Shown: positions 1 through 64,000 of the stretch, one piece after another
How the letters are laid out: every line of letters starts with the position of its first letter
How positions within the stretch are numbered: position 1 is the first letter of the stretch
Source: Desulfurococcaceae archaeon MEX13E-LK6-19
Lineage (GTDB): Archaea; Thermoproteota; Thermoprotei_A; Sulfolobales; Desulfurococcaceae
Length of the DNA stretch: 64,000 nucleotides
Reading direction: 5' to 3'
NCBI GenBank assembly: GCA_029637525.1
Contig: CP072660.1
Span: 1,761,612 to 1,825,611 of the forward strand
Notes under the pieces: model-generated
Databases searched by the model: none
Seen by the model: the letters and a program-made list of their open reading frames with translations, nothing else
Told to the model about the DNA's origin: nothing
Position numbers and translations under genes: made by a program

Positions 1-339
1 AAGGTTCTTAAGACCCAGTGCTTCTCCGAGACGCTTGGCTTTGATTAGTGGTGTGCCTCCCTCACCAAGGGATACAATATTCTCCCTGCTTCGGAGGGGT
101 AGGAACTCGAAGTATCTCCACATATTGAATTCTCTTTTACCGAGCTCTTCCTTTGACACCGCCTCTTTGATTGCTTCATAGTCATAGTATATGTCAAGCC
201 TGCCAAGATCTTTGTTAATACACATAACAGGCTTCTCGTCAAGACTATATGTTCTTCCACACTTACTGCACTTAAGGTATTTTACGAAAGGCACATCTAT
301 CACCCTGTAATACCTTACTATATTACTCCTATGAATCAT
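1..339 (-). CDS. thrC: Threonine synthase, N-terminal part (cut by window edge)
   Basis: PLP enzyme that converts O-phosphohomoserine to threonine. Only the first ~110 residues are in the window; the gene runs off the left edge. Reading the minus strand gives an N-terminal zinc-ribbon-like pair of cysteines (KCSKCG) followed by the typical threonine synthase opening with VSLGEGGTPLIKAKRLGEAL near the edge, which is the fold-type II start preceding the PLP lysine. An ATG at 339 is the outermost start; a GTG at 303, directly after an AGG, gives a 12-residue shorter protein and is also possible. It lies downstream of the cysteine-synthase-like gene but is separated from it by a long pyrimidine-rich tract, so it is probably a separate transcript. 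Confidence 0.85.
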   Translation of the reverse strand, partial: MIHRSNIVRYYRVIDVPFVKYLKCSKCGRTYSLDEKPVMCINKDLGRLDIYYDYEAIKEAVSKEELGKREFNMWRYFEFLPLRSRENIVSLGEGGTPLIKAKRLGEALGLKNL

Positions 340-381
340 GGTATAACAATTTTTAGGAAATATAGCATGGACTCTAAGACT

Positions 382-412
382 AAAGAGAAAAGGAAAAGAA
401 GAAAAAGAAGGG
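382..412 (-). terminator. Pyrimidine-tract terminator after the PLP enzyme gene
   Basis: On the minus strand this is 31 consecutive pyrimidines starting 20 nt past the stop of the cysteine-synthase-like gene. T-rich pyrimidine runs end transcripts in crenarchaea. The same kind of tract follows several purine-catabolism genes in this window. Confidence 0.6.
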
Positions 413-432
413 TTTAGACTGGATAAAACTCT

Positions 433-1449
433 TTAGTCTTCTCTTACCTCTTCTAATAGTTTCTTCCTGTCAGCGATCTTCCTTTGTTTTCTGAAGAGTC
501 TTGTGCTGAAGTATCTTGCAGCGTAGTCTGGTAGTATTGTTACTATCTTTGCTCCTTCGGGTAAGTTGTATTTCCTGGCAACCTTGATTGCCGCCACCAC
601 GTTTGCACCAGCCGAGATTCCTACTGGTAATCCTTCGAGGCGTGCGATTTTTCTCGCCATCTCGATTGCTTCGTCGCTTGAAACTGTTACGAAGTCGTCT
701 ATTAGGTGCTTGTTCCTAGCAATTATGTCTGGTATGAAGCCGTCGCCAACACCCTCGATCTCGTGTCTACCCCATGGACCGGGCTTTCCTGTCTTGAACC
801 ACTCTGCTGCTACTGGGCACTCAGCAGGCTCTGCACCTACGACAATAGTCTTGGGGTTAACCTCCTTTAGTCTCCTTGCTACACCAATTAGTGTACCGCC
901 TGTACCTATTTGTGCCACGAAGGCGTCTACTTTACCTAGCTGTTCAATAATCTCCTTACCTGTAGTCTCGTAGTGAGCCCACACGTTTGCCTCATCGCTC
1001 CATTGGTCGAAGAAGAAGTATTTGTCTGGATTCTCCTCGGCTAGTTTCCTGGCGTAGTCGAGTGCTTTCTTAGCGTCTGATTCGCCACCAGGTGTTGTTA
1101 TAAAGTCTGCGCCAAGTAGCTTCATTAGTAGGAATCTCTCTTCGCTCATTTCCTCTGGTATGACTATGAGTACTTTGTAGCCTAGATAAGCTCCTACGGC
1201 AGCGAATGCTATACCGGTGTTACCTGTTGTTGGTACAATCAGTGTCATTCCTGGCTTGAGTCTACCAGTGGCCTCAGCAGCCCTGATCATGTAGTATGCC
1301 ATTCTGTCTTTCAGAGAACCAGAGGGGTTCATGAACTCACATTTACCCCATATTTCGGCTTTGACGTCCTCTGGCACTACTTTCTTTAGTCTTACAATAG
1401 GGGTGTTGCCTATAAGATCAGTCATTCCATAAGCTACTCTTCCACCCAT
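433..1449 (-). CDS. PLP-dependent enzyme, cysteine synthase / CBS fold (possible beta-eliminase)
   Basis: Fold-type II PLP enzyme of 338 residues. Visible motifs: the PLP lysine in NPSGSLKDR (residue ~47), the phosphate-binding loop PTTGNTG (~73-79) and GTGGT (~182-186). The family includes cysteine synthase, O-phosphoserine sulfhydrylase and cystathionine beta-synthase, so the annotation would normally be cysteine synthase. ATG at 1449 is chosen because a GGAGGAG site lies 7 nt upstream; a GTG at 1452 is the alternative. It sits 130 bp downstream of the PreA-like gene on the same strand, at the edge of the purine-catabolism genes. It could therefore serve as a beta-eliminating lyase there, in the place that YgeX (diaminopropionate ammonia-lyase) fills in bacterial clusters; it is not a YgeX orthologue by sequence. 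That role is inference. Confidence 0.8.
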   Translation of the reverse strand: MGGRVAYGMTDLIGNTPIVRLKKVVPEDVKAEIWGKCEFMNPSGSLKDRMAYYMIRAAEATGRLKPGMTLIVPTTGNTGIAFAAVGAYLGYKVLIVIPEEMSEERFLLMKLLGADFITTPGGESDAKKALDYARKLAEENPDKYFFFDQWSDEANVWAHYETTGKEIIEQLGKVDAFVAQIGTGGTLIGVARRLKEVNPKTIVVGAEPAECPVAAEWFKTGKPGPWGRHEIEGVGDGFIPDIIARNKHLIDDFVTVSSDEAIEMARKIARLEGLPVGISAGANVVAAIKVARKYNLPEGAKIVTILPDYAARYFSTRLFRKQRKIADRKKLLEEVRED

Positions 1450-1525
1450 CACACTTCTCCTCCGAAAACCTGTGTTCTAGAAAAGAGTATTCTCTTTGCC
1501 GTAGTATATAAAGAAATTGAAAGAT

Positions 1526-1548
1526 AAAAGAAAGAGGAAGAAAAAGAG
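1526..1548 (-). terminator. Pyrimidine-tract terminator after preA-like gene
   Basis: 23 consecutive pyrimidines on the minus strand, starting 36 nt past the stop of the PreA-like gene and ending before the start of the PLP enzyme gene, suggesting the two genes are not simply one transcript. Confidence 0.55.
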
Positions 1549-1583
1549 TTGTGTCCTTAATGTAAAAACACTTTGACGCTACT

Positions 1584-2798
1584 TTATGTCTCGAAGTGTA
1601 TTGCTCTGGTTGGACACACACTTGTACATAATCCGCAGCCATAACACTTGTCAATATCTACTCTAGCAACTCTCTTACCGCCTTCTTCGACTACGTGCAC
1701 GGCATCGTAGTCACATACTTGCTGACATAATCCACAGCCAATACACTTCTTTTCATCAACAACTGGTGGTACAGCATATGTTCTAAGGGGTTTCGGTCCT
1801 AGATGCTTTAGCGCCATGCCTTTCACGTCTTCTATGCTTGAGTAGCCGTGGCTCTTCAGCCATGATTCTACTTCGTTTAGAATCCTCTTGAATACGCCGA
1901 AGCCCTCGATCAATGCTGCTGTACATATTTGTACTGCTGACGCGCCAGCCATGAAGTACTCTATCACATCAGCGCCACGTGTTATACCGCCCACACCTAT
2001 TACTGGTAACTTTGTGTTCCTAGCAACTTCTGCTACCACCGCAAGTGCTATTGGCTTAAGGGCTGGGCCACTCATCCATCCGTAGCCCCATGGACCACCT
2101 ACTATTGGCTTACCCGTCTCTATATCGATGTGCAGTGCTGGTCCGATAGTGTTCGTCGCCACTATACCGTCAACACCTACTTTCTCGAGTTCTTTCACGA
2201 GCTCTGGTATATTTGGCGTGAATGGACTTAATTTAGCGAATATAGGTATATCCACTACTTCACGTAAAGCCTTTGCAGCCTCAACAACAGGTGTCCAGTC
2301 CTTCCCTATATAGTGTGTTGAGAACTCTATTGCATCTGCACCAGCTTTCTGGCACTTGGGGCCAAGAAGTCTTAGTTCATGTGGCTTGTAACCTATGCTT
2401 ATGAAGAACGCTACATTATGTTCTTTAGCATACTTTTTGACAACAGGGTATTCTCTCTCGAGGTAGTGCTCGGCAGGTATATCACTCCATAACTCAGCGT
2501 TGAGTAGTGCATAGAATGCTCTATAGTTGCCTAGGTTAGGCTTTGGCTCTACAACAACACGTCCCTCACCAAGACTCTTCAGCATATACCCTACCATGAT
2601 ACCCCTATCAACAGTACCCATTGATGGACGTGGTACAATAGCTGGTTCGACACTAATAGTCTTGGCAACAACTCCTCCAACACCAGCATCAATCAATGCC
2701 TTCATCATTTCGGCGTCTCTAGAAATAGGGCAGGCAGCATTCATAATAGGATTCTTTAACTTAATACCAGCAATCTCAACCTCAAGATTTACAGACAT
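1584..2798 (-). CDS. preA: PreA-like dihydropyrimidine dehydrogenase / dihydroorotate dehydrogenase family protein with two [4Fe-4S] motifs
   Basis: 404 residues, close to the length of bacterial PreA. An FMN TIM barrel (about 1-330) ends with the phosphate-binding segment GVGGITRGADVIEYFMAGA; a C-terminal ferredoxin domain (about 340-400) carries CIGCGLCQQVC and CYGCGLCTSVC, two complete 4Fe-4S motifs. PreA works with PreT to reduce uracil or thymine; no PreT is in the window, so electrons may come from ferredoxin. The loop that carries the catalytic Cys in class 1 enzymes (N-x-S-C-P) reads EFSTHY here, giving Thr161 instead of Cys, so substrate or chemistry may differ. An AAGGTGGA site precedes the ATG at 2798. 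Context suggests a reductive or oxidative step on a purine- or pyrimidine-derived ring. Confidence 0.82.
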   Translation of the reverse strand: MSVNLEVEIAGIKLKNPIMNAACPISRDAEMMKALIDAGVGGVVAKTISVEPAIVPRPSMGTVDRGIMVGYMLKSLGEGRVVVEPKPNLGNYRAFYALLNAELWSDIPAEHYLEREYPVVKKYAKEHNVAFFISIGYKPHELRLLGPKCQKAGADAIEFSTHYIGKDWTPVVEAAKALREVVDIPIFAKLSPFTPNIPELVKELEKVGVDGIVATNTIGPALHIDIETGKPIVGGPWGYGWMSGPALKPIALAVVAEVARNTKLPVIGVGGITRGADVIEYFMAGASAVQICTAALIEGFGVFKRILNEVESWLKSHGYSSIEDVKGMALKHLGPKPLRTYAVPPVVDEKKCIGCGLCQQVCDYDAVHVVEEGGKRVARVDIDKCYGCGLCTSVCPTRAIHFET

Positions 2799-3138
2799 TC
2801 CTTTCCACCTTACCCATTCTCAGAGAAGGTAGTCTATACAATAAATCTCATTAGGAGAACTAAATAGTTTTACTATTACGACACTATTTTACTCAAGCTA
2901 TTGATGTTTTACTAGTATATTTACAGAACCATAAACCGTTGAATATAATGTTTAAAGAACACTATTTTTCCCATAGTGTTATTTAATAAAATTCTTATAT
3001 AACAATGCTATCCGATAGTCTTTCGAATAAATATCCCGATTCTAAATATTTGTTAATGACATTTAGTGCAAACCTTATATATTGTTAGCTTCGAAATTAA
3101 TTGTAGACCCATAGTTTCTATAAATCAGGTGAGCCATC
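2799..3138. other. Intergenic region between divergent genes, contains a hairpin
   Basis: 340 bp without a credible gene. It must hold the promoters of the PreA-like gene (minus) and the small membrane protein (plus). A perfect 8-bp inverted repeat, AACACTAT at 2958-2965 and ATAGTGTT at 2973-2980 with a 7-nt loop, is the only clear structure. No guide RNA boxes were found. Confidence 0.5.
2958..2980. repeat. Perfect 8-bp inverted repeat
   Basis: AACACTAT and ATAGTGTT with a T/C-rich 7-nt loop. Lies in the divergent spacer between the PreA-like gene and the small membrane protein; could be an operator or a weak hairpin. Confidence 0.35.
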
Positions 3139-3486
3139 GTGGGAGAGAAACCTACGGCTGCATGGGTGTTATCGTTAATAGGAGGAATACTAGGATTCCT
3201 AGGATCCCTTATATATGCAATAATTGGAACAGCTGCAGTTGCAACAATGCCAATGCCCGGATGGCTTGCAGGTGTAGGCATTGCTGTATGCTACTGGTTC
3301 GTAATAGCACACTTGATAATAATAATTGGTGCACTGAAAATAAAATCTGGTGAACCGAAAGCTGTTAAAACAGGCGGCACATTAGTTCTAATATTCTCGA
3401 TCCTAGGAGGATTCAATATCTTAGCATTAATTGGAGGAATACTAGCACTAACATGGAAACCAACAGAAGCAGCGGCAACTGTTTAA
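3139..3486 (+). CDS. Small hydrophobic membrane protein (DUF4064-like)
   Basis: 115 residues with three or four predicted membrane segments (about 8-32, 42-64, 78-105), rich in Gly, Ile and Ala. The repeated LSLIGGILGF / FSILGGF / ALIGGILAL pattern is typical of small DUF4064-type membrane proteins whose function is unknown. GTG start at 3139 is set by an AGGTGA site 6 nt upstream. It is followed by a second membrane protein gene on the same strand and is flanked by catabolic genes on the other strand; nothing ties it to them. Confidence 0.6.
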   Translation: MGEKPTAAWVLSLIGGILGFLGSLIYAIIGTAAVATMPMPGWLAGVGIAVCYWFVIAHLIIIIGALKIKSGEPKAVKTGGTLVLIFSILGGFNILALIGGILALTWKPTEAAATV

Positions 3487-3561
3487 ATTACAAATTAGAT
3501 CTTCTAATACAATATTACTTTTTTACTACATAGAATACTATATTTTAGCAAGGTGTACTTT

Positions 3562-4116
3562 GTGAACGAAATAGTTTTCGTGAAAAAAGCCCTAGTATTG
3601 GGTTCAATTATATGGTTTATATCATTGATACTAGCCCCTCTTACTCTACCCCCTAACTCGATAAGATTAGGCGATAACGGTAGAGCAAATACCATAGACT
3701 ATCTTGACGAATGGCAAAAACTACCATTATACCAGAGAATAGTATACATACTAGGAGACTTGGGGTGCCATCAGAAATCATCGCGTTCATTATTCATTAA
3801 TGGGAATCAAATGCCTGTATGCAGTAGATGTTTTGGTGTATTCACGGGGCTTGCAATAGCTCTCCCTCTCCTCTATGTTTTAGAGGAAAAATATAACAAG
3901 ATATACGTCTCACTTATGAATAAGTTGTTTAGCAAACATAAGAGGCTATGGTTTATAGTATACTTCTTATCAACAATACCTCTTCTCATTGATTTCTTCA
4001 CACAATTTATTGGCTTAAGGGAAAGCAATAACTTCATTAGATTTACTACAGCGCTACCGTTTACAATATCAAACACTATACTGTTTTACCATTATTTGCT
4101 GGAGAACAATAAATGA
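3562..4116 (+). CDS. DUF2085 family membrane protein
   Basis: About 184 residues. The central signature CHQKSSRSLFINGNQMPVC, followed by SRCFG, is the hallmark of DUF2085 proteins: a Cys-His plus Cys-x2-Cys arrangement that looks like a metal or redox site at the membrane surface. Hydrophobic segments are at about 5-25, 98-115, 136-155 and 163-180. Function of the family is unknown. GTG at 3562 is preferred because an AAGGTG site sits 6 nt upstream; an in-frame GTG at 3553 overlaps that site and is less likely. Confidence 0.78.
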   Translation: MNEIVFVKKALVLGSIIWFISLILAPLTLPPNSIRLGDNGRANTIDYLDEWQKLPLYQRIVYILGDLGCHQKSSRSLFINGNQMPVCSRCFGVFTGLAIALPLLYVLEEKYNKIYVSLMNKLFSKHKRLWFIVYFLSTIPLLIDFFTQFIGLRESNNFIRFTTALPFTISNTILFYHYLLENNK

Positions 4117-4141
4117 ACACTACACTATTCATAATTTCAAT

Positions 4142-4168
4142 AAGAAAGAAATAAAGATAAAAAAAGAG
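4142..4168 (-). terminator. Pyrimidine-rich terminator after ssnA-like gene
   Basis: On the minus strand a 27-nt pyrimidine-rich run with two interruptions lies 24 nt past the stop codon of the SsnA-like gene, matching the 3' ends of the other purine-catabolism genes. Confidence 0.5.
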
Positions 4169-4191
4169 TTTTTATGATAAAGACTTGAGGA

Positions 4192-5601
4192 TTACTTCTT
4201 GATCCATGATGGTTTCTCTATACGCAATACATCCAGCTGATACTCTCCTTTACTCAATAGTCTCTCCCATAGTTTCCAAGCAACTTTATGGACGTACTCC
4301 ATTTCTTTCTCCATATCAACTGTTAACAGCTTCCTATCTCTAACAATTACCTTACCGTTAACAATGACGGTATCTACATCACGCCCATTAAATGTGTTGA
4401 CAAGGTGTCCATAGACAGTTTCTGCTCTTACTGGTGTTGGCGTGTACTCTGGTTTTATGATGACTATATCAGCTTTCTTGCCGGGCTCGAGGCTACCCAA
4501 CTCTTTCTCTAATCCTAGTACCTTCGCTGCATCAATGGTTGCCATTTCAACTACTTTTTGTGGAGGCATAACACGTGGGTCTCTCAGTGCTACTTTATGT
4601 ATAAGATAGGTTGTCCTCATGTTCTCGAAGACATCGAATATATAGCCGTCATTACCTATGCCAACGGTTATACCCATGTCAAGCATTTTTGGTACAGGAG
4701 CTACACCCACAGCATTAAGCATATTGCTCATAGCATTATGCGCAACTTTTACATCATACTTCTTAAGTATCTTGAGCTCATCATCAATAGCTTGTACGAC
4801 ATGAGCCATGACGACGTCTGGTCCTAGGAATCCTAGTTTCTCCATTCTCTCAATGGGTCTTACACCATACCTCTCAATATTATGGTACACATCAATGAGA
4901 CCTTCTTCAACATGAATAGTTAGCAGGGCTTTATACTTATTCGCCATTTCTCTGGCCTGAATGAATAATTCGTCAGATACCGTGAATGATGCATGCAGGC
5001 TTATAGCTCCTTTAACGAGTTTGCTTGGGTCTGCATTGTTCTTCTTTATGAATCTCTCGTTTTCTTTAAGACCCTTGATTCCCTCCTTCTTTGAATGCCT
5101 CTCAGTTGCTTCAAAAGCTAGTATGCCACGTATACCAACTTTGTTAACAGCTTCTTCCTCGCGATCAAGTACTTTATCTATTGAATTCGGTCCACTATAG
5201 GTGTCAAAGAACAATGTTGTACCGGTACGGGCAAACTCCATGCTTGCTATAAGTGCGCTAGCATAGGCATCTTCATGTGTGAGCATTTCGTCGACAGGCC
5301 ACCATATCCTCTGGAGATTCTGCTGGAAATCAGTTGGAGGGTCTATTTTTGCAAACCATGTCGAGGCTCTTAGTAGTGCTCCATAAAGATGCGTGTGTAC
5401 ACAAATGAATCCCGGTACAATCACTCCACGACGTGCATCAATAACTTCTTCTGCATGATACTTGTCTCCAGGATCACCCTTACCTACTTCAACAATCCTA
5501 TCGCCGTCAATAACAACGTATCCTTCATCAAAGACTCTGCGCTCGGGATCCATTGTTACAACGATACCGTTCTTTATTATAAGAGATACTTTTTCTGACA
5601 A
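4192..5601 (-). CDS. ssnA: SsnA-like aminohydrolase (TRZ/ATZ amidohydrolase family)
   Basis: 469 residues, metal-dependent amidohydrolase with a beta-sandwich at both ends and a TIM barrel between. The metal-binding HTH is at H69/H71 (VHTHLYG); further ligands are the His in HVEEG, the His in MAHVVQA and the Asp in GNDGYIFD. Several stretches follow E. coli SsnA from memory: an xDFxxxLxxxWW block after the HTH motif, and a C-terminal GH-VxxVxVNGxVxxxDR block ending in a W-R/E-R-L/M helix. SsnA belongs to the bacterial anaerobic urate/purine gene set and is thought to hydrolyse a purine-derived ring. TTG start supported by a GGTGGA site 5 nt upstream. Next upstream on the same strand is the DUF917 gene, 84 bp away. 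Guanine deaminase or MTA/SAH deaminase activity are alternatives. Confidence 0.8.
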   Translation of the reverse strand: MSEKVSLIIKNGIVVTMDPERRVFDEGYVVIDGDRIVEVGKGDPGDKYHAEEVIDARRGVIVPGFICVHTHLYGALLRASTWFAKIDPPTDFQQNLQRIWWPVDEMLTHEDAYASALIASMEFARTGTTLFFDTYSGPNSIDKVLDREEEAVNKVGIRGILAFEATERHSKKEGIKGLKENERFIKKNNADPSKLVKGAISLHASFTVSDELFIQAREMANKYKALLTIHVEEGLIDVYHNIERYGVRPIERMEKLGFLGPDVVMAHVVQAIDDELKILKKYDVKVAHNAMSNMLNAVGVAPVPKMLDMGITVGIGNDGYIFDVFENMRTTYLIHKVALRDPRVMPPQKVVEMATIDAAKVLGLEKELGSLEPGKKADIVIIKPEYTPTPVRAETVYGHLVNTFNGRDVDTVIVNGKVIVRDRKLLTVDMEKEMEYVHKVAWKLWERLLSKGEYQLDVLRIEKPSWIKK

Positions 5602-5685
5602 TTTACTCCACCATAGAGAAAGCTCGTTTCTAGAGAATATGTTTAACTTATAGGAAAAAAGAGTTTTTGATTATAGCCCAATTGT

Positions 5686-6795
5686 TCAGGTCATAACTAT
5701 ATTCTTGACGAGTTTTTCAACGGGAATGTAGTTGAGATCGAAGCCAAAATGTCTTGGGCCAAAATACTCTAAACCTTTTTCTGTTCTCCAAACATCAGGC
5801 GCCCTACAAGCTAATACGTAGACTTCAAGTTTTTTACGAAGCTCATAATTAAGAACCGGTACACCATGCTTGTCAACAAATGTAATTAAGTCTGGTGGCA
5901 TAACTATAGGTTCATCATTAATCCATGCAATTATATGCTCGTTTTTCACCCATACTCTCAGTTTCTTGCCTAAGAAATCATTAGTACCCTTTACTATTAT
6001 ATCGCCTACGAGAAACCCCTCCTTACTCCTCACTACAACATCCTCTATTAAGCCATGAAATATAACCCATCCATCGATAGCTTCAACTAGCTTACTAACA
6101 ATATTTTTACCGTATTTCATTGCTTCAAGAACGAGCTTTCCAACTTCATAGCATCTAGACAGCGTGTTTTTAATTACTATACTTTTTGCTTCCTTGAATA
6201 ATATAGGTGCATCAACGACTGTTATAGAGCCGCTAGCTGTTATAGCAAGATTCCGGAGAATACTCTCATATGCATCAACACTACCATACTCCATAACAAT
6301 AACTTTCTCCCCCAAAGGCGATACCGCAACACCCGGCGTGAGTTTCTTACCATGAATAAGCAGTACGTCTTGATGGATCTCTGGAGCAGCTCTTCCAACC
6401 CTATCTCCATCAATAACCGGCTTGCCTGTCACACCAGCTGCATAGAGGGTTACAGCAGTATTCCCTGCACCAAGCTCAACAGGAATAAATGCCCCTATGC
6501 TTAAACCAAGCACTTTATTGAATAAGGAAAGAGCTTCCCTAATACACCATGATGTTTGCTGTAAATATTTAGTACTATAGGCAACGCTCCCAACATTATA
6601 TACAGAGACAACAACGTCTTCACCATCAAGTTCTTCTACATCATATATACTAAGGTCTCTATTTCTATCAAGAAATGCTTCTTTAACAAGCATTAACCCC
6701 TTCTCAATACTCCCGCCGCCGCCAGTAGCATATAGTGCTGCACCTAGGAGCAAAGATTCGAAATCCTCTCTTGTAGATAAACGTAAAACAGCCAT
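5686..6795 (-). CDS. DUF917 family protein
   Basis: About 369 residues. Family signature at the N-terminus: a REDFESLLLGAALYATGGGG stretch, followed by EDVVVSVYNVGSVAY. DUF917 proteins often lie beside hydantoinases and other amidohydrolases in heterocycle-degrading gene sets; some are called thiohydantoin desulfurase-like, but the reaction is not generally known. I choose ATG at 6795 (MAVLRLS) because a GAGGT site lies just upstream; an in-frame ATG at 6816 would add seven residues and has no clear site. It lies between carbamate kinase and the SsnA-like gene on the same strand, which points to a role in opening or hydrolysing a ring intermediate. That role is inference. Confidence 0.78.
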   Translation of the reverse strand: MAVLRLSTREDFESLLLGAALYATGGGGSIEKGLMLVKEAFLDRNRDLSIYDVEELDGEDVVVSVYNVGSVAYSTKYLQQTSWCIREALSLFNKVLGLSIGAFIPVELGAGNTAVTLYAAGVTGKPVIDGDRVGRAAPEIHQDVLLIHGKKLTPGVAVSPLGEKVIVMEYGSVDAYESILRNLAITASGSITVVDAPILFKEAKSIVIKNTLSRCYEVGKLVLEAMKYGKNIVSKLVEAIDGWVIFHGLIEDVVVRSKEGFLVGDIIVKGTNDFLGKKLRVWVKNEHIIAWINDEPIVMPPDLITFVDKHGVPVLNYELRKKLEVYVLACRAPDVWRTEKGLEYFGPRHFGFDLNYIPVEKLVKNIVMT

Positions 6796-6926
6796 GATCT
6801 TACCTCTAGTGGTCATCGAAAGCCTACTGTTCTACTATAAAATAGTGAATAGCATATACATATTCATCGTAGTTATCTGTTGAAATAAGCTGTTATCATG
6901 TCTTTACATAGAACTGGATATAAAAC

Positions 6927-6954
6927 AAGGAAAAGAAAAAAGAATAAAGAAAAG
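6927..6954 (-). terminator. Pyrimidine-rich terminator after carbamate kinase gene
   Basis: 28-nt pyrimidine-rich run on the minus strand with a single interruption, starting 24 nt past the carbamate kinase stop codon. Confidence 0.55.
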
Positions 6955-6977
6955 ATTTTTCTTAAAATAATATTTCT

Positions 6978-7946
6978 CTAATCAGGTATAATGCGTGTTC
7001 CGGATTCTCCTTTTAGTGCTTCATATGCTTTGTATAGGTGTCCTATTATTGCCTGTTTACCGCCGTTCTCAACGAAACGGATTCCTGCTAGTACTTTGGG
7101 TCCCATGCTACCTGGCTTGAAGTGTCCTTCCTGGTAGTACTTCTTTGCTTCACTAACAGTCATTACATCTATTGGTTTCTGCTGTGGTGTACCGTAGTTG
7201 AGGTATACTTTCTCTACATCGGTCAGGATAAGGAGTGTTCCTGCTCCAAGAGCTGTTGCAAGCCTTTCTCCTGCAAGGTCTTTGTCTATTACGGCTTCTA
7301 CGCCCTTGAGTACACCGTCTTCTTTAACTACCGGGATGCCTCCACCACCGCTTGCTATTACTATAAAGCCTTCTTCTACAAGCCTCTTTATTGCATCAAT
7401 CTCTATTGGTCCCTTGGGGTCAGGTGATGGTACTACTCTTCTCCAGCCGCCACGTGGGTCAGGCTTCATTACCCATCCTAGTTCTTGGGCAATCTTCTTT
7501 GCTTCCTCTTCTTCATACCATGGTCCAATATATTTTGTTGGGTTCTGGAATGCCGGGTCATTCTTGTCTACAAGTACTTGCGTTACGATAGTTACAACAC
7601 CTTTGACAACCTTGCCCAAGAGTCCTTTTTCGAGTAATTTATTGTACAATGACTGCTGTATTAGGTAGCCTAGCCAGCCCTGTGTCATAGCACCAGCAAT
7701 GTCGAGAGTCATTGGTGGGAGTCCTTTCATTTTAAGTCCAGCCATCATCCACTCTGCAATGATACCTACTTGTGGTCCGTTTCCATGTGTTATAGCTATC
7801 TTATATCCTTCTTCAATAATTTTTATCAAGAACTCTGCTGAACGATATGCGTTCCTCCAATAATCCTCAGGTGTTCCTTTCTCGCCTTTTGTCTGAAATG
7901 CATTACCACCGAAAGCTACTACAAGGAATTTCTCGTCTCTAGCCAT
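6978..7946 (-). CDS. arcC: Carbamate kinase
   Basis: Transfers phosphate from carbamoyl phosphate to ADP, giving ATP, ammonia and CO2 in the catabolic direction. The 322-residue protein shows the full amino acid kinase family signature: FGGNAFQ near the N-terminus, THGNGPQVG, the GGGGIPVV loop, [23 protein letters not shown] and [11 protein letters not shown]. The length is normal for ArcC/YqeA. An ATG start with GGGAGGGT upstream is clear. With two carbamoyltransferases at 17-21 kb and the purine-degrading enzymes around it, this is the energy-conserving end of the pathway. An anabolic carbamoyl phosphate-making role, as proposed for Pyrococcus, is the alternative. Confidence 0.95.
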
Positions 7947-8088
7947 AGCCTATACCCTCCCTGTACAGTGAGAGCTAATGATACTTAATTGTTGGTTATG
8001 GAATATAATCTTTACCAAACAATATACATGTTCTCAAAACACACAACCTTTATTATATATAAAACATTACAAGTATACGTTGTCTATA

Positions 8089-8763
8089 CTAGATTATATT
8101 AAGAATTTCCCTATGATCTTTTATTTCTATTACCCCATCCGGCGTCTTTTCAGTCCAAGAGAGGGCTTCGGGAAATACATGTGGTTTATACATGTAATGT
8201 ACAAGCCTGATATTCAGCCCGACAAGTTTTCTGAGATTACTTGGTTTATCATCAACATAGTAGAGTGTTTTATCCGATAGTTTCTTTTTTAGTACATTAA
8301 TTGCTTGTACTATATCCTTGTAGTTACTGTTACGCCCATAAACCAGTATTTCCTCGAAGAAATCCTTGACTCCTGATGCCTCTATTCTCTTTATTTTATT
8401 TTCTATGGTGTCATCACATCCTGTGACCATGTATAACACGTAGCCTCTTTTCTTTAATTCGGTAAGAACAGTTTTCGCATCGTCAAAAACTTTAGTATAC
8501 TTTATTCTGAGACCCCAATATAGTCTAGAGATCTCCTCGGCTTTCTCATCATCTATACTAAATATTATTTTCCACCATTTCCTCCTATCCCATAACCCCA
8601 TGTAATCTGCCACATCTTCAAACATGATCATTGCTTTAACGAACAACTCCGTGTTCTCAATATTTAGTAATCGTGCAATTTCTCTATAGACCTTGGGTAG
8701 ACAATCATAGCTATCGACGATAACTCCGTCGAAATCATATACAAATACAATATCGTTGCCCAT
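8089..8763 (-). CDS. HAD superfamily hydrolase
   Basis: 224 residues. HAD motif I is YDFDGVIVDS near the N-terminus (nucleophile Asp and acid/base Asp both present), motif II is in YMVTGCDD, and the acidic motif IV is YYVDDKPSN near residue 160. This is the subfamily IA (phosphoglycolate phosphatase-like) arrangement; the natural substrate cannot be read from the sequence. GGTGGA lies 7 nt before the ATG. It follows trkA by 33 bp on the same strand and may be cotranscribed with the potassium uptake genes, although no functional link is evident. Confidence 0.82.
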   Translation of the reverse strand: MGNDIVFVYDFDGVIVDSYDCLPKVYREIARLLNIENTELFVKAMIMFEDVADYMGLWDRRKWWKIIFSIDDEKAEEISRLYWGLRIKYTKVFDDAKTVLTELKKRGYVLYMVTGCDDTIENKIKRIEASGVKDFFEEILVYGRNSNYKDIVQAINVLKKKLSDKTLYYVDDKPSNLRKLVGLNIRLVHYMYKPHVFPEALSWTEKTPDGVIEIKDHREILNII

Positions 8764-8796
8764 GTGTTTCCACCGTAATTAGCGACGACTCGATAG

Positions 8797-9480
8797 TTAT
8801 CCTTGCTGTTTGCTGAAAAATTCTTTAACCTTACTTAAATCACTATCCCTAGTTATTACAACAACTTCATCCCCTTTACGGAGAACTAGGTCATTTTTAG
8901 GTAGCAGGAATTCTTCTCCACGATAAACAGCTATAATCATCGAGTCCCCAGGTAACTTTATTTCACTTATTTTCTTGCCATCAAGCTTCTCAGATATTAC
9001 ACCTGTAAAGAAGCGGGCATCACTTTTTATTACAGTTGTCAAGTTTACTATATCGAATCCCTTTACCAGAGCAAGTATTTGAAGGACAGCCAGTTTTGAA
9101 GGGGACACTATACCGTATATACCGAGGTTTAGTGCTAGTTGCTCATAGGATTCATCATTTAGTATTATTATTACTTCTTTCGCGCCAAGATTTTTTGCTG
9201 CAACCCCAGCTATGATATTATCTTTATCATCATCCATAGCAGCTATGAAGTAATCAACGTTTTCGACACCAGCTTCTCTTAAAGTATTCACGTTCGTTGG
9301 ATCGCCGTGAATAACAGTACAGTCAAGCTCATTAGCGATTTGCTTAGCTACTTCTTCACTAGGCTCCAATAATACAACATCATGTCCTTCGCCGGCTAGT
9401 TGCTGAGCTATATGCTTACCTATGCGAGACGCCCCAGCTACAATCACGCGCAACATTAATCGCCGTGTAGTCTTAATCAT
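8797..9480 (-). CDS. trkA: Trk potassium uptake system regulatory protein TrkA
   Basis: 227 residues: an N-terminal Rossmann RCK domain with VIVAGASRIGKHIAQQL (nucleotide-binding glycine motif, slightly divergent: GASRIG) and the acidic end of strand 2 at VVLLEP, then a TrkA_C domain (about 140-220) ending with LRKGDEVVVITR. It gates the TrkH channel in response to nucleotides. The start at 9480 lies 9 nt after the trkH stop, so the pair is an operon with trkH first; an in-frame ATG at 9456 (MLRVIVAG) is an alternative start that fits the family better. Confidence 0.9.
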   Translation of the reverse strand: MIKTTRRLMLRVIVAGASRIGKHIAQQLAGEGHDVVLLEPSEEVAKQIANELDCTVIHGDPTNVNTLREAGVENVDYFIAAMDDDKDNIIAGVAAKNLGAKEVIIILNDESYEQLALNLGIYGIVSPSKLAVLQILALVKGFDIVNLTTVIKSDARFFTGVISEKLDGKKISEIKLPGDSMIIAVYRGEEFLLPKNDLVLRKGDEVVVITRDSDLSKVKEFFSKQQG

Positions 9481-9489
9481 CTAGCTAGT

Positions 9490-10917
9490 TTATAAGGAAA
9501 GTGATCTAAGACTCTTTTTAACCTCTTCAATACCATGCGCCATAACGGCTACAACAGGTAGTATTTCGAGTCTGCCCAAGAACATGTCTATTGATAGCAA
9601 TAGTTTAATCCACCATTGCATACTCTGGCTCACGATTGATGGAGCTAAACCAACAGTTCCTAGTGCTGAAGCTACAGTAAACAAACTATCTATGAAGCTG
9701 TACCCGGCGTAGAGAAACACTATTGTTGATACAACCAACGCGATTAAGTAGAGATTTATGACAAGCATAGCCATATAGATTTCATCGTCATCAACAGTCT
9801 CGCCCTCAAGCCTGACAGTCAATATTCTTCCTTGTGGAGAAACTGTTTTCAATACACGTCTCCATACTTCCTTGAGCAGGAGTATTAGTCTATATTGTTT
9901 GAATCCTCCTCCCGTAGAACCTAGTGAAGCCCCAATAACCATGAGTACTATGACAATATATTTTACCACGATAGGAAGCTCGTCTATTGATACAGAAGCA
10001 TATCCTGTTGTGGTTGACGCTGAAATAATAGTGAATACTATGTCCCCAAAACTAATATTTACACTAGAGGCATTTACTGCAATATAGGATAACACTATTG
10101 CTACAATATTTATTGCAACAAAGTACTTGATCTGGGGACCCATGCCAATATATTTCGGTTTCCTCTTCAGAAACGCCATGTAGTATCTTGGGAAACTCTG
10201 TGCACTAATAAACATGAATACAAGCGCAACAATCACCGTACTACCTGTGAGATACGCTCTTGTCGAGAAACCTCCTGTTGAAATAGTTGTTAAACCATGA
10301 ACTATTGATTCAAACCAGTCCATACCTGCAATACGATAAAAAACTATGGCTACAACCGTTAAGACACTATATATCATTATAACCGCTCTAGCTACAACCA
10401 TGATGCTAGGCATAACAGCCTCTTTCCTAATATGAGTAGCAAGCAGTTTATACGCCATTGTACCGGGTCTAAGGAGCATCCCGAGAGTCAGTATAACTAT
10501 ACCCACGCCACCAATCCACTGCAGGAGAGCACGTGAAAACAATATTGTTCTAGGAAGACTAGCAGCATCGTAAACAGATAAACCAGTAGTAGTTATACCC
10601 GATATGCTTTCGAAAAGACTATCCCAGAAATCAAAACCACACAAAACCATGACAAGCGTATGTAGAATACCTGGTATAAAGAACGATAAAATAGCTACAA
10701 TTAGAGAATCCAAAACACCTATATTAACTGGCTTCTCAATAAGCCTAATTATCAATAATCCACTCAATAAAACAATAATAAAAACAATAAAGAACAACAT
10801 CGCATAGGGCTCATTAAGTAGTAGCGAAGCAAAAGCTACAAGGAATAAAACAATACTAAAGCCTAGAAGAATCCATCCAACGAAGTATAGTACGGCACTC
10901 CATTGTATAGAAGACAA
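9490..10917 (-). CDS. trkH: Trk/Ktr-type potassium transporter, membrane subunit
   Basis: 475 residues, polytopic. The four pore-loop filter motifs expected of TrkH/KtrB are visible in order: SGITTTGLS, TTISTGGFS, SASTTTGYAS and ALGTVGLAPS, each containing the filter glycine. Membrane segments cover nearly the whole length. Forms the potassium channel with TrkA, encoded 9 nt downstream. TTG start at 10917 preceded by a GGTGAG site. Upstream lies a 500-bp spacer before the divergent HD-domain gene. Confidence 0.92.
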   Translation of the reverse strand: MSSIQWSAVLYFVGWILLGFSIVLFLVAFASLLLNEPYAMLFFIVFIIVLLSGLLIIRLIEKPVNIGVLDSLIVAILSFFIPGILHTLVMVLCGFDFWDSLFESISGITTTGLSVYDAASLPRTILFSRALLQWIGGVGIVILTLGMLLRPGTMAYKLLATHIRKEAVMPSIMVVARAVIMIYSVLTVVAIVFYRIAGMDWFESIVHGLTTISTGGFSTRAYLTGSTVIVALVFMFISAQSFPRYYMAFLKRKPKYIGMGPQIKYFVAINIVAIVLSYIAVNASSVNISFGDIVFTIISASTTTGYASVSIDELPIVVKYIVIVLMVIGASLGSTGGGFKQYRLILLLKEVWRRVLKTVSPQGRILTVRLEGETVDDDEIYMAMLVINLYLIALVVSTIVFLYAGYSFIDSLFTVASALGTVGLAPSIVSQSMQWWIKLLLSIDMFLGRLEILPVVAVMAHGIEEVKKSLRSLSL

Positions 10918-11417
10918 TAATCACTCACCAACTACTACATTTACTCGACAACAACTAAGTCTTAAAATTTGTTTATACTATAATACTGTTTCTACAAATA
11001 GACAGCTTCCTGACGACCTACTTTGCTATAAGCCTGAACAAAGCGTCCAGTAAAATTATTCAAGTAAACACTGTACACATACTAAACAAAAGTTCTATTA
11101 CTACGTATTCTCTCTTGCTTACATTATTTTCATTGCATTCTATACGGGAGCTACAAGTATTCGCTAATAGACGCATTATTGAAAACCAGAACTATTCCAG
11201 ATACTATGGTGCTATTGAATTATTTACCATGGGGTAAATTATAGGCAATAGTGTTTTTTCCTATCTTCATACATAGTTTGTTTTCTTAGAAAGTTACTTT
11301 TTTCTATGCTGTTGTTTTAGAACTTGTTTTGCGATGGTTTTATGTAGATAATATTTATTTAGGTTTGTTACAAGATCTTTCATAGTACATAGTAAGGTAA
11401 TACTGATTCTAGGATCC
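10918..11417. other. 500-bp intergenic region between trkH and the HD-domain gene
   Basis: No gene or guide RNA could be supported. It contains the divergent promoters of trkH and the HD-domain gene. The clearest structure is a 7-bp inverted repeat at 11222-11239. A pair of CTGA tetranucleotides near 11012 and 11035 lacks the C boxes needed for a C/D RNA. Confidence 0.5.
11222..11239. promoter_or_regulatory. Inverted repeat, possible operator
   Basis: Perfect dyad ATTTACC-ATGG-GGTAAAT, 7-bp arms and 4-bp spacer, about 180 bp upstream of the HD-domain gene. The size fits a dimeric DNA-binding protein site, but no other copy was found in the window. Confidence 0.3.
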
Positions 11418-13067
11418 ATGGTGATCGTCTTGAGCATGGAGAAAGTAGAAAAGACAGGGGTTTACCAACCCATTTCGTTGCTACAGGTACTTCCATTTGA
11501 TGGTGTTGTACGTGATGTTATTTACGATTACATACCTTACATTAAGGGTGTTGAATCCCCCATTATTGATACTTGGGTTTTACAAAGACTCAGATACTTG
11601 TATCAACTCCAGCTAGCCCACCTAGTTTATCCTTCTGCTACACACACGCGTTTCAATCACAGTCTTGGAGTAATGCATGTAGCGTACAGGTTTATGTCAC
11701 AACTATTGTCTCGCATAGAAGTTTTGAAAAACAAGCTCCCGCGCGAACAAACAAAAGTATTCCTCAACAAGCCTAAGGAAATACTTGTAGCAACCAGAAT
11801 CGCTGGCCTTCTACACGATATTGGCCACGGCCCATTTAGCCATTCATTCGATAAATATGTTCTAAAGAATAGATCTTATCTTGGGTACGTTGTCGGGAAC
11901 CACGAGGTTCTAGGCTACATCATATACAGGGATTACCTTAGAGACCATATTATGAAAGTTATCAAGAACTATGGAGGACTGGATGCAGAGTTCGTTGCAG
12001 AACTACTCGATGAAGCAATGAAGCCTCCACACGGTATGCGCGGCTTCACTGATCTCGAGAAGAAAGGACTGCTTAGCTTAGCAGACTATTACGTGCCCCA
12101 TCCGGATAAACAAGCACATAGACTTGTAAGAATGGTTGTACGCGACTTCCTCTATCCAGCTGATATCGTTGACTATCTTGTTAGAGATAGCTACTTCACC
12201 AAAGCACCAATCGGAGTAATAAACATGGACTGGCTGATAATACAAACATATATTGTAAGCCATGAAAGCATACTACAACCGGCTATATCAAGTAAGGCTC
12301 TCGATGACCTTGTGAGAATGCTTAATGCTAGGAGGTTTATGTACAAAAACGTCTATCTCCACCCAGTTAACATAGCATTCGATGAGACTATGGGTATTCT
12401 CCTTAAATGTGATGCTATGAGGGAATTCATAGCCAGTGTTATCGATAAAATGCTTGAAGGCGAATTACACTACTATAAAGCATTAACAGACTATAGTATC
12501 TATGGAATGCTACATAGATGGAGTATTGAAGAAGACTTGGATAAATACTGTAGCAACGTTGGATCGGAGGCAAGAAAAGCCCTCCAAAGCCTGTTCGAGT
12601 ACAGGAAGCCTAAATGGAAGAAACTCATAAGACTAGAGTTTGATAAGGAAGAAGCACGCCACTTATTCACTAAAGGCATAGGAATGGACTTCATGGAGAT
12701 TATAGAAAAAAGAATCAGGAAAGAGCTAGCACATAAATTCCGCAGTAAAGGAGTTAGAGAACGTGACTTCAAGCTCTTGGCGCAAGTAATAGACCCCTAT
12801 CCATCATCAGCTAAAGAGATCTCTGAGTACATCTACATAGCAAGAACCATAGGCGATAGAGCAATAGACTTTACAGTAAAGCACCTCGATGAATTCACTA
12901 AAGAATACGGTATCCGTGGTGAAGCACTCTTCACACTATACATTGATAGAGAAAAATACGAGAAAATAGATGACGACGACCTGAAGAGAATGATCGACTA
13001 TGCTGTAACAATAATAAATGAAGCACTAGGAAAAGCTGAAGAGAAGAAGATGCCTGAAACAGCTTGA
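11418..13067 (+). CDS. HD-domain phosphohydrolase (SAMHD1/dNTPase-like, COG1078)
   Basis: 549 residues. The HD metal site is evident: HTRFNHSLGVMHVAYRF, then GLLHDIGHGPFSHSFD, and the distal Asp in PADIVDYLVRDSYF. The segment after it (FTKAPIGVINMDWLI) is typical of archaeal and bacterial COG1078 proteins related to dGTPase and SAMHD1, which hydrolyse deoxynucleoside triphosphates to nucleoside and triphosphate. Exact substrate is not determined. ATG at 11418 is the outermost start; a GGTGATC site inside the first codons makes a TTG at 11430 or ATG at 11436 plausible. It converges on a small unknown gene 13 bp downstream. Confidence 0.85.
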   Translation: MVIVLSMEKVEKTGVYQPISLLQVLPFDGVVRDVIYDYIPYIKGVESPIIDTWVLQRLRYLYQLQLAHLVYPSATHTRFNHSLGVMHVAYRFMSQLLSRIEVLKNKLPREQTKVFLNKPKEILVATRIAGLLHDIGHGPFSHSFDKYVLKNRSYLGYVVGNHEVLGYIIYRDYLRDHIMKVIKNYGGLDAEFVAELLDEAMKPPHGMRGFTDLEKKGLLSLADYYVPHPDKQAHRLVRMVVRDFLYPADIVDYLVRDSYFTKAPIGVINMDWLIIQTYIVSHESILQPAISSKALDDLVRMLNARRFMYKNVYLHPVNIAFDETMGILLKCDAMREFIASVIDKMLEGELHYYKALTDYSIYGMLHRWSIEEDLDKYCSNVGSEARKALQSLFEYRKPKWKKLIRLEFDKEEARHLFTKGIGMDFMEIIEKRIRKELAHKFRSKGVRERDFKLLAQVIDPYPSSAKEISEYIYIARTIGDRAIDFTVKHLDEFTKEYGIRGEALFTLYIDREKYEKIDDDDLKRMIDYAVTIINEALGKAEEKKMPETA

Positions 13068-13080
13068 TACAACGATAGTA

Positions 13081-13476
13081 TCACCTTTTCCTACCAAGCA
13101 AATCATTACCAAAATGGCTACTAGTACTTTCAGTAACAATAAAATGGGTAACAGCTTCACGGACAAGTTTCCCTACATCCTTTATTTCAACAAATCTCTG
13201 TTCATTAATTCTTGTAGGAACATTGATCTCTACTCCATTTATTTTAATTAAACCTAATTCAGCAAGTTTTCTCAAATCATCTTCAATCATATTACAATAA
13301 ACACCCGTTGACGTAACCTTCCACACACAATCTTCATAACCTAGATTTATACCTTCAATTCTCTCAAGCACATAAACTAGGCTATGAAGGAAAACCCTAT
13401 CAACTCTATATGTCCTCAGAATGTTTAGCAGCTTCTCAAGCCTACTCATCAGCCTACCCAGATTAAGAGTTGGCAA
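13081..13476 (-). CDS. Hypothetical protein, 131 residues
   Basis: I do not recognise it. It has mixed helix/strand composition with a helical N-terminal half (MSRLEKLLNILRTYRVD), a two-cysteine segment (YEDCVWKVTSTGVYCNM) and a DDLRKLAELGLIKINGVEINV stretch that resembles the recognition helix and wing of a winged-helix domain. TTG at 13476 is the outermost start with no ribosome site; ATG at 13449 (MSRLEKL) has a GGGTAGG just upstream and may be right. Convergent with the HD-domain gene. Confidence 0.55.
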   Translation of the reverse strand: MPTLNLGRLMSRLEKLLNILRTYRVDRVFLHSLVYVLERIEGINLGYEDCVWKVTSTGVYCNMIEDDLRKLAELGLIKINGVEINVPTRINEQRFVEIKDVGKLVREAVTHFIVTESTSSHFGNDLLGRKR

Positions 13477-13555
13477 ATAAGAACTGTTTATAACGTCGGA
13501 GAACGTAATAACCCAGTATTACCTAAGAAGACGGATCGTAGTATTGGTATAGAAC

Positions 13556-14521
13556 ATGTTAGTAATGAAAACTAAAATATTGTTCCTCCAATATAATTGT
13601 GGCTGCGAATACTATTATCCCAGGCGTATGTGTATGTATGAAAACAAGTATTTAGACATGGAAAAGGGAAAAGAATTAGTTTACAAGATAGATAATTGTC
13701 TTGAATTATGTCAAACCAAAGCTTTGCAATACATTATAATACTTATTGCGGAAATCATTATATTTAAATTCGTTAGCCTAGCTACAGCTATATCTTTCAT
13801 TAAAGTAGGAGGAGGGTCTGTAGAAGAGCTTGCCCGAGAAATAACAACTATTTGGGGAATATTATCGTTGATAATAACGCTTCTCGTTTTTCTCCCACTT
13901 ATGCTATTATACCAATATGTTAAGTCATTACATTTGTACACTAAGACTTATATTGAAATACGAAAATACATGAACTCACATTCAGCTTCTCTAGACATCT
14001 ATAGGGTCATGTATGTTGATAGAAGATTAAGAGCATTCTCTATATTCATGATCGTGTATCTAGCAGTATTGGCAATACTAAATATACTAACCATATTGAG
14101 AGTTTATGAAACTAGTATTAAAGTGCTAGAGAAAAGCGAGCTTAGGGGAGCAGATATACCTTCTCTCGTTACCTCAATTATAATAAGTGTCATTAATGAT
14201 CCAGTTTATCTATCCGCAACCGCTACATCTTCAATAATAGTTTTCATCATGGCATTCCTTGTCTATACTATATTAGGTGAACTTAGAATAGTTGTCGGCA
14301 TAAGTGAGTTTGATGGTGTTGGAAAGACTTATCTTGTACTAGCAATTCTCAATATGCTCAATAACTTCAGCCCCATTGACCTCTCAGTTCTTTTAACAAT
14401 TTTAGTATTTATCACATTCGTACTTCATGTATACTACGTATGGTCGTCTACGAAATTACTAAAGTCCATAAATGAGAGAATCAGACCAAAGCTCTTTAGT
14501 AAGACCGAGCAAACAATTTAA
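13556..14521 (+). CDS. Polytopic membrane protein of unknown function
   Basis: 321 residues. A ~55-residue cytoplasmic-looking N-terminus with four cysteines (CGCEYYYPRRMC, and NCLELC) is followed by about six hydrophobic segments (roughly 58-85, 100-122, 160-182, 208-225, 228-250, 268-298). No family recognised. No strong ribosome site precedes the ATG at 13556, which may be leaderless. It converges on the PEBP-family gene with a 9-bp gap. Confidence 0.6.
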   Translation: MLVMKTKILFLQYNCGCEYYYPRRMCMYENKYLDMEKGKELVYKIDNCLELCQTKALQYIIILIAEIIIFKFVSLATAISFIKVGGGSVEELAREITTIWGILSLIITLLVFLPLMLLYQYVKSLHLYTKTYIEIRKYMNSHSASLDIYRVMYVDRRLRAFSIFMIVYLAVLAILNILTILRVYETSIKVLEKSELRGADIPSLVTSIIISVINDPVYLSATATSSIIVFIMAFLVYTILGELRIVVGISEFDGVGKTYLVLAILNMLNNFSPIDLSVLLTILVFITFVLHVYYVWSSTKLLKSINERIRPKLFSKTEQTI

Positions 14522-14530
14522 GAACAGTTT

Positions 14531-15160
14531 TCATCTACCATAGACACCCATATAGTATCCATAGGCTATAACATGATTTTTCAAAGCATTAATGACTTCT
14601 TCTTTTGAAGCCCCAGGCTCTAGATCAAGTTTTGTATCAAGTGCTAGCACGAGAATATAGTACCTATGTGTACCTAGACCCGGTGGCGGGCATGGTCCGC
14701 TATATCCTATTTTATTGAAGTCGTTGATTCCTTGTAGACCATAGGGTGTCTCTGGTTCAGGTGGTATGTTTTCCGGAAGACTCATGTTTTTGGGCTCGAT
14801 GTTATACATGATCCAGTGATAAAATGTTCCACCAGGAGCATCAGGGTCATACATTATTAGTACAAGAGATTTTGCTGATGGAGGAACACCTTTTATTAGC
14901 AGTGGAGGAGAGATATCTTCTCCATCACAAGTATATTTAACTGGTATTTTTCCCCCAAAGCCAAAAGCTGGTGATGACACTTTTATAACCATGGGTTTCC
15001 CATTAATTGACTCGCTCAAGACGGGATCAACATAGAAGCTGTTTTTCTTACCACCATAAGTTGTAATATACCATATAGCAAATGCTGCAACACCTATAGC
15101 TATAACCACTATTACTGCAGCAGCAATAAACGCCCTGATCGACAATCCTGTCCCCTCCAT
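14531..15160 (-). CDS. PEBP family protein (YbhB/YbcL-like) with N-terminal membrane anchor
   Basis: 209 residues. One membrane segment at about 8-32 anchors the protein, with the domain outside. The PEBP core is clear: SPAFGFGGKIPVKYTCDGED, then SPPL, the ligand-site DPDAPGGTFYHW (DPDxP), and GYSGPCPPPGLGTHRY. The family binds phospholipid head groups or small anions; archaeal and bacterial members have no settled role. ATG at 15160 with GGTGA upstream. The GC-rich island just upstream (15184-15265) is interpreted as a separate H/ACA RNA on the same strand, so this gene may be transcribed with or just after it. Confidence 0.87.
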   Translation of the reverse strand: MEGTGLSIRAFIAAAVIVVIAIGVAAFAIWYITTYGGKKNSFYVDPVLSESINGKPMVIKVSSPAFGFGGKIPVKYTCDGEDISPPLLIKGVPPSAKSLVLIMYDPDAPGGTFYHWIMYNIEPKNMSLPENIPPEPETPYGLQGINDFNKIGYSGPCPPPGLGTHRYYILVLALDTKLDLEPGASKEEVINALKNHVIAYGYYMGVYGR

Positions 15161-15183
15161 TAGTCACCTATACTGTTTTGTCT

Positions 15184-15265
15184 TGGTGTGCGTTCCGGCG
15201 CGCACCCAGCCGTTCATCCGCCCCCATGGCGGGGGTGTCGCGGGGGTGAGGAGACCGGAACACTT
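15184..15265 (-). ncRNA. H/ACA guide RNA (candidate)
   Basis: GC-rich island in AT-rich spacer. Read on the minus strand it gives a 9-bp lower stem (GUGUUCCGG at 15263-15255 with CCGGAACGC at 15198-15190, one G-U pair) followed immediately by ACA (15189-15187) and three more bases. An upper stem closes with ACCC/GGGU, which lies 14 nt from the ACA. Above that, CCG-C-GA and AUGA-A-CGG give the tandem G-A pairs of an L7Ae-binding K-turn, capped by a CCGCC/GGCGG hairpin. This is the one-hairpin archaeal pseudouridylation guide design. Target not assigned. The plus strand does not give a box in the right place. Confidence 0.6.
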
Positions 15266-15381
15266 CTCTACGTAACTAAATAGTGGGACTGTATTATTAA
15301 TGTAAACCCGTCGTTACACTGATACACTGTAGTTAATAATTAAGCAAATAACTTGTATAACATATCGTGAAAAACTAAACA

Positions 15382-15458
15382 TAGCGGGCCCTATGCCCGG
15401 ACCAAGCCTCCGACGACCTTTATGAGGATGAGTCGGAGAGGGAAGGGCCCGCCATACT
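15382..15458 (+). ncRNA. H/ACA guide RNA (candidate)
   Basis: Second GC-rich island. Lower stem of 8 bp: GCGGGCCC at 15384-15391 with GGGCCCGC at 15445-15452. Upper stem of 7 bp: CTCCGAC at 15408-15414 with GTCGGAG at 15432-15438. Above it GA (15415-15416) faces ATGA (15428-15431), a K-turn arrangement, capped by a small loop. An ANA box (ATA, 15454-15456) follows the lower stem by one base and is exactly 15 nt from the upper stem, as expected for archaeal H/ACA guides. The 5' side of the pocket (16 nt) is larger than usual. It is transcribed away from the neighbouring H/ACA candidate. Confidence 0.6.
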
Positions 15459-15534
15459 AATACAAAGCTATGGTATTATACTGTAATAAACAAGACTACG
15501 TATAACAGTATAGTTGGCTTTATGTGGTGTGATT

Positions 15535-16509
15535 ATGTTCACTGGTACCAGGAAGATTAGAGTAATAGTGTTTATTTCATCAGTCTTCTTATTTCTTGCG
15601 GGATTTATGTATGACGTATTATTTGTGCCAAGTATAATACTGGAATTTTACTCCTTGGCGCCAAGAGGCATGTTTTTATCTCAAAGAAGAACCCATAGGA
15701 CATTCTTTATCGTTGCCGGGATAATTCTTGTCTCTATTTTCTCCATGGGCGTACTAGGTATTGAGAGCTTCGAGGATAGGTCTATCATTAGACATCTTGC
15801 TACTGGATTCTGGTTTTTCCTTGTACCAGGAATTCTATCGCTTCTCCACGGGTTTGGCATAGGTGTTATTCCACAGGATCTCGATAACTACTTGCTTAAC
15901 AAAATGGCTACCTATAGAGACACTATAATCAACAACACTATTAAGAATAAAAAATTCCTCTACATGTCGTCATTATTTTCTCTTTTCGCGTTCGGCACAA
16001 TACTTATGCTAGGCTATGTATTCATGAGTTTCCTTAATAATGCAGACAGTATTACCATAGACTTCATACCTGGTTTCACAGGCGGCGAAGTAGTTGTTTC
16101 TAAGACCATGATCACGCTTTCTGGTTTAGTGCTCGGGTTTTTAGTAGGTATTCTACCTGGTATGTATGCTGTAAAAAGGTATAATGAAATAATGTCAAAG
16201 AGTATTACAAAAGAGTATCCTTTAAGAAAACTATTTTTGATAATAAGATACTTCATTCTATTCGCTTCAATGATACTAATATTTACAGGATTACTAATTA
16301 TAGTCGTGTGGCGAACCTATGAGTCAATTTATGCTGGGTTATTTATACTTATTCTAAGCTTTTGGATCATTAATATCTCTGAAAATCCATTCACCTTGGT
16401 TATCATGAATGACTGTTATACAGAAGTATTTAATTTATGTAGAAAATTGGTGAAATCCATTATAATGAAGTACATATACTTTAGGAAAACAAGAAATATA
16501 AATCAGTAA
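15535..16509 (+). CDS. Polytopic membrane protein of unknown function
   Basis: About 324 residues, with roughly seven hydrophobic segments (near 6-24, 45-63, 78-100, 140-165, 185-210, 238-262, 268-285). No conserved catalytic motif and no family recognised. ATG at 15535 is preferred because GGTGTGATT directly precedes it; the outermost start is a TTG at 15514 without a ribosome site. It stands alone between the H/ACA RNA and the small EamA gene. Confidence 0.6.
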   Translation: MFTGTRKIRVIVFISSVFLFLAGFMYDVLFVPSIILEFYSLAPRGMFLSQRRTHRTFFIVAGIILVSIFSMGVLGIESFEDRSIIRHLATGFWFFLVPGILSLLHGFGIGVIPQDLDNYLLNKMATYRDTIINNTIKNKKFLYMSSLFSLFAFGTILMLGYVFMSFLNNADSITIDFIPGFTGGEVVVSKTMITLSGLVLGFLVGILPGMYAVKRYNEIMSKSITKEYPLRKLFLIIRYFILFASMILIFTGLLIIVVWRTYESIYAGLFILILSFWIINISENPFTLVIMNDCYTEVFNLCRKLVKSIIMKYIYFRKTRNINQ

Positions 16510-16741
16510 AAACTATTTAGGGCATTGACTTTCTACAAGATCTATTTGATTGAGATCCATTATTTTCATCAAATACTATATTGATATAAAATGACTAAGT
16601 ACTAAAAACCTATAATCTTGTTTGTGGTGGTTGTACACTATATTTGATAATGTTATAACCATGTTTTTATTCCCAGTAAAGAGTTGATGGTTAATAACGA
16701 ACCACTATAGCGTATTTTAATGTTATATTATGGTGATCATA

Positions 16742-17158
16742 ATGGGGCAGAATACATGGATAGTCTATGCATTAGCTTGTCTCATATCATGGGGTTTATG
16801 GGGGTTATTACTTAAACTCGCATATAGGCAACTCAGTTGGGTTGAAACATATTTTATTAGTAGCCTTGCTTCGTTTACAATAGCTTTATCCGTATTTCTA
16901 TACTATGGCGGAAAAATAGGGTTCTCTAAAGAAGCAGGTATCTTTGCTGTTCTAGCAGGTATTCTTGGTGGTGTAGGCTACATCTTGTTTATGAAAGCTC
17001 TAGAAACTGGGAAAGCATCAGTAGTGCTTCCATTGACAGCATTGTATCCTGCTATAACAGTGATTCTAGCTATGGTTGTTCTCGGCGAGAAGATATCGAT
17101 TACACAAGCTATAGGAATAGTTCTCGCATTAATAGCCGTTATACTGATATCACTCTAG
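16742..17158 (+). CDS. Small EamA/DMT-family transporter (half-size)
   Basis: About 138 residues with one EamA domain and five hydrophobic segments (about 5-22, 31-50, 58-78, 84-105, 116-135). The pattern ALACLISWGLWGLLLKLAYR at the N-terminus and ASVVLPLTALYPAITVILAMVVLGE at the C-terminal half is typical of COG2510-type half transporters that pair as dimers in the drug/metabolite transporter superfamily. Start at 16742 follows GGTGATC closely; ATG at 16730 would include the ribosome site in the coding region. Substrate unknown. It is convergent with the first carbamoyltransferase gene, and import of a purine or degradation product is possible but unsupported. Confidence 0.75.
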   Translation: MGQNTWIVYALACLISWGLWGLLLKLAYRQLSWVETYFISSLASFTIALSVFLYYGGKIGFSKEAGIFAVLAGILGGVGYILFMKALETGKASVVLPLTALYPAITVILAMVVLGEKISITQAIGIVLALIAVILISL

Positions 17159-17176
17159 ACTATTTTCACATTGAAT

Positions 17177-17202
17177 AAAGAGAATAAAGAAAGAAGAAAA
17201 AG
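17177..17202 (-). terminator. Pyrimidine-rich terminator after first carbamoyltransferase
   Basis: On the minus strand a 26-nt pyrimidine run with one interruption, starting 41 nt past the stop codon of the carbamoyltransferase gene. Confidence 0.5.
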
Positions 17203-17242
17203 ATTTTTATTTAATGATTTAATGGAAAACAAAGTCTCGCTT

Positions 17243-18328
17243 TTACCTTACACGTCTAGCCATAGTCATTGCCATTACTGCTTTCTGTACGTGTAGACGG
17301 TTCTCTGCTTCTTCGAAGTAGAGGCTCTTCTCGTAGCTGTCTAGTACTTCGTCTGTTACTTCTTGTCCACGGTCGGCTGGGCCACAGTGCATGTAGTATG
17401 GTTTGCCTGCTTTTTCTAGTCTCTCCATTGTCACGATCCAGTCCTTGAACTTGGCCTGATACTCCTTAGCCTCTTGCTCGTGTACCTGGTTGTCGCTACT
17501 GAATGGCGGGAAGAAGCCCTTGGGGCTCCATGCCTTGGGGTATACGAATGTTGCTCCCTCGAATGCCTCGTCCATGTTGTGGACTATCTTGAACTCGCTG
17601 CCCCAGTATTCTTTAGCGTACTCTCTGACTTTGTTGATTACATCGTCTAGTAGCTCGAAGCCTGGTGGGTGTGCTATGTAGACGTCTGCTCCTAGCATAG
17701 CTGCTATTAGTGCAACACTCTGTGGTACAGCTAGTGGCTTGAGTCCGCCGGAGTATGCGTAGCTTACAACGAACTTCTTGCCCTTAAGGCTCTTAGGCCA
17801 TCCTAGGGCCTCGAGTGCTGCCATAGCGTCTGCTAGTGCCTGGAATGGGTGGTAGAGATCGTCCTCCATGTTTAGTACTGGGACGCTAGCCCATTTAGCG
17901 AACTCCTGTATGATCCTGTGCCCACGACCGATAATCCACTTAGCTGGTTTGCCATAGATACGTATGGCTATACCGTCACCATACCTGCTTAGGACTCTGG
18001 CTACGTCACGTATAGCTTCTGTCTGGTATGGAACCATGTCTTCTGGTAGTGTTGGAGTATAGACTTGGTCTGGAGCAATATAGATGCCCTGTCCACCTAG
18101 CTGATAGATACCAGTCTGGAAACTGTTCCTGGTACGAAGGCTCTTGTTGTAGAATATTAGGTATAGCGTCTTGCCCTTGAGATAAGGTGTCTCCACACCT
18201 AGATGGAACTTGTTCTTAAGGTCTCTAGCAGCCTCTAGTACCTTGAAGATATCATCGATGCTATAGTCGATGTTTCTTAGCCAGTGCTTACCAGAAAAGT
18301 AGCCTACATACCATGGGAGATCAGTCAT
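17243..18328 (-). CDS. YgeW-like carbamoyltransferase 1 (aspartate/ornithine transcarbamylase family)
   Basis: 361 residues from ATG 18328, chosen because GGGAGG lies 8 nt upstream. The carbamoyl phosphate loop is SLRTR (about residues 63-67). The second domain runs through KKFVVSYAYSGGLKPLAVPQ, then an AHPPGFELL stretch and FVYPKAWSP, and closely follows E. coli YgeW (TWAYSPSYGKPLSVPQ, AHPEGYDL, VYPKSWAP as recalled). The HPxQ motif is HPFQ, and the usual HCLP motif is HCGP. In bacterial purine clusters YgeW-type enzymes are thought to phosphorolyse a ureido compound to carbamoyl phosphate, which carbamate kinase uses to make ATP. Biosynthetic OTC or ATC identity is unlikely, since neither arginine nor pyrimidine genes adjoin. 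Confidence 0.82.
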   Translation of the reverse strand: MTDLPWYVGYFSGKHWLRNIDYSIDDIFKVLEAARDLKNKFHLGVETPYLKGKTLYLIFYNKSLRTRNSFQTGIYQLGGQGIYIAPDQVYTPTLPEDMVPYQTEAIRDVARVLSRYGDGIAIRIYGKPAKWIIGRGHRIIQEFAKWASVPVLNMEDDLYHPFQALADAMAALEALGWPKSLKGKKFVVSYAYSGGLKPLAVPQSVALIAAMLGADVYIAHPPGFELLDDVINKVREYAKEYWGSEFKIVHNMDEAFEGATFVYPKAWSPKGFFPPFSSDNQVHEQEAKEYQAKFKDWIVTMERLEKAGKPYYMHCGPADRGQEVTDEVLDSYEKSLYFEEAENRLHVQKAVMAMTMARRVR

Positions 18329-18524
18329 ACACCCAGCCTCCCACAATATAGTTCAAGAAGAAAATAGTATGTGGAGGAAATATAAAATCTTTCATCATAA
18401 AATACCCCGATAAAAACACCCAACAATAAACACCATTTAACACCATTATGTCTACAGTATTACAATAACCCAGGATTCATTATAACACCTATTAATAAAC
18501 TTGAAAAAGATAACGAAAACCTGC

Positions 18525-18590
18525 AACGGTCAGAGAGGGCGACACTCGTCACCCCGAAATCAGCCAGCGAGGAGGTAACTCATCATACCA
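18525..18590 (-). ncRNA. C/D box guide RNA
   Basis: On the minus strand all four boxes appear in order: C, ATGATGA (18586-18580); 16-nt guide; D', CTGA (18563-18560); spacer; C', GTGACGA (18552-18546); 12-nt guide; D, CTGA (18533-18530). Both guide elements are GC-rich in otherwise AT-rich sequence. Archaeal C/D RNAs direct 2'-O-methylation five bases upstream of D or D'. Targets would be rRNA or tRNA sequences complementary to the guides at 18564-18579 and 18534-18545; I have not assigned them. Confidence 0.8.
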
Positions 18591-18715
18591 TAAATACAGT
18601 AACTCCAGGAATTATATCGTTCATCTTCTCTCTTATATAGTCCTTTATATAGTATTACCGTTACGTAATACCCAATGAATAGATAGTACAAAAGTATTAT
18701 CTAAGGGGATCTATT

Positions 18716-19687
18716 TTGCATAAACTAATTATATTATTAATATTGACCATATTACTTGCCAGCATGACAATTACAACAAATATTATCATCACTAAAGGTC
18801 TTAGGATAAACCTGTACGCAACTAGAACCATAGATGGCGATCCGAGTGATTGGGTAGGTATACCTCCTTCGACTGATAATAATTACACGTACAGCAATGG
18901 AGAATGGATATGGCGTGATGCAGTAAATGATGTTCAGGATGTACCCAATGTTGATATAACGGGTGCTGATATAACAGAGATAAGAGTTACGTCAAATAGT
19001 ACACATTTGTTTTTATTGATAAAGTTTTCTAATCTTACATCATTAGGTCAGTCAGGCGAGCCAGGAATTTTCATAACGATAGACATTGATCATACTACAG
19101 GTAGCGGAAACAATGATTTTGCCTATGCCAGTGAAACCTATGTCGCTAGTTCAGGTGATGCAAATTGGGAAAGACAGATAGTAATATGTTTATCAGTAAG
19201 TACTGTTGCAGATGGAGTACTTATTCATGGCGATGGGGTTACTGTGAGTAATGGAGGAAGCCCTCTGGACATTTTAGATACACAGTACAACGATGTATCA
19301 TCAGTTAACTCGGTTTTTGCAGCAAGTAGTGTATACAACACTGTAGAAGCTGCAATAGCTTGGAGTGATCTTGGGATAGATCCGTCAGTCTATTTTGCAA
19401 ATGGAAATTATTTAAGAATTGAAGTCATAACTACGGGCATGGATTCCAATGGTCTCGTAATCGAATATCTAGGACCTACTGGTAGCGACCCCACTGTTTC
19501 TGATGCTGTTGACGCAATGTCTTTACTCACAACACCTCAGGAAGTAAGTGACAACAATGTAGATTACTACGCCGACATATTATTTACTAATGATCCTACG
19601 CCAGCTCCTGAAAACGGAGTTCTCATCGCATTAGTATTCATCATTACAATAATCATAGTAATCATAAAACTCTTGTATAAAACATAA
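18716..19687 (+). CDS. Exported, membrane-anchored protein with a CBM9/glucodextranase-C-like domain
   Basis: 323 residues: hydrophobic signal segment (about 3-27), a beta-rich extracellular domain, and a C-terminal membrane anchor (about 300-319) followed by a short basic tail. The domain begins TIDGDPSDWVGIPP, the usual opening of CBM9-like/DOMON-like surface domains that bind carbohydrate or cap larger glycoside hydrolases, and has many N-glycosylation sequons. No catalytic motif was seen. TTG start with AAGGGGA upstream. It interrupts the two carbamoyltransferase genes on the opposite strand, with no evident link to them. Confidence 0.7.
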   Translation: MHKLIILLILTILLASMTITTNIIITKGLRINLYATRTIDGDPSDWVGIPPSTDNNYTYSNGEWIWRDAVNDVQDVPNVDITGADITEIRVTSNSTHLFLLIKFSNLTSLGQSGEPGIFITIDIDHTTGSGNNDFAYASETYVASSGDANWERQIVICLSVSTVADGVLIHGDGVTVSNGGSPLDILDTQYNDVSSVNSVFAASSVYNTVEAAIAWSDLGIDPSVYFANGNYLRIEVITTGMDSNGLVIEYLGPTGSDPTVSDAVDAMSLLTTPQEVSDNNVDYYADILFTNDPTPAPENGVLIALVFIITIIIVIIKLLYKT

Positions 19688-19697
19688 GATGAAGTAT

Positions 19698-19714
19698 AAA
19701 GAGAAAGAAAAAAA
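19698..19714 (-). terminator. Pyrimidine tract after second carbamoyltransferase
   Basis: 17 consecutive pyrimidines on the minus strand, starting 9 nt beyond the stop of the carbamoyltransferase gene at 19723. Confidence 0.45.
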
Positions 19715-19722
19715 TAAATAGA

Positions 19723-20775
19723 TTACTTTACTCCGTATAGTGTTAGTGCTAGTACTGCTGCTTTTGTCCATAATCCGTTTTCTGCTTGTTCGTAGATTAT
19801 TGATCTCTTGGGGTCGTCTATGACATCGTCGTCTGCTTCGTACCCACGGAATATTGGTAGTACGTGCATTAGTACTCCGTGTTTGTCCATGAGGTCCATG
19901 AGCTGTCTTGTTACTTTCCAGTGTTTGTATTTCTCGTAGATTTTTAGTTCTTCGTCTTTGAACTTGCTGTAGCCTAGTTCTACTAGTTTGGGTGATGCCC
20001 AGTTTCTGGGGAATACGGCGTGTGCTCCACGTAGTGCTTCTTCGAGATTGTCTGTGAATTCTAGGCTTCCACCACTCTCCTCAGCGTTCTTCTTCGCTAT
20101 CTCCATTAGCTTGGGGTCTAGGTCAAAGCCTGGTGGCCTAGCTACAACCACGTCTACGCCGAATCTCGTGAACAAGATTATGTCTTCTTGTACGCTACAC
20201 CATCCACGTATTTCTGGGCTGTAGGCCCACATTACAACATATTTCTTGCCCTGTATCTTACCAAATCTCTCCTCGAATGTCATGAGGTCTGCTAGTCCCT
20301 GTGTTGGATGGAACTTGTCGTCAGCCATATTGATTACTGGTACACGTGCATGTTTAGCATATGTTTGGAGTACAGCATTACCACGTCCATACACATAGTC
20401 TATTGCTTTGTCTAGTATACGTATACCAATACCGTGTCCATACCTCTCATACATTACAGCAACATCCTTGTCCGCTTCACCAACTTTCTTCTCGCCGACA
20501 GCAAGCCTGGTGGTCTTGGCCTCAATATATGCTGCATGTCCGCCAAGCATTGCCATTGCTGCTTCGAATGCTGCTCTTGTTCTAGTTGATGGGGCATAGA
20601 ATAGCATGAAGAATACTTTCCTGTCTAGTATTCTTGGTATATCCTGTAGGCCGAAGTAATGGTATCTCCATTTTAGTTCTTTGGCTAGGTTTAACGCTAT
20701 TCTAATCTCGTCTACGCTCCAGTCGAGAGTTGATATAAGGTCTTTGCCACTAAGATCTGTTACTAAATGCTTCAT
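19723..20775 (-). CDS. YgeW-like carbamoyltransferase 2 (aspartate/ornithine transcarbamylase family)
   Basis: 350 residues. Carbamoyl phosphate loop STRTR (about 63-67), HPTQGLADLM, and a second domain with KKYVVMWAYSPEIRGWCSVQ, then FTRFGVDVVVARPPGFDL, matching the YgeW order better than OTC or ATC. The HCLP motif is replaced by HVLP, so the conserved Cys is lost. A paralogue of the enzyme at 17243; the two share overall plan but diverge at the substrate-side motifs, suggesting different ureido substrates or successive steps. ATG with GGGGTG upstream. About 100 bp downstream of the deaminase-type amidohydrolase gene on the same strand. Confidence 0.82.
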   Translation of the reverse strand: MKHLVTDLSGKDLISTLDWSVDEIRIALNLAKELKWRYHYFGLQDIPRILDRKVFFMLFYAPSTRTRAAFEAAMAMLGGHAAYIEAKTTRLAVGEKKVGEADKDVAVMYERYGHGIGIRILDKAIDYVYGRGNAVLQTYAKHARVPVINMADDKFHPTQGLADLMTFEERFGKIQGKKYVVMWAYSPEIRGWCSVQEDIILFTRFGVDVVVARPPGFDLDPKLMEIAKKNAEESGGSLEFTDNLEEALRGAHAVFPRNWASPKLVELGYSKFKDEELKIYEKYKHWKVTRQLMDLMDKHGVLMHVLPIFRGYEADDDVIDDPKRSIIYEQAENGLWTKAAVLALTLYGVK

Positions 20776-20881
20776 AACAATACACCCCTGCCAGGTAGAC
20801 GTCTCTTAGTTAATCTATGCATGGCGCGAGTAAATAAAAATAGAGTTGGCAAAAAATGTTTGACACAAAAGAAAGTAATGT

Positions 20882-22285
20882 TTATATTATTTCCCAGATT
20901 GTCTCTACTTCTTTGCAGATACCCGTTCTCTCGTAGAGTTTATATGCTGCTTTGTCTGCTTCATTAAGAACTTCTTCTTCATCTATTGTTAATACTTTAC
21001 GTTCATACATTACGAGTTTGCCATCGATGATAACGTTTCTAACGTCATGACCTGACGCAGAGTAGACTAGATGCGATAATGGGTTGTTCAGCGGCTTTAG
21101 GTGGGGTCTCCAGTAGTCAATAGTGATGATGTCTGCTTTCTTACCAACTTCTATACTACCAATCATGTGTTCTAGCATGAGTGCTTTTGCACCATTTATC
21201 GTCGCCATCTCTATTACTTCTTCGACACGTATTGCTCTCGGGTCACCTGTTCTTATTGGCTGCAAGAGCGCTGCATACTTCATTTCACGCAACAAGTCAT
21301 AGGTATCGTTGCTTGGCCCCCCATCGGTGCCTAGGGCGACGTTGACTCCCGCCTTAATCATATCGCTTACTCTAGCCATGCCGGAGGCTAGTTTCATGTT
21401 ACTACATGGATTATGGCTTACACTGGTTTTTGTCTCCGCAAGCAATCTTATCTCGTTATCATCAACCCATATCACATGAACAAGAACAACATTTGGCCCT
21501 GTTAGTCCCAGCCAATGCGCGAATTCAACAGGTTTCTTACCAAACTTCTTGACTGTATACTCGACGTCTTCACGTACTTCAGCTAGATGCATTGTAATAC
21601 CTGTTTTCAGCTCACGGGCTTTCTCAGCTATTTTCCTGTATAGCTCTGGTGATACCGCTCCAGGTGTTCTAGGACCAAACCATATCCAGATCCTGTCTCT
21701 CCATCCATGGTATTTGTTGTAAAGCCTAACGGTGTCATTGAAGCTCGTGTCTCCATCCTCTATTAAACCGGGATGGAGAGCATTCTCTTCCAGGGCATAG
21801 CCAGTTAAGTCCATGACATGTCTTGCCAACGCCGCTCTTATACCACTTGGCTTGATAACCTCTTCTATGATACGATCTGGCCCGTATCTCCCCACGAGAC
21901 CTGTTTCCAGGAATGTTGTTGTACCACTCTTGATCATCTCGAGAACAGCTAGTTTAGCACTAACCACCGCTTCATCTGGCGTGTAGTTTCCTTGGAGAGG
22001 CCATATTCTCTTAGTGAGCCAGTCTATAAGCGTTACATAGTTGGCGCATCCACGTAGAAGAGCCTGCATCATATGAACGTGCGTGTTAACCAAGCCTGGC
22101 ATGATAATGTCTCTAGTAGCATTAATTACTATGTCGCTATGGTACTTGTAGTCCTTGTCTAACTCATCTCTCTTACCAACAGCAACAATAACTTCGTCAT
22201 CAATAGCTACCGCGCCATTTCTTATGATACGTCTTTCTTTATCAAGAGTGATAACCCATCCTCCACGAATATAGATATCAGCCAT
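20882..22285 (-). CDS. Deaminase-type amidohydrolase (TRZ/ATZ family; guanine, 8-oxoguanine or MTA/SAH deaminase-like)
   Basis: 467 residues. Metal ligands: H69 and H71 in NTHVHMMQALLRG, the His in MHLAEVREDV, the His in VLVHVIWVDD and the Asp in ALGTDGGPSNDTYDLLREMK. The last motif is the one shared by guanine, 8-oxoguanine and hydroxyatrazine-type aminohydrolases and by MTA/SAH deaminases. It is a second, more typical member of the family beside the SsnA-like enzyme at 4192. Because it is divergent from adenine deaminase and next to carbamoyltransferase 2, guanine or another oxopurine is the likeliest substrate; the sequence alone does not settle this. The ATG at 22285 is preceded by GGTGTGAT. 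Confidence 0.82.
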   Translation of the reverse strand: MADIYIRGGWVITLDKERRIIRNGAVAIDDEVIVAVGKRDELDKDYKYHSDIVINATRDIIMPGLVNTHVHMMQALLRGCANYVTLIDWLTKRIWPLQGNYTPDEAVVSAKLAVLEMIKSGTTTFLETGLVGRYGPDRIIEEVIKPSGIRAALARHVMDLTGYALEENALHPGLIEDGDTSFNDTVRLYNKYHGWRDRIWIWFGPRTPGAVSPELYRKIAEKARELKTGITMHLAEVREDVEYTVKKFGKKPVEFAHWLGLTGPNVVLVHVIWVDDNEIRLLAETKTSVSHNPCSNMKLASGMARVSDMIKAGVNVALGTDGGPSNDTYDLLREMKYAALLQPIRTGDPRAIRVEEVIEMATINGAKALMLEHMIGSIEVGKKADIITIDYWRPHLKPLNNPLSHLVYSASGHDVRNVIIDGKLVMYERKVLTIDEEEVLNEADKAAYKLYERTGICKEVETIWEII

Positions 22286-22452
22286 TAGGGTATCACACCC
22301 TGTTTAAACTAGTTTCTCTCGAGAAAAAAGAGTCCTACCCGTTGATGGTGTTGTGTTCTGCTGTGGAAATACTTCATCACTGATAGATTTAATTTGCTGG
22401 AAGACTATAATTAAAGTAAATACACGTCTGGTTATGGCTGGGTGATACACTA
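22286..22452. promoter_or_regulatory. Divergent promoter region, amidohydrolase / adenine deaminase
   Basis: 167 bp between divergent start codons. A TATA-like CTATAATTAAAG at 22405-22416 lies about 40 nt before the adenine deaminase start, which would give a short leader carrying the GGTGAT ribosome site at 22441-22446. No clear repeated operator was found. Confidence 0.45.
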
Positions 22453-24267
22453 TTGTTTAGCCTTCTAGAGAGACCACGTAAATTGATAAAAGCCGCTTTA
22501 GGAGAAATAAAGGCCGATCTAGTGATCAAGAACACGAAACTAGTAAATGTTGTCACAGCGGAAATCCTCGAGAACATAGACATAGTAGTATACGATGGAC
22601 ACATAGTCAGGGTAGACCAAATAAAAGATCTTGACAAATACATCGGGCCAAAGACAAAAATCATAGACGGCAAGAAATACTATGCACTACCTGGGTTCAT
22701 AGAAACGCATGTACACATAGAATCCAGTATGCTTAATGTTAGAGAATTCGGTAAACTAGCTGCGATGCATGGCGTCACAACCGTTGTAGCCGATCCACAT
22801 GAAATAGGGAATGTACTAGGTGTCGATGGTATACGCTATTTTATAGAGGAGAGTAGATACACACCCGTCAGATTCTTCTTCGAGGTACCAAGCTGTGTAC
22901 CAGCAGTAGACCCCAGCTACGGCGTTGATAGTGGTGGACAACGCATTGACTCCGGACAAGTAGCAGTATTAATGCAAGACCCCGGGATCATTGGTTTAGG
23001 CGAAGTAATGGATATAGTTAGCGTATGGGATGCCCGCACAGAAATACTGGTAAAAATTGCTGCCGCCAAACTAGCCCATAAAGTAGTCGACGGACACGCC
23101 CCTCTTATCCGTGGAGAAAAACTTGATGCATACCTAGTAGCAGGTATAAGCAGCGACCATGAATCAACATTTGCCGACGAGGCTCTCGAAAAGCTTAGGA
23201 AAGGAATGTATGTCTTCATGAGAGAGGGGAGTGCATGGAAGAACCTGAAGGAGTTAGCTAAACTGGTGACAGAGTACAAGATCGATACACGTAGGCTCAC
23301 ATTAGCTGCCGATGACATAAGTGTTGAGGATCTTGTTGAGAAAGGTTACATGGACTATATAGTTAATCTGGCAATAGAATATGGAATCGATCCCATCAAG
23401 GCAATCCAAATGGTAACAATAAATGCTGCCGAACACCTAAGACTCGACGACAAGATAGGTATGATAGCCCCTGGTAGATACGCCGATATACTCTTGGTAC
23501 CGAGCATAGAGAAAATCCAGATCTCCAAGACTATTATTGGAGGCAAACTAGTTTACGACAATGGTAAATGGCTCTTTAAGGCAGATGGTGAGTACACGTA
23601 TCCAGAGAAGGCAAGGAAGACAATAAACTTGAAGAAAATACCTGAACCACATGAGCTACTGATAAAAGCGCCTATTGAGAAAGGCTTAGCAAAAATAAAC
23701 TTAATCAAAGCAATCCCGGGCAGTGCATTAACCAAATGGGAGAAAACAGAAGTACCAATAGAAGACGGTTACCTCAAGGCACTCCCCGAAGAAGACATCG
23801 CTTATATCGCTGTTCTCGATAGACATCATGCATCAGGAAACATAGGCAGAGGTTTTGTCAAAGGACTTGGACTAAGAGAAGGCGCTATAGCACAGACAAT
23901 AGCACATGACACACACAACCTCATAGTAGCTGGCACTAATCCACGTGACATGGTTGTCGCGATAAAGAAAGTTGTCGAGACAGGAGGTGGAATCGTTGTT
24001 GCTGTTAAAGGCAAGGTCAAAGCTGTTGTTAGACTACCAATAGCAGGACTTGTAAGTGATGCTGACTACAAGACTGTTTACAAGGAGCTCAAGGACGTAG
24101 AGAAGAACTTGAAGAAACTTGGAGTAGACTTCAATAATATACACATGACACTAGGACTACTAGCCTTACCCGTGATACCAGAGCTACGTGTAACAGATAA
24201 AGGTCTCGTCGATGTATTCAACGCGAAAATAGTCGACCCCATAATAGAAGTTGTTGAAAAGAAGTAA
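22453..24267 (+). CDS. ade: Adenine deaminase
   Basis: 604 residues, normal for Ade. Converts adenine to hypoxanthine plus ammonia. Metal-site motif ETHVHIESSMLNVREF, then ADPHEIGNVLG, DGHAP (active site) and LAADDISVEDL; the C-terminal part has the family block RHHASGNIGRGFVKGLGL followed by IAHDTHNLIVAGTN and PIAGLVSD. TTG start at 22453 has GGTGAT 6 nt upstream. It opens a plus-strand pair with the allantoinase-like gene and is divergent from the other amidohydrolase. Together with xanthine dehydrogenase and AMP phosphorylase in this window it would feed adenine bases into catabolism. Confidence 0.95.
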   Translation: MFSLLERPRKLIKAALGEIKADLVIKNTKLVNVVTAEILENIDIVVYDGHIVRVDQIKDLDKYIGPKTKIIDGKKYYALPGFIETHVHIESSMLNVREFGKLAAMHGVTTVVADPHEIGNVLGVDGIRYFIEESRYTPVRFFFEVPSCVPAVDPSYGVDSGGQRIDSGQVAVLMQDPGIIGLGEVMDIVSVWDARTEILVKIAAAKLAHKVVDGHAPLIRGEKLDAYLVAGISSDHESTFADEALEKLRKGMYVFMREGSAWKNLKELAKLVTEYKIDTRRLTLAADDISVEDLVEKGYMDYIVNLAIEYGIDPIKAIQMVTINAAEHLRLDDKIGMIAPGRYADILLVPSIEKIQISKTIIGGKLVYDNGKWLFKADGEYTYPEKARKTINLKKIPEPHELLIKAPIEKGLAKINLIKAIPGSALTKWEKTEVPIEDGYLKALPEEDIAYIAVLDRHHASGNIGRGFVKGLGLREGAIAQTIAHDTHNLIVAGTNPRDMVVAIKKVVETGGGIVVAVKGKVKAVVRLPIAGLVSDADYKTVYKELKDVEKNLKKLGVDFNNIHMTLGLLALPVIPELRVTDKGLVDVFNAKIVDPIIEVVEKK

Positions 24268-24273
24268 CATACA

Positions 24274-24299
24274 TTTTTTCCTTTCCTTCTCATTTCTTC
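24274..24299 (+). terminator. Pyrimidine-rich terminator after ade
   Basis: 26 nt with a single purine, starting 6 nt past the adenine deaminase stop codon. Confidence 0.55.
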
Positions 24300-24431
24300 A
24301 AGTGATAGAAATACATGCTTTACACCTCCATGGGCTACAGTGATCTTAGCAAGCTGGTAAGATTATTTAAGAATCTTAATGTATCCTATTAGTTGAAGAG
24401 AATCTTTACTCTATAACCGTAGGGAGGATGC

Positions 24432-25787
24432 TTGGTATTGTCTTCATTACTTATAAAAAACGCTAGAGTATTTATTAATGGAGAACCCGTTGAAGCCTCT
24501 ATCTACGTGGAAAACGGTGTCGTCAAATCTATTACAAAAAACCATGAGCCATTACTGAGTAGAGCTGAAACCATTATTGATGCCGAAAATAAGCCTGTTA
24601 TACCAGGAGGTATAGACATTCATGCACACATATACGATCCCGATTATACTCATCATGAAGACTGGCGTACAGGTAGTTTAGCAGCTGGCTATGGAGGTAT
24701 AACAACTGTTTTTGATATGCCTCTTAGAATGTTTGTTGACAACATAGAGAAACTATACCTCAAGGTTAAGAAGGGTCTGGAGGACTCGTATGTCAACTTC
24801 GGCATCCATGCTGGTATGATGAAAGACGAGAACTTGACTGCTATACCAGAGCTTGCAGAACACGGTGTCATAGGATTTAAGGTGTTTACACTCAAGCCCT
24901 GGGGTGCTAGTGACCACGCTATACTTAAGATAATGGATCTTGTACGTAGTGTCGATGGCGTCGTAATGGTTCATGCCGAAGATGATGCTCTCATTGATAG
25001 AGGTCTTGAGGAGATGAAGAACAGGACGGATCCACTGGCTCACCACGAGGCACGTAGCGATGTTGCTGAAGCAGCTGCCATATCAAAGATAGGGTTCTAC
25101 GCTATGGTCACTAGGGCTCATACACATATTGTCCATGTTACATCGAAACTTGGTGCCGAGAGAATAGCGTATTTCAAGAAGAAGGGTGTGAAACTAACCG
25201 CCGAGACCTGCCCCCAATACTTATTCTTCACTAGAAAAGATGTGGAGAAATGGGGTAACTACCTAAAGTGTGCTCCATCGATAAAGACTGGTGCCGATGT
25301 AGAGGGGTTATGGGATGCTATAGCCTCTGGTGTAATAGATGCTATAGCGAGTGACCATGCCCCGGCTCCTAGGAATGAGAAAGAAGTAGATGTATGGAGT
25401 GCATGGGGAGGTCTTCCAGTAATAGAGCTGATAATACCATTCACTTACACTTTTGGTGTGAAGAAGGGAAGAATAAGCTTCAGCAGGTTCGTTGAGGTAG
25501 TCTCTACAAATCCTGCCAAGATAATGAAGCTTTATCCCAGGAAAGGAGCCATACTACCCGGTAGTGATGCTGATCTTGTTGTATTAGATGTAGATTATTG
25601 CGAAAAAGTAGATCCAGCTAAGCTGCACCATAAAGTAGACTGGTGTCCCTGGGAAGGCGTCGAGCTATGTGGATGGCCGCGCCACGTTATAGTCAATGGA
25701 GAACTGCTTATACAAGACCGTGAACTCGTAGGAAAACCTGGTATGGGAAGATACGTCGGCGAGTACTTTAAGAAAACAAAAGAGTAG
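24432..25787 (+). CDS. Allantoinase / hydantoinase-type cyclic amidohydrolase
   Basis: 451 residues. Cyclic amidohydrolase with H64/H66 in IDIHAHIYDPD, the carbamylated lysine K150 in GVIGFKVF, His in MVHAEDD and in HIVHVTS, and the metal Asp in IASDHAP. MPLR after the GGITTVFD segment, ETCPQYLFF and VWSAWGGLPVIEL resemble allantoinase (AllB) and HyuA more than dihydroorotase. It would open a cyclic ureide such as a hydantoin. TTG start with GGGAGG upstream. Bacterial urate clusters carry HyuA in this position. Dihydropyrimidinase or dihydroorotase are alternatives. It converges with mocA, 7 bp away. Confidence 0.83.
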   Translation: MVLSSLLIKNARVFINGEPVEASIYVENGVVKSITKNHEPLLSRAETIIDAENKPVIPGGIDIHAHIYDPDYTHHEDWRTGSLAAGYGGITTVFDMPLRMFVDNIEKLYLKVKKGLEDSYVNFGIHAGMMKDENLTAIPELAEHGVIGFKVFTLKPWGASDHAILKIMDLVRSVDGVVMVHAEDDALIDRGLEEMKNRTDPLAHHEARSDVAEAAAISKIGFYAMVTRAHTHIVHVTSKLGAERIAYFKKKGVKLTAETCPQYLFFTRKDVEKWGNYLKCAPSIKTGADVEGLWDAIASGVIDAIASDHAPAPRNEKEVDVWSAWGGLPVIELIIPFTYTFGVKKGRISFSRFVEVVSTNPAKIMKLYPRKGAILPGSDADLVVLDVDYCEKVDPAKLHHKVDWCPWEGVELCGWPRHVIVNGELLIQDRELVGKPGMGRYVGEYFKKTKE

Positions 25788-25794
25788 TACTCTT

Positions 25795-26451
25795 TCACCT
25801 AATCCATTTTATGCCGAACAAGTTTTCTGCTTCAGCCAGATCTTTTGGTTCATCAATATCGTATACTACACCAAAATCATCTGTATCAATGTATATTTTA
25901 TAGGTGGTAAATCTACGTAGAAAGCCTTTCAAACCACGTTCTTCCTCGGTTATCTCCAGTATATGTTTAGCTAGGTTCCTCGAAACCATAAGAGGATGTC
26001 CTCCTTTCCCATTGTATCTTGGCAGTAAGATAAAGTCTTTTCCACTACGATATAATTCAATCGCCTTGTTCAATAGTTCTCCTATAGTGCTTTCTTTGAT
26101 AAACGGGACATCGCCTGGATGGATTATAACTATGTCACTATACTTCAAGACACTTGCAACACCTGTTTTCACCGAGAAAGACATGCCTTTATAGTAATCT
26201 GGATTATACACATACTTAACACCAGTATCACCAACAGCTCTAATTATATTAGTAAAATCATGGCCGACAACAACCACTACTTCATCAACATCATCATATC
26301 TAAGATACTTATCAATAAGGTATCTCAACAAAGATTTCTCTACGCCGTTATCTCTTATTTTCTGAACAAGCTTTCCTCCAGGAAATCTCGTCGACTCTCC
26401 AGCAGCAAGAACTATACATGAAATAAACTGGCCGCCCATAATTCTAGCCAA
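25795..26451 (-). CDS. mocA: MocA/MobA-like nucleotidyltransferase (molybdenum cofactor cytidylyltransferase)
   Basis: 218 residues. NTP-transferase signature LAAGESTRFPGGK at the N-terminus, then YNPDYYKGMSFSVKTG, HPGDVPFI (metal Asp) and NGKGGHPLMV. The GMSxSV and GHP motifs are those of MocA, which adds CMP to molybdopterin for xanthine dehydrogenase-family enzymes. That fits its position between the amidohydrolase and the XDH genes. TTG at 26451 is the outermost start; ATG at 26439 is equally possible. The FPGGK loop and missing GMP-specific features argue against MobA. Confidence 0.83.
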   Translation of the reverse strand: MARIMGGQFISCIVLAAGESTRFPGGKLVQKIRDNGVEKSLLRYLIDKYLRYDDVDEVVVVVGHDFTNIIRAVGDTGVKYVYNPDYYKGMSFSVKTGVASVLKYSDIVIIHPGDVPFIKESTIGELLNKAIELYRSGKDFILLPRYNGKGGHPLMVSRNLAKHILEITEEERGLKGFLRRFTTYKIYIDTDDFGVVYDIDEPKDLAEAENLFGIKWIR

Positions 26452-26545
26452 TATCTAGACCCCAGTCTCATTGTCTGGAAAAACTCTACAAAACGATAGT
26501 ATTTAAGGAATAGTGCTTTGGTCACAAGAGTAAACAAATTAAATG

Positions 26546-26932
26546 CTATTGTCTAATGTTGGAGTCTCCGCTAAATATCTTCTCAATCTTCTCTTTAGCT
26601 AACCGTACTGCATTTGCTTTATCTCTCCACTTTCTTAGTTCGCTAAGGTGAGGGAATGATATGGCGTCTCTGGGGCAAAGTTTAGCGCATGTATCACATC
26701 CCACCATACAGTTGTATGGTCTAGCTACTATTGGTTTATTTTCTTTAGGATCCCAGTCATAGACTACTCTACCTGAGCACGTTAGAAAACATAATCCACA
26801 ACCAATACATCTCTCATAGTCTATCCGTGGATACCATGGTATTTCCTTCCGTGGAATGTTCCACCATTTTGTGTTAGAAAAGTCTTTTATTGTTCTGCTC
26901 AGCACATCCTTCCCTATTACTGGAACCTCCAT
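26546..26932 (-). CDS. Ferredoxin-type protein with two 4Fe-4S motifs
   Basis: 128 residues. First cluster motif CIGCGLCFLTCSG (final Cys followed by Ser rather than Pro), second CMVGCDTCAKLCP with a slightly altered spacing, then AISFPH. A ~45-residue N-terminal extension rich in Trp and Pro and a charged C-terminal helix flank the ferredoxin core, so it is longer than a simple ferredoxin. Probably an electron carrier for the XDH-type or PreA-like enzyme; this is inferred from position. GGGAGGT lies 4-5 nt before the ATG. Divergent from the ArsR regulator gene. Confidence 0.8.
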   Translation of the reverse strand: MEVPVIGKDVLSRTIKDFSNTKWWNIPRKEIPWYPRIDYERCIGCGLCFLTCSGRVVYDWDPKENKPIVARPYNCMVGCDTCAKLCPRDAISFPHLSELRKWRDKANAVRLAKEKIEKIFSGDSNIRQ

Positions 26933-27032
26933 GAACTACCTCCCTTGTAAGGTTTTTCATATGATTTATATTTCATTTGAAAGAATAAAAATATTACCTT
27001 TTCAACGATAAGGTATATACAAGGTGTACTTT

Positions 27033-27422
27033 ATGCCAAAAATCCGAGAGATCTTGGAAAAACTTGTTGCCGACAACAAATGCCAAGATCTTACTGAACA
27101 ATATAAAGAAGAACTTGATGAAGAAGTGTTTCTTCCTAGTGACGCTAAGATTAATGAGTACGCTAACATATTTAGCGTGTTATCTAACCCCAATAGACTT
27201 AAGATCATTTATTTACTTCTCCAGAAACCTATGCCTGTCTGCTTCCTAGCATCACTCCTTGGCCTAGACCAGACTCTCGTCTCCCATCACTTGAGTATCT
27301 TAAGGAAGCATGGCATTGTAGAACAGATCATTAAGGGAAAGTATAGGTTTTACTATGTGTCTAAACAAAAACTCTTTGACATCCTGGCTAGTATATTTAA
27401 GGAATTCGAGCTTAGAAAATAA
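27033..27422 (+). CDS. ArsR-family transcriptional regulator
   Basis: 129 residues. A charged N-terminal helix (about 1-45) precedes a winged helix: FSVLSNPNRLKIIYLLL, LGLDQTLVSHHLSILRKHGIV (recognition helix) and the wing GKYRFYYVS. Two cysteines exist (one near the N-terminus, one in PMPVCFLASLL), so metal, thiol or other effector sensing is possible. It is directly upstream of xdhC and the XDH subunits and divergent from the ferredoxin gene, so it is the best candidate for a local regulator of purine catabolism. ATG at 27033 is chosen over GTG at 27024 because AAGGTG lies 6 nt upstream. Confidence 0.85.
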   Translation: MPKIREILEKLVADNKCQDLTEQYKEELDEEVFLPSDAKINEYANIFSVLSNPNRLKIIYLLLQKPMPVCFLASLLGLDQTLVSHHLSILRKHGIVEQIIKGKYRFYYVSKQKLFDILASIFKEFELRK

Positions 27423-27454
27423 CCTAGAAGACAATGGGTTTGAGGAGCAAGGTT

Positions 27455-28336
27455 ATGTATCCCAAATTTGTGTCTGACAAGGACTTGTTCGAAAAAGCTG
27501 TTGAAGCCCTGGAGCAAGGTTTGAGAGTATGTATTGCTGTTATTGTCGAGAAGATAGGTAGTGGCCCGCGTGGCCCTGGAGCGAAAATAGTTGTTCTCGA
27601 AGACGGGAGATACTATGGTACTCTTGGTGGTGGCCCCTTTGAGAGAATGGTTGTATCTCATGCACTTCAAGCCATTAAGGAAGGAAAGTCTCGCCTAGAA
27701 AAATACTCTTTCACTGGCACAGAAGAACCCGAGAAAAAAGGTGTTCACGAGACTGGGTTATTGTGTGGTGGTACTGTGACCGTCTTCTTTGACGTGCTTA
27801 AACCCAAGCCAACAGCGTTCATAGTTGGTGTAGGTAAGATAGGGAAACCTTTAGCCGATATAATGAATCTTATTGGAGCAAAAATAGTTGCACTAGATCC
27901 GAACAGAGAGTTATTAAAGAAAGAGGTCTTCCCCTATGCTGAACTCTACCATGGAACACCTGAGGAAATAGGTGAGTACATAAAAGAAAATGCAAGACCT
28001 ATAGACATGGTCTTTATAGTTCATGGCGAGACAAATGTAGATGTACCTGTACTAAAGAAAGCAGTTGAGTCGAAAGCTGGATTCATAGGAGTGCTTGGTA
28101 GCAAAAGGAAGGTCATAGAGTATGCTAAAATGATTATAAGAGAAGGTGTGAAACCCGAAGACCTAAGGAAGAAAGTGAGGGCACCAATAGGAATAGACAT
28201 TGGAGCAAAAACACCTGAAGAAATAGCTGTCAGCATAGCAGCACAAGCCATAGCATGGCTGAACAATAGCGAAAAAGAAGAATATAAAACGCTAAACATA
28301 CTAATGAGAGAAGACTTGTTCAAAGATAAACCATAA
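27455..28336 (+). CDS. xdhC: XdhC-type molybdoenzyme maturation factor
   Basis: About 293 residues. N-terminal XdhC domain with VEKIGSGPRGPGAK and YYGTLGGGPFE; C-terminal Rossmann domain with AFIVGVGKIGKPLADIM and GVLGSKRKVIEYA. XdhC binds molybdenum cofactor, promotes its sulfuration and inserts it into xanthine dehydrogenase. The E. coli counterpart in the yqe/yge cluster is YqeB. A GAGGAG site 7 nt before ATG 27455 supports this start; an ATG at 27434 is in frame without a site. It lies 32 bp after the arsR stop and about 220 bp before the XDH FAD subunit. Confidence 0.9.
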   Translation: MYPKFVSDKDLFEKAVEALEQGLRVCIAVIVEKIGSGPRGPGAKIVVLEDGRYYGTLGGGPFERMVVSHALQAIKEGKSRLEKYSFTGTEEPEKKGVHETGLLCGGTVTVFFDVLKPKPTAFIVGVGKIGKPLADIMNLIGAKIVALDPNRELLKKEVFPYAELYHGTPEEIGEYIKENARPIDMVFIVHGETNVDVPVLKKAVESKAGFIGVLGSKRKVIEYAKMIIREGVKPEDLRKKVRAPIGIDIGAKTPEEIAVSIAAQAIAWLNNSEKEEYKTLNILMREDLFKDKP

Positions 28337-28541
28337 ACCATTAGTATTATTTATTTACTTGTTCCCTAATATTCGATCTCTACATAACAATGGTATTATC
28401 CTGTTATATCTGATTTTTATATGTTTCCTATATTGACATTTATACCTGTATATTAATTATCGAAATTGTTTTTATTCCTGCCATTACTAACATATTTTTT
28501 GATACACGGCAGAGTATCTCTTGAGTATAGTCAAGTAGAGT

Positions 28542-28559
28542 AGGTGATGAGCTATAATA
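28542..28559 (+). promoter_or_regulatory. Ribosome site suggesting an ATA start for the XDH FAD subunit
   Basis: AGGTGATGA (28542-28550) is followed by GCT and two ATA codons (28554 and 28557) in the frame of the FAD subunit. The GTG annotated as start is 18 nt past the site. Confidence 0.4.
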
Positions 28560-28568
28560 AGGTTCAAC

Positions 28569-29432
28569 GTGTATATACCATCAAGCCTTGATGATGCATT
28601 AAAATTCCTTGCAGAAAAAGGAAATGAAGCAACAATACTGGCAGGAGGTACTGATGTACTAGTTCTTGCGAGAACAGGTGTTATCAAGCCAAAGCTAATG
28701 CTAGACCTATGGTCCATTAAGAAAGAACTAACATACGTTAAGAGAGAAGACGGGTACATCAAAATAGGGGCTATGACAACTATTGAAGAACTATACAATA
28801 GCTTTCTAGGCAAGGAGAAAAAATATCTTGGCTTCGTTGATCTGTACAAGCATTTTGCCACACCATACCTCAGAAACCTAGCTACTATAGGAGGAAATAT
28901 TGGTACAGCACATCCACTTTCTGATGCCGCCATACTATTACTAGCGCTTGACGCAGAAGTAAAGCTATCAAGTATCAACGGCGAACGATGGGTTAAGATA
29001 CCTGACCTCTACCTCGATATAAGGAAGCTCAACAGGAAACCCGAGGAAATGATCACCGAGATAAGGTTTAAGGAGCTTCCCGACAATTCTTCAACAGCAT
29101 TACTAAAGCTCGACCGTAGACATGGTCATGCAATGGGCTACATTGTTGCAGCAGCATACATGGCTCTCGACGGCGATAAAATAGCCGATGTAAGGCTTAG
29201 CTTTGACAGCACTGGCAAACCATATCCTGGTAGAGCCTACAAGACAGAAGAATTCCTTAAAGGCAAGAACCTTAGTGAGGACACGATCCTAGAAGCATTC
29301 AAAGTACTTGAAAACGAAATGCAGAGAATAAGCGATTACCGTGCACCAGCAGAGTACAGACTACATCTATCAAAAGTATTGATGAAAAGAGCGCTCTTCT
29401 TAATAAAAGATCGTGTGATAGGGGGTGCTTAG
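28569..29432 (+). CDS. Xanthine dehydrogenase family FAD-binding subunit
   Basis: About 287-291 residues. FAD_binding_5 domain with ILAGGTDVLV (pyrophosphate loop) and NLATIGGNIGTAHPLSDAA, then a CO dehydrogenase flavoprotein C-terminal domain. Passes electrons from the iron-sulfur subunit. GTG at 28569 is the first standard start, but the ribosome site AGGTGATGA (28542-28550) is 18 nt away and the family-like N-terminus continues upstream as RFNVYIPSSL; an ATA at 28557 would be properly spaced (see findings). First of three tightly spaced XDH genes: 3 bp to the 2Fe-2S subunit. Confidence 0.9.
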   Translation: MYIPSSLDDALKFLAEKGNEATILAGGTDVLVLARTGVIKPKLMLDLWSIKKELTYVKREDGYIKIGAMTTIEELYNSFLGKEKKYLGFVDLYKHFATPYLRNLATIGGNIGTAHPLSDAAILLLALDAEVKLSSINGERWVKIPDLYLDIRKLNRKPEEMITEIRFKELPDNSSTALLKLDRRHGHAMGYIVAAAYMALDGDKIADVRLSFDSTGKPYPGRAYKTEEFLKGKNLSEDTILEAFKVLENEMQRISDYRAPAEYRLHLSKVLMKRALFLIKDRVIGGA

Positions 29433-29435
29433 ATA

Positions 29436-29996
29436 ATGTCTGGTCCTGAGTCTAAATCACAACAAGAATACCCTGACATCACTATAACCCTTAACGTCAA
29501 TGGCAAAGACTACACCATCACAGTAAAACCATATGAAAGACTAATAGATGTACTAAGATACAAACTAGGGTTAACAAGCGTCAAAGAAGGATGTGGACGT
29601 GGCGAATGCGGTTCCTGTGTAATCATTATGGACGGCAAGCTTGTGCCATCATGCCTTATACCAGCCTACAGAGCTAATGGAAGCAAAATACTAACCCTCG
29701 AAGGATTAGCGCCTGAAGGCAAACTACATGCAATACAGAAAGCCCTTATAGACACTCTTGGAATGCAATGTGGATTCTGCTTCCCAGGAGTGATTCTCGC
29801 AACAAAATATCTTCTTGACAGGATACCAGACCCCACAGACGAGGACATCAAGGACATACTTGAGGGACAACTATGTCGTTGTGGAAGCTACCTAAGATTC
29901 ATCAAAGCAGTAAAACTTGCTGTCAAGTACATTAAAGAAGGAAAGATCTATTTTGACGTAAAAGAAGCTGAACCAGGTAAGATCTTGGAGGGGTGA
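29436..29996 (+). CDS. Xanthine dehydrogenase family [2Fe-2S] subunit
   Basis: 186 residues. Plant-type 2Fe-2S domain with GCGRGECGSCVIIMDGK and VPSC (about residues 51-76), then the alpha-helical 2Fe-2S domain with QCGFCFPG and LCRCGSY (about 110-150). An N-terminal 10-residue and C-terminal ~20-residue extension are slightly longer than usual. It carries electrons from the Mo site to FAD. Situated between the FAD and Mo subunits, with 6 bp to the latter, in one operon. Confidence 0.93.
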   Translation: MSGPESKSQQEYPDITITLNVNGKDYTITVKPYERLIDVLRYKLGLTSVKEGCGRGECGSCVIIMDGKLVPSCLIPAYRANGSKILTLEGLAPEGKLHAIQKALIDTLGMQCGFCFPGVILATKYLLDRIPDPTDEDIKDILEGQLCRCGSYLRFIKAVKLAVKYIKEGKIYFDVKEAEPGKILEG

Positions 29997-30002
29997 TAGA
30001 TT

Positions 30003-32387
30003 ATGGCCAAGGCTCCTGAGTATGTACGTATTGTAGAAGAAATATTTGAGAAATTCAAAGGCAAGCCACTATATTATGTAGGCAAACACTCAATTAGATG
30101 GGATGCCATCACAAAGATCACTGGCAAAGCAATGTTTACAGCTGACTTCATCAAACTTTACAAGAACCTCGTATGGGTTTATAGTGTCAGAACAAAGTAC
30201 GCCCATGCATGGATAAAAAGCATTGACGTTAGTGAAGCAGCCAAGTATCCAGGAGTACTCAGAGTAATCACTGCAAAGGACATACCTGGAGTAAACGATG
30301 TAGGCTACGTTATACCGGATCAGCCACTTATTGCTGAAAAGAAAGTAAGGTACATCGGCGACACAGTAGCACTAATCGTAGCCGAAGACCCATACATAGC
30401 TAGAGAAGCTGGCGAACTAGTACGTGTGGAATACGAGCCACTACCGGTTTACACCGATGTAGAACAAATAATCGACATCATGACACTAAAGGAGAAACCC
30501 CATGAGAGAATTCATGAGGAGAGAGACAGCGATATAGTGGCACACTTCAAGATCAGGGCTGGCGATGTAGACAAGGCATTCAAGAAAGCAGACGTCATCG
30601 TTGAAAACAAGTACAAGACACCAATGCAAGAACACGCCTACCTAGAGCCCGAGGCAGCACTAGCCATACCAGAGCCTGATGGAGGCATAACTATAATCGC
30701 GTCAACACAGTGTCCATTCGATGTAAGAAGAGCTGTAGCCAAAGTACTCAACATGCCTCAAAACAAGGTTAGAGTCATAGTACCTGCTGTAGGCGGTGGT
30801 TTCGGCGGTAAAGAAGACGTGGTCAACGAGATTGGTGCAAAAGCCGCTCTCGCAGCATACCTCACAGGTAGACCAGCAATAGTAGTACATACACGTGAAG
30901 AAAGCATGATAGGCCATAGCAAGAGACACCCAGCAGTAATGTGGTACAAGCATGCCGCCAAGAAGGATGGTACATTACTAGCTGTAGAAGCCCACATAGT
31001 CTTTGACACCGGAGGCTACGCTAGCCTAGGACCATTCGTTGCCTGGAGAGCAACAGTACACGCAACAGGACCATATAAAGTGAAGAATGCGAGGATCGAT
31101 ACACTAGCCGTCTACACCAACACAGTATATAGTGGTGCATTCCGTGGATTCGGAAACCCACAAATACACTTCGCTGTTGAGAGACAGATGGACATACTAG
31201 CTGAAGAACTAAAGATGGACCCTGTTGAGCTAAGGCTAAAGAACCTCTTGAGAGCGGGCGATAAAACAGTACATGGCCAGCTATTAACATCAGAACATGG
31301 CGTTGGGCTAGAAGAGGCGTTAAAGAAGGCTGTTGAAGCTGCTGATTGGTACAACAAGAGGAAACTCTACAGCAACCAGACAGGAACCATAAGGAAAGGT
31401 ATTGGCGTAGCACTAATGTGGCATGGCAACTCGATTGGTGTTGAGGGAGCAGACTATTCAAGCGCCACATTAATCATCAACAGAGACGGATCAATAACGT
31501 TCAGAACAGGGCTCATGGACATGGGACAGGGCTCACTATGGGGACTAGTACTTATTGCCGCAGAAATCCTTGGTGTACCACCATCCTACTTCAAGATCGA
31601 GCAGCCGGATACAGCTAGCACACCCGATGCCGGTCCAACAGTAGCATCAAGAGCTACAGTAATGGGCGGTAATGCTACACTCGTGGCAGCATACAAGCTC
31701 AGGAAGAGACTCAATGAAGTAGCAGCCAGAATGCTTGGCTGTAAACCAGATGACATAGTAATCAGAGCACCCGAAGTATACTGCCGTAACGATCCAAACA
31801 AGAAGACCACATGGCAAGCCGTTGTAGAACAGAGCTTCTGGGACGGAGTACCACTGCAAGAATTCGGATACTACCGTGCACCACCTGCTAGATGGGAAGA
31901 AGAGACAGGACAGGGAGAACCATACATAACTTACACGTTCGGTGCAATAATATCTGAAGTAACCGTAGACATGGAGACTGGCGCAATTAAAGTAGACAGG
32001 ATCATTACAGCATACGATATAGGCAAAGTAATCAACCCCGTGGGAGCAGAACTACATGCCGAAGGCGGTGCCATACAGGGCATGGGCTATGCTATAATGG
32101 AGGAAATAATACATGACAAGGACGGTGTCGTAAGGAACCCGAACCTATCAACATACTACATACCAACAATAAAGGATGCACCAGAAATCATACCAATATT
32201 CGTAGAGTCAGGATACAAACGCGGACCATTTGGTGCGAAAGGACTTGGAGAACCATCAATAAACGGTATAGCACCATCAATAGCAAACGCTATATCACAC
32301 GCACTAGGAATCCACTTCTTCGAGCTACCAATAACGCCACACAAGATATACCTAGAACTCAAGAAGCGTGGATTAATAAAATTCTAA
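30003..32387 (+). CDS. Xanthine dehydrogenase family molybdopterin-binding subunit
   Basis: 794 residues, full length. N-terminal Ald_Xan_dh a/b hammerhead domain (about 35-150), then the Mo-binding domain: VGGGFGGKED (about 262-271), GAFRGFGNPQ (about 378-387), MGQGSLWG, and the catalytic glutamate in KGLGEPS (about residue 749). Hydroxylates a purine or similar aromatic carbon. Substrate specificity cannot be set by motif reading; hypoxanthine/xanthine is the likeliest given adenine deaminase, XdhC and MocA nearby, though aldehyde oxidase-like or nicotinate-type members share these motifs. Last gene of the operon, followed by a long pyrimidine tract. Confidence 0.92.
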   Translation: MAKAPEYVRIVEEIFEKFKGKPLYYVGKHSIRWDAITKITGKAMFTADFIKLYKNLVWVYSVRTKYAHAWIKSIDVSEAAKYPGVLRVITAKDIPGVNDVGYVIPDQPLIAEKKVRYIGDTVALIVAEDPYIAREAGELVRVEYEPLPVYTDVEQIIDIMTLKEKPHERIHEERDSDIVAHFKIRAGDVDKAFKKADVIVENKYKTPMQEHAYLEPEAALAIPEPDGGITIIASTQCPFDVRRAVAKVLNMPQNKVRVIVPAVGGGFGGKEDVVNEIGAKAALAAYLTGRPAIVVHTREESMIGHSKRHPAVMWYKHAAKKDGTLLAVEAHIVFDTGGYASLGPFVAWRATVHATGPYKVKNARIDTLAVYTNTVYSGAFRGFGNPQIHFAVERQMDILAEELKMDPVELRLKNLLRAGDKTVHGQLLTSEHGVGLEEALKKAVEAADWYNKRKLYSNQTGTIRKGIGVALMWHGNSIGVEGADYSSATLIINRDGSITFRTGLMDMGQGSLWGLVLIAAEILGVPPSYFKIEQPDTASTPDAGPTVASRATVMGGNATLVAAYKLRKRLNEVAARMLGCKPDDIVIRAPEVYCRNDPNKKTTWQAVVEQSFWDGVPLQEFGYYRAPPARWEEETGQGEPYITYTFGAIISEVTVDMETGAIKVDRIITAYDIGKVINPVGAELHAEGGAIQGMGYAIMEEIIHDKDGVVRNPNLSTYYIPTIKDAPEIIPIFVESGYKRGPFGAKGLGEPSINGIAPSIANAISHALGIHFFELPITPHKIYLELKKRGLIKF

Positions 32388-32409
32388 TTTCAATATAATT
32401 TCTTTTTTA

Positions 32410-32435
32410 TTCTCCTTTCCTTTTCCCTCTTTCTC
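32410..32435 (+). terminator. Pyrimidine-tract terminator after the XDH operon
   Basis: 26 consecutive pyrimidines (preceded by a further T-rich run) 22 nt past the stop of the molybdopterin subunit gene. Confidence 0.6.
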
Positions 32436-32486
32436 ATCTACTTATAAACTTGTTCTAAACGTAAGTATACATGGAGACTGATAACC

Positions 32487-32765
32487 ATGGAGCTTAGAGT
32501 ACTGATAACCCCGGAAGAAATAAGCATAACTGGTATAGACACGCACATAAAGTCATACACCATACTCTACAATCTTAGGGACTACATAGAAACAAAGAAT
32601 AGAAGACTATTAGTTAGCTTCGAAGGTGGGCCGGGACCAGCTGGCGAAGGCATGTGCATCAAGATAAGTATCAAGGGCGAGCCGCTTAGTAGAACGGATT
32701 TAAACGCTATCAAGAAGTTTTTTGAGCTACAAGGAGCAAATGTTACAGTAAAAGATTTTGATTAA
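32487..32765 (+). CDS. Hypothetical small protein, 92 residues
   Basis: Not recognised. Mixed alpha/beta protein with ELRVLITPEEISITG at the N-terminus, a glycine-proline turn (EGGPGPAGEG) near residues 46-56 and a C-terminal LNAIKKFFELQGANVTVKDF, which looks like a strand-helix-strand end. No cysteine cluster or membrane segment. It converges with trmO (5-bp gap). Its start lies just 100 bp past the XDH operon, but the intervening terminator suggests a separate transcript. Confidence 0.6.
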   Translation: MELRVLITPEEISITGIDTHIKSYTILYNLRDYIETKNRRLLVSFEGGPGPAGEGMCIKISIKGEPLSRTDLNAIKKFFELQGANVTVKDFD

Positions 32766-32770
32766 AAACA

Positions 32771-33289
32771 CTAAATCGGATAGTATTCTCCAGTCTTTTC
32801 TTTTACTTTTTCCTTAAATTCTCTAAACCATTGTGGAACATTGATTTCTTGTGGGCAGAAATCTGGAGTGATCGCCCTTATATCGAGAACAGGTGTTCCA
32901 TCGAATAAATCAAGATTATCTACGTATAGGAATCTTCCTTTCTTCTCAACTAACTTCACCACAGTTAATCCTATAGGATTGGGTCTATGAGGTGAGTCGC
33001 TAGCAAAAACACCCATAACTGGTAGTTCTTCAGGGCTAAACCCTAGCCTTAAGAACCTCCTTGGCTTAACCACTAGTACACATCTTTGTTCAGGACGTAC
33101 TTTATGAAGCCATGTAACCAGTAGTATATGTGAAAAACCTTCAATACCTTGTAGACCCTTCTCGTACTCCGGATAAACCTCTACAATACCACGTAACCCT
33201 CCTTTAAACCATGCTTCTTTTACTTCTTCATCACTGGCATCAACATGCACTACACCTATAGGCTTAATGGATATAGTGTACTCCACCAT
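32771..33289 (-). CDS. trmO: TrmO/TsaA family tRNA methyltransferase (UPF0066)
   Basis: About 172 residues. Family blocks: IKPIGVVHVD at the N-terminus, GFSHILLVTWLH, GVFASDSPHRPNPIGLTVVKL (the signature) and DLFDGTPVLDIRA. TrmO methylates N6-threonylcarbamoyladenosine at tRNA position 37 using SAM. ATG at 33289 follows GGGTG closely; a GTG at 33298 is the longer alternative. It sits immediately after the HAD gene stop on the same strand, so the two are likely cotranscribed. Confidence 0.87.
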   Translation of the reverse strand: MVEYTISIKPIGVVHVDASDEEVKEAWFKGGLRGIVEVYPEYEKGLQGIEGFSHILLVTWLHKVRPEQRCVLVVKPRRFLRLGFSPEELPVMGVFASDSPHRPNPIGLTVVKLVEKKGRFLYVDNLDLFDGTPVLDIRAITPDFCPQEINVPQWFREFKEKVKEKTGEYYPI

Positions 33290-33299
33290 AAGAAACACC

Positions 33300-34013
33300 C
33301 TATAGTTTTTCTAATAGCTCCAAAAGAATACCTAAATCACTAATACAAGGCTCTGGATCTTCATCACTACACCCATTCTTCTTGTATAACACAGTTTTTA
33401 TGCCGAGACTTCTAGGTACCTCATAGTCTCTATAAACATTATCCCCTACATGAACTATTTCTTTGGCGTCGACACCTGTCAGGTTGATTAAATTCTGGAA
33501 GAATACTTGCGACGCCTTGGTGTATCCTATGAGTTGGCTACTTAGAATAAAATCTATGTAATCTCCTATACCAGCTTTGTCAACGAGTCTCAAAGGTATA
33601 TCGTGACTACCTGTATCAGTTGACAAGACTATCATGTAACCGCGTTCCTTAAGTCTTCTTAAGACATCCCGGTATTTTTCCTCAAAAACAAGCTCATTCA
33701 CAATACTATTAACATAGCTTTCATAAAGTCTCTGAACAAGACGGGGCTTAGGTATAATACCGAGACGTGAAAGCACTATATGAATTCTATACAAGTGCCA
33801 TATTTCTCGTTCAGGGCAAGTACGCATATGTTCTTCAGCTATATTATACAAAACACCATATACATCATCAACACTGACATTGTAACCAAGCTCTACAAGA
33901 GTTTTCGCAACAGCTTCAGCAGACTTATACAATGTATGTTTCATCCATCCAACTTCGCATCCACGCTCCCAAAATAAAGTACAACCCATATCTAAGCTAA
34001 TCACTGAAACCAC
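33300..34013 (-). CDS. HAD superfamily hydrolase (subfamily IA)
   Basis: About 237 residues. Motif I reads SLDMGCTLF, with the nucleophile Asp but Gly where the acid/base Asp usually stands; DxG variants exist in this superfamily. Motif II is VLSTDTG, motif III Lys is in GYTKASQVFF, and motif IV is VHVGDNVYRDYE. The protein is complete. Substrate not inferable. GTG at 34013 is supported by GGTGG upstream; a GTG at 34022 is in frame. Overlaps no neighbour; trmO follows at once. Confidence 0.8.
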   Translation of the reverse strand: MVSVISLDMGCTLFWERGCEVGWMKHTLYKSAEAVAKTLVELGYNVSVDDVYGVLYNIAEEHMRTCPEREIWHLYRIHIVLSRLGIIPKPRLVQRLYESYVNSIVNELVFEEKYRDVLRRLKERGYMIVLSTDTGSHDIPLRLVDKAGIGDYIDFILSSQLIGYTKASQVFFQNLINLTGVDAKEIVHVGDNVYRDYEVPRSLGIKTVLYKKNGCSDEDPEPCISDLGILLELLEKL

Positions 34014-34169
34014 TAATACCACCCTTTCTTATCCCAGGTACTTTGAGCAATAAAACATATTCTTTAAGTTTTTAAGTTTGTACCAGTTAAAGACAGGCAA
34101 ATAAACACGTCTAGCTTAATTTTAAATAAAAATCAGAAGACATCATTATATGGTATTTTATGCTTTTTC

Positions 34170-34805
34170 TTAGAAAACAACACCTAATGATCTATCTCCT
34201 GCATCGCCTAGACCTGGTACAATGAACCACTTATCATTGAGTATAGGGTCTATAGCGTATGTTACAATGTCTACGTTGGGGTGTCTCGTAGTGATGTATT
34301 CTATTCCTGGTCTACTCGATATTATTGTTCCTACAATAATTTTCTTGACACCGCTTTCTTCAAGAAGACTTAGAACTACATCCATTGTCTTCCCAGTGGC
34401 AAGCATTGGATCTGTTACGATGGTTGTATAATTGGTTAATTCTTTTGGCAGCCTCTTATAGTAGACTTCAATACGTACTCCATTGTTTTCCTCTATTCTT
34501 CGGGCAGCTACAAGACCTAGGCCAGCCCATGGGAGTGTCTCTAGTAACCCTATCGCCATTGGTATGCTGGCGCCAAGTATTGCCACGATTAATAGTTTTC
34601 CACGAGGTTTTACACCCTTAGCCGTTGATAATGGTGTTTCTACACTGATTTCCTGCCAGTCTAGAAATCTCGATATCTCGAAGCCCATGTAGTTACCGAG
34701 AATCCTCATGTATTCTCTAAACTTATCGGGTCTAGTGTTTCTGTCACGCAATAAGGTTAGATAGTACTTTGCCAAAGGATTATCAATGACATGTACTCTA
34801 TCCAT
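34170..34805 (-). CDS. upp: Uracil phosphoribosyltransferase
   Basis: 211 residues. Makes UMP from uracil and PRPP. The PRPP-binding loop is TTIVTDPMLATGKTMDVVL, and the uracil-binding end is the Upp block AIDPILNDKWFIVPGLGDAGDR. N-terminal segment VIDNPLAKYYLTLLRDRNT is also typical. ATG start at 34805. Single gene with its own promoter region on each side. A pyrimidine salvage enzyme in a region otherwise concerned with purine breakdown. Confidence 0.93.
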   Translation of the reverse strand: MDRVHVIDNPLAKYYLTLLRDRNTRPDKFREYMRILGNYMGFEISRFLDWQEISVETPLSTAKGVKPRGKLLIVAILGASIPMAIGLLETLPWAGLGLVAARRIEENNGVRIEVYYKRLPKELTNYTTIVTDPMLATGKTMDVVLSLLEESGVKKIIVGTIISSRPGIEYITTRHPNVDIVTYAIDPILNDKWFIVPGLGDAGDRSLGVVF

Positions 34806-34868
34806 AAAGCCCTACTGAACTATCTAGAACAGGGAATTAAAGGGTATCGGACTAGTAAAATTGCGTTC

Positions 34869-35282
34869 TTAAAAATCAACTATAATATCTTTAGGTAAAC
34901 CATTTTCATAGAACACAGTGATCTTTACTTCGACATCAACCTTAGCTAGTTTATCAATGATACCCATCAACATAGCAAGGCCTTCTAGTACTTTATTGAG
35001 TCTCCGGTAGGTTTCTTCAAGTAATGTATAACGGCTACGTGGGCCAGGATTTATTATTATTCTCATACCGTTTACATTAATCATCTTATTCCCAAAGAAC
35101 TTGTCTTCACCAATAATGTTTTTTAACATGTTAATGAGCTTCTCTTCAGCTTCAGCCCTCTGTTTAACCGTCTCCATTAGCTCCTTTAAAACACTCATAT
35201 GTTCTCTAATCGCTTTTTCTCGGTTTTTTAAATCTTCTAGGAATTGAGTAAAGCTACCATATTCCTTGAGTTCTACATCCAT
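34869..35282 (-). CDS. Hypothetical coiled-coil protein
   Basis: About 137 residues from ATG 35282, which has a GGTG site 6 nt upstream; the longer reading to 35339 starts at a codon without one and adds hydrophobic residues unlike the rest. The first two thirds are charged heptad-like helix (about 10-65), interrupted by an INVNGMRIIINPGPRSRY beta-hairpin, then a second helix and a final VEVKITVFYENG strand pair. Not recognised. Prefoldin-like or small archaeal DNA-associated proteins have such layouts, but that is only a shape comparison. Confidence 0.55.
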   Translation of the reverse strand: MDVELKEYGSFTQFLEDLKNREKAIREHMSVLKELMETVKQRAEAEEKLINMLKNIIGEDKFFGNKMINVNGMRIIINPGPRSRYTLLEETYRRLNKVLEGLAMLMGIIDKLAKVDVEVKITVFYENGLPKDIIVDF

Positions 35283-35360
35283 AAACAACACCAAACATAG
35301 GTTAGGGTTTATCCTTAGAAAGTAATGTTTGTAGTACACGTATTTAGTAGATAGGAGTAA

Positions 35361-36590
35361 TCAAAACCATTCATCAATAGCTGCATGTTTTACCTTGTAG
35401 ACTTTCTTCAATACAACATCAATTATTTTATCCGGCACCTTCATGTTCTTCTTTATGAAACCTCGTAGTTCATCAGGCTTAGGATTCTTGAGAACAGGTT
35501 GTTTCTTCAATGCATACTTCACTGTTTCTCTTATCTGCCAGTTGCCTACAGGGAATATGTATTGTGGCATAACCTCTCTGAGAATAACTACTCCAGCCTG
35601 CCTCCCAATACTATAGAGGTACTCGACAACACTGGTACGTGCAGCCAAGTAGCCTCCGTCCATAACTGATAACTTCCCGCTGAAAGACTCAGTAACTATA
35701 AGCCAGCTGGGCTCTCTACTCGGGTTCCATAGGCTCTTAGGGTGCCATACTTCAATCCATGTACCAGTATACCTGCTTGGATACAATACTATTACGTATT
35801 TGTTGTAGAGATACTCGCCGTAAAACACGATAGTATTATCTATCAAGGGCTTGCTGCGTATTACTGACAACATTTTCTCTGTTAATAAAGAGTCTATAGC
35901 TGTTATACCCCAACGCGTCGGCACCAGCTTCTTCTGCATTCTCCTCCCGATGAAGCCTAGTGTAAATGCTCTAGTTATAGTGTAGAAGTCTACACCACTC
36001 TTATAGAGCTCCCATACTGCATCAGAAGCCTTCACATCATCCCATATAATTTTATCTAGTTTCCTAGGTAAAACAGGGTTACCAACAACCCTCACTTTCT
36101 TGGCAGGAGCAGCTGGGCCACGAGGTGGTATAATGGCGTCAAAGGATATTCTTGGTACCGGTTTCTTGCTAAGCAACACTTCTGTGTCCACAGGCTTTAC
36201 TGATACAGCTGCGAGCCCAACTTCTTTCTCATAAAGTCTCTCCGGCGTATTTACATAACCCGTTAATACTATATTAAGAAGCCTACTCCTAAGCTCCATG
36301 ATATCTCCTAGAGTCTTCCTCATAAACCATGACACAGGGTTATCGAACTCCTTCGCATTCTCACCATATACACCCGGGGGGACTCCATAGTATAGTCTTA
36401 CACGTGGATAACCTTTCTCGCCAACGATTACCGAGGGAGGCGTAGAGCCTGTTAGCTCCAAGTTGTTACCAATTCCATGGAGGCTCTGTATGTTAGCACG
36501 AAGACTTCTGACAAGAGGGCAGTATCCAAGACCGCAAAGGTTTCTGTATCCCTTGCATAAAATACAGAGGTCTGGTCTGGCGCCGGGCAC
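35361..36590 (-). CDS. Nre family archaeal DNA-repair-associated protein
   Basis: 409 residues. The N-terminal zinc-binding signature CILCKGYRNLCGLGYCPL (four Cys) and blocks such as PPSVIVGEKGYPRV and PVSWFM identify the archaeal Nre family (DUF650/DUF651, COG1602), implicated in DNA damage response. The last eight residues, HAAIDEWF, fit a PCNA-interacting motif (x-x-x-I-x-x-W-F at the extreme C-terminus), as reported for NreA. GTG start with GGAGG a few bases upstream. Divergent from the DHH phosphoesterase gene. Confidence 0.85.
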   Translation of the reverse strand: MPGARPDLCILCKGYRNLCGLGYCPLVRSLRANIQSLHGIGNNLELTGSTPPSVIVGEKGYPRVRLYYGVPPGVYGENAKEFDNPVSWFMRKTLGDIMELRSRLLNIVLTGYVNTPERLYEKEVGLAAVSVKPVDTEVLLSKKPVPRISFDAIIPPRGPAAPAKKVRVVGNPVLPRKLDKIIWDDVKASDAVWELYKSGVDFYTITRAFTLGFIGRRMQKKLVPTRWGITAIDSLLTEKMLSVIRSKPLIDNTIVFYGEYLYNKYVIVLYPSRYTGTWIEVWHPKSLWNPSREPSWLIVTESFSGKLSVMDGGYLAARTSVVEYLYSIGRQAGVVILREVMPQYIFPVGNWQIRETVKYALKKQPVLKNPKPDELRGFIKKNMKVPDKIIDVVLKKVYKVKHAAIDEWF

Positions 36591-36747
36591 TATCCTCCAG
36601 CCCTATGATTATGTTGTTTCAGCAACTCATATAAACATAGATACTTGTACCTCCTACACCTATAATACTACAAGGATATTTATGACTGAAAAGCAATAGT
36701 AGAGCAAAGCACGTAGAACATAATGGAGCAAGCAAGGTGCCATAGCC

Positions 36748-37728
36748 ATGAGGTATATCATAGTAACACATACCGACATGGATGGTGTTGCTGCTGCAGC
36801 GATCTACATATACTATACTGCAAGTAAACCCGAGAGGATAATTTTCGCAGAACCATACAATATTGAGAAGAAACTCAAGAAACTACATAATGTGAGTGTA
36901 GAAAAGGTAGTCATCATGGATATGGGCGTCAACGCCACTAACATACATGAAGTCGTCTCGATAATCAATGAACTTGTGTCAAGAGGAATTAGTATAGAAT
37001 GGTACGATCATCATGTTTGGGATCAAGAGTGGTATAATAAGCTTATCGAAGCTGGTGTAAAGTTATTTGTCGATAGATCAACTTGTGCAGCAGGTGTCGT
37101 AGCAAAATACTGTACCCCATCTAGGAAAGACGTCGACGAAGTATTCGTGAGGGAATTAGTAGCAGGTGTTTGTGCAGGAGATTTATGGAGATTCGATCAT
37201 TGGAGAGGACCTTGGTACATGAGGCTTGTAAGGCGCGGTGACCCAACCCAGTGGCGTCTTCATGTGTTAGAAAAAATCTCAAAAGGCATACTATGGGATA
37301 CCGAGTTTACAGAAAACGTTACAGAGAAAATAGATAGAGAACTCTTATCATACAATATTATTACAGACAAGATCGTTCAAGACATTGTTGACGGCATAAA
37401 AATAGCTGTAGCGCCAAAACACGATGGAGTAGAAACAAGCTTCGCAGCAGCATACATACTCGGAAGACTAGGTGCTGACATAGCCTGTATTGTATCGAAA
37501 GATGGTAAAATGAGCTTGAGGTCACGGAGAGTAAACGTAAGGGAAATAGCAAAACTGCTCGGAGGAGGTGGGCACCCAAGGGCAGCCGGCGCAAAAATAA
37601 AGATCCCGCTAAGAGTAAGAGTAATAGATAAATTTATTGATGGTACATCTGAAAGATATGTATTAAAAACAATTGCAAATACAATAAAAGCCATAGGTTT
37701 AAACAAGATAAAGCTAGATAATGATTAG
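36748..37728 (+). CDS. DHH family phosphoesterase
   Basis: 326 residues. DHH domain with THTDMDGVAAAA, IMDMGVN, WYDHHVW (the DHH motif) and CAGDLWRFDHW for the metal site, then a DHHA1 domain with GGGGHPRAAGAKI. Relatives include RecJ-like exonucleases, pAp phosphatases and oligoribonucleases; archaeal single-domain members like this are often annotated RecJ-like. Divergent from nre by 157 bp, which could reflect shared DNA metabolism. ATG start with AAGGTG upstream. Confidence 0.87.
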   Translation: MRYIIVTHTDMDGVAAAAIYIYYTASKPERIIFAEPYNIEKKLKKLHNVSVEKVVIMDMGVNATNIHEVVSIINELVSRGISIEWYDHHVWDQEWYNKLIEAGVKLFVDRSTCAAGVVAKYCTPSRKDVDEVFVRELVAGVCAGDLWRFDHWRGPWYMRLVRRGDPTQWRLHVLEKISKGILWDTEFTENVTEKIDRELLSYNIITDKIVQDIVDGIKIAVAPKHDGVETSFAAAYILGRLGADIACIVSKDGKMSLRSRRVNVREIAKLLGGGGHPRAAGAKIKIPLRVRVIDKFIDGTSERYVLKTIANTIKAIGLNKIKLDND

Positions 37729-37788
37729 TAAACTGGTATTAAATACGTGGTTTTAAATATAGGAAGATAATTATTCTCCGGACATTGA

Positions 37789-38358
37789 TTATTGTTCTTC
37801 GCATAATTTGGGTAGTAAATGTATTTCACCATCAATACTTTTCACAACTACTGCCCGTCCCCGCTGGTAAAACAAAGCTACAAGAGATGCTATGACCGCA
37901 TCTTCTTCATCACGACTTAGTTTTTTAGTGATATGATACTCTACACCAGCTGCTTCAAGAGCTTCAAGTACATTTCTACAGTTGCTTGACCTGAGAGCAC
38001 TTTTGGGATGTGTTTCAATTACTCTTATACCGTGATTCTCAAGTTTGTCTTTAATTTCTATAGCTCTTAGTGTAAGCATCTCCATACTTTTCCACCTCGG
38101 TGGTAGAACAGGGTATCCTCTTTTCTTCATTTCTATGTCTACATCTCTGAACCATTTTCCCTTTGGTGGAAGTGATAAAGGTGAATCTATAGCCACTACT
38201 GTTGGGTTTAGAGAAAGTATGTAATCTAATATCTCGTCATCCGTATAAAGTGTGGTTACCTCAAGCAGTTTTGCTTTATCATACTGTATGCTTATGACCG
38301 CTATACCTGATGATCTTCTAGGTGTTCCGGCTAGGTCTAGTCCGCATAGAGTTACCAA
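37789..38358 (-). CDS. DUF429 family protein (predicted RNase H-fold nuclease)
   Basis: 189 residues. CGLDLAGTPRRSSGIAVI at the N-terminus and VVAIDSPLSLPP carry the two acidic strands of the RNase H-like fold; DEEDAVIASLVALF supplies the C-terminal acid. Members of DUF429/COG2410 are predicted nucleases without known role. TTG start overlaps the end of the geranylgeranyl reductase gene by 7 nt, with GGTG a few bases upstream, so the two are cotranscribed. Confidence 0.75.
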   Translation of the reverse strand: MVTLCGLDLAGTPRRSSGIAVISIQYDKAKLLEVTTLYTDDEILDYILSLNPTVVAIDSPLSLPPKGKWFRDVDIEMKKRGYPVLPPRWKSMEMLTLRAIEIKDKLENHGIRVIETHPKSALRSSNCRNVLEALEAAGVEYHITKKLSRDEEDAVIASLVALFYQRGRAVVVKSIDGEIHLLPKLCEEQ

Positions 38359-39731
38359 GGCACCTTGGGCCCTGGATCGAATCTTATGTAATCCCTGTAT
38401 TCATTGAATAGCTTATCGACGCGCTTCATCCACTCCATTAGTTTGCTTGGTGTCTCAGGATACTCTTCTGAATAGAGTTTCTTTGCTTCATCCATATACT
38501 TCTTTATTATCCTTAGTCTATTGAGAAGACTTGGCCTTCCAAGAAGAACTATTATCGAGCGGAGCGTTCTTATAATATCTTCGGCTAGATTACCCTTCTC
38601 ACCCATTTCTAGGATCATTCTACCATCTACGATTCTCTTCTTAAACACAAACTCTAAGTCATTCTTCGAGAGTTTCTGCAAATACATCCTTAGTATGTCT
38701 AGACTGGCTTGTTTTGCACCATATGCTTTCATGTACTCTATGTTTGCCTCCCACATAGTCTCCTCATCAACCCTACCAGCCTCCAGCGCGTTACCCATGT
38801 ATTTCCCGACTATAACTCCTGCAAGCATTGAAGAACCCCTACCGCCGCCGTGGACAGGATTTACAGTATATGCAGCGTCGCCGACTACACCCACGTTTCT
38901 CCATACAAGTGTTGGTAATGGGCGGCGTGTAGGTACTAGCCCTCCGCCTGCATGAACTACTTTGCCTGGAAATCTCGGTTTAAGGAATTCATCATATCTT
39001 TTCTTGGGGTTATAGTTATCAGTACTCCATATAACGCCTAGCCCTATGTTCACGAGAGCACCGTTTTCCTTGGGGAAGTACCACCAGTATCCTCCAGGAG
39101 CGATCTCGGGGTTCATGTATATAACAACGTAGTCTTTATACTTCTCTGGAACAGGATTCTCTGGTTTAATCACTTCTCTATAAGCGACATTATAGTCAGT
39201 CATATAGGGTTTCTCAGCTATAGGCCAACTATCCGGTAGTTTTAATCTGAAAGCAGGCTTGGCACCACCTGCATCAATAAACGCTTTTGCTTTAATCTCT
39301 TTCAGTTCCCCACTTGCTCTATCACGAGCATAAACGGCTTCTACTCTGTCCTCTGATACTTTAACGCCGACAACAATATGTTTGTCAAGGAGCTCTGCTC
39401 CGGAGTCAAGAGCATTATGAAGAAGCCATTGACCAAACTTCAAGCTATCAACACTAACTCCTTCACCAGGCACTTCAATCTCATATTCTTCACTAGGACT
39501 GACGACTAACGCTCCCTTATAGTAATGGTTTACAACATCACTTGGAGGCTCCCAGCCCAACGTATCAAAGTGATGTTTCCCTATAGCATCTCCACAAGCC
39601 CTATCCCCAATTCTATCCCGAGGCTTGTTATCAACTATTAATACTCTGAAACCCTTCTTAGCAAGAACCCATGAAGCAGATAATCCTGCTACACCAGCTC
39701 CAACAACAACGACATCATATTCGAGAGCCAA
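38352..39731 (-). CDS. Geranylgeranyl reductase family FAD-dependent oxidoreductase
   Basis: 459 residues. N-terminal FAD motif VVVVGAGVAGLSASWVLAKKG, the CGDAIGKHHF block of archaeal reductases, and the second FAD motif VGDAAYTVNPVHGGGRGSSM. These enzymes saturate geranylgeranyl chains of archaeal ether lipids. The C-terminal ~100 residues are helical and longer than in minimal members. TTG start with GGTGACC upstream. Membrane lipid role is inferred from family; other prenyl substrates are possible. Confidence 0.88.
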   Translation of the reverse strand: MALEYDVVVVGAGVAGLSASWVLAKKGFRVLIVDNKPRDRIGDRACGDAIGKHHFDTLGWEPPSDVVNHYYKGALVVSPSEEYEIEVPGEGVSVDSLKFGQWLLHNALDSGAELLDKHIVVGVKVSEDRVEAVYARDRASGELKEIKAKAFIDAGGAKPAFRLKLPDSWPIAEKPYMTDYNVAYREVIKPENPVPEKYKDYVVIYMNPEIAPGGYWWYFPKENGALVNIGLGVIWSTDNYNPKKRYDEFLKPRFPGKVVHAGGGLVPTRRPLPTLVWRNVGVVGDAAYTVNPVHGGGRGSSMLAGVIVGKYMGNALEAGRVDEETMWEANIEYMKAYGAKQASLDILRMYLQKLSKNDLEFVFKKRIVDGRMILEMGEKGNLAEDIIRTLRSIIVLLGRPSLLNRLRIIKKYMDEAKKLYSEEYPETPSKLMEWMKRVDKLFNEYRDYIRFDPGPKVPW

Positions 39732-39864
39732 TATGGGGTCACCTCGTTAAAATAGAGTAGACCAAGAGAATATAAAGTAGTTGTTTTCCATCACTACACT
39801 TAATGAGCCCGGTATCCTAAATACTATGTAGAACGGATAATATTAAAGGAAGAGGTGCTACGTT

Positions 39865-40665
39865 TTGAACCAAGGGTCAAGCCCTGTTATAGGGTTAACA
39901 GCCATATATAGGATTGTTGGTCTTGCCTCGGGTATAGGTAAGACTACTCTCGGTGAAGAAATAGTTAACCACTTGGCTAGAAAAGGGGTTAGACTAGCAG
40001 TAATAAAGCAAACACATGAACACGTACTTGACAAAGGTACTGATGCAGTCCGCTATAGGAGCGCTGGTGCTGAGACAGTTGCTATAGCTAGTCCTGAAGT
40101 AACACTTGTTCTCATAGAGCCTCTTGGCAATATAAACGAGATAATTTCTATTATAAAGTATTATCCACTTGTCATCGCCGAGGGATTCAAGGGTTCAAGA
40201 TACGGTAAGGCCATTGGAATTGTTGAGACTCCCGAAGAACTAGAGCAATTGAGGAGTGAGGAAGAGAATTTATGGTTAATAGTGAGCCATGACTTTGATC
40301 TTGTCGAGGAAGCAAAGGAGAAAGGATTAAACGCCATACTGTTTGAGGAAACAGATGCTATTGCTGAAGCTATATTCAAAGACGCTATATCAACACTATC
40401 ATCGTTGTTACCTGAAGAAACATGTAGGCTATGTGGATTATCCTCATGTCTTGAATTAGCAGAGAAAATACTTATCGGAGAGAAGGATCCTCTTGAATGC
40501 CCGCTTGCAACAAAAGTCCAGGTTGTAGCCGATGGCAAACCATTAGCCGTAGATCCTAGAGTAGAGAACCTGCTAGTACACTTTATTAAAGGTATAATGC
40601 TTGTCACTGATGGAGCTCCTGAACACCCCAAAGAAATAAAGATAAACATTAAATTAAGAGAATAA
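39865..40665 (+). CDS. mobB: MobB-like GTPase with C-terminal four-cysteine (Fe-S-type) domain
   Basis: 266 residues. P-loop GLASGIGKTT at about 19-28, then AVIKQTHEH, and VIAEGFKGSRYGK, as in MobB, which assists molybdopterin dinucleotide formation. The C-terminal third adds C187-x2-C190-x4-C195-x16-C212 (CRLCGLSSC ... LECP), a pattern resembling 4Fe-4S motifs of the RnfB/corrinoid iron-sulfur type. TTG start with GAGGTG upstream. Placed convergent to AMP phosphorylase (17 bp). With MocA and XdhC in this window it points to an active molybdenum or tungsten cofactor pathway. Confidence 0.82.
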   Translation: MNQGSSPVIGLTAIYRIVGLASGIGKTTLGEEIVNHLARKGVRLAVIKQTHEHVLDKGTDAVRYRSAGAETVAIASPEVTLVLIEPLGNINEIISIIKYYPLVIAEGFKGSRYGKAIGIVETPEELEQLRSEEENLWLIVSHDFDLVEEAKEKGLNAILFEETDAIAEAIFKDAISTLSSLLPEETCRLCGLSSCLELAEKILIGEKDPLECPLATKVQVVADGKPLAVDPRVENLLVHFIKGIMLVTDGAPEHPKEIKINIKLRE

Positions 40666-40682
40666 AGTTGTTTTTAGTAAAT

Positions 40683-42209
40683 TCACGGTAGAACCTTAAT
40701 AACCATTCCTTCAACTATTATTGGACTGTATCTCGATGCTACATTGAGTGCTTCTTGTAACCTTATTGAGCTACTGCTATAGATTGTTATAAGTGGGTCG
40801 CCACGATTTACACGATACCCTATTTTTGCATGTAAGTATACTCCAGCACCTTTGTCGAATGGTGCGCCAGCTGCCCGAGCTATAGCTGTTATAGCAGCGT
40901 TGTCTATGTGTGTTACAGCTCCCTCGATAGGTGATTCTATAGTGTATGTGTGGTCGCCAATTGGTATATCATCGGGTTTGACGTTGGGGTCACCACCTTG
41001 TGCCTCGATGATCTGCTTGAACTTCTCGTATGAAGCACCTTTTTCGAATAATGACCTAGCGACTTCTACTCCTTTACCTGGAGGTACTTTACCTGAGAGC
41101 TCTATTACAAGGCCAGCTATGCTCAAAGCCTTCTCTACTAAGCTCTTACTGCCTCTACGTTCTATGAGTGCCTTGAGTGCTTCACGAGCTTCTAGTGCTG
41201 GCCCAGCTGTTCTGCCTATGGGTTGTCCTCCGAATGTAATAGCTACTTTTATATTCATTCCTAGTCTTGCCGCTTGTCTTATGAAGAGTCCTGCAAGCTG
41301 GTCCGCTTCCTTCATGTCTTTTACTTTGGCTTTCCTGCCAACAGGTATGTCTATAACGAGATTGTCTACTCCCATAGCTACTTTTTTCGCGAGAATACTT
41401 GCTACCATCTGGTGCCATGGATCTATACTGAGTTTTCTCTCGATAGTCACGAAGATATCGTCTGCTGGAGCAAGGTTTAGTCTTCCTCCCCAGGCAAGAG
41501 TTGCTCTAACCTTCCTAGCAGCTTCCTTGATTTCCTCTGGGGTCAGGTCTACTCTTGCTAGAACCTCCATGGTGTCAGCAGTTCCGGCAGGACTTGTTAT
41601 CGCTCTGCTGCTTGTCTTTGGTATAAGTAGTCCTGCAGCAGCAACTGTTGGGACGGCTATTAAAGCGACCTTACTGTTACCTGGGACGCCACCTATACTA
41701 TGTTCATCGAAGACAGGTTCTTCAAACTCTATTTTACTACCAGTCTCCACCATAGCCTTGATCAAAGCATTTAACTCGTCTTCACTTAACTCGTAATAGA
41801 GCTGGCTAGAGAGAAACGCTGCTATCTCTGCTTCACCGAGGACACCGTCAACAACATCTTTGATCAAGGCATATACTTCGTCTTGAGAAAGCCTTTGCCC
41901 ATGGAGTCTCTTCTGGAGACCAGAGAAACTCGGTGGAACTGGTGCAGGTTTTAAGCCAATAACATCATCTTTACCTATCTTCAGTATACTAGCGACATCA
42001 CGACTTACAAGAACCTTTCCGGGCTCAATCATTGTTTTTGTTAATGCTACAAAGGCGCCTTTAGATACGTTTCCTTTAATCAATCTAACTCTAGAGCCTG
42101 GCCCTAGGCCCAGTTCTATAGCATCCTTTTCATTCATTATAACAATGTTACGCCCAATATCAACATCAACAACATTTGCGACAAAATGCTTTGTCTCTAA
42201 ATGAGCCAG
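40683..42209 (-). CDS. deoA: AMP phosphorylase
   Basis: About 508 residues. N-terminal archaeal domain (VVDVDIGRNIVIMNEKDA onward), a central thymidine phosphorylase-like fold with the SIGGVPGNSKVALIAVPT active-site loop and TSSRAITSPAGTADTMEVL, and a C-terminal barrel-sandwich with TYTIESPIEGAV. Cleaves AMP, CMP or UMP with phosphate to the base and ribose 1,5-bisphosphate. The start is placed at a CTG (42209) because GGAGGTG lies exactly 7 nt upstream and no ATG, GTG or TTG falls near the conserved N-terminus; the outermost TTG is at 42254. Released adenine would suit the adenine deaminase at 22.5 kb. Confidence 0.9.
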   Translation of the reverse strand: MAHLETKHFVANVVDVDIGRNIVIMNEKDAIELGLGPGSRVRLIKGNVSKGAFVALTKTMIEPGKVLVSRDVASILKIGKDDVIGLKPAPVPPSFSGLQKRLHGQRLSQDEVYALIKDVVDGVLGEAEIAAFLSSQLYYELSEDELNALIKAMVETGSKIEFEEPVFDEHSIGGVPGNSKVALIAVPTVAAAGLLIPKTSSRAITSPAGTADTMEVLARVDLTPEEIKEAARKVRATLAWGGRLNLAPADDIFVTIERKLSIDPWHQMVASILAKKVAMGVDNLVIDIPVGRKAKVKDMKEADQLAGLFIRQAARLGMNIKVAITFGGQPIGRTAGPALEAREALKALIERRGSKSLVEKALSIAGLVIELSGKVPPGKGVEVARSLFEKGASYEKFKQIIEAQGGDPNVKPDDIPIGDHTYTIESPIEGAVTHIDNAAITAIARAAGAPFDKGAGVYLHAKIGYRVNRGDPLITIYSSSSIRLQEALNVASRYSPIIVEGMVIKVLP

Positions 42210-42223
42210 ACTACAACACCTCC
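42207..42223 (-). promoter_or_regulatory. Ribosome binding site deciding a CTG start for AMP phosphorylase
   Basis: On the minus strand GGAGGTG (42223-42217), 7-nt spacer, then CTG (42209-42207). This is the strongest site near the conserved N-terminus. Confidence 0.5.
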
Positions 42224-42304
42224 AGTACTGCTTATGCGCTATTGTGCAAGGCAAAGCACTAAATTATACACTTGAGTAACTTAAAAATTTTCTTCAGAAA
42301 AGGC

Positions 42305-42370
42305 TTGTCATCGGCTCGCAGCCGGCCAGGAGAGATCATCCCCTGCGGGTCCCTACTCCGCCGTCCACTT
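42305..42370. ncRNA. GC-rich island, possible structured RNA of unknown class
   Basis: The only GC-rich block in a 180-bp divergent spacer. Three consecutive hairpins can form: CGGCT-CGC-AGCCG (42312-42324), CAGGAGA with TCCCCTG (42327-42345, 5-nt loop) and GCGG with CCGC (42345-42361). I could not fit C/D or H/ACA boxes on either strand, nor a tRNA. A TTAAAAAT element about 25 nt upstream favours plus-strand transcription. Confidence 0.35.
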
Positions 42371-42434
42371 CATTGCCTCCACAATATATTCTATAGGGTT
42401 TTTAGGAAATATAGTATTTAGGAGAGGGCTTATT

Positions 42435-42995
42435 ATGGCGGAGTTACTGGAAATACCGAAACCGATCAAATACTTGAAGAACAAAGGAATAGAGAACGGT
42501 AGGATCTACAGAGGATACCGCCTTGCATCAAAATCTTCTATAGTGTACTATGATGAACAAGGTACCGTGAGAGTTTTTGTTCCAAGCCAGAGACTAGGTA
42601 GGTTAAGACCTGTCAAACCGATACCTCACATGGATCTCAAAGCATTAGCTGAAGGTAGATACAAACAGACAGTATCAATTAAAGGCAAACTTCCTGTAGA
42701 ACAACAATACTATGTTGTAGAATTGACTCCTAACGAGTTCAGGTGTAATTGCCCTGATACTATCATTAACAAAAATCCTTTATGTGTACACAAGATAGCC
42801 GCATTAATTAGAGTCTATATAGACCTTGGGGAAAACTATATTGAAAAACATTATGGCAGAATAACTAGAGAGCTTGCAAGAAAGTATAAGGAATGGAGAA
42901 AAAGAAGATTACTTAGAAAGCGACCTGAAAAGGCTCGCCGAGAAGGAGACTTAACAAAGATCTTGCAAGATGAGAAGCGGTCAAAACAGTCTTAA
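42435..42995 (+). CDS. SWIM zinc finger protein
   Basis: 186 residues. The SWIM motif FRCNCPD...NPLCVHKIAALI (CxC-x(n)-CxH) lies at about residues 109-130. A basic N-terminal part (YKQTVSIKGKLPVEQQYYVV) and a strongly basic C-terminal tail (KEWRKRRLLRKRPEKARR) suggest nucleic acid binding. Archaeal SWIM proteins are thought to act with recombination or DNA processing factors, but no partner is adjacent. The final 83 bp overlap the 3' end of the CBS gene on the other strand. Confidence 0.8.
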   Translation: MAELLEIPKPIKYLKNKGIENGRIYRGYRLASKSSIVYYDEQGTVRVFVPSQRLGRLRPVKPIPHMDLKALAEGRYKQTVSIKGKLPVEQQYYVVELTPNEFRCNCPDTIINKNPLCVHKIAALIRVYIDLGENYIEKHYGRITRELARKYKEWRKRRLLRKRPEKARREGDLTKILQDEKRSKQS

Positions 42996-43527
42996 GCCTC
43001 TTCTTATCGTCAACAACAATTATGACTGAAACATTCAGTGAGCGTATCAAATTAAGTATATCCTTTATCTTATTCTTCTCAGTGACAACCAAAGGTCTAT
43101 CTTCCATGATTTTCTCTACGGGTACATCAAGAGCTTGTTCTATCGGTATATTTAGTCTAGACAAATTAAATCCTGCTATAAAGAACGAGTATCTTTGTCT
43201 CCTACTAAATGTTCTTAGTAGCTCGAGCTCGCTGATGTAACCTATAGGACGGCGCTCTTCATCAACAACAATTATTAGAAGAGGATGACCTGTTGCAATA
43301 GCTTTCAATATATTGTATAGTTTCGTTCCTTTTCTCGCGACTATATAGTGTACCGATGGTGGTCTAAATTTTGCTAAGAATTCTCCAAGAGTCATATCTA
43401 GAATTTTATCTACATCAGACTTACCAAATACTTTCTGCCTTGCAACGCTATCTCTTTTCTCTCTAACAGTCTGCCTCATTGTAACCATCCAGTCTTCTCG
43501 ATGAATAACTAGGACATTATTCGACAA
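42913..43527 (-). CDS. CBS-domain pair protein
   Basis: About 190-204 residues with two CBS motifs: the first at about 45-105 (LIIVVDEERRPIGYISELELL) and the second at about 135-195 (VSVIIVVDDKKRLKTVLTASHLA). CBS pairs bind adenine nucleotides and usually regulate a partner; here no catalytic domain is fused. ATG at 43488 (MVTMRQ) is a likely start; the outermost TTG is 43527. The 3' end runs 83 bp into the SWIM gene in antisense. The last CBS helix requires this overlap, so it is real rather than an annotation artefact. Confidence 0.78.
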   Translation of the reverse strand: MSNNVLVIHREDWMVTMRQTVREKRDSVARQKVFGKSDVDKILDMTLGEFLAKFRPPSVHYIVARKGTKLYNILKAIATGHPLLIIVVDEERRPIGYISELELLRTFSRRQRYSFFIAGFNLSRLNIPIEQALDVPVEKIMEDRPLVVTEKNKIKDILNLIRSLNVSVIIVVDDKKRLKTVLTASHLARSLLSLLLGEPFQVAF

Positions 43528-43699
43528 TATATACTGTGTTTATTGGGAATTAAATGGTTTCCCCGCAATTTCTTAACTGATCCAGAATTTATTGCTCTTT
43601 ATTGCTCTAAGAGTATATTTAGTAGCACATATAATAAACATAGTATTTGTCTACCAGAATAAGCCTAATATGTTACACCCTATACCAAGGAAACACATA

Positions 43700-44932
43700 A
43701 TGGTGGGATCAATAGTGATAGAGCTCCCGAGCGAGCTAATCATATTTTATACACTTGCACTATCACTATTGTTCGGAAAGTTCTTTGAAGAACTTATTTC
43801 AAGAACCAAATACCCGCCTGTACTAGGAGATATCCTAGCGGGACTTATTATTGGGGCAAGCGTGCTTGGAATATACATTGTAACCGACACCGTGAAAGCC
43901 GTTGCTTGGTTTGGCGTAGCAATGCTTCTATTCTACGCTGGACTTGAGACAAAGTATGGTGACTTCATACGTTTACTGCCAGTTGCAGGTCTTCTCACAA
44001 TAGGTGAGGCTCTAGCTGCTTTCTCTATGGGGTTCCTAGTAGGCATGATCATGGGTTATCCTCTTCTTCAATGTTTCTTTCTCGGCGCAATACTTGAAGC
44101 AACAAGTGTTAGCCTCACAATAAGGACTCTTATGGAAATAGGGAAGCTTAGCACTATAGAAGGATACACCATAATGGAGATAGCTGTTCTCGATGACCTC
44201 TCATCACTAATCACCATAGCTATCGGGGTATCGATAATAGCCCTGGGCACTGTAAACGTGATCAATGTTACAACGGTCTTCATCAAATCCTTTGGTGCAT
44301 GGGCTCTCTTACTCATAATACTCCATAGACTTGCGCCAAGAATAGTCAAGTATACAAGTAAACTACACGTAGAGGAGGCAATGATCTCCGTGTTAATAGC
44401 TGTCTTCGCGGGTGCCGCCGTCCTAGTAGGTTTAGCTGGAATATCCCCGCTAGTAGGTGCATATGCCACAGGACTAGCTTTATCAGAAGCAATAGCGACA
44501 CGTGAAGTAAGATCATCAATAAGGAAACTCGCAATAATATTCTCAACCGTATTCTTTGTCACCACAGCAGCTGAACTCGACCTAAAAACCGCGCTTAGGC
44601 CAGAATACCTAGGATTCTATCTGCTAATGATTGCTGGCGCATTTGCAGGAAAAATGCTGGGAGCCGGATTAACTTCTCTCATCCTAGGATTTCCGGTTAG
44701 ATCTGCGTTAAGAATATGTGTTGGCTTGTTTCCCCGCTGTGAGTTTGCTATTATAGCAGCTTATACTGCTGTTTCCGGAGGCGTACTTGGCGTTGAGGCA
44801 TATTTAGCGGCACTAATAATAGTGTTGACAACAAATGTTGCAACACCACCATTACTTAAGATGGTGTTTGCGGGCGAGGAAGTCTCTGAGGTTAAACTGA
44901 GATTCCCTAAGAGGGTAATTACTAGGCACTAG
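43700..44932 (+). CDS. CPA2 family cation:proton antiporter 1
   Basis: About 410 residues, 12-13 membrane segments. The YPPVLGDILAGLIIGASVLG segment, the FYAGLETKYGDF block and the paired acidic residues in AVLDDLSSLITIA (DD motif) are characteristic of Na+/H+ or K+/H+ antiporters of the KefB/NapA type. No regulatory RCK domain follows. ATG at 43700 is chosen; a GTG at 43715 has GGTGGG upstream and is an alternative. Tail-to-tail with a second antiporter, overlapping by 11 bp. Confidence 0.87.
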   Translation: MVGSIVIELPSELIIFYTLALSLLFGKFFEELISRTKYPPVLGDILAGLIIGASVLGIYIVTDTVKAVAWFGVAMLLFYAGLETKYGDFIRLLPVAGLLTIGEALAAFSMGFLVGMIMGYPLLQCFFLGAILEATSVSLTIRTLMEIGKLSTIEGYTIMEIAVLDDLSSLITIAIGVSIIALGTVNVINVTTVFIKSFGAWALLLIILHRLAPRIVKYTSKLHVEEAMISVLIAVFAGAAVLVGLAGISPLVGAYATGLALSEAIATREVRSSIRKLAIIFSTVFFVTTAAELDLKTALRPEYLGFYLLMIAGAFAGKMLGAGLTSLILGFPVRSALRICVGLFPRCEFAIIAAYTAVSGGVLGVEAYLAALIIVLTTNVATPPLLKMVFAGEEVSEVKLRFPKRVITRH

Positions 44933-46118
44933 TTTCTCTCTCACTCATTCTTTTCCAAAGAATAGAGAGGGTCACTGGAGTAACTATGCTTGTGACGTAA
45001 ATCAATAGTATTGTCGCTGCATAAATCGACTCGTGTATTATGTTATACGCCATCCCTATCGACGCAATAATTAGCGCTACTTCAGCTCTGGGCATCATCC
45101 CCACTCCTATGAACAATGATTCTCTCCAATCAAGTTTTAATAATCTTGCTAGGACCCCGCATCCAATAATCTTACTAAACATAGCAAGTACCGTAACTAT
45201 AACCATGATTGCTATGTAATGCGGCACCATAAAATAGGGTCTTATATCGACAGATGCTGCCGATAGTACGAAAAACACGTGAGCAAAGATGTTTGGTATG
45301 AGGCTAAATCTTCGTACAACCCTCTCTATTCCCTTTACTTCACTAAATGCAAGACCCACCGCGTAAGCTCCAACAACAAGACTTAAATGGAACTTCAAGC
45401 TAGCCCATGCAACTATAAATGTTAGGGATAATAAGAGAGCTATCGCTGTATCTTCAAGATGAAATAACCTGGAAATATACAACCACAACGTACCTGATAC
45501 TCTATGGAGTAAGGTTACAATGATTACATAGAATATTATTGCAATCATTGTTATAATGATTAGATCCTCTATAGTAGCTGAAGGCGATAACACTAATATA
45601 GTCACTAAGCCAAGTACAAGAAGACCCCCAATATCATCCAGAACCGCTGCACCAAGTATTAATGTTGAAGCTCTAGAGCCAAGAGCACCTATTTCAGCCA
45701 AAGTTTTTGCTGTTATACCAACACTCGTGGCTGTAAGTATCGCGCCAAGAAATATACTTTCACCATAGCCGAGCCCTAGAGCTAGTCCCCCAAAATAGCC
45801 TATGAAAAACGATACCACTATACCTCCCAAAGCCACAACAGTTGACTGGACAATATATTTCCTAAAATGAGAAAACCTTGTCTCGAGACCCGCCAGAAAC
45901 AATAGACTTATTATACCAAGCCATTTGATCAACGCTAGATTGCTTATGAAATACTCATTGAGGATCCCAGTAACACTGGGACCAAGCAATATACCAGCCA
46001 AAATGTCACCTAAAACAGGCGGAAGACCCAGGTACCCCATTAACTCCTCAAGAGATTTAGCAAGTACAAATATTAAAGCCAACATCAACACAAGGTCAGC
46101 AACAGCTTCTTCTTCCAA
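44922..46118 (-). CDS. CPA2 family cation:proton antiporter 2
   Basis: About 398 residues, paralogue of the neighbour: LPPVLGDILAGILLGPSVTG, FLAGLETRFSHFRKYI, and the DD motif in AAVLDDIGGLLVLGL, followed by GMMPRAEVALIIASIG near the C-terminus. TTG at 46118 is the likely start as GGAGGCGA lies 5 nt before it; a TTG at 46133 is in frame. The spacing and divergence of the two antiporters (conserved fold, clearly different sequence) suggest different ion or pH preferences. Confidence 0.87.
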   Translation of the reverse strand: MEEEAVADLVLMLALIFVLAKSLEELMGYLGLPPVLGDILAGILLGPSVTGILNEYFISNLALIKWLGIISLLFLAGLETRFSHFRKYIVQSTVVALGGIVVSFFIGYFGGLALGLGYGESIFLGAILTATSVGITAKTLAEIGALGSRASTLILGAAVLDDIGGLLVLGLVTILVLSPSATIEDLIIITMIAIIFYVIIVTLLHRVSGTLWLYISRLFHLEDTAIALLLSLTFIVAWASLKFHLSLVVGAYAVGLAFSEVKGIERVVRRFSLIPNIFAHVFFVLSAASVDIRPYFMVPHYIAIMVIVTVLAMFSKIIGCGVLARLLKLDWRESLFIGVGMMPRAEVALIIASIGMAYNIIHESIYAATILLIYVTSIVTPVTLSILWKRMSERETSA

Positions 46119-46282
46119 ATACTTCGCCTCCAAGCCGCTCGTCTCGTACTAGACCATACTATACTTTACGGTTCAAAGTTAGTGATAAAATTTCCTTGTC
46201 AATCAAAGGTATAAAGAGTGCTTCTGCTTAAAAACAGACTATAATAGATAACCCTATTTATACGGGAAAGGTGTACTAGGTA

Positions 46283-47230
46283 TTGGGTAAACCATATAAG
46301 CTAACATTTATGCCCTTGATAAAAGCTAGAATACCCTATGATAAGTTTATTGTTGAAGAAATAGTTGAATACATTGCATCACTAGATCCGCCAATATATT
46401 TTCCCCCATTGTTTTCGAATATAAAGGAAGTGTACTTCAACCAGCTGGTTGAGCAGAAAGTTCTTCTCTACAGGAACGAGCAGTATGTACTCCCCCAAAA
46501 CATAAGCCGATATATTACACGTAGAATAGATATTGATATACCAGAGTATAGAGAAGCCGCATTATTACTTAAGGAGCTAGGAGTTGAGTACAAAGGCGTT
46601 ATAGTACCCGGCATATTCTATACATTATCATCCGTAAATATTGAAGACAATATACATAACTCGATCGATAAAATAGTACATATAATAGCGAAAATAATCA
46701 ATAACTTAAGTGATATAGGCTACAATGTTAGCTTATTATATGAAGAAAAGCTAGATAGCCAAACTGGCTTCCAAGAAAATAAACTAAGTCTAGGTATTAT
46801 ATGTGAAGCATACAATAATCTTGTCTCATTGATTAATACAAGCATAAACGGGGTACTATTCTGTGATAGAACTCCACCACTCTACATAACAGCTATCCTT
46901 GATACAAAGATCGATTTCCTTGTATTTAACCCACTATTATATTCAAAAAATGAACTAGAAACACTATCCTCGTATTTTATTGAAAGTAATATAACCAAAA
47001 ATGTAATACTTTCACTTATAGAATACGATAAGCCAATAGGCACGTACATAGATAAAATTATATTCTCTCTTGAGCTATTGAAAAAACAAATATTCGCATT
47101 GACAAACACTTGTAGAGTATGGAGTTTTATAAAAGACTACAACAGCCTTATAAACGTATTAAATACTCTTCGCGAAAACTACGATGATATCATAAGTATT
47201 GTATCGAGAACAAGAATATTTAAACGCTAA
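46283..47230 (+). CDS. Hypothetical protein, 315 residues
   Basis: Not recognised. Soluble, Ile- and Asn-rich, with alternating strands and helices, which could be a TIM-barrel-like or Rossmann-like fold; features such as VIVPGIFYTLSSVNIEDNIHNS and FLVFNPLLYSKNELETL show no catalytic motif I can name. TTG start with AAGGTG 10 nt upstream. Its AT-rich codon use is somewhat stronger than its neighbours. Confidence 0.6.
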   Translation: MGKPYKLTFMPLIKARIPYDKFIVEEIVEYIASLDPPIYFPPLFSNIKEVYFNQLVEQKVLLYRNEQYVLPQNISRYITRRIDIDIPEYREAALLLKELGVEYKGVIVPGIFYTLSSVNIEDNIHNSIDKIVHIIAKIINNLSDIGYNVSLLYEEKLDSQTGFQENKLSLGIICEAYNNLVSLINTSINGVLFCDRTPPLYITAILDTKIDFLVFNPLLYSKNELETLSSYFIESNITKNVILSLIEYDKPIGTYIDKIIFSLELLKKQIFALTNTCRVWSFIKDYNSLINVLNTLRENYDDIISIVSRTRIFKR

Positions 47231-47314
47231 ATAGAAACACAATAGATAACGTTAATGTAATACTAACCCGCATGATACAATTAGAGGCTGTAGTACGTAG
47301 GAATGGTGTTTGCC

Positions 47315-47881
47315 ATGCCCGTGTATATTGTTGTCAGTGGGAACAAGTTCATCGGGATGTATGATAATTTCAATGACGCGTTGAAAAAACTTGTTGAAGT
47401 TGGAGGAGGGATGATTCTTCGTGGTGAAAAAATAATAGATTTATTGCCTGAAGAAGCTTCGGAGCTGGCATCATTTATCTTGGAGAAAACCGAGCCTGTT
47501 GAAGCACCTACTTCGAGAAAACCACGTTTGGTTGTAGTTCTCGATCAGATGTTTAAAGGATACTTTGCACCTATACTTTCCCGCCAATTCCCTGACATTG
47601 ATATATACGAAATAGTTGGTAAAGGACTAACTGAACCTGTCAAAATAGGAAATGTTGTAAAGCATCCTGCTCAAGATGATTTTGATGTTATAAACCTTCT
47701 TGAAGAACTCTCGTCAAAGAAACACAAGGTCATATTCTTTACTGGTGACAAGAAATTAGCTACACAGGCAAGTCTTATTAAAGATATTAAGGTAGTTTAT
47801 GCCCCTCCAAGCGAGTTTACAGGGAAAGAAGCTCTAGCGAAATATATGATTAATGAAGTCAATGAGGCTCTAAAGAAGTAG
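47315..47881 (+). CDS. PIN-like domain protein of unknown function
   Basis: About 188 residues. An N-terminal ~60-residue domain (YIVVSGNKFIGMYDNFNDALKKL) is joined to a PIN-like domain: LVVVLDQMFKGYFAPIL (first acid), the acidic pair in DDFDVINLLEEL and the FFTGDKKLATQAS motif (third acid). These spacings resemble Mut7-C or VapC-type RNases. ATG at 47315 has GGTG 7 nt upstream; ATG at 47303 is the longer option. No antitoxin-like gene adjoins, so a toxin role is not indicated. Confidence 0.6.
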   Translation: MPVYIVVSGNKFIGMYDNFNDALKKLVEVGGGMILRGEKIIDLLPEEASELASFILEKTEPVEAPTSRKPRLVVVLDQMFKGYFAPILSRQFPDIDIYEIVGKGLTEPVKIGNVVKHPAQDDFDVINLLEELSSKKHKVIFFTGDKKLATQASLIKDIKVVYAPPSEFTGKEALAKYMINEVNEALKK

Positions 47882-47941
47882 AATTTTCTTTTTAAACAAT
47901 ACGTGTTATAATCTATCTTCGATATAGCTGGAAGAGGTTAG

Positions 47942-49063
47942 TTGGTATTGGTGGATCCACGTGTTTCTAGGCTTGCAAAACTAATTGTTAATTACTGTGT
48001 AGAAGTCCGTGAAAACGAGGAAGTAGTTATTAGTGCAGGTCTTGAAGCACTACCTCTTGTTAGAGAGATCTATAAGGAAGTTGTTTCCATAGGAGCCTAT
48101 CCCTTGATGGTTAATCTTAGAGACGAGGTTCTCGATGAGATTTTCTACAAGTATGCCCGTGACAACGTATTGACTCATGTAAGCGATATCGAGAAATCTA
48201 TCATGGAAAAAGTCAATGTCTTCATTAGCATACTTAGTCCTAGCCATACCAAGCACTTAAGCAGCATCGACCCCAAGAGAATCAGTGTAAGAAGCAGATC
48301 ACGATTAGAATTAAACAAGATATTCTTGGAGAGAAGTGCACGGAAAGAATTAAAGTGGGTTGTAGCACCTTATCCAACAAAAGCTTTAGCCCAAGAAGCT
48401 GGTATGAGTTTACTTGAGTACGAGGATTTCGTGTATAGAGCGACTATGGTTGATAATATCGATCCTGTGAAGGCATGGAAGGAAAAAGCTTCTTGGCAGC
48501 AGAAGATAGCTGATTTCTTGAATAAAGTTAGTGAACTAAAATTCAGTGGACCAGGTATAAACCTTTACATGAGAGTCGATGGTAGGAAATGGATTAATGA
48601 TGATGGCAAAAACAATATGCCGGGTGGAGAAGTTTTCTCAGCCCCTATTGAGGATAGTGTCGAAGGATGGGTTGAATTCGATTACCCTGCTATCTGGCGT
48701 GGCGTTGAAGTAGAGGGTGTAAAACTAGTTTTCAAAAAAGGCACTGTAGTAGAAGCTAAAGCAAGACGTGGAGAAAACTTCCTCAAGAAAATGCTTGAAA
48801 CAGATGACGGGGCTAAACGTCTAGGCGAAATAGCTTTTGGTCTAAACTATAACATTGATATATTCACTAAAGAAATACTGTTCGATGAGAAAATAGGTGG
48901 AACAATCCATATGGCACTAGGATCAGCTTACCCAGAGACTGGTGGAAAGAACATATCGAGTATACATTGGGATATGATTAAGAACATGAAGAAACACAAA
49001 GTATATGCCGACGGCGATCTCGTATATGTAAACGGTAGATTCATCGAGGATGTAATACTCTAG
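47942..49063 (+). CDS. M29 family aminopeptidase
   Basis: 373 residues, standard for thermophilic M29 metallopeptidases (AmpS/PepS/aminopeptidase T). Conserved blocks: NMPGGEVFSAP, the metal residues in LGEIAFGLN, DEKIGGTIHMALGSAYPETGG and SIHWDMI near the C-terminus. Cleaves N-terminal residues of peptides in the cytoplasm using two Co or Zn ions. TTG 47942 follows GAGG directly; TTG 47948 is spaced better. It precedes the SDH-family protease by 53 bp on the same strand, suggesting a peptide-processing pair. Confidence 0.9.
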   Translation: MVLVDPRVSRLAKLIVNYCVEVRENEEVVISAGLEALPLVREIYKEVVSIGAYPLMVNLRDEVLDEIFYKYARDNVLTHVSDIEKSIMEKVNVFISILSPSHTKHLSSIDPKRISVRSRSRLELNKIFLERSARKELKWVVAPYPTKALAQEAGMSLLEYEDFVYRATMVDNIDPVKAWKEKASWQQKIADFLNKVSELKFSGPGINLYMRVDGRKWINDDGKNNMPGGEVFSAPIEDSVEGWVEFDYPAIWRGVEVEGVKLVFKKGTVVEAKARRGENFLKKMLETDDGAKRLGEIAFGLNYNIDIFTKEILFDEKIGGTIHMALGSAYPETGGKNISSIHWDMIKNMKKHKVYADGDLVYVNGRFIEDVIL

Positions 49064-49116
49064 TACCATAAAAGATTTTTATTACCAGCGATCATTTCAT
49101 ATAGAGGGAGCATATC

Positions 49117-50001
49117 TTGGTCGATAGTAGTTTACTTAGCATAGATATTATTGGTCTGCTGTTCTGGATACTCCTACTCTACACATTATTTCACCCACAA
49201 CTCCAAATGAAAAACCTACAGAATGCTAGGATGCGTATCATACATGACATGGAGAAGAAGTATGGATGGCGCGTCATAACAATGATTCATCGCCAGGAGA
49301 AAATAGGGTTTTTCGGTATACCAGTATACAGGTATATTGATATCGAAGATTCCGAAGCAATATTAAGAGCAATAAGGAGTACACCACCTCAACAACCTAT
49401 AGCCTTAATAATACATACTCCCGGAGGTCTAGTCTTAGCAGCATCACAAATAGCAAAAGCTCTTAAGAGACACCCAGGCAAAAAGATCGTGATAGTACCA
49501 CATTATGCTATGAGCGGAGGTACCTTAATTGCGCTGGCAGCTGATGAAATCATAATGGATCCTGACGCCGTTCTTGGCCCATTGGATCCACAGTTACAAA
49601 CTCCTCAAGGTGTTTTCCCTGCGCCATCACTTATTAAGATCGCTAAATTGAAGGGCAATCAAGCCAGTGATGCAACACTCATATGGGCTGATATTGCCGA
49701 GAAGGCTCTCCGCGAGATACAAGACACAATAGTATTCCTTCTCAAAGACAAGCTCGGTGAAGAAAAGGCACGTGAAATAGCGAAGAAGCTCACAGAAGGA
49801 TACTATACGCACGATTACCCAATAACTGTTGAGGAGGCCAAAGCTATGGGATTACCGGTGTCCACAAAAGTGCCTCCAGAAGTATATGCATTAATGGAGC
49901 TCTATCCACAAGCAATACAACAAAGACCAGGCGTCGAGTACCTACCGAGACCACAAGTACCTTACTACCATCATAAAGGAGGTGCTGCCGAAAGAAAGTA
50001 A
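49117..50001 (+). CDS. SDH-family (ClpP/crotonase fold) membrane protease
   Basis: 294 residues. One N-terminal membrane segment (about 5-25), then the ClpP/crotonase fold: IIHTPGGLVLAASQIA, the catalytic serine in HYAMSGGTLIALAADEI and LGPLDPQLQTPQG, as in serine dehydrogenase proteinases (PF01972). The YTHDYPITVEEAKAMGLPV block is family-specific. TTG start with GAGGGAG 6 nt upstream. A membrane-attached protease is the usual prediction; its substrate is unknown. The 3' end abuts a candidate C/D RNA on the opposite strand. Confidence 0.85.
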   Translation: MVDSSLLSIDIIGLLFWILLLYTLFHPQLQMKNLQNARMRIIHDMEKKYGWRVITMIHRQEKIGFFGIPVYRYIDIEDSEAILRAIRSTPPQQPIALIIHTPGGLVLAASQIAKALKRHPGKKIVIVPHYAMSGGTLIALAADEIIMDPDAVLGPLDPQLQTPQGVFPAPSLIKIAKLKGNQASDATLIWADIAEKALREIQDTIVFLLKDKLGEEKAREIAKKLTEGYYTHDYPITVEEAKAMGLPVSTKVPPEVYALMELYPQAIQQRPGVEYLPRPQVPYYHHKGGAAERK

Positions 50002-50064
50002 TCAGAGGAGGTGCATTTCCCCATAGCCCCATAACGGGGCTTGGGGCCAGGTTGGATTCATCAC
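50002..50064 (-). ncRNA. Possible C/D box guide RNA
   Basis: On the minus strand a perfect C box GTGATGA (50064-50058) and a D box CTGA (50005-50002) bracket 63 nt. An ATGGGGA eight bases into the second half would serve as a degenerate C' with exactly 12 nt to D, as in the two better guides in this window. No clear D' is visible, and an internal AGCCCC/GGGGCT hairpin occupies that place, so this may be an odd or inactive guide. Confidence 0.4.
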
Positions 50065-50109
50065 CATAGTATTGTTTTTCCTTCACCCAACTAAAATTTT
50101 ACCAACTAG

Positions 50110-51513
50110 CTAGCCTATTGTTTTCTCTTTAATCATTCCCCCTAGCTTCTTTGTTATATCAATAAGTTTTTCTTCAAATTTACTTGTTATCTCATTAAGC
50201 CTATTTCTTGAGGGGGCTTCAGCGTACAATCTTATTTTTGGTTCTGTTCCACTTTTCCTTACAAGAACCCACGAGCCATCACTATACTCGAATCTATACC
50301 CGTCGATGGTTATGATCTTCTCGGGTTCTCCTAGAATATGTTTCAACTCCTCAATAATCTCATCATACACTTTATCACGAAGACCTATTGGTTCTATGTA
50401 ATAACTTCTTCTATCCCACGGGTAATCTGGTATGCCCATTTCATCCAGTATTTTATCAAACGGCTTACCTTCCTCCACAACAGTTTTTGTTATCAATGCA
50501 ACTTGCCATACTCCATCAACCCAGGGACCCCATGATGGATCTATTAGTTTCCATGGCTCACCAGCCATTACAATATTGCCTGCACCAAGTTCCTTTACCC
50601 TCTCATGTGTTTTCCCGAGAACATATCTTTCCACACGTCCACCATATTTCTCAACAACATGATCTATAACACGTCCAGTGTCAATACTTACGACAACAAG
50701 TCCTTTACGTTCCATCAAGAGCAGAGCTGCATAGAATGCTAGTATCCTATCTTGTCGTATAAACCCTTTCCTCGGTGATAGAACGGCAAGCCTATCAGCG
50801 TCACCATCATGAGCTAGTATGACCGCTGGTTCTACAGAACTGTATAGAGGAAGTAGTTTTTCGAGAACATCTTTTCTAGGCTCAGGGCTTCGTCCAGGGA
50901 AGTATCCGTCAGGATTCGCGTTTACTGTCACAATATTTCCGCCAAGAGATCTAGCTACAGTTGGTGTAACACGAAACGCAGCACCATTAGCTAGGTCTAT
51001 CACTATTCTTGGCTCCCATTTCTTCCTCTCAGGAGTAAGCCTTGATACAATATCGTCTATGTACTCGTCAATAATCTCTTTCGCGTAAAAGAAGTCTCTT
51101 GCAACATACCACGGTTTTTCAACAATGCTTCCAAGCAGGCCCTCTATTTTCTCCTCAAGGGATCTAGTGAACTCGTATCCGTCTTTGTCATAGAATTTAA
51201 ATCCATTGTACTCTGGTGGATTATGACTTGCCGTAACTGAGACTCCAACAACACCATGCCACATACTCGCATAGGCTGCAACAGGAGTAGGCGCTATACC
51301 CACATACCCGGCGTCAACACCGCCAGCCATTAAACCAGACATGAATGACAAAGCAAGCGCTGGACTAGTAATACGTGTATCGTGAACAACGTAACCAGCA
51401 CCTTTTCCACCAACAACTTCAGCAACTGCAAGACCTAGTTTGTATGCGAGAACCCCATTAACTTCACTAGGGTAAACTTTACGAATGCCAGCTGTACCGA
51501 ATAAGCGGGCCAC
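50110..51513 (-). CDS. Phosphohexomutase (phosphoglucomutase/phosphomannomutase family)
   Basis: About 467 residues. Catalytic serine loop GVSVTASHNPPEYNGFKFYD, metal loop AHDGDADRLAVL, sugar-specificity loop MAGEPWKLI and the C-terminal phosphate loop VRKSGTEPKIRLYAE are all present and in order. Interconverts hexose 1- and 6-phosphates, probably glucose or mannose; the archaeal GEPWKL variant does not separate PGM, PMM and GlmM. GTG at 51513 (MARLFGTAGIR) with GGTGG upstream is preferred; the outermost TTG at 51546 adds residues outside the family. Confidence 0.9.
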   Translation of the reverse strand: MARLFGTAGIRKVYPSEVNGVLAYKLGLAVAEVVGGKGAGYVVHDTRITSPALALSFMSGLMAGGVDAGYVGIAPTPVAAYASMWHGVVGVSVTASHNPPEYNGFKFYDKDGYEFTRSLEEKIEGLLGSIVEKPWYVARDFFYAKEIIDEYIDDIVSRLTPERKKWEPRIVIDLANGAAFRVTPTVARSLGGNIVTVNANPDGYFPGRSPEPRKDVLEKLLPLYSSVEPAVILAHDGDADRLAVLSPRKGFIRQDRILAFYAALLLMERKGLVVVSIDTGRVIDHVVEKYGGRVERYVLGKTHERVKELGAGNIVMAGEPWKLIDPSWGPWVDGVWQVALITKTVVEEGKPFDKILDEMGIPDYPWDRRSYYIEPIGLRDKVYDEIIEELKHILGEPEKIITIDGYRFEYSDGSWVLVRKSGTEPKIRLYAEAPSRNRLNEITSKFEEKLIDITKKLGGMIKEKTIG

Positions 51514-51615
51514 TGTACCCACCAGTTCAAAACCTATAGTAGACAAAATATAAACATAATCTACTCGTCAAGAAAACGAAGAGGCATATTTACTACCTGA
51601 AGAAAATACCGAATT

Positions 51616-52488
51616 CTAGACAAGAATACTACGGAAGTTAATACTTGTATTGATTTTTACTAGGAGTTTCTCAACAATATCTATTACACCCTCGATCTCT
51701 TCTCTTAAATTATTGGCAAAACAAGATAAATACAATGGCACAGTCCCTCTCTTTAACCCTATATGGTCTCCAGCAAGTTTTAGAATTGAATAATCCATTA
51801 CTCGCTTGATTATTTTATTGATATCTCTATATATTGGATCTAGTGATCTAGCAAACATATCAATTGCTTCTAACGGGTTGTTGATACTTTTAATCTTTGA
51901 GACCCCGTTTCTTATTTGCTCAAAAATAGTCTCAAGTTCTAGAACACAGTTTTTCCCAGCAACGTAAATATTGCCATCAACCTCTATGGACTCACCACCA
52001 TAAATTATGGGAAGGAGAGTAAGTGTATTCTTTAAAGAAAGTTTACCTAGCGAACTATATAATGTTGCTATGGTATCTACGGCTTTTATACTAGAAAGAC
52101 CGTTGCCTGCTTGAGAGGATGCTGCCAATACCCCATATACAATTGTTTTCTCGGCAACAATATTAGATCCCATTACGCCACCAAGTACTATAGTGTTTTT
52201 AATGTTGATGAACATGCCTGGTTGAATAACTCCATTGATTATCATTAATCCTCCTTCTCCACTCTTGACGACAAGTTTATCATGAACACCTACATTTCCA
52301 TTAATAATGACTATACCGTTCAAATCTATGGTTATATTTTCGCCAAATAAATCACCATAGATGATAACTCCATCACCATTAATTACAATGCTTTCTTTGA
52401 GAATATCTCTCCGAACAATAGTCAATCTTTCAATCTTTTCTTCACCAAGAAAATCCCCGTGATTAAATAGCACTTCTCTATTACTCAA
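51616..52488 (-). CDS. Bactofilin-like beta-solenoid protein with alpha-helical C-terminal domain
   Basis: About 290 residues. The N-terminal ~150 residues are short repeats of the kind INGDGVIIYGDLFGENITI / IVIINGNVGVHDKLVV / LMIINGVIQPGMFI, that is beta strands with Gly/Asn turns at 15-20-residue intervals, as in bactofilins and other polymer-forming beta-solenoids. The last ~130 residues are predicted helix (LETIFEQIRNGVSKIK). No catalytic motif. Start is uncertain: TTG 52488 with GGTGG upstream is chosen; GTG 52497 is the longer option. It abuts the large coiled-coil gene upstream (stop and start adjacent), so the two form one operon. Confidence 0.5.
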   Translation of the reverse strand: MSNREVLFNHGDFLGEEKIERLTIVRRDILKESIVINGDGVIIYGDLFGENITIDLNGIVIINGNVGVHDKLVVKSGEGGLMIINGVIQPGMFINIKNTIVLGGVMGSNIVAEKTIVYGVLAASSQAGNGLSSIKAVDTIATLYSSLGKLSLKNTLTLLPIIYGGESIEVDGNIYVAGKNCVLELETIFEQIRNGVSKIKSINNPLEAIDMFARSLDPIYRDINKIIKRVMDYSILKLAGDHIGLKRGTVPLYLSCFANNLREEIEGVIDIVEKLLVKINTSINFRSILV

Positions 52489-52497
52489 TAAAACCAC

Positions 52498-54789
52498 CTA
52501 TTTGCACAATATTTTACCGTAATTTCTTAATAGAACCCATTTGAAAAAGATCCTATAAAGAAGGCCGTATCCAGATGTAGATTCAACTACACTTAAAATC
52601 TCTTTAACAACATCCTCATCAATACATTGCTCAGTAGTTTCATTAAATAACTTGTCTACATAATTTTTAATTAACTCTTCATCAGCAAGTTTATCTGTTT
52701 TATTACTCGATACTTCACTAAAGACCTTAGTTATTTCCCTGATTTCTCCAGCTTTTCCTCTCCTAATATTAGTTAGTATCACAACCCTATAAACAGGAAC
52801 ATAGAAAACTAGTGGTTCACCTAGAGGAACACTCGTCTCGAGACTAAAGTCGCTGAGTACTTTATCATCGTAATCTTTAAGGCTTTCAATATATTTCATT
52901 ATAGCATTTGATCTTTCCTGCAATTCATTAGTCAATTCAGTGATTAAATCACGAGCAATTATTATTTGATGATTAACTGAAAAGTTACCCATTATATTTA
53001 TTTGCTTACAGGAATCTTTAATCCTATTAACCCACTTACTATACCTGGTAAACCATGATAGATCAGTTTTTAGATCATCAACAACATCCTTATTAATAGT
53101 ATCTATTGTTTCAGCAATATTGTTAATTATTTTTTCCAAATGTTTTTTAAGCTTATTTATTCTATTAATAATGTTTCTTTTTGTACTATAATCTATTTCC
53201 ATTTCGCTTATTCGTTGACAAGAATCTTTTCGTTCGACAACTACTTGTTTCTCTACTACCTTACTCAATAATTTCTTGTTTTCACCACTAATTTCTTCAA
53301 TTATCTTCTTTACTAAAGCAAAGTCTCCTTCATCGATAGCTTTTTTGAACAACGGATAATACCAACAGATGTCATTCTTATGTTTTTCACAAGCATGCAG
53401 TTTATCTTCAATAATCCATGTACCCAAATACTCTAATGGGATTTTAATCTTGTTTATCTTTTTTATTTTGTCTACATACTCAATATTTAATGATTCAATA
53501 CAATCTTTAATAACGCTAAGCAATACGGGTTCAATTCTTTTCCCGTATTCTCTATATATGTGTCTTTCTTCATTCAAACAGAAGTAATTAACCGTCGATA
53601 TAGCTTGGTTAACTAGGTAGTTGTTTTTACTATCAACATACTCTATTACAGAATTGAGTTTAGGCTCTACTTCTAGCTTGTAGAGTTTCCTCCATGATGA
53701 TATGAATAAGCGCATGATCTTGGGTGTATTAATGGTTTCATCAACGCTATATTTATGCTCACAAACACAGCATTTACCAACATATTTTCCATTCACGTAA
53801 TCCTCTAATATAATCCATGGATAGTCGTGTACTCCATACTCTGTACGTGAGACAAGACAAACAGGACATACATGTCCCACAAACACTTCAGATAAATGAG
53901 CCATTAGTCTTGGAAAACATACAGCTAGATTGTTCACCCAGCTATAGTAATTACTAAAGCAGTTAGCTATTAAACTAGAATGTTTATTTATTTCTCCTAG
54001 CAATTTTGTTGACTTATCTAGTAAAGAGAAAACACTTTCTATCTTATTCTTAACGTCATTTATGTCGTCATTACTTACCGTAACCGCTTCCTTTGAAAAC
54101 TTATCATCCAGAATAATTTGTTTAAGACTTTCAAGAACTAGTTTCTTAATGTAAGGTTTAATCACTACTATTTTTACTTCTTTAACCTCAGGCTCGTTAA
54201 GCCTCTTGGTTATATTACTCAGTTTCTTTTGTATATCGTCTTCGAATTTTGTTAAGACGGTTTTTGTATCATTTTCGTCTTTCACTATAATGTACCTTGT
54301 TTCATTTACATCAAGTTTACCAGAAAAAACATCTGCGACAGTATTGGCAAGCCCTTCTATGTCATTCCTTATATCATTTACGTTACCTAAGTATTGTTCA
54401 CTAACAGTCTTTAAACTAATAACATTAGCATTACCGAGTACATCGTAAAGTATCATGTTGTTTTTGCTATGCGGAATAGGAATTCCTACAATAGGATAGT
54501 AGATACGCCTTAAACTAACTATTTTTACTCCCATATATAATGCCGTTACTAGTACAGCGATCCCTACTAGAAATATGTTTAGGAAAACAAGTATTCTATG
54601 TACTATACTAATTGGAATAAGGAATATCAAAAAAGAAAGCATAATCAATGCAATCGATATAATGAATCTTTTACGAAAAATCCTGTATTTATCATCAATT
54701 TTAATAATAATATCATCTACTAGATCCCTATATTCAGCATCCTCACTTGAGAGACGATAGTACTTTGTCAATCCTTTGTACACACCCAT
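52498..54789 (-). CDS. Large two-TM coiled-coil protein with a cysteine-pair zinc-ribbon-like motif
   Basis: 763 residues, not recognised. Two membrane segments near the N-terminus (about 42-62 and 66-86), then long charged helical stretches (about 160-230, 390-470 and 510-620), and between them a CPVC...CCVC zinc-ribbon-like motif at about residues 311-345. The C-terminal part (VFYVPVYRVVILTNI onward) looks globular. This is the layout of a membrane-anchored scaffold or sensor. Codon use is more AT-rich than in the enzymes nearby. Coupled to the bactofilin-like gene directly downstream; a shared cell envelope or cytoskeletal role is inference only. Confidence 0.55.
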   Translation of the reverse strand: MGVYKGLTKYYRLSSEDAEYRDLVDDIIIKIDDKYRIFRKRFIISIALIMLSFLIFLIPISIVHRILVFLNIFLVGIAVLVTALYMGVKIVSLRRIYYPIVGIPIPHSKNNMILYDVLGNANVISLKTVSEQYLGNVNDIRNDIEGLANTVADVFSGKLDVNETRYIIVKDENDTKTVLTKFEDDIQKKLSNITKRLNEPEVKEVKIVVIKPYIKKLVLESLKQIILDDKFSKEAVTVSNDDINDVKNKIESVFSLLDKSTKLLGEINKHSSLIANCFSNYYSWVNNLAVCFPRLMAHLSEVFVGHVCPVCLVSRTEYGVHDYPWIILEDYVNGKYVGKCCVCEHKYSVDETINTPKIMRLFISSWRKLYKLEVEPKLNSVIEYVDSKNNYLVNQAISTVNYFCLNEERHIYREYGKRIEPVLLSVIKDCIESLNIEYVDKIKKINKIKIPLEYLGTWIIEDKLHACEKHKNDICWYYPLFKKAIDEGDFALVKKIIEEISGENKKLLSKVVEKQVVVERKDSCQRISEMEIDYSTKRNIINRINKLKKHLEKIINNIAETIDTINKDVVDDLKTDLSWFTRYSKWVNRIKDSCKQINIMGNFSVNHQIIIARDLITELTNELQERSNAIMKYIESLKDYDDKVLSDFSLETSVPLGEPLVFYVPVYRVVILTNIRRGKAGEIREITKVFSEVSSNKTDKLADEELIKNYVDKLFNETTEQCIDEDVVKEILSVVESTSGYGLLYRIFFKWVLLRNYGKILCK

Positions 54790-54860
54790 AAGCTAAATAG
54801 GGCGTACTATTGTCCCAGCTAGAATATATTTTGTAATAACGATACTATATTAGCATTAAC

Positions 54861-54894
54861 GCTTATGTGTAAGCATACGTTGTTTGGTAAACAA
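54861..54894. promoter_or_regulatory. Two adjacent inverted repeats upstream of glucan phosphorylase gene
   Basis: GCTTA-TGTG-TAAGC (54861-54874) and TTGTTT-GGT-AAACAA (54880-54894) lie side by side in the 189-bp divergent spacer, about 90 bp before the phosphorylase start. Either could be an operator; no repeat of the sequences elsewhere in the window was noticed. Confidence 0.3.
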
Positions 54895-54978
54895 TATTAT
54901 CCCCATCCCCTCATACATTACCTTTAGTATGATTCCACCTAAGAATAGTTAATCCAACACTTATTTGGGGAAGAAATA

Positions 54979-56496
54979 ATGGTTATTGTTAGCATCACCC
55001 CCGAGATAGCTCTTGAAGAGTTCTATACGTATGCTGGCGGTTTAGGAGTACTTGAGGGAGACAAATTCTATACAGCTTCGCGTATGGGTCTAGAGTATAT
55101 TGTACTATCAATTTTCTATAGAAGAGGCTACGTAGATTACATTTTTGATGGAGAAAACCCTGTTCCAATGCCACAGAAACAACCATCTAAAATATGGAGA
55201 AGCCTTGTCGCAGGTGAAGAATTTACCATAAGCCTACGTGGAGAAGATGTCATAGTACGTCCTTGGATCTATGAACGAGGGTCTGCAAAAGCTGTATTGT
55301 TTGAGGCAACATGCCCAAAATGGGCAAGAGGGTTAACAGAACAAGTCTATATAGATAATAGTATTGAAGAACAGTTCCTGAGATACGCTTTCCTGGCGAA
55401 AGCTGCTGCAAAGTATATGAGAGACTACATTGGGTTAGAGAACATAGATGTAATAGACCTCCAAGAATCTCTTGTAGCACTAACAATACTAGCGTTACCG
55501 CTCGAGAATAGATACAGACTAGTAATACATACACCAGGCCCATGGGGCCACCCAGGATTCCCCGGAGATCTCATAACTAGAGAGTTCGGCGTTTTTCTTG
55601 GAGACTATGTTGTACTAACAGAAATGGCTCTGGAAAGAGTATCCAAGGCATTCACAGTTTCTAAGAAACACATGGATATAATGAAGAAAGTATTTCCTAG
55701 GTATGCAGACAAAATTACATGGGTTACAAATGGTATTGATATAGAGAGGTGGATGGATCCCGAGCTCTACAAATACTATAGAGAAAACAAATTGGATTTG
55801 GATACCATACGTGAAGTAAAGAACAAAAACAAGGATTCCCTTGAGAAGCTTGTTAAATCGTACAAAGAAAATGCTAGTCTTAAGGACAAGTTTGTTGTAG
55901 CGTGGGTTAGGAGATTATCGAGATATAAAAGACCATATTTTATTACGAGATTCATAGAAGAGAATCCTGATATAAGAGAAGTATTCTTTGTTCTCGGAGG
56001 AAAGCCTCATCCAAGAGATTCGGATGGACTAAACTATGCTAGAACATTTAGGAGGCTACATTTACGTTTATCCAACATAGTATACATCCATGACTATGAT
56101 GTTGGCAAGGCAAAAATTATCTTTAGAGGGTCACATATATTGCTATTCACTCCATTCAGTGGCTGGGAAGCATGCGGAACAAGCTATATGAAAGCAGGAG
56201 TGAATGCAACACCAGTCCTTTCAAGCCGTGATGGAGGCGCTATAGAAGTTATCAAAGACGGGGTAAATGGCTGGTTGTTTGGAATTGATTTGAGAGAATT
56301 CATTAATATATACAATGACCCTAAAGCTAAGGAGATTGATGAAAAAGACTACAATGAGTTTAAACAAAAACTCTTCAGTATACTAGATATGTACAATTCT
56401 GATCCACACAAATATGCTGAGATAAGTCTAGAAGCTGTAAAGACATTTACCCCTATTGTCGACATGACAAGAACACTTAAGCAATACTACATGTGA
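54979..56496 (+). CDS. Alpha-glucan phosphorylase (archaeal short form, GT35)
   Basis: 505 residues, shorter than classic glycogen phosphorylase, as in archaeal and thermophile TIGR02094-type enzymes. Begins MVIVSITPEIALEEFYTYAGGLGVLEGD (family opening, shown shortened), has WVRRLSRYKRPYFITRF, and the PLP-lysine block EACGTSYMKAGVNATPV that corresponds to EASGTSGMK of the family. Releases glucose 1-phosphate from alpha-1,4-glucan. A glycogen synthase (GT5) is an alternative because the two share folds, but the N-terminal GGLGVLEGD favours phosphorylase. The phosphohexomutase at 50.1 kb would use the product. Confidence 0.85.
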   Translation: MVIVSITPEIALEEFYTYAGGLGVLEGDKFYTASRMGLEYIVLSIFYRRGYVDYIFDGENPVPMPQKQPSKIWRSLVAGEEFTISLRGEDVIVRPWIYERGSAKAVLFEATCPKWARGLTEQVYIDNSIEEQFLRYAFLAKAAAKYMRDYIGLENIDVIDLQESLVALTILALPLENRYRLVIHTPGPWGHPGFPGDLITREFGVFLGDYVVLTEMALERVSKAFTVSKKHMDIMKKVFPRYADKITWVTNGIDIERWMDPELYKYYRENKLDLDTIREVKNKNKDSLEKLVKSYKENASLKDKFVVAWVRRLSRYKRPYFITRFIEENPDIREVFFVLGGKPHPRDSDGLNYARTFRRLHLRLSNIVYIHDYDVGKAKIIFRGSHILLFTPFSGWEACGTSYMKAGVNATPVLSSRDGGAIEVIKDGVNGWLFGIDLREFINIYNDPKAKEIDEKDYNEFKQKLFSILDMYNSDPHKYAEISLEAVKTFTPIVDMTRTLKQYYM

Positions 56497-56623
56497 ATAG
56501 CGTTTTTTGCATACTTTTCTTAAATAACATTACAATTCCTACCAATCCATATGGATAGCTTATCAAAAAACTAAAATAGAGATAGGGTAGACTAACCGAA
56601 TAGTGTTACGTGGTGGATAAAAA

Positions 56624-57280
56624 ATGTCGGTATTCGATGAAGAAACCAGACAAGTACTAATAGAATTATTCAATAGCTTGCCGAAGAAACTAGTTGATTA
56701 CCTTATTGTAGCTAGCGAACAATGCGACACCTGTAAAGAAGCAATAGAACTCGCCAATGAGATAATGAACTTATCTAAAGGCAAAATAACATTTAATATT
56801 ATTGATAAGAATACAGATGAAGCAAAAAAGCTTTCAGCAAGATACGTACCCGCATTTATATTTGACCTACCTGAACGAAATGTCAGATACTATGGACTAC
56901 CAGCAGGACAAGAATTCCCTCCGTTCATTTATATGCATGAATACATAGCCAAAGGAACGTTGCGTATTCCACAAAATATTATCGAGAAAGTAAAGGAAGT
57001 AAAGACGAGATTACACATAAAGATCTTTGTAACACCAGAGTGCCCCATGTGTCCTCTCGTCGTTGATACATTTAATCAATTTGGTATTATCAATAAAAAT
57101 CTGTTAATTGAAGTTATAGAAGCTGTTGAGCTTCCATGGGAAGCCGATAAGTACAATGTAATGTATGTACCAACAGTAATTATTAGCGACGTTGAAAGAT
57201 ACGATGGATATGCACCCCCTGATGTATTTGTTGAAATGCTGAAAAGAGCTGAAGAAAAAATCAGTAACCAAAAAGAGTAA
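56624..57280 (+). CDS. Protein disulfide oxidoreductase (PDO/glutaredoxin-like, double thioredoxin fold)
   Basis: 218 residues: two thioredoxin-fold units, each with a CxxC site: CDTC at about residue 29-32 in the first and CPMC in the second (TPECPMCPLV). This tandem plan is the archaeal PDO that forms or reshuffles disulfides in the cytoplasm of hyperthermophiles. The first site is less canonical than the usual CxYC. ATG start. It is followed by an MntR-like regulator 34 bp downstream. Confidence 0.88.
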   Translation: MSVFDEETRQVLIELFNSLPKKLVDYLIVASEQCDTCKEAIELANEIMNLSKGKITFNIIDKNTDEAKKLSARYVPAFIFDLPERNVRYYGLPAGQEFPPFIYMHEYIAKGTLRIPQNIIEKVKEVKTRLHIKIFVTPECPMCPLVVDTFNQFGIINKNLLIEVIEAVELPWEADKYNVMYVPTVIISDVERYDGYAPPDVFVEMLKRAEEKISNQKE

Positions 57281-57313
57281 CCCACTATGATCAACCATTG
57301 ACGTGAATAGGGG

Positions 57314-57721
57314 GTGTCTGCATTTTTGTCTGTAAAAAATATATCCTGTAAAGTAAGTGCCAGAACTGAAGACTACTTGAAATGTATTTACTTTCTTGAA
57401 ATAACTTATGGTCGTGCCAGAGTAAAAGATCTCTCTTTAAGGCTTGGTATTAGGCCAAGCAGTGTAATTGATTACCTCAAGAGACTTAGCAGAGAAGGAT
57501 ACATAACGTATAAGCCCGGAGGGAAAATTAAGCTGACAGATAAAGGACGCGAAATAGCTTCGCGCGTCTATGAAAAGCATTTGTTGATAAAAGAGTTTCT
57601 TTTATCACTCGGCGTACCAGAGGACATAGCTGAACAAGATGCTTGTTACATCGAACACGGTATTCACGAAACAACACTACAGAAAATCCGCGAGTTTTTA
57701 GAAAATAGATACAATAAATAA
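57314..57721 (+). CDS. DtxR/MntR-family transcriptional regulator
   Basis: 135 residues. N-terminal winged helix with ARTEDYLKCIYFLEITYGRARVKDL (partly), the recognition helix RLGIRPSSVIDYLKRLSREGYI and wing KPGGKIKLTDKG; the dimerisation/metal domain follows with LLSLGVPEDIAEQDACYIEHGIHE, which supplies the Cys, Glu and His ligands of the family. Likely responds to Fe, Mn or Zn. GTG 57314 is used; TTG 57326 has GGGGGTG 9 nt upstream and is an alternative. No SH3-like third domain. Confidence 0.87.
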   Translation: MSAFLSVKNISCKVSARTEDYLKCIYFLEITYGRARVKDLSLRLGIRPSSVIDYLKRLSREGYITYKPGGKIKLTDKGREIASRVYEKHLLIKEFLLSLGVPEDIAEQDACYIEHGIHETTLQKIREFLENRYNK

Positions 57722-57760
57722 CATTTTGAATAAACATTATTTCTAATACTTTAATATTCT

Positions 57761-58234
57761 TTATTTTCTCTTCTTGAATAGCTTCTTAAATAATCTTTTT
57801 ATATAATCCCAGAATGTAGTAATTTTTTCCTCCTTATAAGCAGTTTTTTCTCTAGTCTCTTTAAATAACTGCTCCTTTAGATAAACTGGCGGGGCACTAG
57901 GTGTCTCGACAATTAATTTCTTCTCACTACTGCACTCAAGAGTTGATAACCACTCTTCTATAACTACATAATGTTTTCTTAACGAAGGAAACCTAGGCGA
58001 CTTGGCTTGCGATAATACTATATCCTTATGGCAGGCCAAAGGCTGAAAAATATCGCTTAAGTAATCCAATAGCTCCCTTATCTTGGTATCATCAACATTT
58101 TCAACATAATCTTTGAACATATAAATCGCAGAGTCAAGTTTAATTAAATAGTAATCTATAGTCTTAGCAGTTGACAGACTCGCCTTCAACTCATTCTTAA
58201 TTTTCTCATATATGTACTCCATAATATTCACCAA
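57761..58234 (-). CDS. Hypothetical protein with basic C-terminal tail
   Basis: 157 residues, not recognised. Helical N-terminal two thirds with a His/Cys pair (LACHKDIVL), a proline-rich linker (ETPSAPPVYL) and a strongly basic amphipathic end (DYIKRLFKKLFKKRK) that might bind a membrane or nucleic acid. In size and composition it resembles archaeal Snf7/ESCRT-III-type helices only loosely; no motif supports that. It converges with the MntR-like gene. Confidence 0.5.
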   Translation of the reverse strand: MVNIMEYIYEKIKNELKASLSTAKTIDYYLIKLDSAIYMFKDYVENVDDTKIRELLDYLSDIFQPLACHKDIVLSQAKSPRFPSLRKHYVVIEEWLSTLECSSEKKLIVETPSAPPVYLKEQLFKETREKTAYKEEKITTFWDYIKRLFKKLFKKRK

Positions 58235-58342
58235 ACTACTAGACTAATACTACAATATATGTAAATACATGATCATTATTACCCTTACTATTAATTATAT
58301 ACATATAAAAAATATTTAGAGCTGTAATCAAATATTTTCTTT

Positions 58343-58407
58343 GGTGCTATGAAGAGAGTCCCGATCACTGCTGAACATCGTGAAGAAGCGGTGGCTGGCT
58401 GAGCACC
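58343..58407 (+). ncRNA. C/D box guide RNA
   Basis: All elements in order: terminal stem GGTGC (58343-58347); C box ATGAAGA (58349-58355, one mismatch to RTGATGA); 15-nt guide; D' CTGA (58371-58374); C' GTGAAGA (58380-58386); 12-nt guide AGCGGTGGCTGG; D CTGA (58399-58402); and the matching terminal stem GCACC (58403-58407). Directs 2'-O-methylation of rRNA or tRNA; targets not assigned. Sits alone in the divergent spacer, not inside a gene. Confidence 0.85.
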
Positions 58408-58510
58408 ATTTCTAACTCTTGTCGTCTTGTACACGATCGCTCATAGCAGAAATGCTTATTAAAAACATTAATAATTACACCCTATACATAAGCGTGTACG
58501 GGTTTGAATC

Positions 58511-59215
58511 TTGAATAAAGTATACATCAGTATATTATCTATATTGTTGTTAACATCTATTGTATTATATTCTGTACAAGCATTAGTAGTGCCTGACTGG
58601 ATTCAAAAAGGATCATATCTAGTATATGACGTTATTAGGATAACTAGATTCTACGGAGTACCAGCCGGCAGTGCCTATGCATTGTATTTTAAGAATACCA
58701 CATACTGGGGAAGAATAAAATATGAAATAATTTCTCTCGATGAAAACGAGTTTAAAGTTCTTAGCATAGTTATTGACACTAATGATACTCTTGGCGAAGT
58801 ATTTAAGGTAGGTGAAAACACCACATTTACTATACCATATAATTCAAGTTTGAAGCAAGGTGTATCCATTTATATAAATCCCGAACTTCTGCCAGAGAAT
58901 AACGTCTATGTCAATAGTACTAGTGGCATAGACCCCTATGGGAGAATCTACAACTTCAGCATAGAAGCAAGATTCGACCCAGAGACAGGTATTCTTGAGC
59001 ATCTAGAAGCAACCTCAAGAATGACTGCTCAATTCGACGTGAATACTACAATAACTGGTATTACAATACTAATATTTGATCTCGTGGAAAAGAATAAACC
59101 CGAAAAAACTACAGATAGCTTCTTTTCCACTAACATGTGGCTATTTGCCGCCGGAGTACTAGTTTGTATAGCAGCTATAGCCATATACTTGGTGTACAAT
59201 AAAAACTGGTATTAG
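58511..59215 (+). CDS. Exported membrane-anchored protein of unknown function
   Basis: 234 residues: signal segment (about 4-24), an extracellular beta-rich domain with many N-glycosylation sequons (for example NTT, NSS, NST), and a C-terminal membrane anchor (about 208-230) with a short basic end. No family recognised; the surface domain is of the type seen in S-layer-associated archaeal proteins. TTG start. Confidence 0.6.
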   Translation: MNKVYISILSILLLTSIVLYSVQALVVPDWIQKGSYLVYDVIRITRFYGVPAGSAYALYFKNTTYWGRIKYEIISLDENEFKVLSIVIDTNDTLGEVFKVGENTTFTIPYNSSLKQGVSIYINPELLPENNVYVNSTSGIDPYGRIYNFSIEARFDPETGILEHLEATSRMTAQFDVNTTITGITILIFDLVEKNKPEKTTDSFFSTNMWLFAAGVLVCIAAIAIYLVYNKNWY

Positions 59216-59251
59216 CTACTCTAATCCAAGTACCAATCAATATCATGTTTT

Positions 59252-60202
59252 TCATACAGAAGATAGCGAACTATATTCTCTAACAATACCAATTATATGA
59301 GGAATAGAGAGAACCGCCATAACGATCACTGATAAAAGCCCACTTGTTCTCCACAATACTGCTGCACTAGGGCAACTCGTCGAGGCAAGCCAAGCATCCA
59401 TAGTCACAAGACCTGCAGGAGTAGGTATTATCCCTAAAAGAAATGCGTACATTATATTTGTTAATGCTTCCAATACATTTAGTCTAATATGACACGTATA
59501 TAAGGCGACAAAATAGTATCCTAGTGCCACAAGAATCCATCCTATAATAGACAACAACAATGATTTAAATAGTATTCTTTTACTGAAGCTATTGATTATA
59601 GCTTCACTACTCTTCTTAATTGCTGGATGATTTATGAATGGTATTCTCGATAATATTTTTGAATGTATTTTTCCACAGACAACGAGAAGCGTTAAGATCC
59701 AGAGAGCTGAAGAACCTAAACCAATTAGTATTATTGCGAGTCCCGTAATCAAAGGTTTAACTAAAGGAAGAAGAATAATGGCTATAGCCACATTTGTAAA
59801 TAAGTCATAGAGACCATCAGCTAATCCTACTGCAACTGCTGCTGGTATTAATTCTTTCTTTAGCCCGGAGACAACTAGTCCTCTAATGAATTCTCCTCCC
59901 ATCGCGCTAGGTGTAATTGTTGATATAACATTGCTTGAAAAACGAGCTACTAAACTACGTTTGTACAGGGAAAACCAGCTTCCTTCATAGCCTATTATTT
60001 CCCTATATATAATTGATAGTCTTACGGCCCTAATGGATTCGGATACAATGATGAATCCTATAAATACTAAGGCTATTTCTTTAGCTTGATAAATAGTGTC
60101 CAATACATTAACTCTAAACACTGTATAGAATATCCTATAAGCTACTATGAGGAATACTGTAAACAATAAAAACCCTAGGGTAAACCTCTTGTAATGATCC
60201 AC
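59252..60202 (-). CDS. LPG-synthase-TM/UPF0104 family membrane protein
   Basis: 316 residues with 7-8 membrane segments. The family pattern is visible: SESIRAVRLSIIYREIIGYEG, RSLVARFSSNVISTITPSAMGGEFIRG and GLADGLYDLFTNVAI, as in the transmembrane domain of lysylphosphatidylglycerol synthetase and YbhN-like flippases. No soluble aminoacyltransferase domain, so it is the short archaeal form. Function in lipid or glycolipid transfer is suspected for the family. Confidence 0.8.
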   Translation of the reverse strand: MDHYKRFTLGFLLFTVFLIVAYRIFYTVFRVNVLDTIYQAKEIALVFIGFIIVSESIRAVRLSIIYREIIGYEGSWFSLYKRSLVARFSSNVISTITPSAMGGEFIRGLVVSGLKKELIPAAVAVGLADGLYDLFTNVAIAIILLPLVKPLITGLAIILIGLGSSALWILTLLVVCGKIHSKILSRIPFINHPAIKKSSEAIINSFSKRILFKSLLLSIIGWILVALGYYFVALYTCHIRLNVLEALTNIMYAFLLGIIPTPAGLVTMDAWLASTSCPSAAVLWRTSGLLSVIVMAVLSIPHIIGIVREYSSLSSV

Positions 60203-60300
60203 TATTTTTCACCCTTGTTTCTGGAAGGAGAAAATAAACTATTTTACTAACTTCCCCTACTAGTAGCTTTGCTTGAAAAACATAATAGAGGTGTTGCTAC

Positions 60301-61590
60301 ATGGTAAAAGTCAAGAAGCTTCTATACCTAGTGCTTGACGGTATGGCTGATAGACTAAGCGACCCTGTAACGACATTAGAAAAAGCAAATACGCCAGGAC
60401 TAGACTATATTGCTCGCAACGGACTATGTGGAGCCATGTACACTATAGGGAAGGGTATAGCACCAGAAAGTGACGCAGCCGTTTTATCAATACTAAGCTA
60501 TGATCCACATAAATGTTACACTGGCAGAGGACCTATAGAAGCTCTTGGAGCGGGTATGAGCTTAAAAGAAGGATATGAGATTGCTTTTAGAGCTAATTTT
60601 GCTACAATAGAGCCTGAGACGAGAAAACTAATCGATCGACGTGTAGGTAGGAAACTCTCCACAGAGGAAGCACAAGAACTAGCTAAGGCTCTTGACGGTA
60701 TGGAGCTTGGCGTATATGACGGGTATGCTAGAGTTAAGGCAACTGTCGGACATAGAGCAGTAGTAATCATAGGTAGTAAAACTCATAAGCTATCACCCAT
60801 GGTTGACAACAGCGATCCTGCGTACACGAGAAAAGGTCTGATAAGTGTTGCTGTAGAAAAAATGGAGCCCTATGTTAAGAAAGTAGTGCCTCTGGAGGAA
60901 ACCGAAGAAGCACGTAGAACAGCTGAACTTGCCAATATATTCATAGACAAGGCTATCGAGATACTTGATAAACACCCTGTCAACGAAGAGAGAAGGAGAA
61001 AAGGATTGCTCCCAGCAAACGTGATACTGCTAAGAGATGCCGGAGGGACTATACCAAGAGTTAAACCCATTAACGAGAAGTTTGGATTGAGTTTTGGATT
61101 AATGGCGGAAATGCCTGTTGAACTCGGTATTGGAAGAATAATTGGCGCCGACGTAAAAGAAGTTCCTTTACCTACAGAAGATCCTGCAAAAGACTATGAG
61201 ATAAGACTTAATGCAACTATAGAGCTCTTAAAGAAACATGACGTTGTTTATGTTCACTTGAAAGGCCCTGATGAACCGGGACATGATGGTGATTTCGAGC
61301 TCAAGAAGAAGAGAATAGAAGATATAGACAAATACTTTGTACAGCCATTCCTCGAAATCATGAGTAGCGATACTGCAATACTTGTTACAGCGGACCATGC
61401 AACACCGCCATCGGTTAGGGCACACACAGACGATCCTGTCCCTATAGCTATATATGCTCAAGGAATAGAGCCTGATGACGTCGATGCTTTAACAGAGAAG
61501 AAGTGTATGAAAGGAAAACTAGGCATAATAGAGCATGGATGGATTCTTCTACCTAAAGTACTTGAACTCCTAGATTTACGTAAACAATAA
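60301..61590 (+). CDS. apgM: 2,3-bisphosphoglycerate-independent phosphoglycerate mutase, archaeal type
   Basis: 429 residues. Alkaline phosphatase superfamily: LVLDGMADRLSDP (metal Asp), the catalytic serine in APESDAAVLSILSYDP, HLKGPDEPGHDGDFELKKKR and TADHATPPSVRAHTDDPVP for the metal ligands. Interconverts 3- and 2-phosphoglycerate. The archaeal ApgM family lacks the large insert of bacterial GpmI. ATG start at 60301. Monocistronic between the membrane protein and sufS. Confidence 0.93.
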   Translation: MVKVKKLLYLVLDGMADRLSDPVTTLEKANTPGLDYIARNGLCGAMYTIGKGIAPESDAAVLSILSYDPHKCYTGRGPIEALGAGMSLKEGYEIAFRANFATIEPETRKLIDRRVGRKLSTEEAQELAKALDGMELGVYDGYARVKATVGHRAVVIIGSKTHKLSPMVDNSDPAYTRKGLISVAVEKMEPYVKKVVPLEETEEARRTAELANIFIDKAIEILDKHPVNEERRRKGLLPANVILLRDAGGTIPRVKPINEKFGLSFGLMAEMPVELGIGRIIGADVKEVPLPTEDPAKDYEIRLNATIELLKKHDVVYVHLKGPDEPGHDGDFELKKKRIEDIDKYFVQPFLEIMSSDTAILVTADHATPPSVRAHTDDPVPIAIYAQGIEPDDVDALTEKKCMKGKLGIIEHGWILLPKVLELLDLRKQ

Positions 61591-61640
61591 CAATACTCCT
61601 AAGCATAGAAAAATAGTTTTTAAAGTCATGTACTTCTTGT

Positions 61641-62966
61641 TTAGGTTCCGGTACAAATTATATCCTTTACTAAATCTTCACCTTTCTTCAATACTTCCCT
61701 TAACTCAATTATAGTCTTTAACGCATCTATGAATATCTCTATCTCCTCTTTGGTATTGTAGATGTAATAACTAGCTCTAACAGTACCCTTCAAACCTAAG
61801 CGATAATGTAATGGATGTGCACAATGCAAACCTGTTCTCACAGCTATTCCAAATAAGTCAAGAGTCCTGCCAACAAGATGATGATTTAACTCTTTTATAT
61901 TAAATGAGATCACGCCACCGCGATCACGTGGATCTAGTGGACCATACACCGTAATATCTGATTCTCTACTCTCTATATCACCAAATTCTTCCCTCATCCT
62001 TGTTAAGGTGTATTCAACTAATTCCATTTCATGTTTTCTAACATTTTCCATCCCTATTTTCATTAGGTATTTTGCTGCTTCGGCTAGGCCTATTGCGCCG
62101 GCAATATTAGGTGTACCCGCCTCAAACCTCCAAGGCAAATCATGCCAAACAACATCATCCAGCGTCACATCCTTTATTGTATCCCCACCAACCTTAAATG
62201 GCATCATTTCTTCAAGAAGATCCTTTTTACCCCATAACACACCTGTCCCTGTTGGTCCTAGCATTTTGTGTCCACTGAACGCCAAAAAGTCAACATCAAG
62301 ATCACGTACATCAGTCGGCATATGAGGAACACTCTGAGCACCATCAGCAACAACAATAGCGCCAACACTATGAGCCACTTTGACAATCTTCTTTACATCA
62401 TTAATAGTGCCAAGAACATTGCTCATTATTGGGAAGGCTACAACCTTGGTTTTCTCGGTTATAAGCTCCTCTAACTGCTCATATTTCAAGTAGCCTCTAT
62501 CTGTTATGTCAACATACTTTACTTTAGCTCGTTTTATAGCCGCTATATTCCTCCATGGCAACATTGAACTATGATGATCCATAACAGTTAATACTATTTC
62601 ATCCCCTTCGTTTATGTTCTTAAATCCCCATGCATATGCTACAATGTTTAGGGCATCAGTAGTATTACTACAGAAAATAATTTCATCCCAGGAGCGGGCG
62701 TTGATGAATTTAGCTAATATTTCATGAGCTTCTTCATATTTTTGACTCGCTTCCTGGCTTAACGTATGCAGTCCGCGGTGTACATTGGCGTTGTATTTCT
62801 TGTAGAACTCGGTAATAGCGTTAATGACTTGGATTGGTTTCTGTGTTGTTGCAGCATTATCGAAATAGATCAGCTTCCTCCCGTTTACTATCCTCTCAAG
62901 TATCGGAAAATCCTTTCTTATCTCATGGGGGTCAAACATTTTTGGCGTGCACCAGTTAGTATTCAA
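61641..62966 (-). CDS. sufS: Cysteine desulfurase, SufS type
   Basis: About 430-441 residues. PLP lysine block FLAFSGHKMLGPTGTGVLWG; substrate cysteine region RTGLHCAHPLHYRLG; N-terminal YFDNAATTQKP and VHRGLHTLSQEAS are standard for SufS/CsdA. Supplies sulfur for Fe-S clusters and possibly for the sulfurated molybdenum site. The TTG at 62966 is the outermost start; ATG at 62939 (MFDPHEIRKDF) begins the conserved part. Convergent with apgM, 50 bp away. Confidence 0.92.
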   Translation of the reverse strand: MNTNWCTPKMFDPHEIRKDFPILERIVNGRKLIYFDNAATTQKPIQVINAITEFYKKYNANVHRGLHTLSQEASQKYEEAHEILAKFINARSWDEIIFCSNTTDALNIVAYAWGFKNINEGDEIVLTVMDHHSSMLPWRNIAAIKRAKVKYVDITDRGYLKYEQLEELITEKTKVVAFPIMSNVLGTINDVKKIVKVAHSVGAIVVADGAQSVPHMPTDVRDLDVDFLAFSGHKMLGPTGTGVLWGKKDLLEEMMPFKVGGDTIKDVTLDDVVWHDLPWRFEAGTPNIAGAIGLAEAAKYLMKIGMENVRKHEMELVEYTLTRMREEFGDIESRESDITVYGPLDPRDRGGVISFNIKELNHHLVGRTLDLFGIAVRTGLHCAHPLHYRLGLKGTVRASYYIYNTKEEIEIFIDALKTIIELREVLKKGEDLVKDIICTGT

Positions 62967-63073
62967 CCCTATAGAACTGTATTATTTTTATCTCCAAGAA
63001 TTAAGAGAACTAATTTATTTTGTAACAAATAGAATACCTTTTTGTAGAGAAAAATCCCCGGGAGGTATATTCC

Positions 63074-64000
63074 ATGGTTATAACAGTTAAGGAAATGAGG
63101 GTTATTGAGACCAATTGCGTAGGCTTAGGTATACCTTTGAGAATGCTTATGGAGGCTGCTGGTGCAAGTGTTGCCCGTGTTGTAGAGGAGAGAATAAGCC
63201 CTAATGGAGCTGGAAGAGTTGTTGTTTTAGCAGGTAAGGGTGGTAATGGTGGTGATGCCTTAGTAGCTGCCAGATACTTGTCGGGAAGGGGATACAGTGT
63301 CACTGTGGTTCCAGCCTATCCTTTTGAACAAGTAGAACATCCTGACGCCAGAGCTAATCTAGAGATCCTTAAGAGACTTGACACAGTAGAGTTTACGAAA
63401 CCTGGCGATACAAGTGTTCTACAAGATGCTGGAGTTATCATAGATGGTTTACTCGGTACTGGTGTCAAGGGAGAATTAAGAGAACCTATAAGATCTCTTG
63501 TTGAAGAAGCCAATAGATCGAGAGCTAGACTTAGAGTAGCCATAGACACTCCGACAGGTCTTAATCCCGATACGGGTGAAATCCATGGCGTTGCATTTAA
63601 AGCTGATGTCACAGTTACTTTCCATGATGTTAAGCCCGGGTTGTTGAAGAAGAAGGATATTGCCGGAGAAATTGTTGTTGCTAACATTGGTGTGCCACGT
63701 GATGCAATAATATACGCTGGACCAGGCGATGTAATACATAGGATCCCTCAGAAACCACTTGATGCACACAAAGGTGTTGGAGGGAGAATACTTGTTGTAG
63801 GCGGTTCGATAGAGTATACTGGTGCTCCTGCTCTTGTAGCTGCAGCGGCTCTTGCTGCTGGTGCTGACCTAGCTTTTCTCGCTGTACCTGCTAGTGTCAG
63901 GAGTATCATAGCATCTTATACCCCAGAGATAATAACTTATCCTGTAGGTGGAGAATACTTTAAGAAAGACGATCTACCCAAGATTGTTAATATAATTGAG
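63074..64000 (+). CDS. nnr: Bifunctional NAD(P)H-hydrate epimerase/dehydratase, cut by right edge
   Basis: Reading from ATG 63074 (GGAGGT 8 nt upstream) gives 309 residues open to the edge. The N-terminal YjeF epimerase half has LMEAAGASVARVV, the LAGKGGNGGDALVAARYL motif and IDGLLGTG. The C-terminal dehydratase half begins at about residue 225 with HKGVGGRILVVGGS. It repairs hydrated NADH and NADPH, important at high temperature. The end is outside the window. Confidence 0.9.
   Translation, partial: MVITVKEMRVIETNCVGLGIPLRMLMEAAGASVARVVEERISPNGAGRVVVLAGKGGNGGDALVAARYLSGRGYSVTVVPAYPFEQVEHPDARANLEILKRLDTVEFTKPGDTSVLQDAGVIIDGLLGTGVKGELREPIRSLVEEANRSRARLRVAIDTPTGLNPDTGEIHGVAFKADVTVTFHDVKPGLLKKKDIAGEIVVANIGVPRDAIIYAGPGDVIHRIPQKPLDAHKGVGGRILVVGGSIEYTGAPALVAAAALAAGADLAFLAVPASVRSIIASYTPEIITYPVGGEYFKKDDLPKIVNIIE

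Follow-up and report, generated by a model that had tools for sequence, protein, structure and literature searches.

The reductive breakdown of uric acid is best known from the E. coli cluster composed of xdhD-ygfM, ygfK, ssnA, hyuA, ygeW, yqeA, ygeY, and ygeX (PMC12507026) and from a C. difficile variant with a UacX-type reductase, in which the hydrolase UacY replaces YgeW and carbamate kinase (PMC12507026). The papers on this pathway (PMC12507026; commentary PMC12990295) cover bacterial phyla only, and the commentary regards the route as restricted to anaerobic bacteria. No archaeal version was found in the openly accessible journal literature searched. Within the Desulfurococcales, Staphylothermus marinus has been characterized as incapable of purine synthesis and equipped with a Bmp nucleoside transporter; the paper concerned nowhere uses the words carbamoyl, carbamate kinase, or xanthine.

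The window analyzed here, that is, the whole stretch of 64,000 nucleotides, carries a set of genes which, as judged from sequence, probably encodes an archaeal form of the reductive pathway for anaerobic urate/purine breakdown. The first-pass annotation had proposed a counterpart of the bacterial gene set, and this proposal is supported: all enzymes it named were recovered in place by NCBIfam profile searches and by BLAST against the E. coli K-12 urate cluster proteins. The set is in fact larger by a CysK-like PLP enzyme, a threonine-synthase-like PLP enzyme, and a YgeY homologue. Its members are as follows, with bit scores of the profile matches and their cut-offs in parentheses.

1..288, minus strand: threonine-synthase-like PLP (PALP) enzyme, 5′ part, the gene running left past the window (genome C1:1760637-1761899)
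433..1452, minus strand: CysK-like PLP fold-type II enzyme (cysKM, 330 bits, below cut-off 344)
1584..2798, minus strand: UacX/PreA-like reductase of the dihydropyrimidine dehydrogenase type (PreA, 215 bits, below cut-off 335)
4192..5601, minus strand: SsnA of the archaeal branch, a predicted ring-opening aminohydrolase (388 bits, below cut-off 444)
5686..6816, minus strand: DUF917/S-methyl-thiohydantoin-desulfurase-like (S-Me-THD) protein, accessory (PF06032 and PF20906)
6978..7946, minus strand: carbamate kinase, carbamoyl phosphate + ADP to ATP (ArcC TIGR00746, 395 bits, above cut-off 358)
17243..18346, minus strand: TC1, knotted-type carbamoyltransferase (tree, loop motifs, AlphaFold model)
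19723..20775, minus strand: TC2, a further carbamoyltransferase of the knotted type, an old paralogue whose substrate loop differs (tree, motifs, AlphaFold model)
20882..22285, minus strand: second amidohydrolase-type deaminase, putatively purine/adenosine-type (5′-deoxyadenosine deaminase, 411 bits, below cut-off 522)
22453..24267, plus strand: adenine deaminase (TIGR01178, 538 bits, above cut-off 472)
24432..25787, plus strand: HyuA/allantoinase/dihydropyrimidinase-like cyclic amidase (allantoinase, 300 bits, cut-off 358; D-hydantoinase, 290 bits, cut-off 393)
25795..26451, minus strand: MocA-like molybdenum cofactor cytidylyltransferase (NCBIfam)
26546..26932, minus strand: ferredoxin-type protein (4Fe-4S family matches, all below cut-off)
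27024..27422, plus strand: ArsR-family regulator (NF033788, 76 bits, above cut-off)
27434..28336, plus strand: XdhC-type molybdoenzyme maturation factor (NF045664, 171 bits, below cut-off 350; 34% to E. coli YqeB)
28569..29432, plus strand: FAD subunit, first of three XDH-type genes spanning 28569-32387 (NCBIfam)
29436..29996, plus strand: XDH 2Fe-2S subunit (NCBIfam)
30003..32387, plus strand: XDH molybdopterin subunit (NCBIfam, tree, active-site alignment)
Genome C1:1759298-1760440, 1.1 kb past the window edge: YgeY hydrolase (NF009555, 360 bits, above cut-off 321)

Every step of the pathway of Li et al. 2025 (PMC12507026) has a homologue inside or adjoining the window, and the terminal PLP enzyme is the sole step at which the family has changed. 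The archaeon and the E. coli cluster have in common an XDH-family enzyme, SsnA, a putative HyuA-type amidase, a knotted carbamoyltransferase, carbamate kinase, YgeY, a PLP fold-type II enzyme, and the MocA and XdhC/YqeB helpers. However, YgfK is replaced by UacX in the archaeon, and YgeX by CysK- and ThrC-like PLP enzymes; the archaeal XDH is built of separate subunits and differs in its active-site pair, and neither of the two carbamoyltransferases is in the YgeW clade. The genes are dispersed in this genome, and no urate permease was identified. The C. difficile variant resembles it in the UacX-type reductase with ferredoxin-like electron input and without an FAD domain, whereas the archaeon retains the carbamoyltransferase/carbamate kinase route. 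Two Chloroflexota SsnA loci (L140 and L143) likewise bring together two carbamoyltransferase-family genes, YqeA, a ThrC-like PLP enzyme, a CysK-like enzyme, and SsnA, but one of their carbamoyltransferases is ATCase-like and their SsnA falls in the bacterial clade. A PyrI identity considered for the 125-residue gene product beside the Chloroflexi carbamoyltransferase was rejected, as it is an IVP-family protein.

The genes are interrupted by unrelated ones in this genome (a Trk potassium system, a dGTPase-like gene, membrane proteins), as the annotation had noted. This interruption would suit a reading of the set as chance neighbours from biosynthesis and salvage, namely an arginine carbamoyltransferase, a pyrimidine dihydroorotate dehydrogenase (DHODH), cysteine synthase, threonine synthase, and a general aldehyde oxidoreductase; so would the resemblance of the CysK and PALP proteins to biosynthetic enzymes and the lack of another PF01180 DHODH in the genome. 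Among 44 near-complete related genomes, however, the eight core genes are all present in 26 and all missing in 10, an all-or-none pattern in 36 of the 44, and their presence varies inside single genera (g2, g14, and g54). A compact core operon, TC2-TC1-carbamate kinase-SsnA-UacX-PALP, occurs in the sister family f7. The near all-or-none co-occurrence and the compact operons in relatives argue that the grouping is not due to chance, and together with the within-genus contrasts, the tree placements, and the genome's separate OTC, ATC, and likely threonine synthase they make coincidental neighborhood most improbable.

Linked subsets of the set were also found in Bathyarchaeota, Nitrososphaeria, Hadarchaeota, and Asgard archaea. 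A Bmp-type (PnrA-like) ABC transporter adjoins genes of the set in one relative (G004). In two archaeal loci a luciferase-family protein of the F420 type is encoded immediately upstream of SsnA, and the same has been reported for Chloroflexota. Both observations speak for the purine pathway.

The two carbamoyltransferases, annotated at first as YgeW-like, are placed by the tree with the knotted YgeW/AOTC group, outside OTC and ATC, for both of which dedicated enzymes are encoded elsewhere in the genome. Though in the same knotted group, they lie outside the YgeW clade, and their YgeW profile scores are 137 and 143 bits against cut-offs of 453-500. In its PLxVPQ loop TC1 is closest to YgeW, and the VWVSM loop of OTC is replaced by VYPKAWSP in TC1 and VFPRNWAS in TC2. 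By TM-score the AlphaFold model of TC1 is closest to knotted N-acetylornithine carbamoyltransferase, while that of TC2 (pLDDT 94) has 3kzm as its top match. The carbamate kinase gene sits between TC1 and SsnA in the f7 operon. The enzymes needed for the predicted ATP gain through carbamoyl phosphate are present in the set. A harvest of carbamoyl phosphate from a purine ureide, as envisaged here, was also proposed for the ureidoglycine carbamoyltransferase of Rubrobacter xylanophilus, which occurs with carbamate kinase (PMC4016543), but that enzyme belongs to an aerobic uricase/allantoate route and to the pseudo-ATCase family (PMC4016543). A catabolic role was considered for another carbamoyltransferase, encoded at 1139532 close to a second XDH locus, but this enzyme proved to be aspartate carbamoyltransferase.

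The UacX-like protein combines PF01180 with two [4Fe-4S] ferredoxin motifs and is without the FAD/NADPH domain; its gene belongs to the f7 operon and accompanies SsnA in 29 of 30 SsnA-bearing genomes. No other PF01180 enzyme of the genome scores above cut-off. Because a second DHODH of this family was not found in the genome, which nevertheless has PyrB and a PyrF-like gene, UacX might have an additional role in making pyrimidines. The HyuA-like protein shares 30% identity with E. coli HyuA, and each of the 33 near-complete genomes with TC1 has its gene.

These two enzymes could alternatively belong to a reductive degradation of pyrimidines or hydantoins, with uracil reduced by UacX in the manner of PreA, HyuA serving as dihydropyrimidinase, a carbamoyltransferase replacing β-ureidopropionase, and carbamate kinase yielding ATP. 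PreA is indeed the best-scoring model for UacX, the HyuA-like protein matches allantoinase, dihydroorotase, and dihydropyrimidinase models (the best being allantoinase and dihydropyrimidinase, both below cut-off), and the DUF917 protein is of the thiohydantoin-desulfurase type. The constant SsnA and purine-type XDH, the linked adenine deaminase, and the YgeY homologue that adjoins genes of the set in two relatives (G000 and G080) would all be left unexplained, and we consider such a pathway quite improbable. The second deaminase gene is linked to the adenine deaminase and HyuA genes in G170 and G004. No DUF917 gene was seen in the compact operons of relatives.

Residues E271, R349, and E750 of the XDH molybdopterin subunit align with E232, R310, and E730 of R. 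capsulatus XDH, and the purine-binding Glu/Arg pair is common to three Bacillota SsnA-cluster XDHs. The assignment as XDH is borne out by this pair and by the tree, in which the window enzyme joins the Bacillota SsnA-cluster XDHs and not E. coli PaoC; CO dehydrogenases were compared with it by profile score alone. This result and the placement of the carbamoyltransferases away from OTC and ATC were two checks set by the first-pass annotation, and both favour its proposal. The MocA-like gene adjoins the XDH genes in f7.

In the SsnA tree, the window protein is part of the SsnA clade and belongs to an archaeal branch (Thermoproteota, Bathyarchaeota, Hadarchaeota, Nitrososphaeria, and Asgards) that is sister to bacterial SsnA with 100% support. 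In some Hadarchaea an archaeal SsnA gene coexists with one of bacterial type that adjoins YgfK-like genes, which suggests that the substrate of archaeal SsnA may be another purine. The same enzyme logic could start from a different compound: UacX might directly reduce, for instance, xanthine, hypoxanthine, or some other purine, which archaeal SsnA would open. The separate archaeal clade and the co-existence of both SsnA types fit such an entry, as does the absence of a counterpart of E. coli XdhD E606, the residue proposed for yanthine formation. However, E606 is equally missing from the Bacillota SsnA-cluster XDHs with which the window XDH groups, and XdhAC of C. sporogenes is reported to reduce urate to yanthine (PMC12990295), the Bacillota XDHs compared here coming from other species. 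Entry of another purine seems unlikely to us, though less so than pyrimidine degradation.

The archaeal set is not a wholly independent assembly. The first-pass annotation had suggested an independently assembled version with a different enzyme subset, which is not supported in view of an SsnA orthologous to the bacterial one, YgeY just past the window edge, and the compact operon in the sister family. What really differs from the bacterial set is the old archaeal pair of carbamoyltransferase paralogues and the CysK-/threonine-synthase-like PLP enzymes that replace YgeX.

No YgeX-family (diaminopropionate ammonia-lyase) match was obtained, and the CysK- and ThrC-like PLP enzymes stand in its place. 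The joined reading frame of the PALP gene encodes 423 residues. The gene is 70% identical to the PALP gene of the f7 operon, and its enzyme is a candidate for the YgeX role, a separate PALP copy at 85062 (42% identity) being the likelier true threonine synthase. The CysK-like enzyme, whose gene co-occurs with the module and adjoins the XDH genes in G004, G090, and G096, is a candidate for a terminal lyase or a β-replacement enzyme. No close YgeY homologue was found in 12 full-module relatives. The idea that the host itself lacks YgeY, and hence depends on the two carbamoyltransferases, was dropped once the gene was located just off the window; it stands for these 12 relatives.

We infer the reactions of the pathway, their order, and the substrate from the genes present, their linkage and co-occurrence, the families they fall into, and the active-site residues. 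Purine bases would enter via adenine deaminase and possibly also the second deaminase, XDH would interconvert purines and reduce urate to yanthine, and the ferredoxin-type UacX would dearomatize the ring. SsnA and then HyuA would open it to 2,3-diureidopropionate, from which TC1 and/or TC2 would release ureido groups as carbamoyl phosphate for ATP formation by carbamate kinase; YgeY, where encoded, may hydrolyze one ureido group, and a PLP lyase would yield pyruvate and ammonia. Counting against this pathway are the scores of SsnA, HyuA, and UacX below their cut-offs, the position of TC1 and TC2 outside the YgeW clade, and the lack of YgeX. A bolder version, which we put forward tentatively and with some doubt, is that phosphorolysis by the two dedicated carbamoyltransferases removes both ureido groups of diureidopropionate, so that each ring yields two carbamoyl phosphates and with them two ATP, the CysK/ThrC-like lyases replacing YgeX.

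If this is true, genomes with all eight core genes but without YgeY would depend wholly on the dual-carbamoyltransferase route, and the distribution of the SsnA and carbamoyltransferase clades, which reach across several archaeal phyla, would point to an old origin of the route within archaea. The set offers a testable case of two carbamoyltransferases in a single catabolic route. Its occurrence in Thermoproteota, with subsets in other archaea, would make degradation of the purine ring a plausible source of nitrogen, carbon, and ATP for archaea dwelling in hot springs and sediments.

The window gene set is best read as an archaeal form of the bacterial reductive urate pathway of Li et al. 2025 (PMC12507026), with all reactions assigned by homology. 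Family searches, together with matches to the gene cluster of E. coli K-12, bore out, in place, every enzyme named in the first-pass annotation of the window, which spans positions 1761612-1825611 of a complete 1.91 Mb archaeal genome. What that annotation had overlooked is a CysK-like gene and the continuation of the set past the left edge:

Window 433-1452: CysK-like PLP enzyme, sharing its fold family with YgeX.
Window 1-288, extending leftward past the edge: threonine-synthase-like PLP gene (PALP).
Genome 1759298-1760440, beyond PALP and outside the window: M20 hydrolase, YgeY homologue passing the curated YgeY cut-off.

The M20 hydrolase is 34% identical to E. coli YgeY and scores 360 bits against the curated model (cut-off 321). 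In a related genome (G080, locus L079) the genes run head to tail as SsnA-UacX-CysK-PALP-M20, UacX being the PreA-like reductase. A DUF917 (S-methyl-thiohydantoin-desulfurase-like) gene at window 5686-6816 (-), between SsnA and carbamate kinase, is absent from the relatives' compact operons.

Co-occurrence was scored across genomes of the class for the two carbamoyltransferases (TC1, window 17243-18346; TC2, 19723-20775), SsnA, HyuA, the XDH molybdopterin subunit, CysK, PALP and UacX, using hand-chosen identity or bit score thresholds. All eight are present in 26 of 44 near-complete genomes and none in 10, and pairwise Fisher tests, which ignore shared ancestry, give p from about 1e-6 to 1e-10. 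Three genera contain both states, and the eight-gene grouping is more than chance.

Genera with both states of the module
g2: with module, G070 and G071; without, G072.
g14: with module, G098, G099 and G103; without, G102, G104 and G105.
g54: with module, G165, G167 and G169; without, G166, which kept the CysK gene alone.

The core genes of the sister family f7, whose members include Zestosphaera tikiterensis (L091), sit in a compact operon, TC2-TC1-carbamate kinase-SsnA-UacX-PALP. In G004, G090 and G096 the CysK-like gene is next to those for XDH, and the second deaminase (Deam2), adenine deaminase and HyuA are linked in G170 and G004; the window genome therefore holds three modules within one 35-kb region.

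Scanning species genomes with SsnA and comparing flanks revealed archaeal loci in Desulfurococcales, Hadarchaea, Bathyarchaeota, Thorarchaeota, a Heimdallarchaeon, Caldarchaea and other Nitrososphaeria, followed by Chloroflexi and Bacillota. Several are flanked by TC1, TC2, CysK, PALP, carbamate kinase, XDH or UacX; within the stretch of DNA covered around SsnA, most Thorarchaeal loci showed no other core gene. Immediately upstream of SsnA in at least two archaeal loci (L128, L135) is a luciferase-family gene, the same substitution as reported for Chloroflexota; similar-length genes also occur at other loci. Tungsten-type aldehyde ferredoxin oxidoreductase family genes lie near UacX and SsnA at L094:13994-15907 and L114:3961-5898, with no XDH gene seen in these flanks. 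The papers found on the pathway concern bacteria only (PMC12507026, PMC12990295), and the literature searched, thin for subscription journals and preprints, yielded no archaeal version.

In a tree with SH-aLRT support only and some long branches, TC1 and TC2 form two distinct clades, each spanning Thermoproteota, Bathyarchaeota, Nitrososphaerota-type archaea and the unplaced archaeal MAG Hermod_104, and group with YgeW, AOTC and Chloroflexi enzymes, outside OTC and ATC. TC1 and YgeW have the PLxVPQ loop in common; TC2 lacks it, and the OTC VWVSM loop is in neither TC1 nor TC2. In a comparison of overall fold, the best TM-score match of both AlphaFold models is the knotted N-acetylornithine carbamoyltransferase. 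Both score below curated cut-offs; a separate OTC (428 bits) and ATC (331 bits) are encoded elsewhere in the genome.

Window XDH residues E271, R349 and E750 align with E232, R310 and E730 of R. capsulatus XDH, which bind and turn over the purine in that enzyme. The same Glu/Arg pair is found in the SsnA-cluster XDHs from Schnuerera, Mageeibacillus and a Tissierellia bacterium, against Q/A in E. coli XdhA and Q/N in XdhD. The XDH tree, with moderate support and an arbitrary root, separates the window enzyme and these Bacillota SsnA-cluster XDHs from E. coli XdhA, XdhD and PaoC. A second locus, at about 1139500-1151000 of the same contig (L059, L060), carries two XDH-type operons, an allantoinase/dihydroorotase-like gene (379 bits; allantoinase cut-off 358) and an aspartate carbamoyltransferase; genomes without the window's module can carry the XDH copies of this locus too.

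The 69-protein SsnA tree has an archaeal branch (41 rows) adjoining a bacterial one (17 rows, E. coli SsnA among them), and the two are separate from guanine deaminase and Deam2-like enzymes; the window SsnA scores below its curated cut-off. At the Hadarchaeal loci L100, L103 and L104 the archaeal SsnA-UacX pair is accompanied by another SsnA-like gene, which lies near YgfK-like genes; that of L100, the sole one of these additional copies placed in the tree, belongs to the bacterial clade. Because of these second genes, the exact substrate of archaeal SsnA is assigned provisionally.

Besides the second Hadarchaeal SsnA-like genes, several points weigh against the pathway. UacX and HyuA, like SsnA, TC1 and TC2, do not reach their curated cut-offs, there is no YgeX, and no purine transporter was identified within the 64-kb window; a Bmp-type ABC transporter adjoins module genes in G004. 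UacX is also the genome's sole clear PF01180 (DHODH-type) enzyme, despite PyrB and a PyrF-like gene, so it may also serve pyrimidine synthesis.

In the archaeal urate route as we propose it, adenine deaminase, possibly with Deam2, would feed the purine pool, and an AMP phosphorylase at window 40683-42254 (-) (625 bits, cut-off 535) could supply adenine. XDH would reduce urate to yanthine. UacX, which has ferredoxin-type clusters but lacks a FAD domain, would dearomatise the yanthine, and SsnA and HyuA would open the rings to 2,3-diureidopropionate. The carbamoyltransferases would remove ureido groups by phosphorolysis, carbamate kinase yielding ATP, YgeY could hydrolyse one where present, and a PLP enzyme would release pyruvate and ammonia. 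No match to YgeY exceeding about 93 bits was found in twelve relatives that have the full eight-gene set, six of which are single-contig genomes, so in these TC1 and TC2 may between them remove both ureido groups.

Follow-up and report, generated by a model that had tools for sequence, protein, structure and literature searches.

A cassette of three adjacent genes, termed here A, B and C, is present in two other genera of the family to which Desulfurococcaceae archaeon MEX13E-LK6-19 (G000) belongs; in that archaeon it takes the form of two abutting genes, AB and C. Here, we describe a 64,000 nt stretch of its DNA, referred to throughout as the window (GCA_029637525.1, CP072660.1, positions 1,761,612–1,825,611). 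Our preferred reading, to which we give somewhat less than an even chance, is that AB and C make up a membrane-tethered cytoplasmic solenoid scaffold, a function read from the features set out below.

Organization of the cassette

Both genes lie on the minus strand. AB (52498–54789; 763 aa) starts with ATG, and its TAG stop occupies 52498–52500; the open reading frame of the beta-repeat protein C (51616–52497; 293 aa, GTG start) begins directly after it with a gap of 0, as the initial annotation of two ORFs with adjoining stop and start had it. Translation of C probably begins at TTG 52488, nine bases inside the listed ORF, rather than at the GTG, because AGGTGG (52494–52499, minus strand), which overlaps the AB stop, resembles a Shine–Dalgarno sequence when set against the consensus; C would then have 290 aa. 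Upstream of AB, AAAATATATT (54823–54832, minus strand) lies 34–43 nt before the ATG and is a candidate TATA box, judged by the archaeal consensus. From this gene layout we infer that AB and C may be a single transcription and translation unit.

The loci of relatives are organized in a similar manner. A Desulfurococcales MAG (G001; JALVIT010000233.1, locus L009) has the order PP-loop ATPase–GT4–A–B–C, with proteins of 552 aa (A), 300 aa (B) and 263 aa (C) and 4-bp ATGA overlaps at both A/B and B/C. G014 (L006) has the same five genes, its contig ending after about 20 codons of C; GAGGTGATC lies over its B stop and is followed by GTG, the same layout as at the AB/C junction of the window. In G023, of the same genus as G014, the contig carries the ATPase, the GT4 gene and the first 128 codons of A before it ends. 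Since the G001 and G014 loci read A–B–C, the cassette consists in these two genera of three neighbouring genes, and the search for the pair in other archaea that had been proposed as a check finds it kept there in that order. Just downstream of C in G001, a signal-peptide-like ORF of at least 238 aa (1–714 of L009, minus strand) runs to the contig edge; it has no Pfam match.

Comparison of the window with its relatives demonstrates, at the level of sequence, the orthology of both A and C, and does so without circularity. A profile of two separate A proteins (P0003 and P0005, window excluded) matches AB over residues 20–424 with E 3.9e-9, and phmmer with the C protein of a relative (P0007) finds window C over residues 36–252 with E 4.8e-9, each against 2000 targets. 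As A and B are separate genes in the relatives, AB is probably an A–B fusion. A whole-length B profile made without the window does not place AB above shuffles, and the fusion reading therefore rests on gene order together with a test of the tail, for which an HMM was built from the last ~100 residues of B in two relatives, again excluding the window. This HMM predicts a B-like C-terminal domain at about residues 662–755 of AB (52525–52806, minus strand): none of 3000 shuffles scores as high, nor does any of 114 ends from other ORFs of the window, with a raw E of 0.083 for 3000 targets. The match of an earlier B profile on the window was discarded as circular, that profile including the window tail.

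The membrane partner AB

A hydrophobic hairpin is found by hydropathy at about residues 42–92 of AB (54514–54666, minus strand) and in all three A proteins, AB counted. Its two segments (residues 42–60 and 66–84) have mean Kyte–Doolittle values of 2.93 and 2.84, and because basic residues flank it on both sides (KYRIFRKR and KIVSLRR), the positive-inside rule predicts that both ends of AB are probably cytoplasmic. Beyond the hairpin, AB consists of long helical stretches and a zinc-ribbon-like CxxC-x28-CxxC motif at residues 308–343 (53761–53868, minus strand), in which C308, C311, C340 and C343 are invariant in the alignment of three A proteins. The description of the partner as a two-TM coiled-coil protein bearing such a motif is thus upheld; the zinc ribbon is putative, the A protein P0005 giving only sub-threshold Pfam matches to zinc ribbons. 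The structure model of AB was too poor for use (pLDDT 41.7).

Predicted structure of C

Structure prediction of the repeat domain, also suggested at the outset, returned a solenoid. The AlphaFold2 model of C, built from a two-row alignment, has strands spanning residues 19–180 (51958–52443, minus strand), followed by helices that form a predicted tail of low confidence over residues 182–293 (51619–51954, minus strand). Mean pLDDT is 64.9 and pTM 0.67; pLDDT is about 80 over residues 21–130, lies between 74 and 88 in 10-residue blocks across residues 21–120, and falls below 50 from residue 234, while three of the five models average only 37–41. A beta-solenoid fold for C is accordingly a prediction that is supported but not proven.

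Among the matches listed by VIA-align for this model, the best of low rmsd are parallel beta-helices at rmsd 2.6–3.5, for example 5nxk (Z 11.2, rmsd 2.6, 158 residues) and 4i84 (Z 11.9, rmsd 3.5, 165 residues); left-handed hexapeptide enzymes give similar Z but an rmsd of about 11. Since the model lies at rmsd ~3 from right-handed and ~11 from left-handed helices, the handedness of the matched PDB entries being our assumption, it suggests that the solenoid of C is right-handed. The lack of any bactofilin among the 50 VIA-align matches listed is uninformative. Foldseek with the C model found no PDB match at E <0.15, the bactofilin 6ria standing at rank 26 with E 1.7; against viral models the best E was 0.0057, at a low TM-score.

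A repeat is clearer in the relative than in the window. Autocorrelation of hydrophobic and Gly/Asn residues over residues 19–180 of window C peaks at lag 18, with p 0.09 over all lags and p 0.004 when restricted to lags 17/18, whereas P0007 has a clear 17-residue repeat (peak lag 17, 0/3000 shuffles). The restricted test is not specific, since p<0.01 is also reached by three of the 53 other ORFs of the window, a membrane protein among them.

The low-rmsd matches listed include PL3 pectate lyases, HxuA, SRRP and tapirins, and C might instead be a catalytic or carbohydrate-binding beta-helix, resembling a lyase or an adhesin, rather than a structural polymer. We regard this as very improbable: C is tightly coupled to a partner whose domains are predicted to lie in the cytoplasm; it contains no hydrophobic segment and, like B of the relatives, no transmembrane one; Foldseek E-values are 0.15 or worse; and having a beta-helix in common proves no function.

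Distribution and genomic context

Neither AB nor C passes any cut-off in Pfam and NCBIfam searches at E up to 10, in agreement with the initial annotation, which could name a family for neither, and A, B and C, as encoded singly in relatives, likewise pass no Pfam cut-off. PDB sequence searches with C, the relative's C and the A profile gave chance matches only.

The cassette is rare. The first 61 genomes searched gave matches to C in one genome besides that of the window, and to AB in two. Of 229 genomes of the class, five matched the A profile, which leaves four (4/229, three genera) with G034, a chance match, set aside, and two matched the C profile (2/229). In phylum samples of 398 genomes, the A profile matched three, one of these by chance, and the C profile matched eight at E ≤0.1, G000 alone being convincing. 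The figure of 4/229 excludes all rejected candidates: G034 (E 9.8e-4), whose locus L015 encodes a many-TM protein and others, none A-like; G442 (E 8.1e-5), where a 187-aa protein matches through its hydrophobic end; and, judged as a group, the seven other genomes with C matches at E ≤0.1, in which no match begins before profile position 161 and several contain stops. A collection of contigs from 84,980 species returned a single locus, that of G001. Because it is present in just 4/229 genomes of the class, the cassette is accessory and not core cell machinery.

GC content is 0.313 for AB and 0.346 for C against 0.398 for the window, in which the cassette lies between genes matched by Pfam as a phosphohexomutase and a phosphorylase/GT; its neighbours in relatives are different. 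These observations fit an accessory, possibly transferred set. Together with the sparse distribution they are what one would expect of accessory defence genes or mobile-element cargo, in which a membrane zinc-ribbon coiled-coil protein would be paired with a solenoid sensor or effector, passed from lineage to lineage and retained under virus pressure. This reading is nevertheless unlikely in our view. No effector domain, whether nuclease, NTPase or another, is recognized; no match to the cassette was found among the viral contigs searched, to AB or C among phage records, or to P0005 among plasmids; the GC content of the G001 copy is not markedly shifted (0.370 versus 0.386); and G001 and G014/G023 keep the same upstream partners, unlike drifting cargo. 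PADLOC gives weak matches in seven proteins, mostly to coiled coils (best LmuB, E 1.8e-5, 21.1 bits, in a coil of P0004), and none of them amounts to a match with the core protein of a known anti-phage system. PHROGs matches are also weak, the best (7.4e-5) being to the coil of a tape-measure protein.

The upstream partners bear on a further alternative. In G001, G014 and G023 a PP-loop (TtuA-like) ATPase gene, a GT4 gene and A follow one another, so that the cassette stands directly behind a glycosyltransferase gene, and in the window it is flanked by phosphohexomutase and phosphorylase/GT genes. It could thus be an envelope glycosylation factor, a membrane scaffold holding a glycosyltransferase, although this appears decidedly unlikely: a GT4 match occurs in 37 of 40 genomes of the family, mostly without the cassette, and is lacking at 1e-10 in the window genome itself, and 18 GT4 loci have other neighbours, with no A, B or C alongside at E 0.5. 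On account of these 18 loci, a meaningful link between GT4 and the cassette was dropped.

Further features of these neighbourhoods were recorded. Within the family, GT4 usually lies directly behind a predicted metallo-beta-lactamase-like protein (L051–L068; name read from sequence). The phosphorylase/GT gene of the window (54979–56496) is in many relatives divergent from genes that we take to be peptidase-like and PheT-like, an order that is broken in the window. A search for an empty site beside this gene, covering 14 loci, yields nothing because the phosphorylase/GT loci of relatives have other neighbours. Two window ORFs, at 57761–58234 (157 aa) and 58511–59215 (234 aa), have no Pfam match at 0.001.

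Relationship to bactofilins

The solenoid had been called bactofilin-like. The solenoid part of that claim agrees with the model, but membership of the bactofilins is not supported: by its sequence, C does not belong to them. PF04519 does not match window C in Pfam at E up to 10, nor anything in the window genome at E 0.1; hhalign of C with seven bactofilins of the same class gives a probability of 0.4 percent; and an HMM of class bactofilins gives E 68 for window C and E 0.068 for P0007, the latter equal to shuffles. Ordinary bactofilins, at the PF04519 cut-off, are present in 28 of the 226 genomes of the class, are about 215 aa long (L040, L101 and others), and are encoded at L040 and L101 by a separate gene in different surroundings, with no A or B alongside. 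Two cassette carriers, G001 and G014, also have one, so the cassette does not simply replace a bactofilin.

The expectation that archaeal bactofilins would be new is overtaken both by these 28 genomes and by the halofilins of Haloferax, which PMC12186497 describes as bactofilin homologues implicated in shape; an archaeal bactofilin is therefore not in itself new. We found no description in the open-access literature searched of crenarchaeal bactofilins or of the A/B/C cassette. Bactofilins are defined by a core of ~100 residues with disordered flanks (PMC12364344), and BacA is a right-handed beta-helix with ~16 residues per winding (PMC13005908). Given this architecture of BacA, C may, by analogy, work like a bactofilin without being one.

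A proposed membrane-tethered scaffold

In the scaffold reading, AB would be anchored in the cytoplasmic membrane through its N-terminal hairpin and would leave ~650 residues (the putative zinc ribbon, coiled coils and the B-like end domain) facing the cytoplasm. C would supply the solenoid units, which would stack by their ends or associate side by side as bactofilins do, and its helical tail or the coiled coil of AB would link the filament to the membrane. The AB fusion would fix a contact already existing between A and B. We infer that A, B and C may form a complex, that C may polymerize, and that the cassette may have a role in cell shape or in the placement of membrane machinery.

In favour of the scaffold are the overlapping or abutting A–B–C and AB–C layouts, the orthology of A and C, the B tail, the invariant cysteines, the hairpin, the lack of a transmembrane segment in C and in B of the relatives, and the solenoid model with its low-rmsd beta-helix matches; the 17-residue repeat of P0007, close to the winding reported for BacA (PMC13005908), is also counted for it. 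Against it stand the lack of a sequence link to any cytoskeletal family, the lack of a PDB match below 0.15 in Foldseek, the unusable AB model, the weak and non-specific periodicity of window C, the restriction to 4/229 genomes and the bactofilins of two carriers. It is doubtful that the cassette constitutes a new archaeal cytoskeletal system, that is, a solenoid polymer with no sequence kinship to bactofilins whose own transmembrane anchor, a zinc-ribbon coiled-coil protein, is encoded alongside it, in hyperthermophiles of which some also have an ordinary bactofilin. If true, Desulfurococcales would gain a dedicated membrane-linked scaffold of defined three-part composition, the natural A–B fusion would predict contacts between the parts, and there would be an entry to how these wall-less cells organize their membrane. 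Whatever the role, three protein families that pass under no family name are linked through gene order.

Comparison with known systems

The long form of SegB from Metallosphaera contains a crenarchaeal predicted beta-helix insert that is discussed as bactofilin-like in PMC12284271, and in this it resembles C; it differs, by the same account, in being a ribbon-helix-helix DNA-binding protein with 14-residue repeats and another gene setting. Halofilins are archaeal, like the cassette, and are implicated in shape, a role that the cassette may share; the window genome, by contrast, has no PF04519 match at E 0.1. The bactofilins of Thermoprotei belong to the same class and sometimes to the same genome (G001, G014) but, unlike C, are encoded elsewhere by a separate gene without A or B as neighbour (L040, L101). 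Bactofilins in general (BacA, CcmA; PF04519/DUF583) have in common with C, which is predicted to be a cytoplasmic beta-solenoid, their short windings (17 residues in P0007, ~16 in BacA) and a likely linkage to the membrane. C differs from them in lacking a sequence match, in the length of its solenoid, ~160 residues, which a helical tail is predicted to follow, and in being encoded together with its own transmembrane partner gene.
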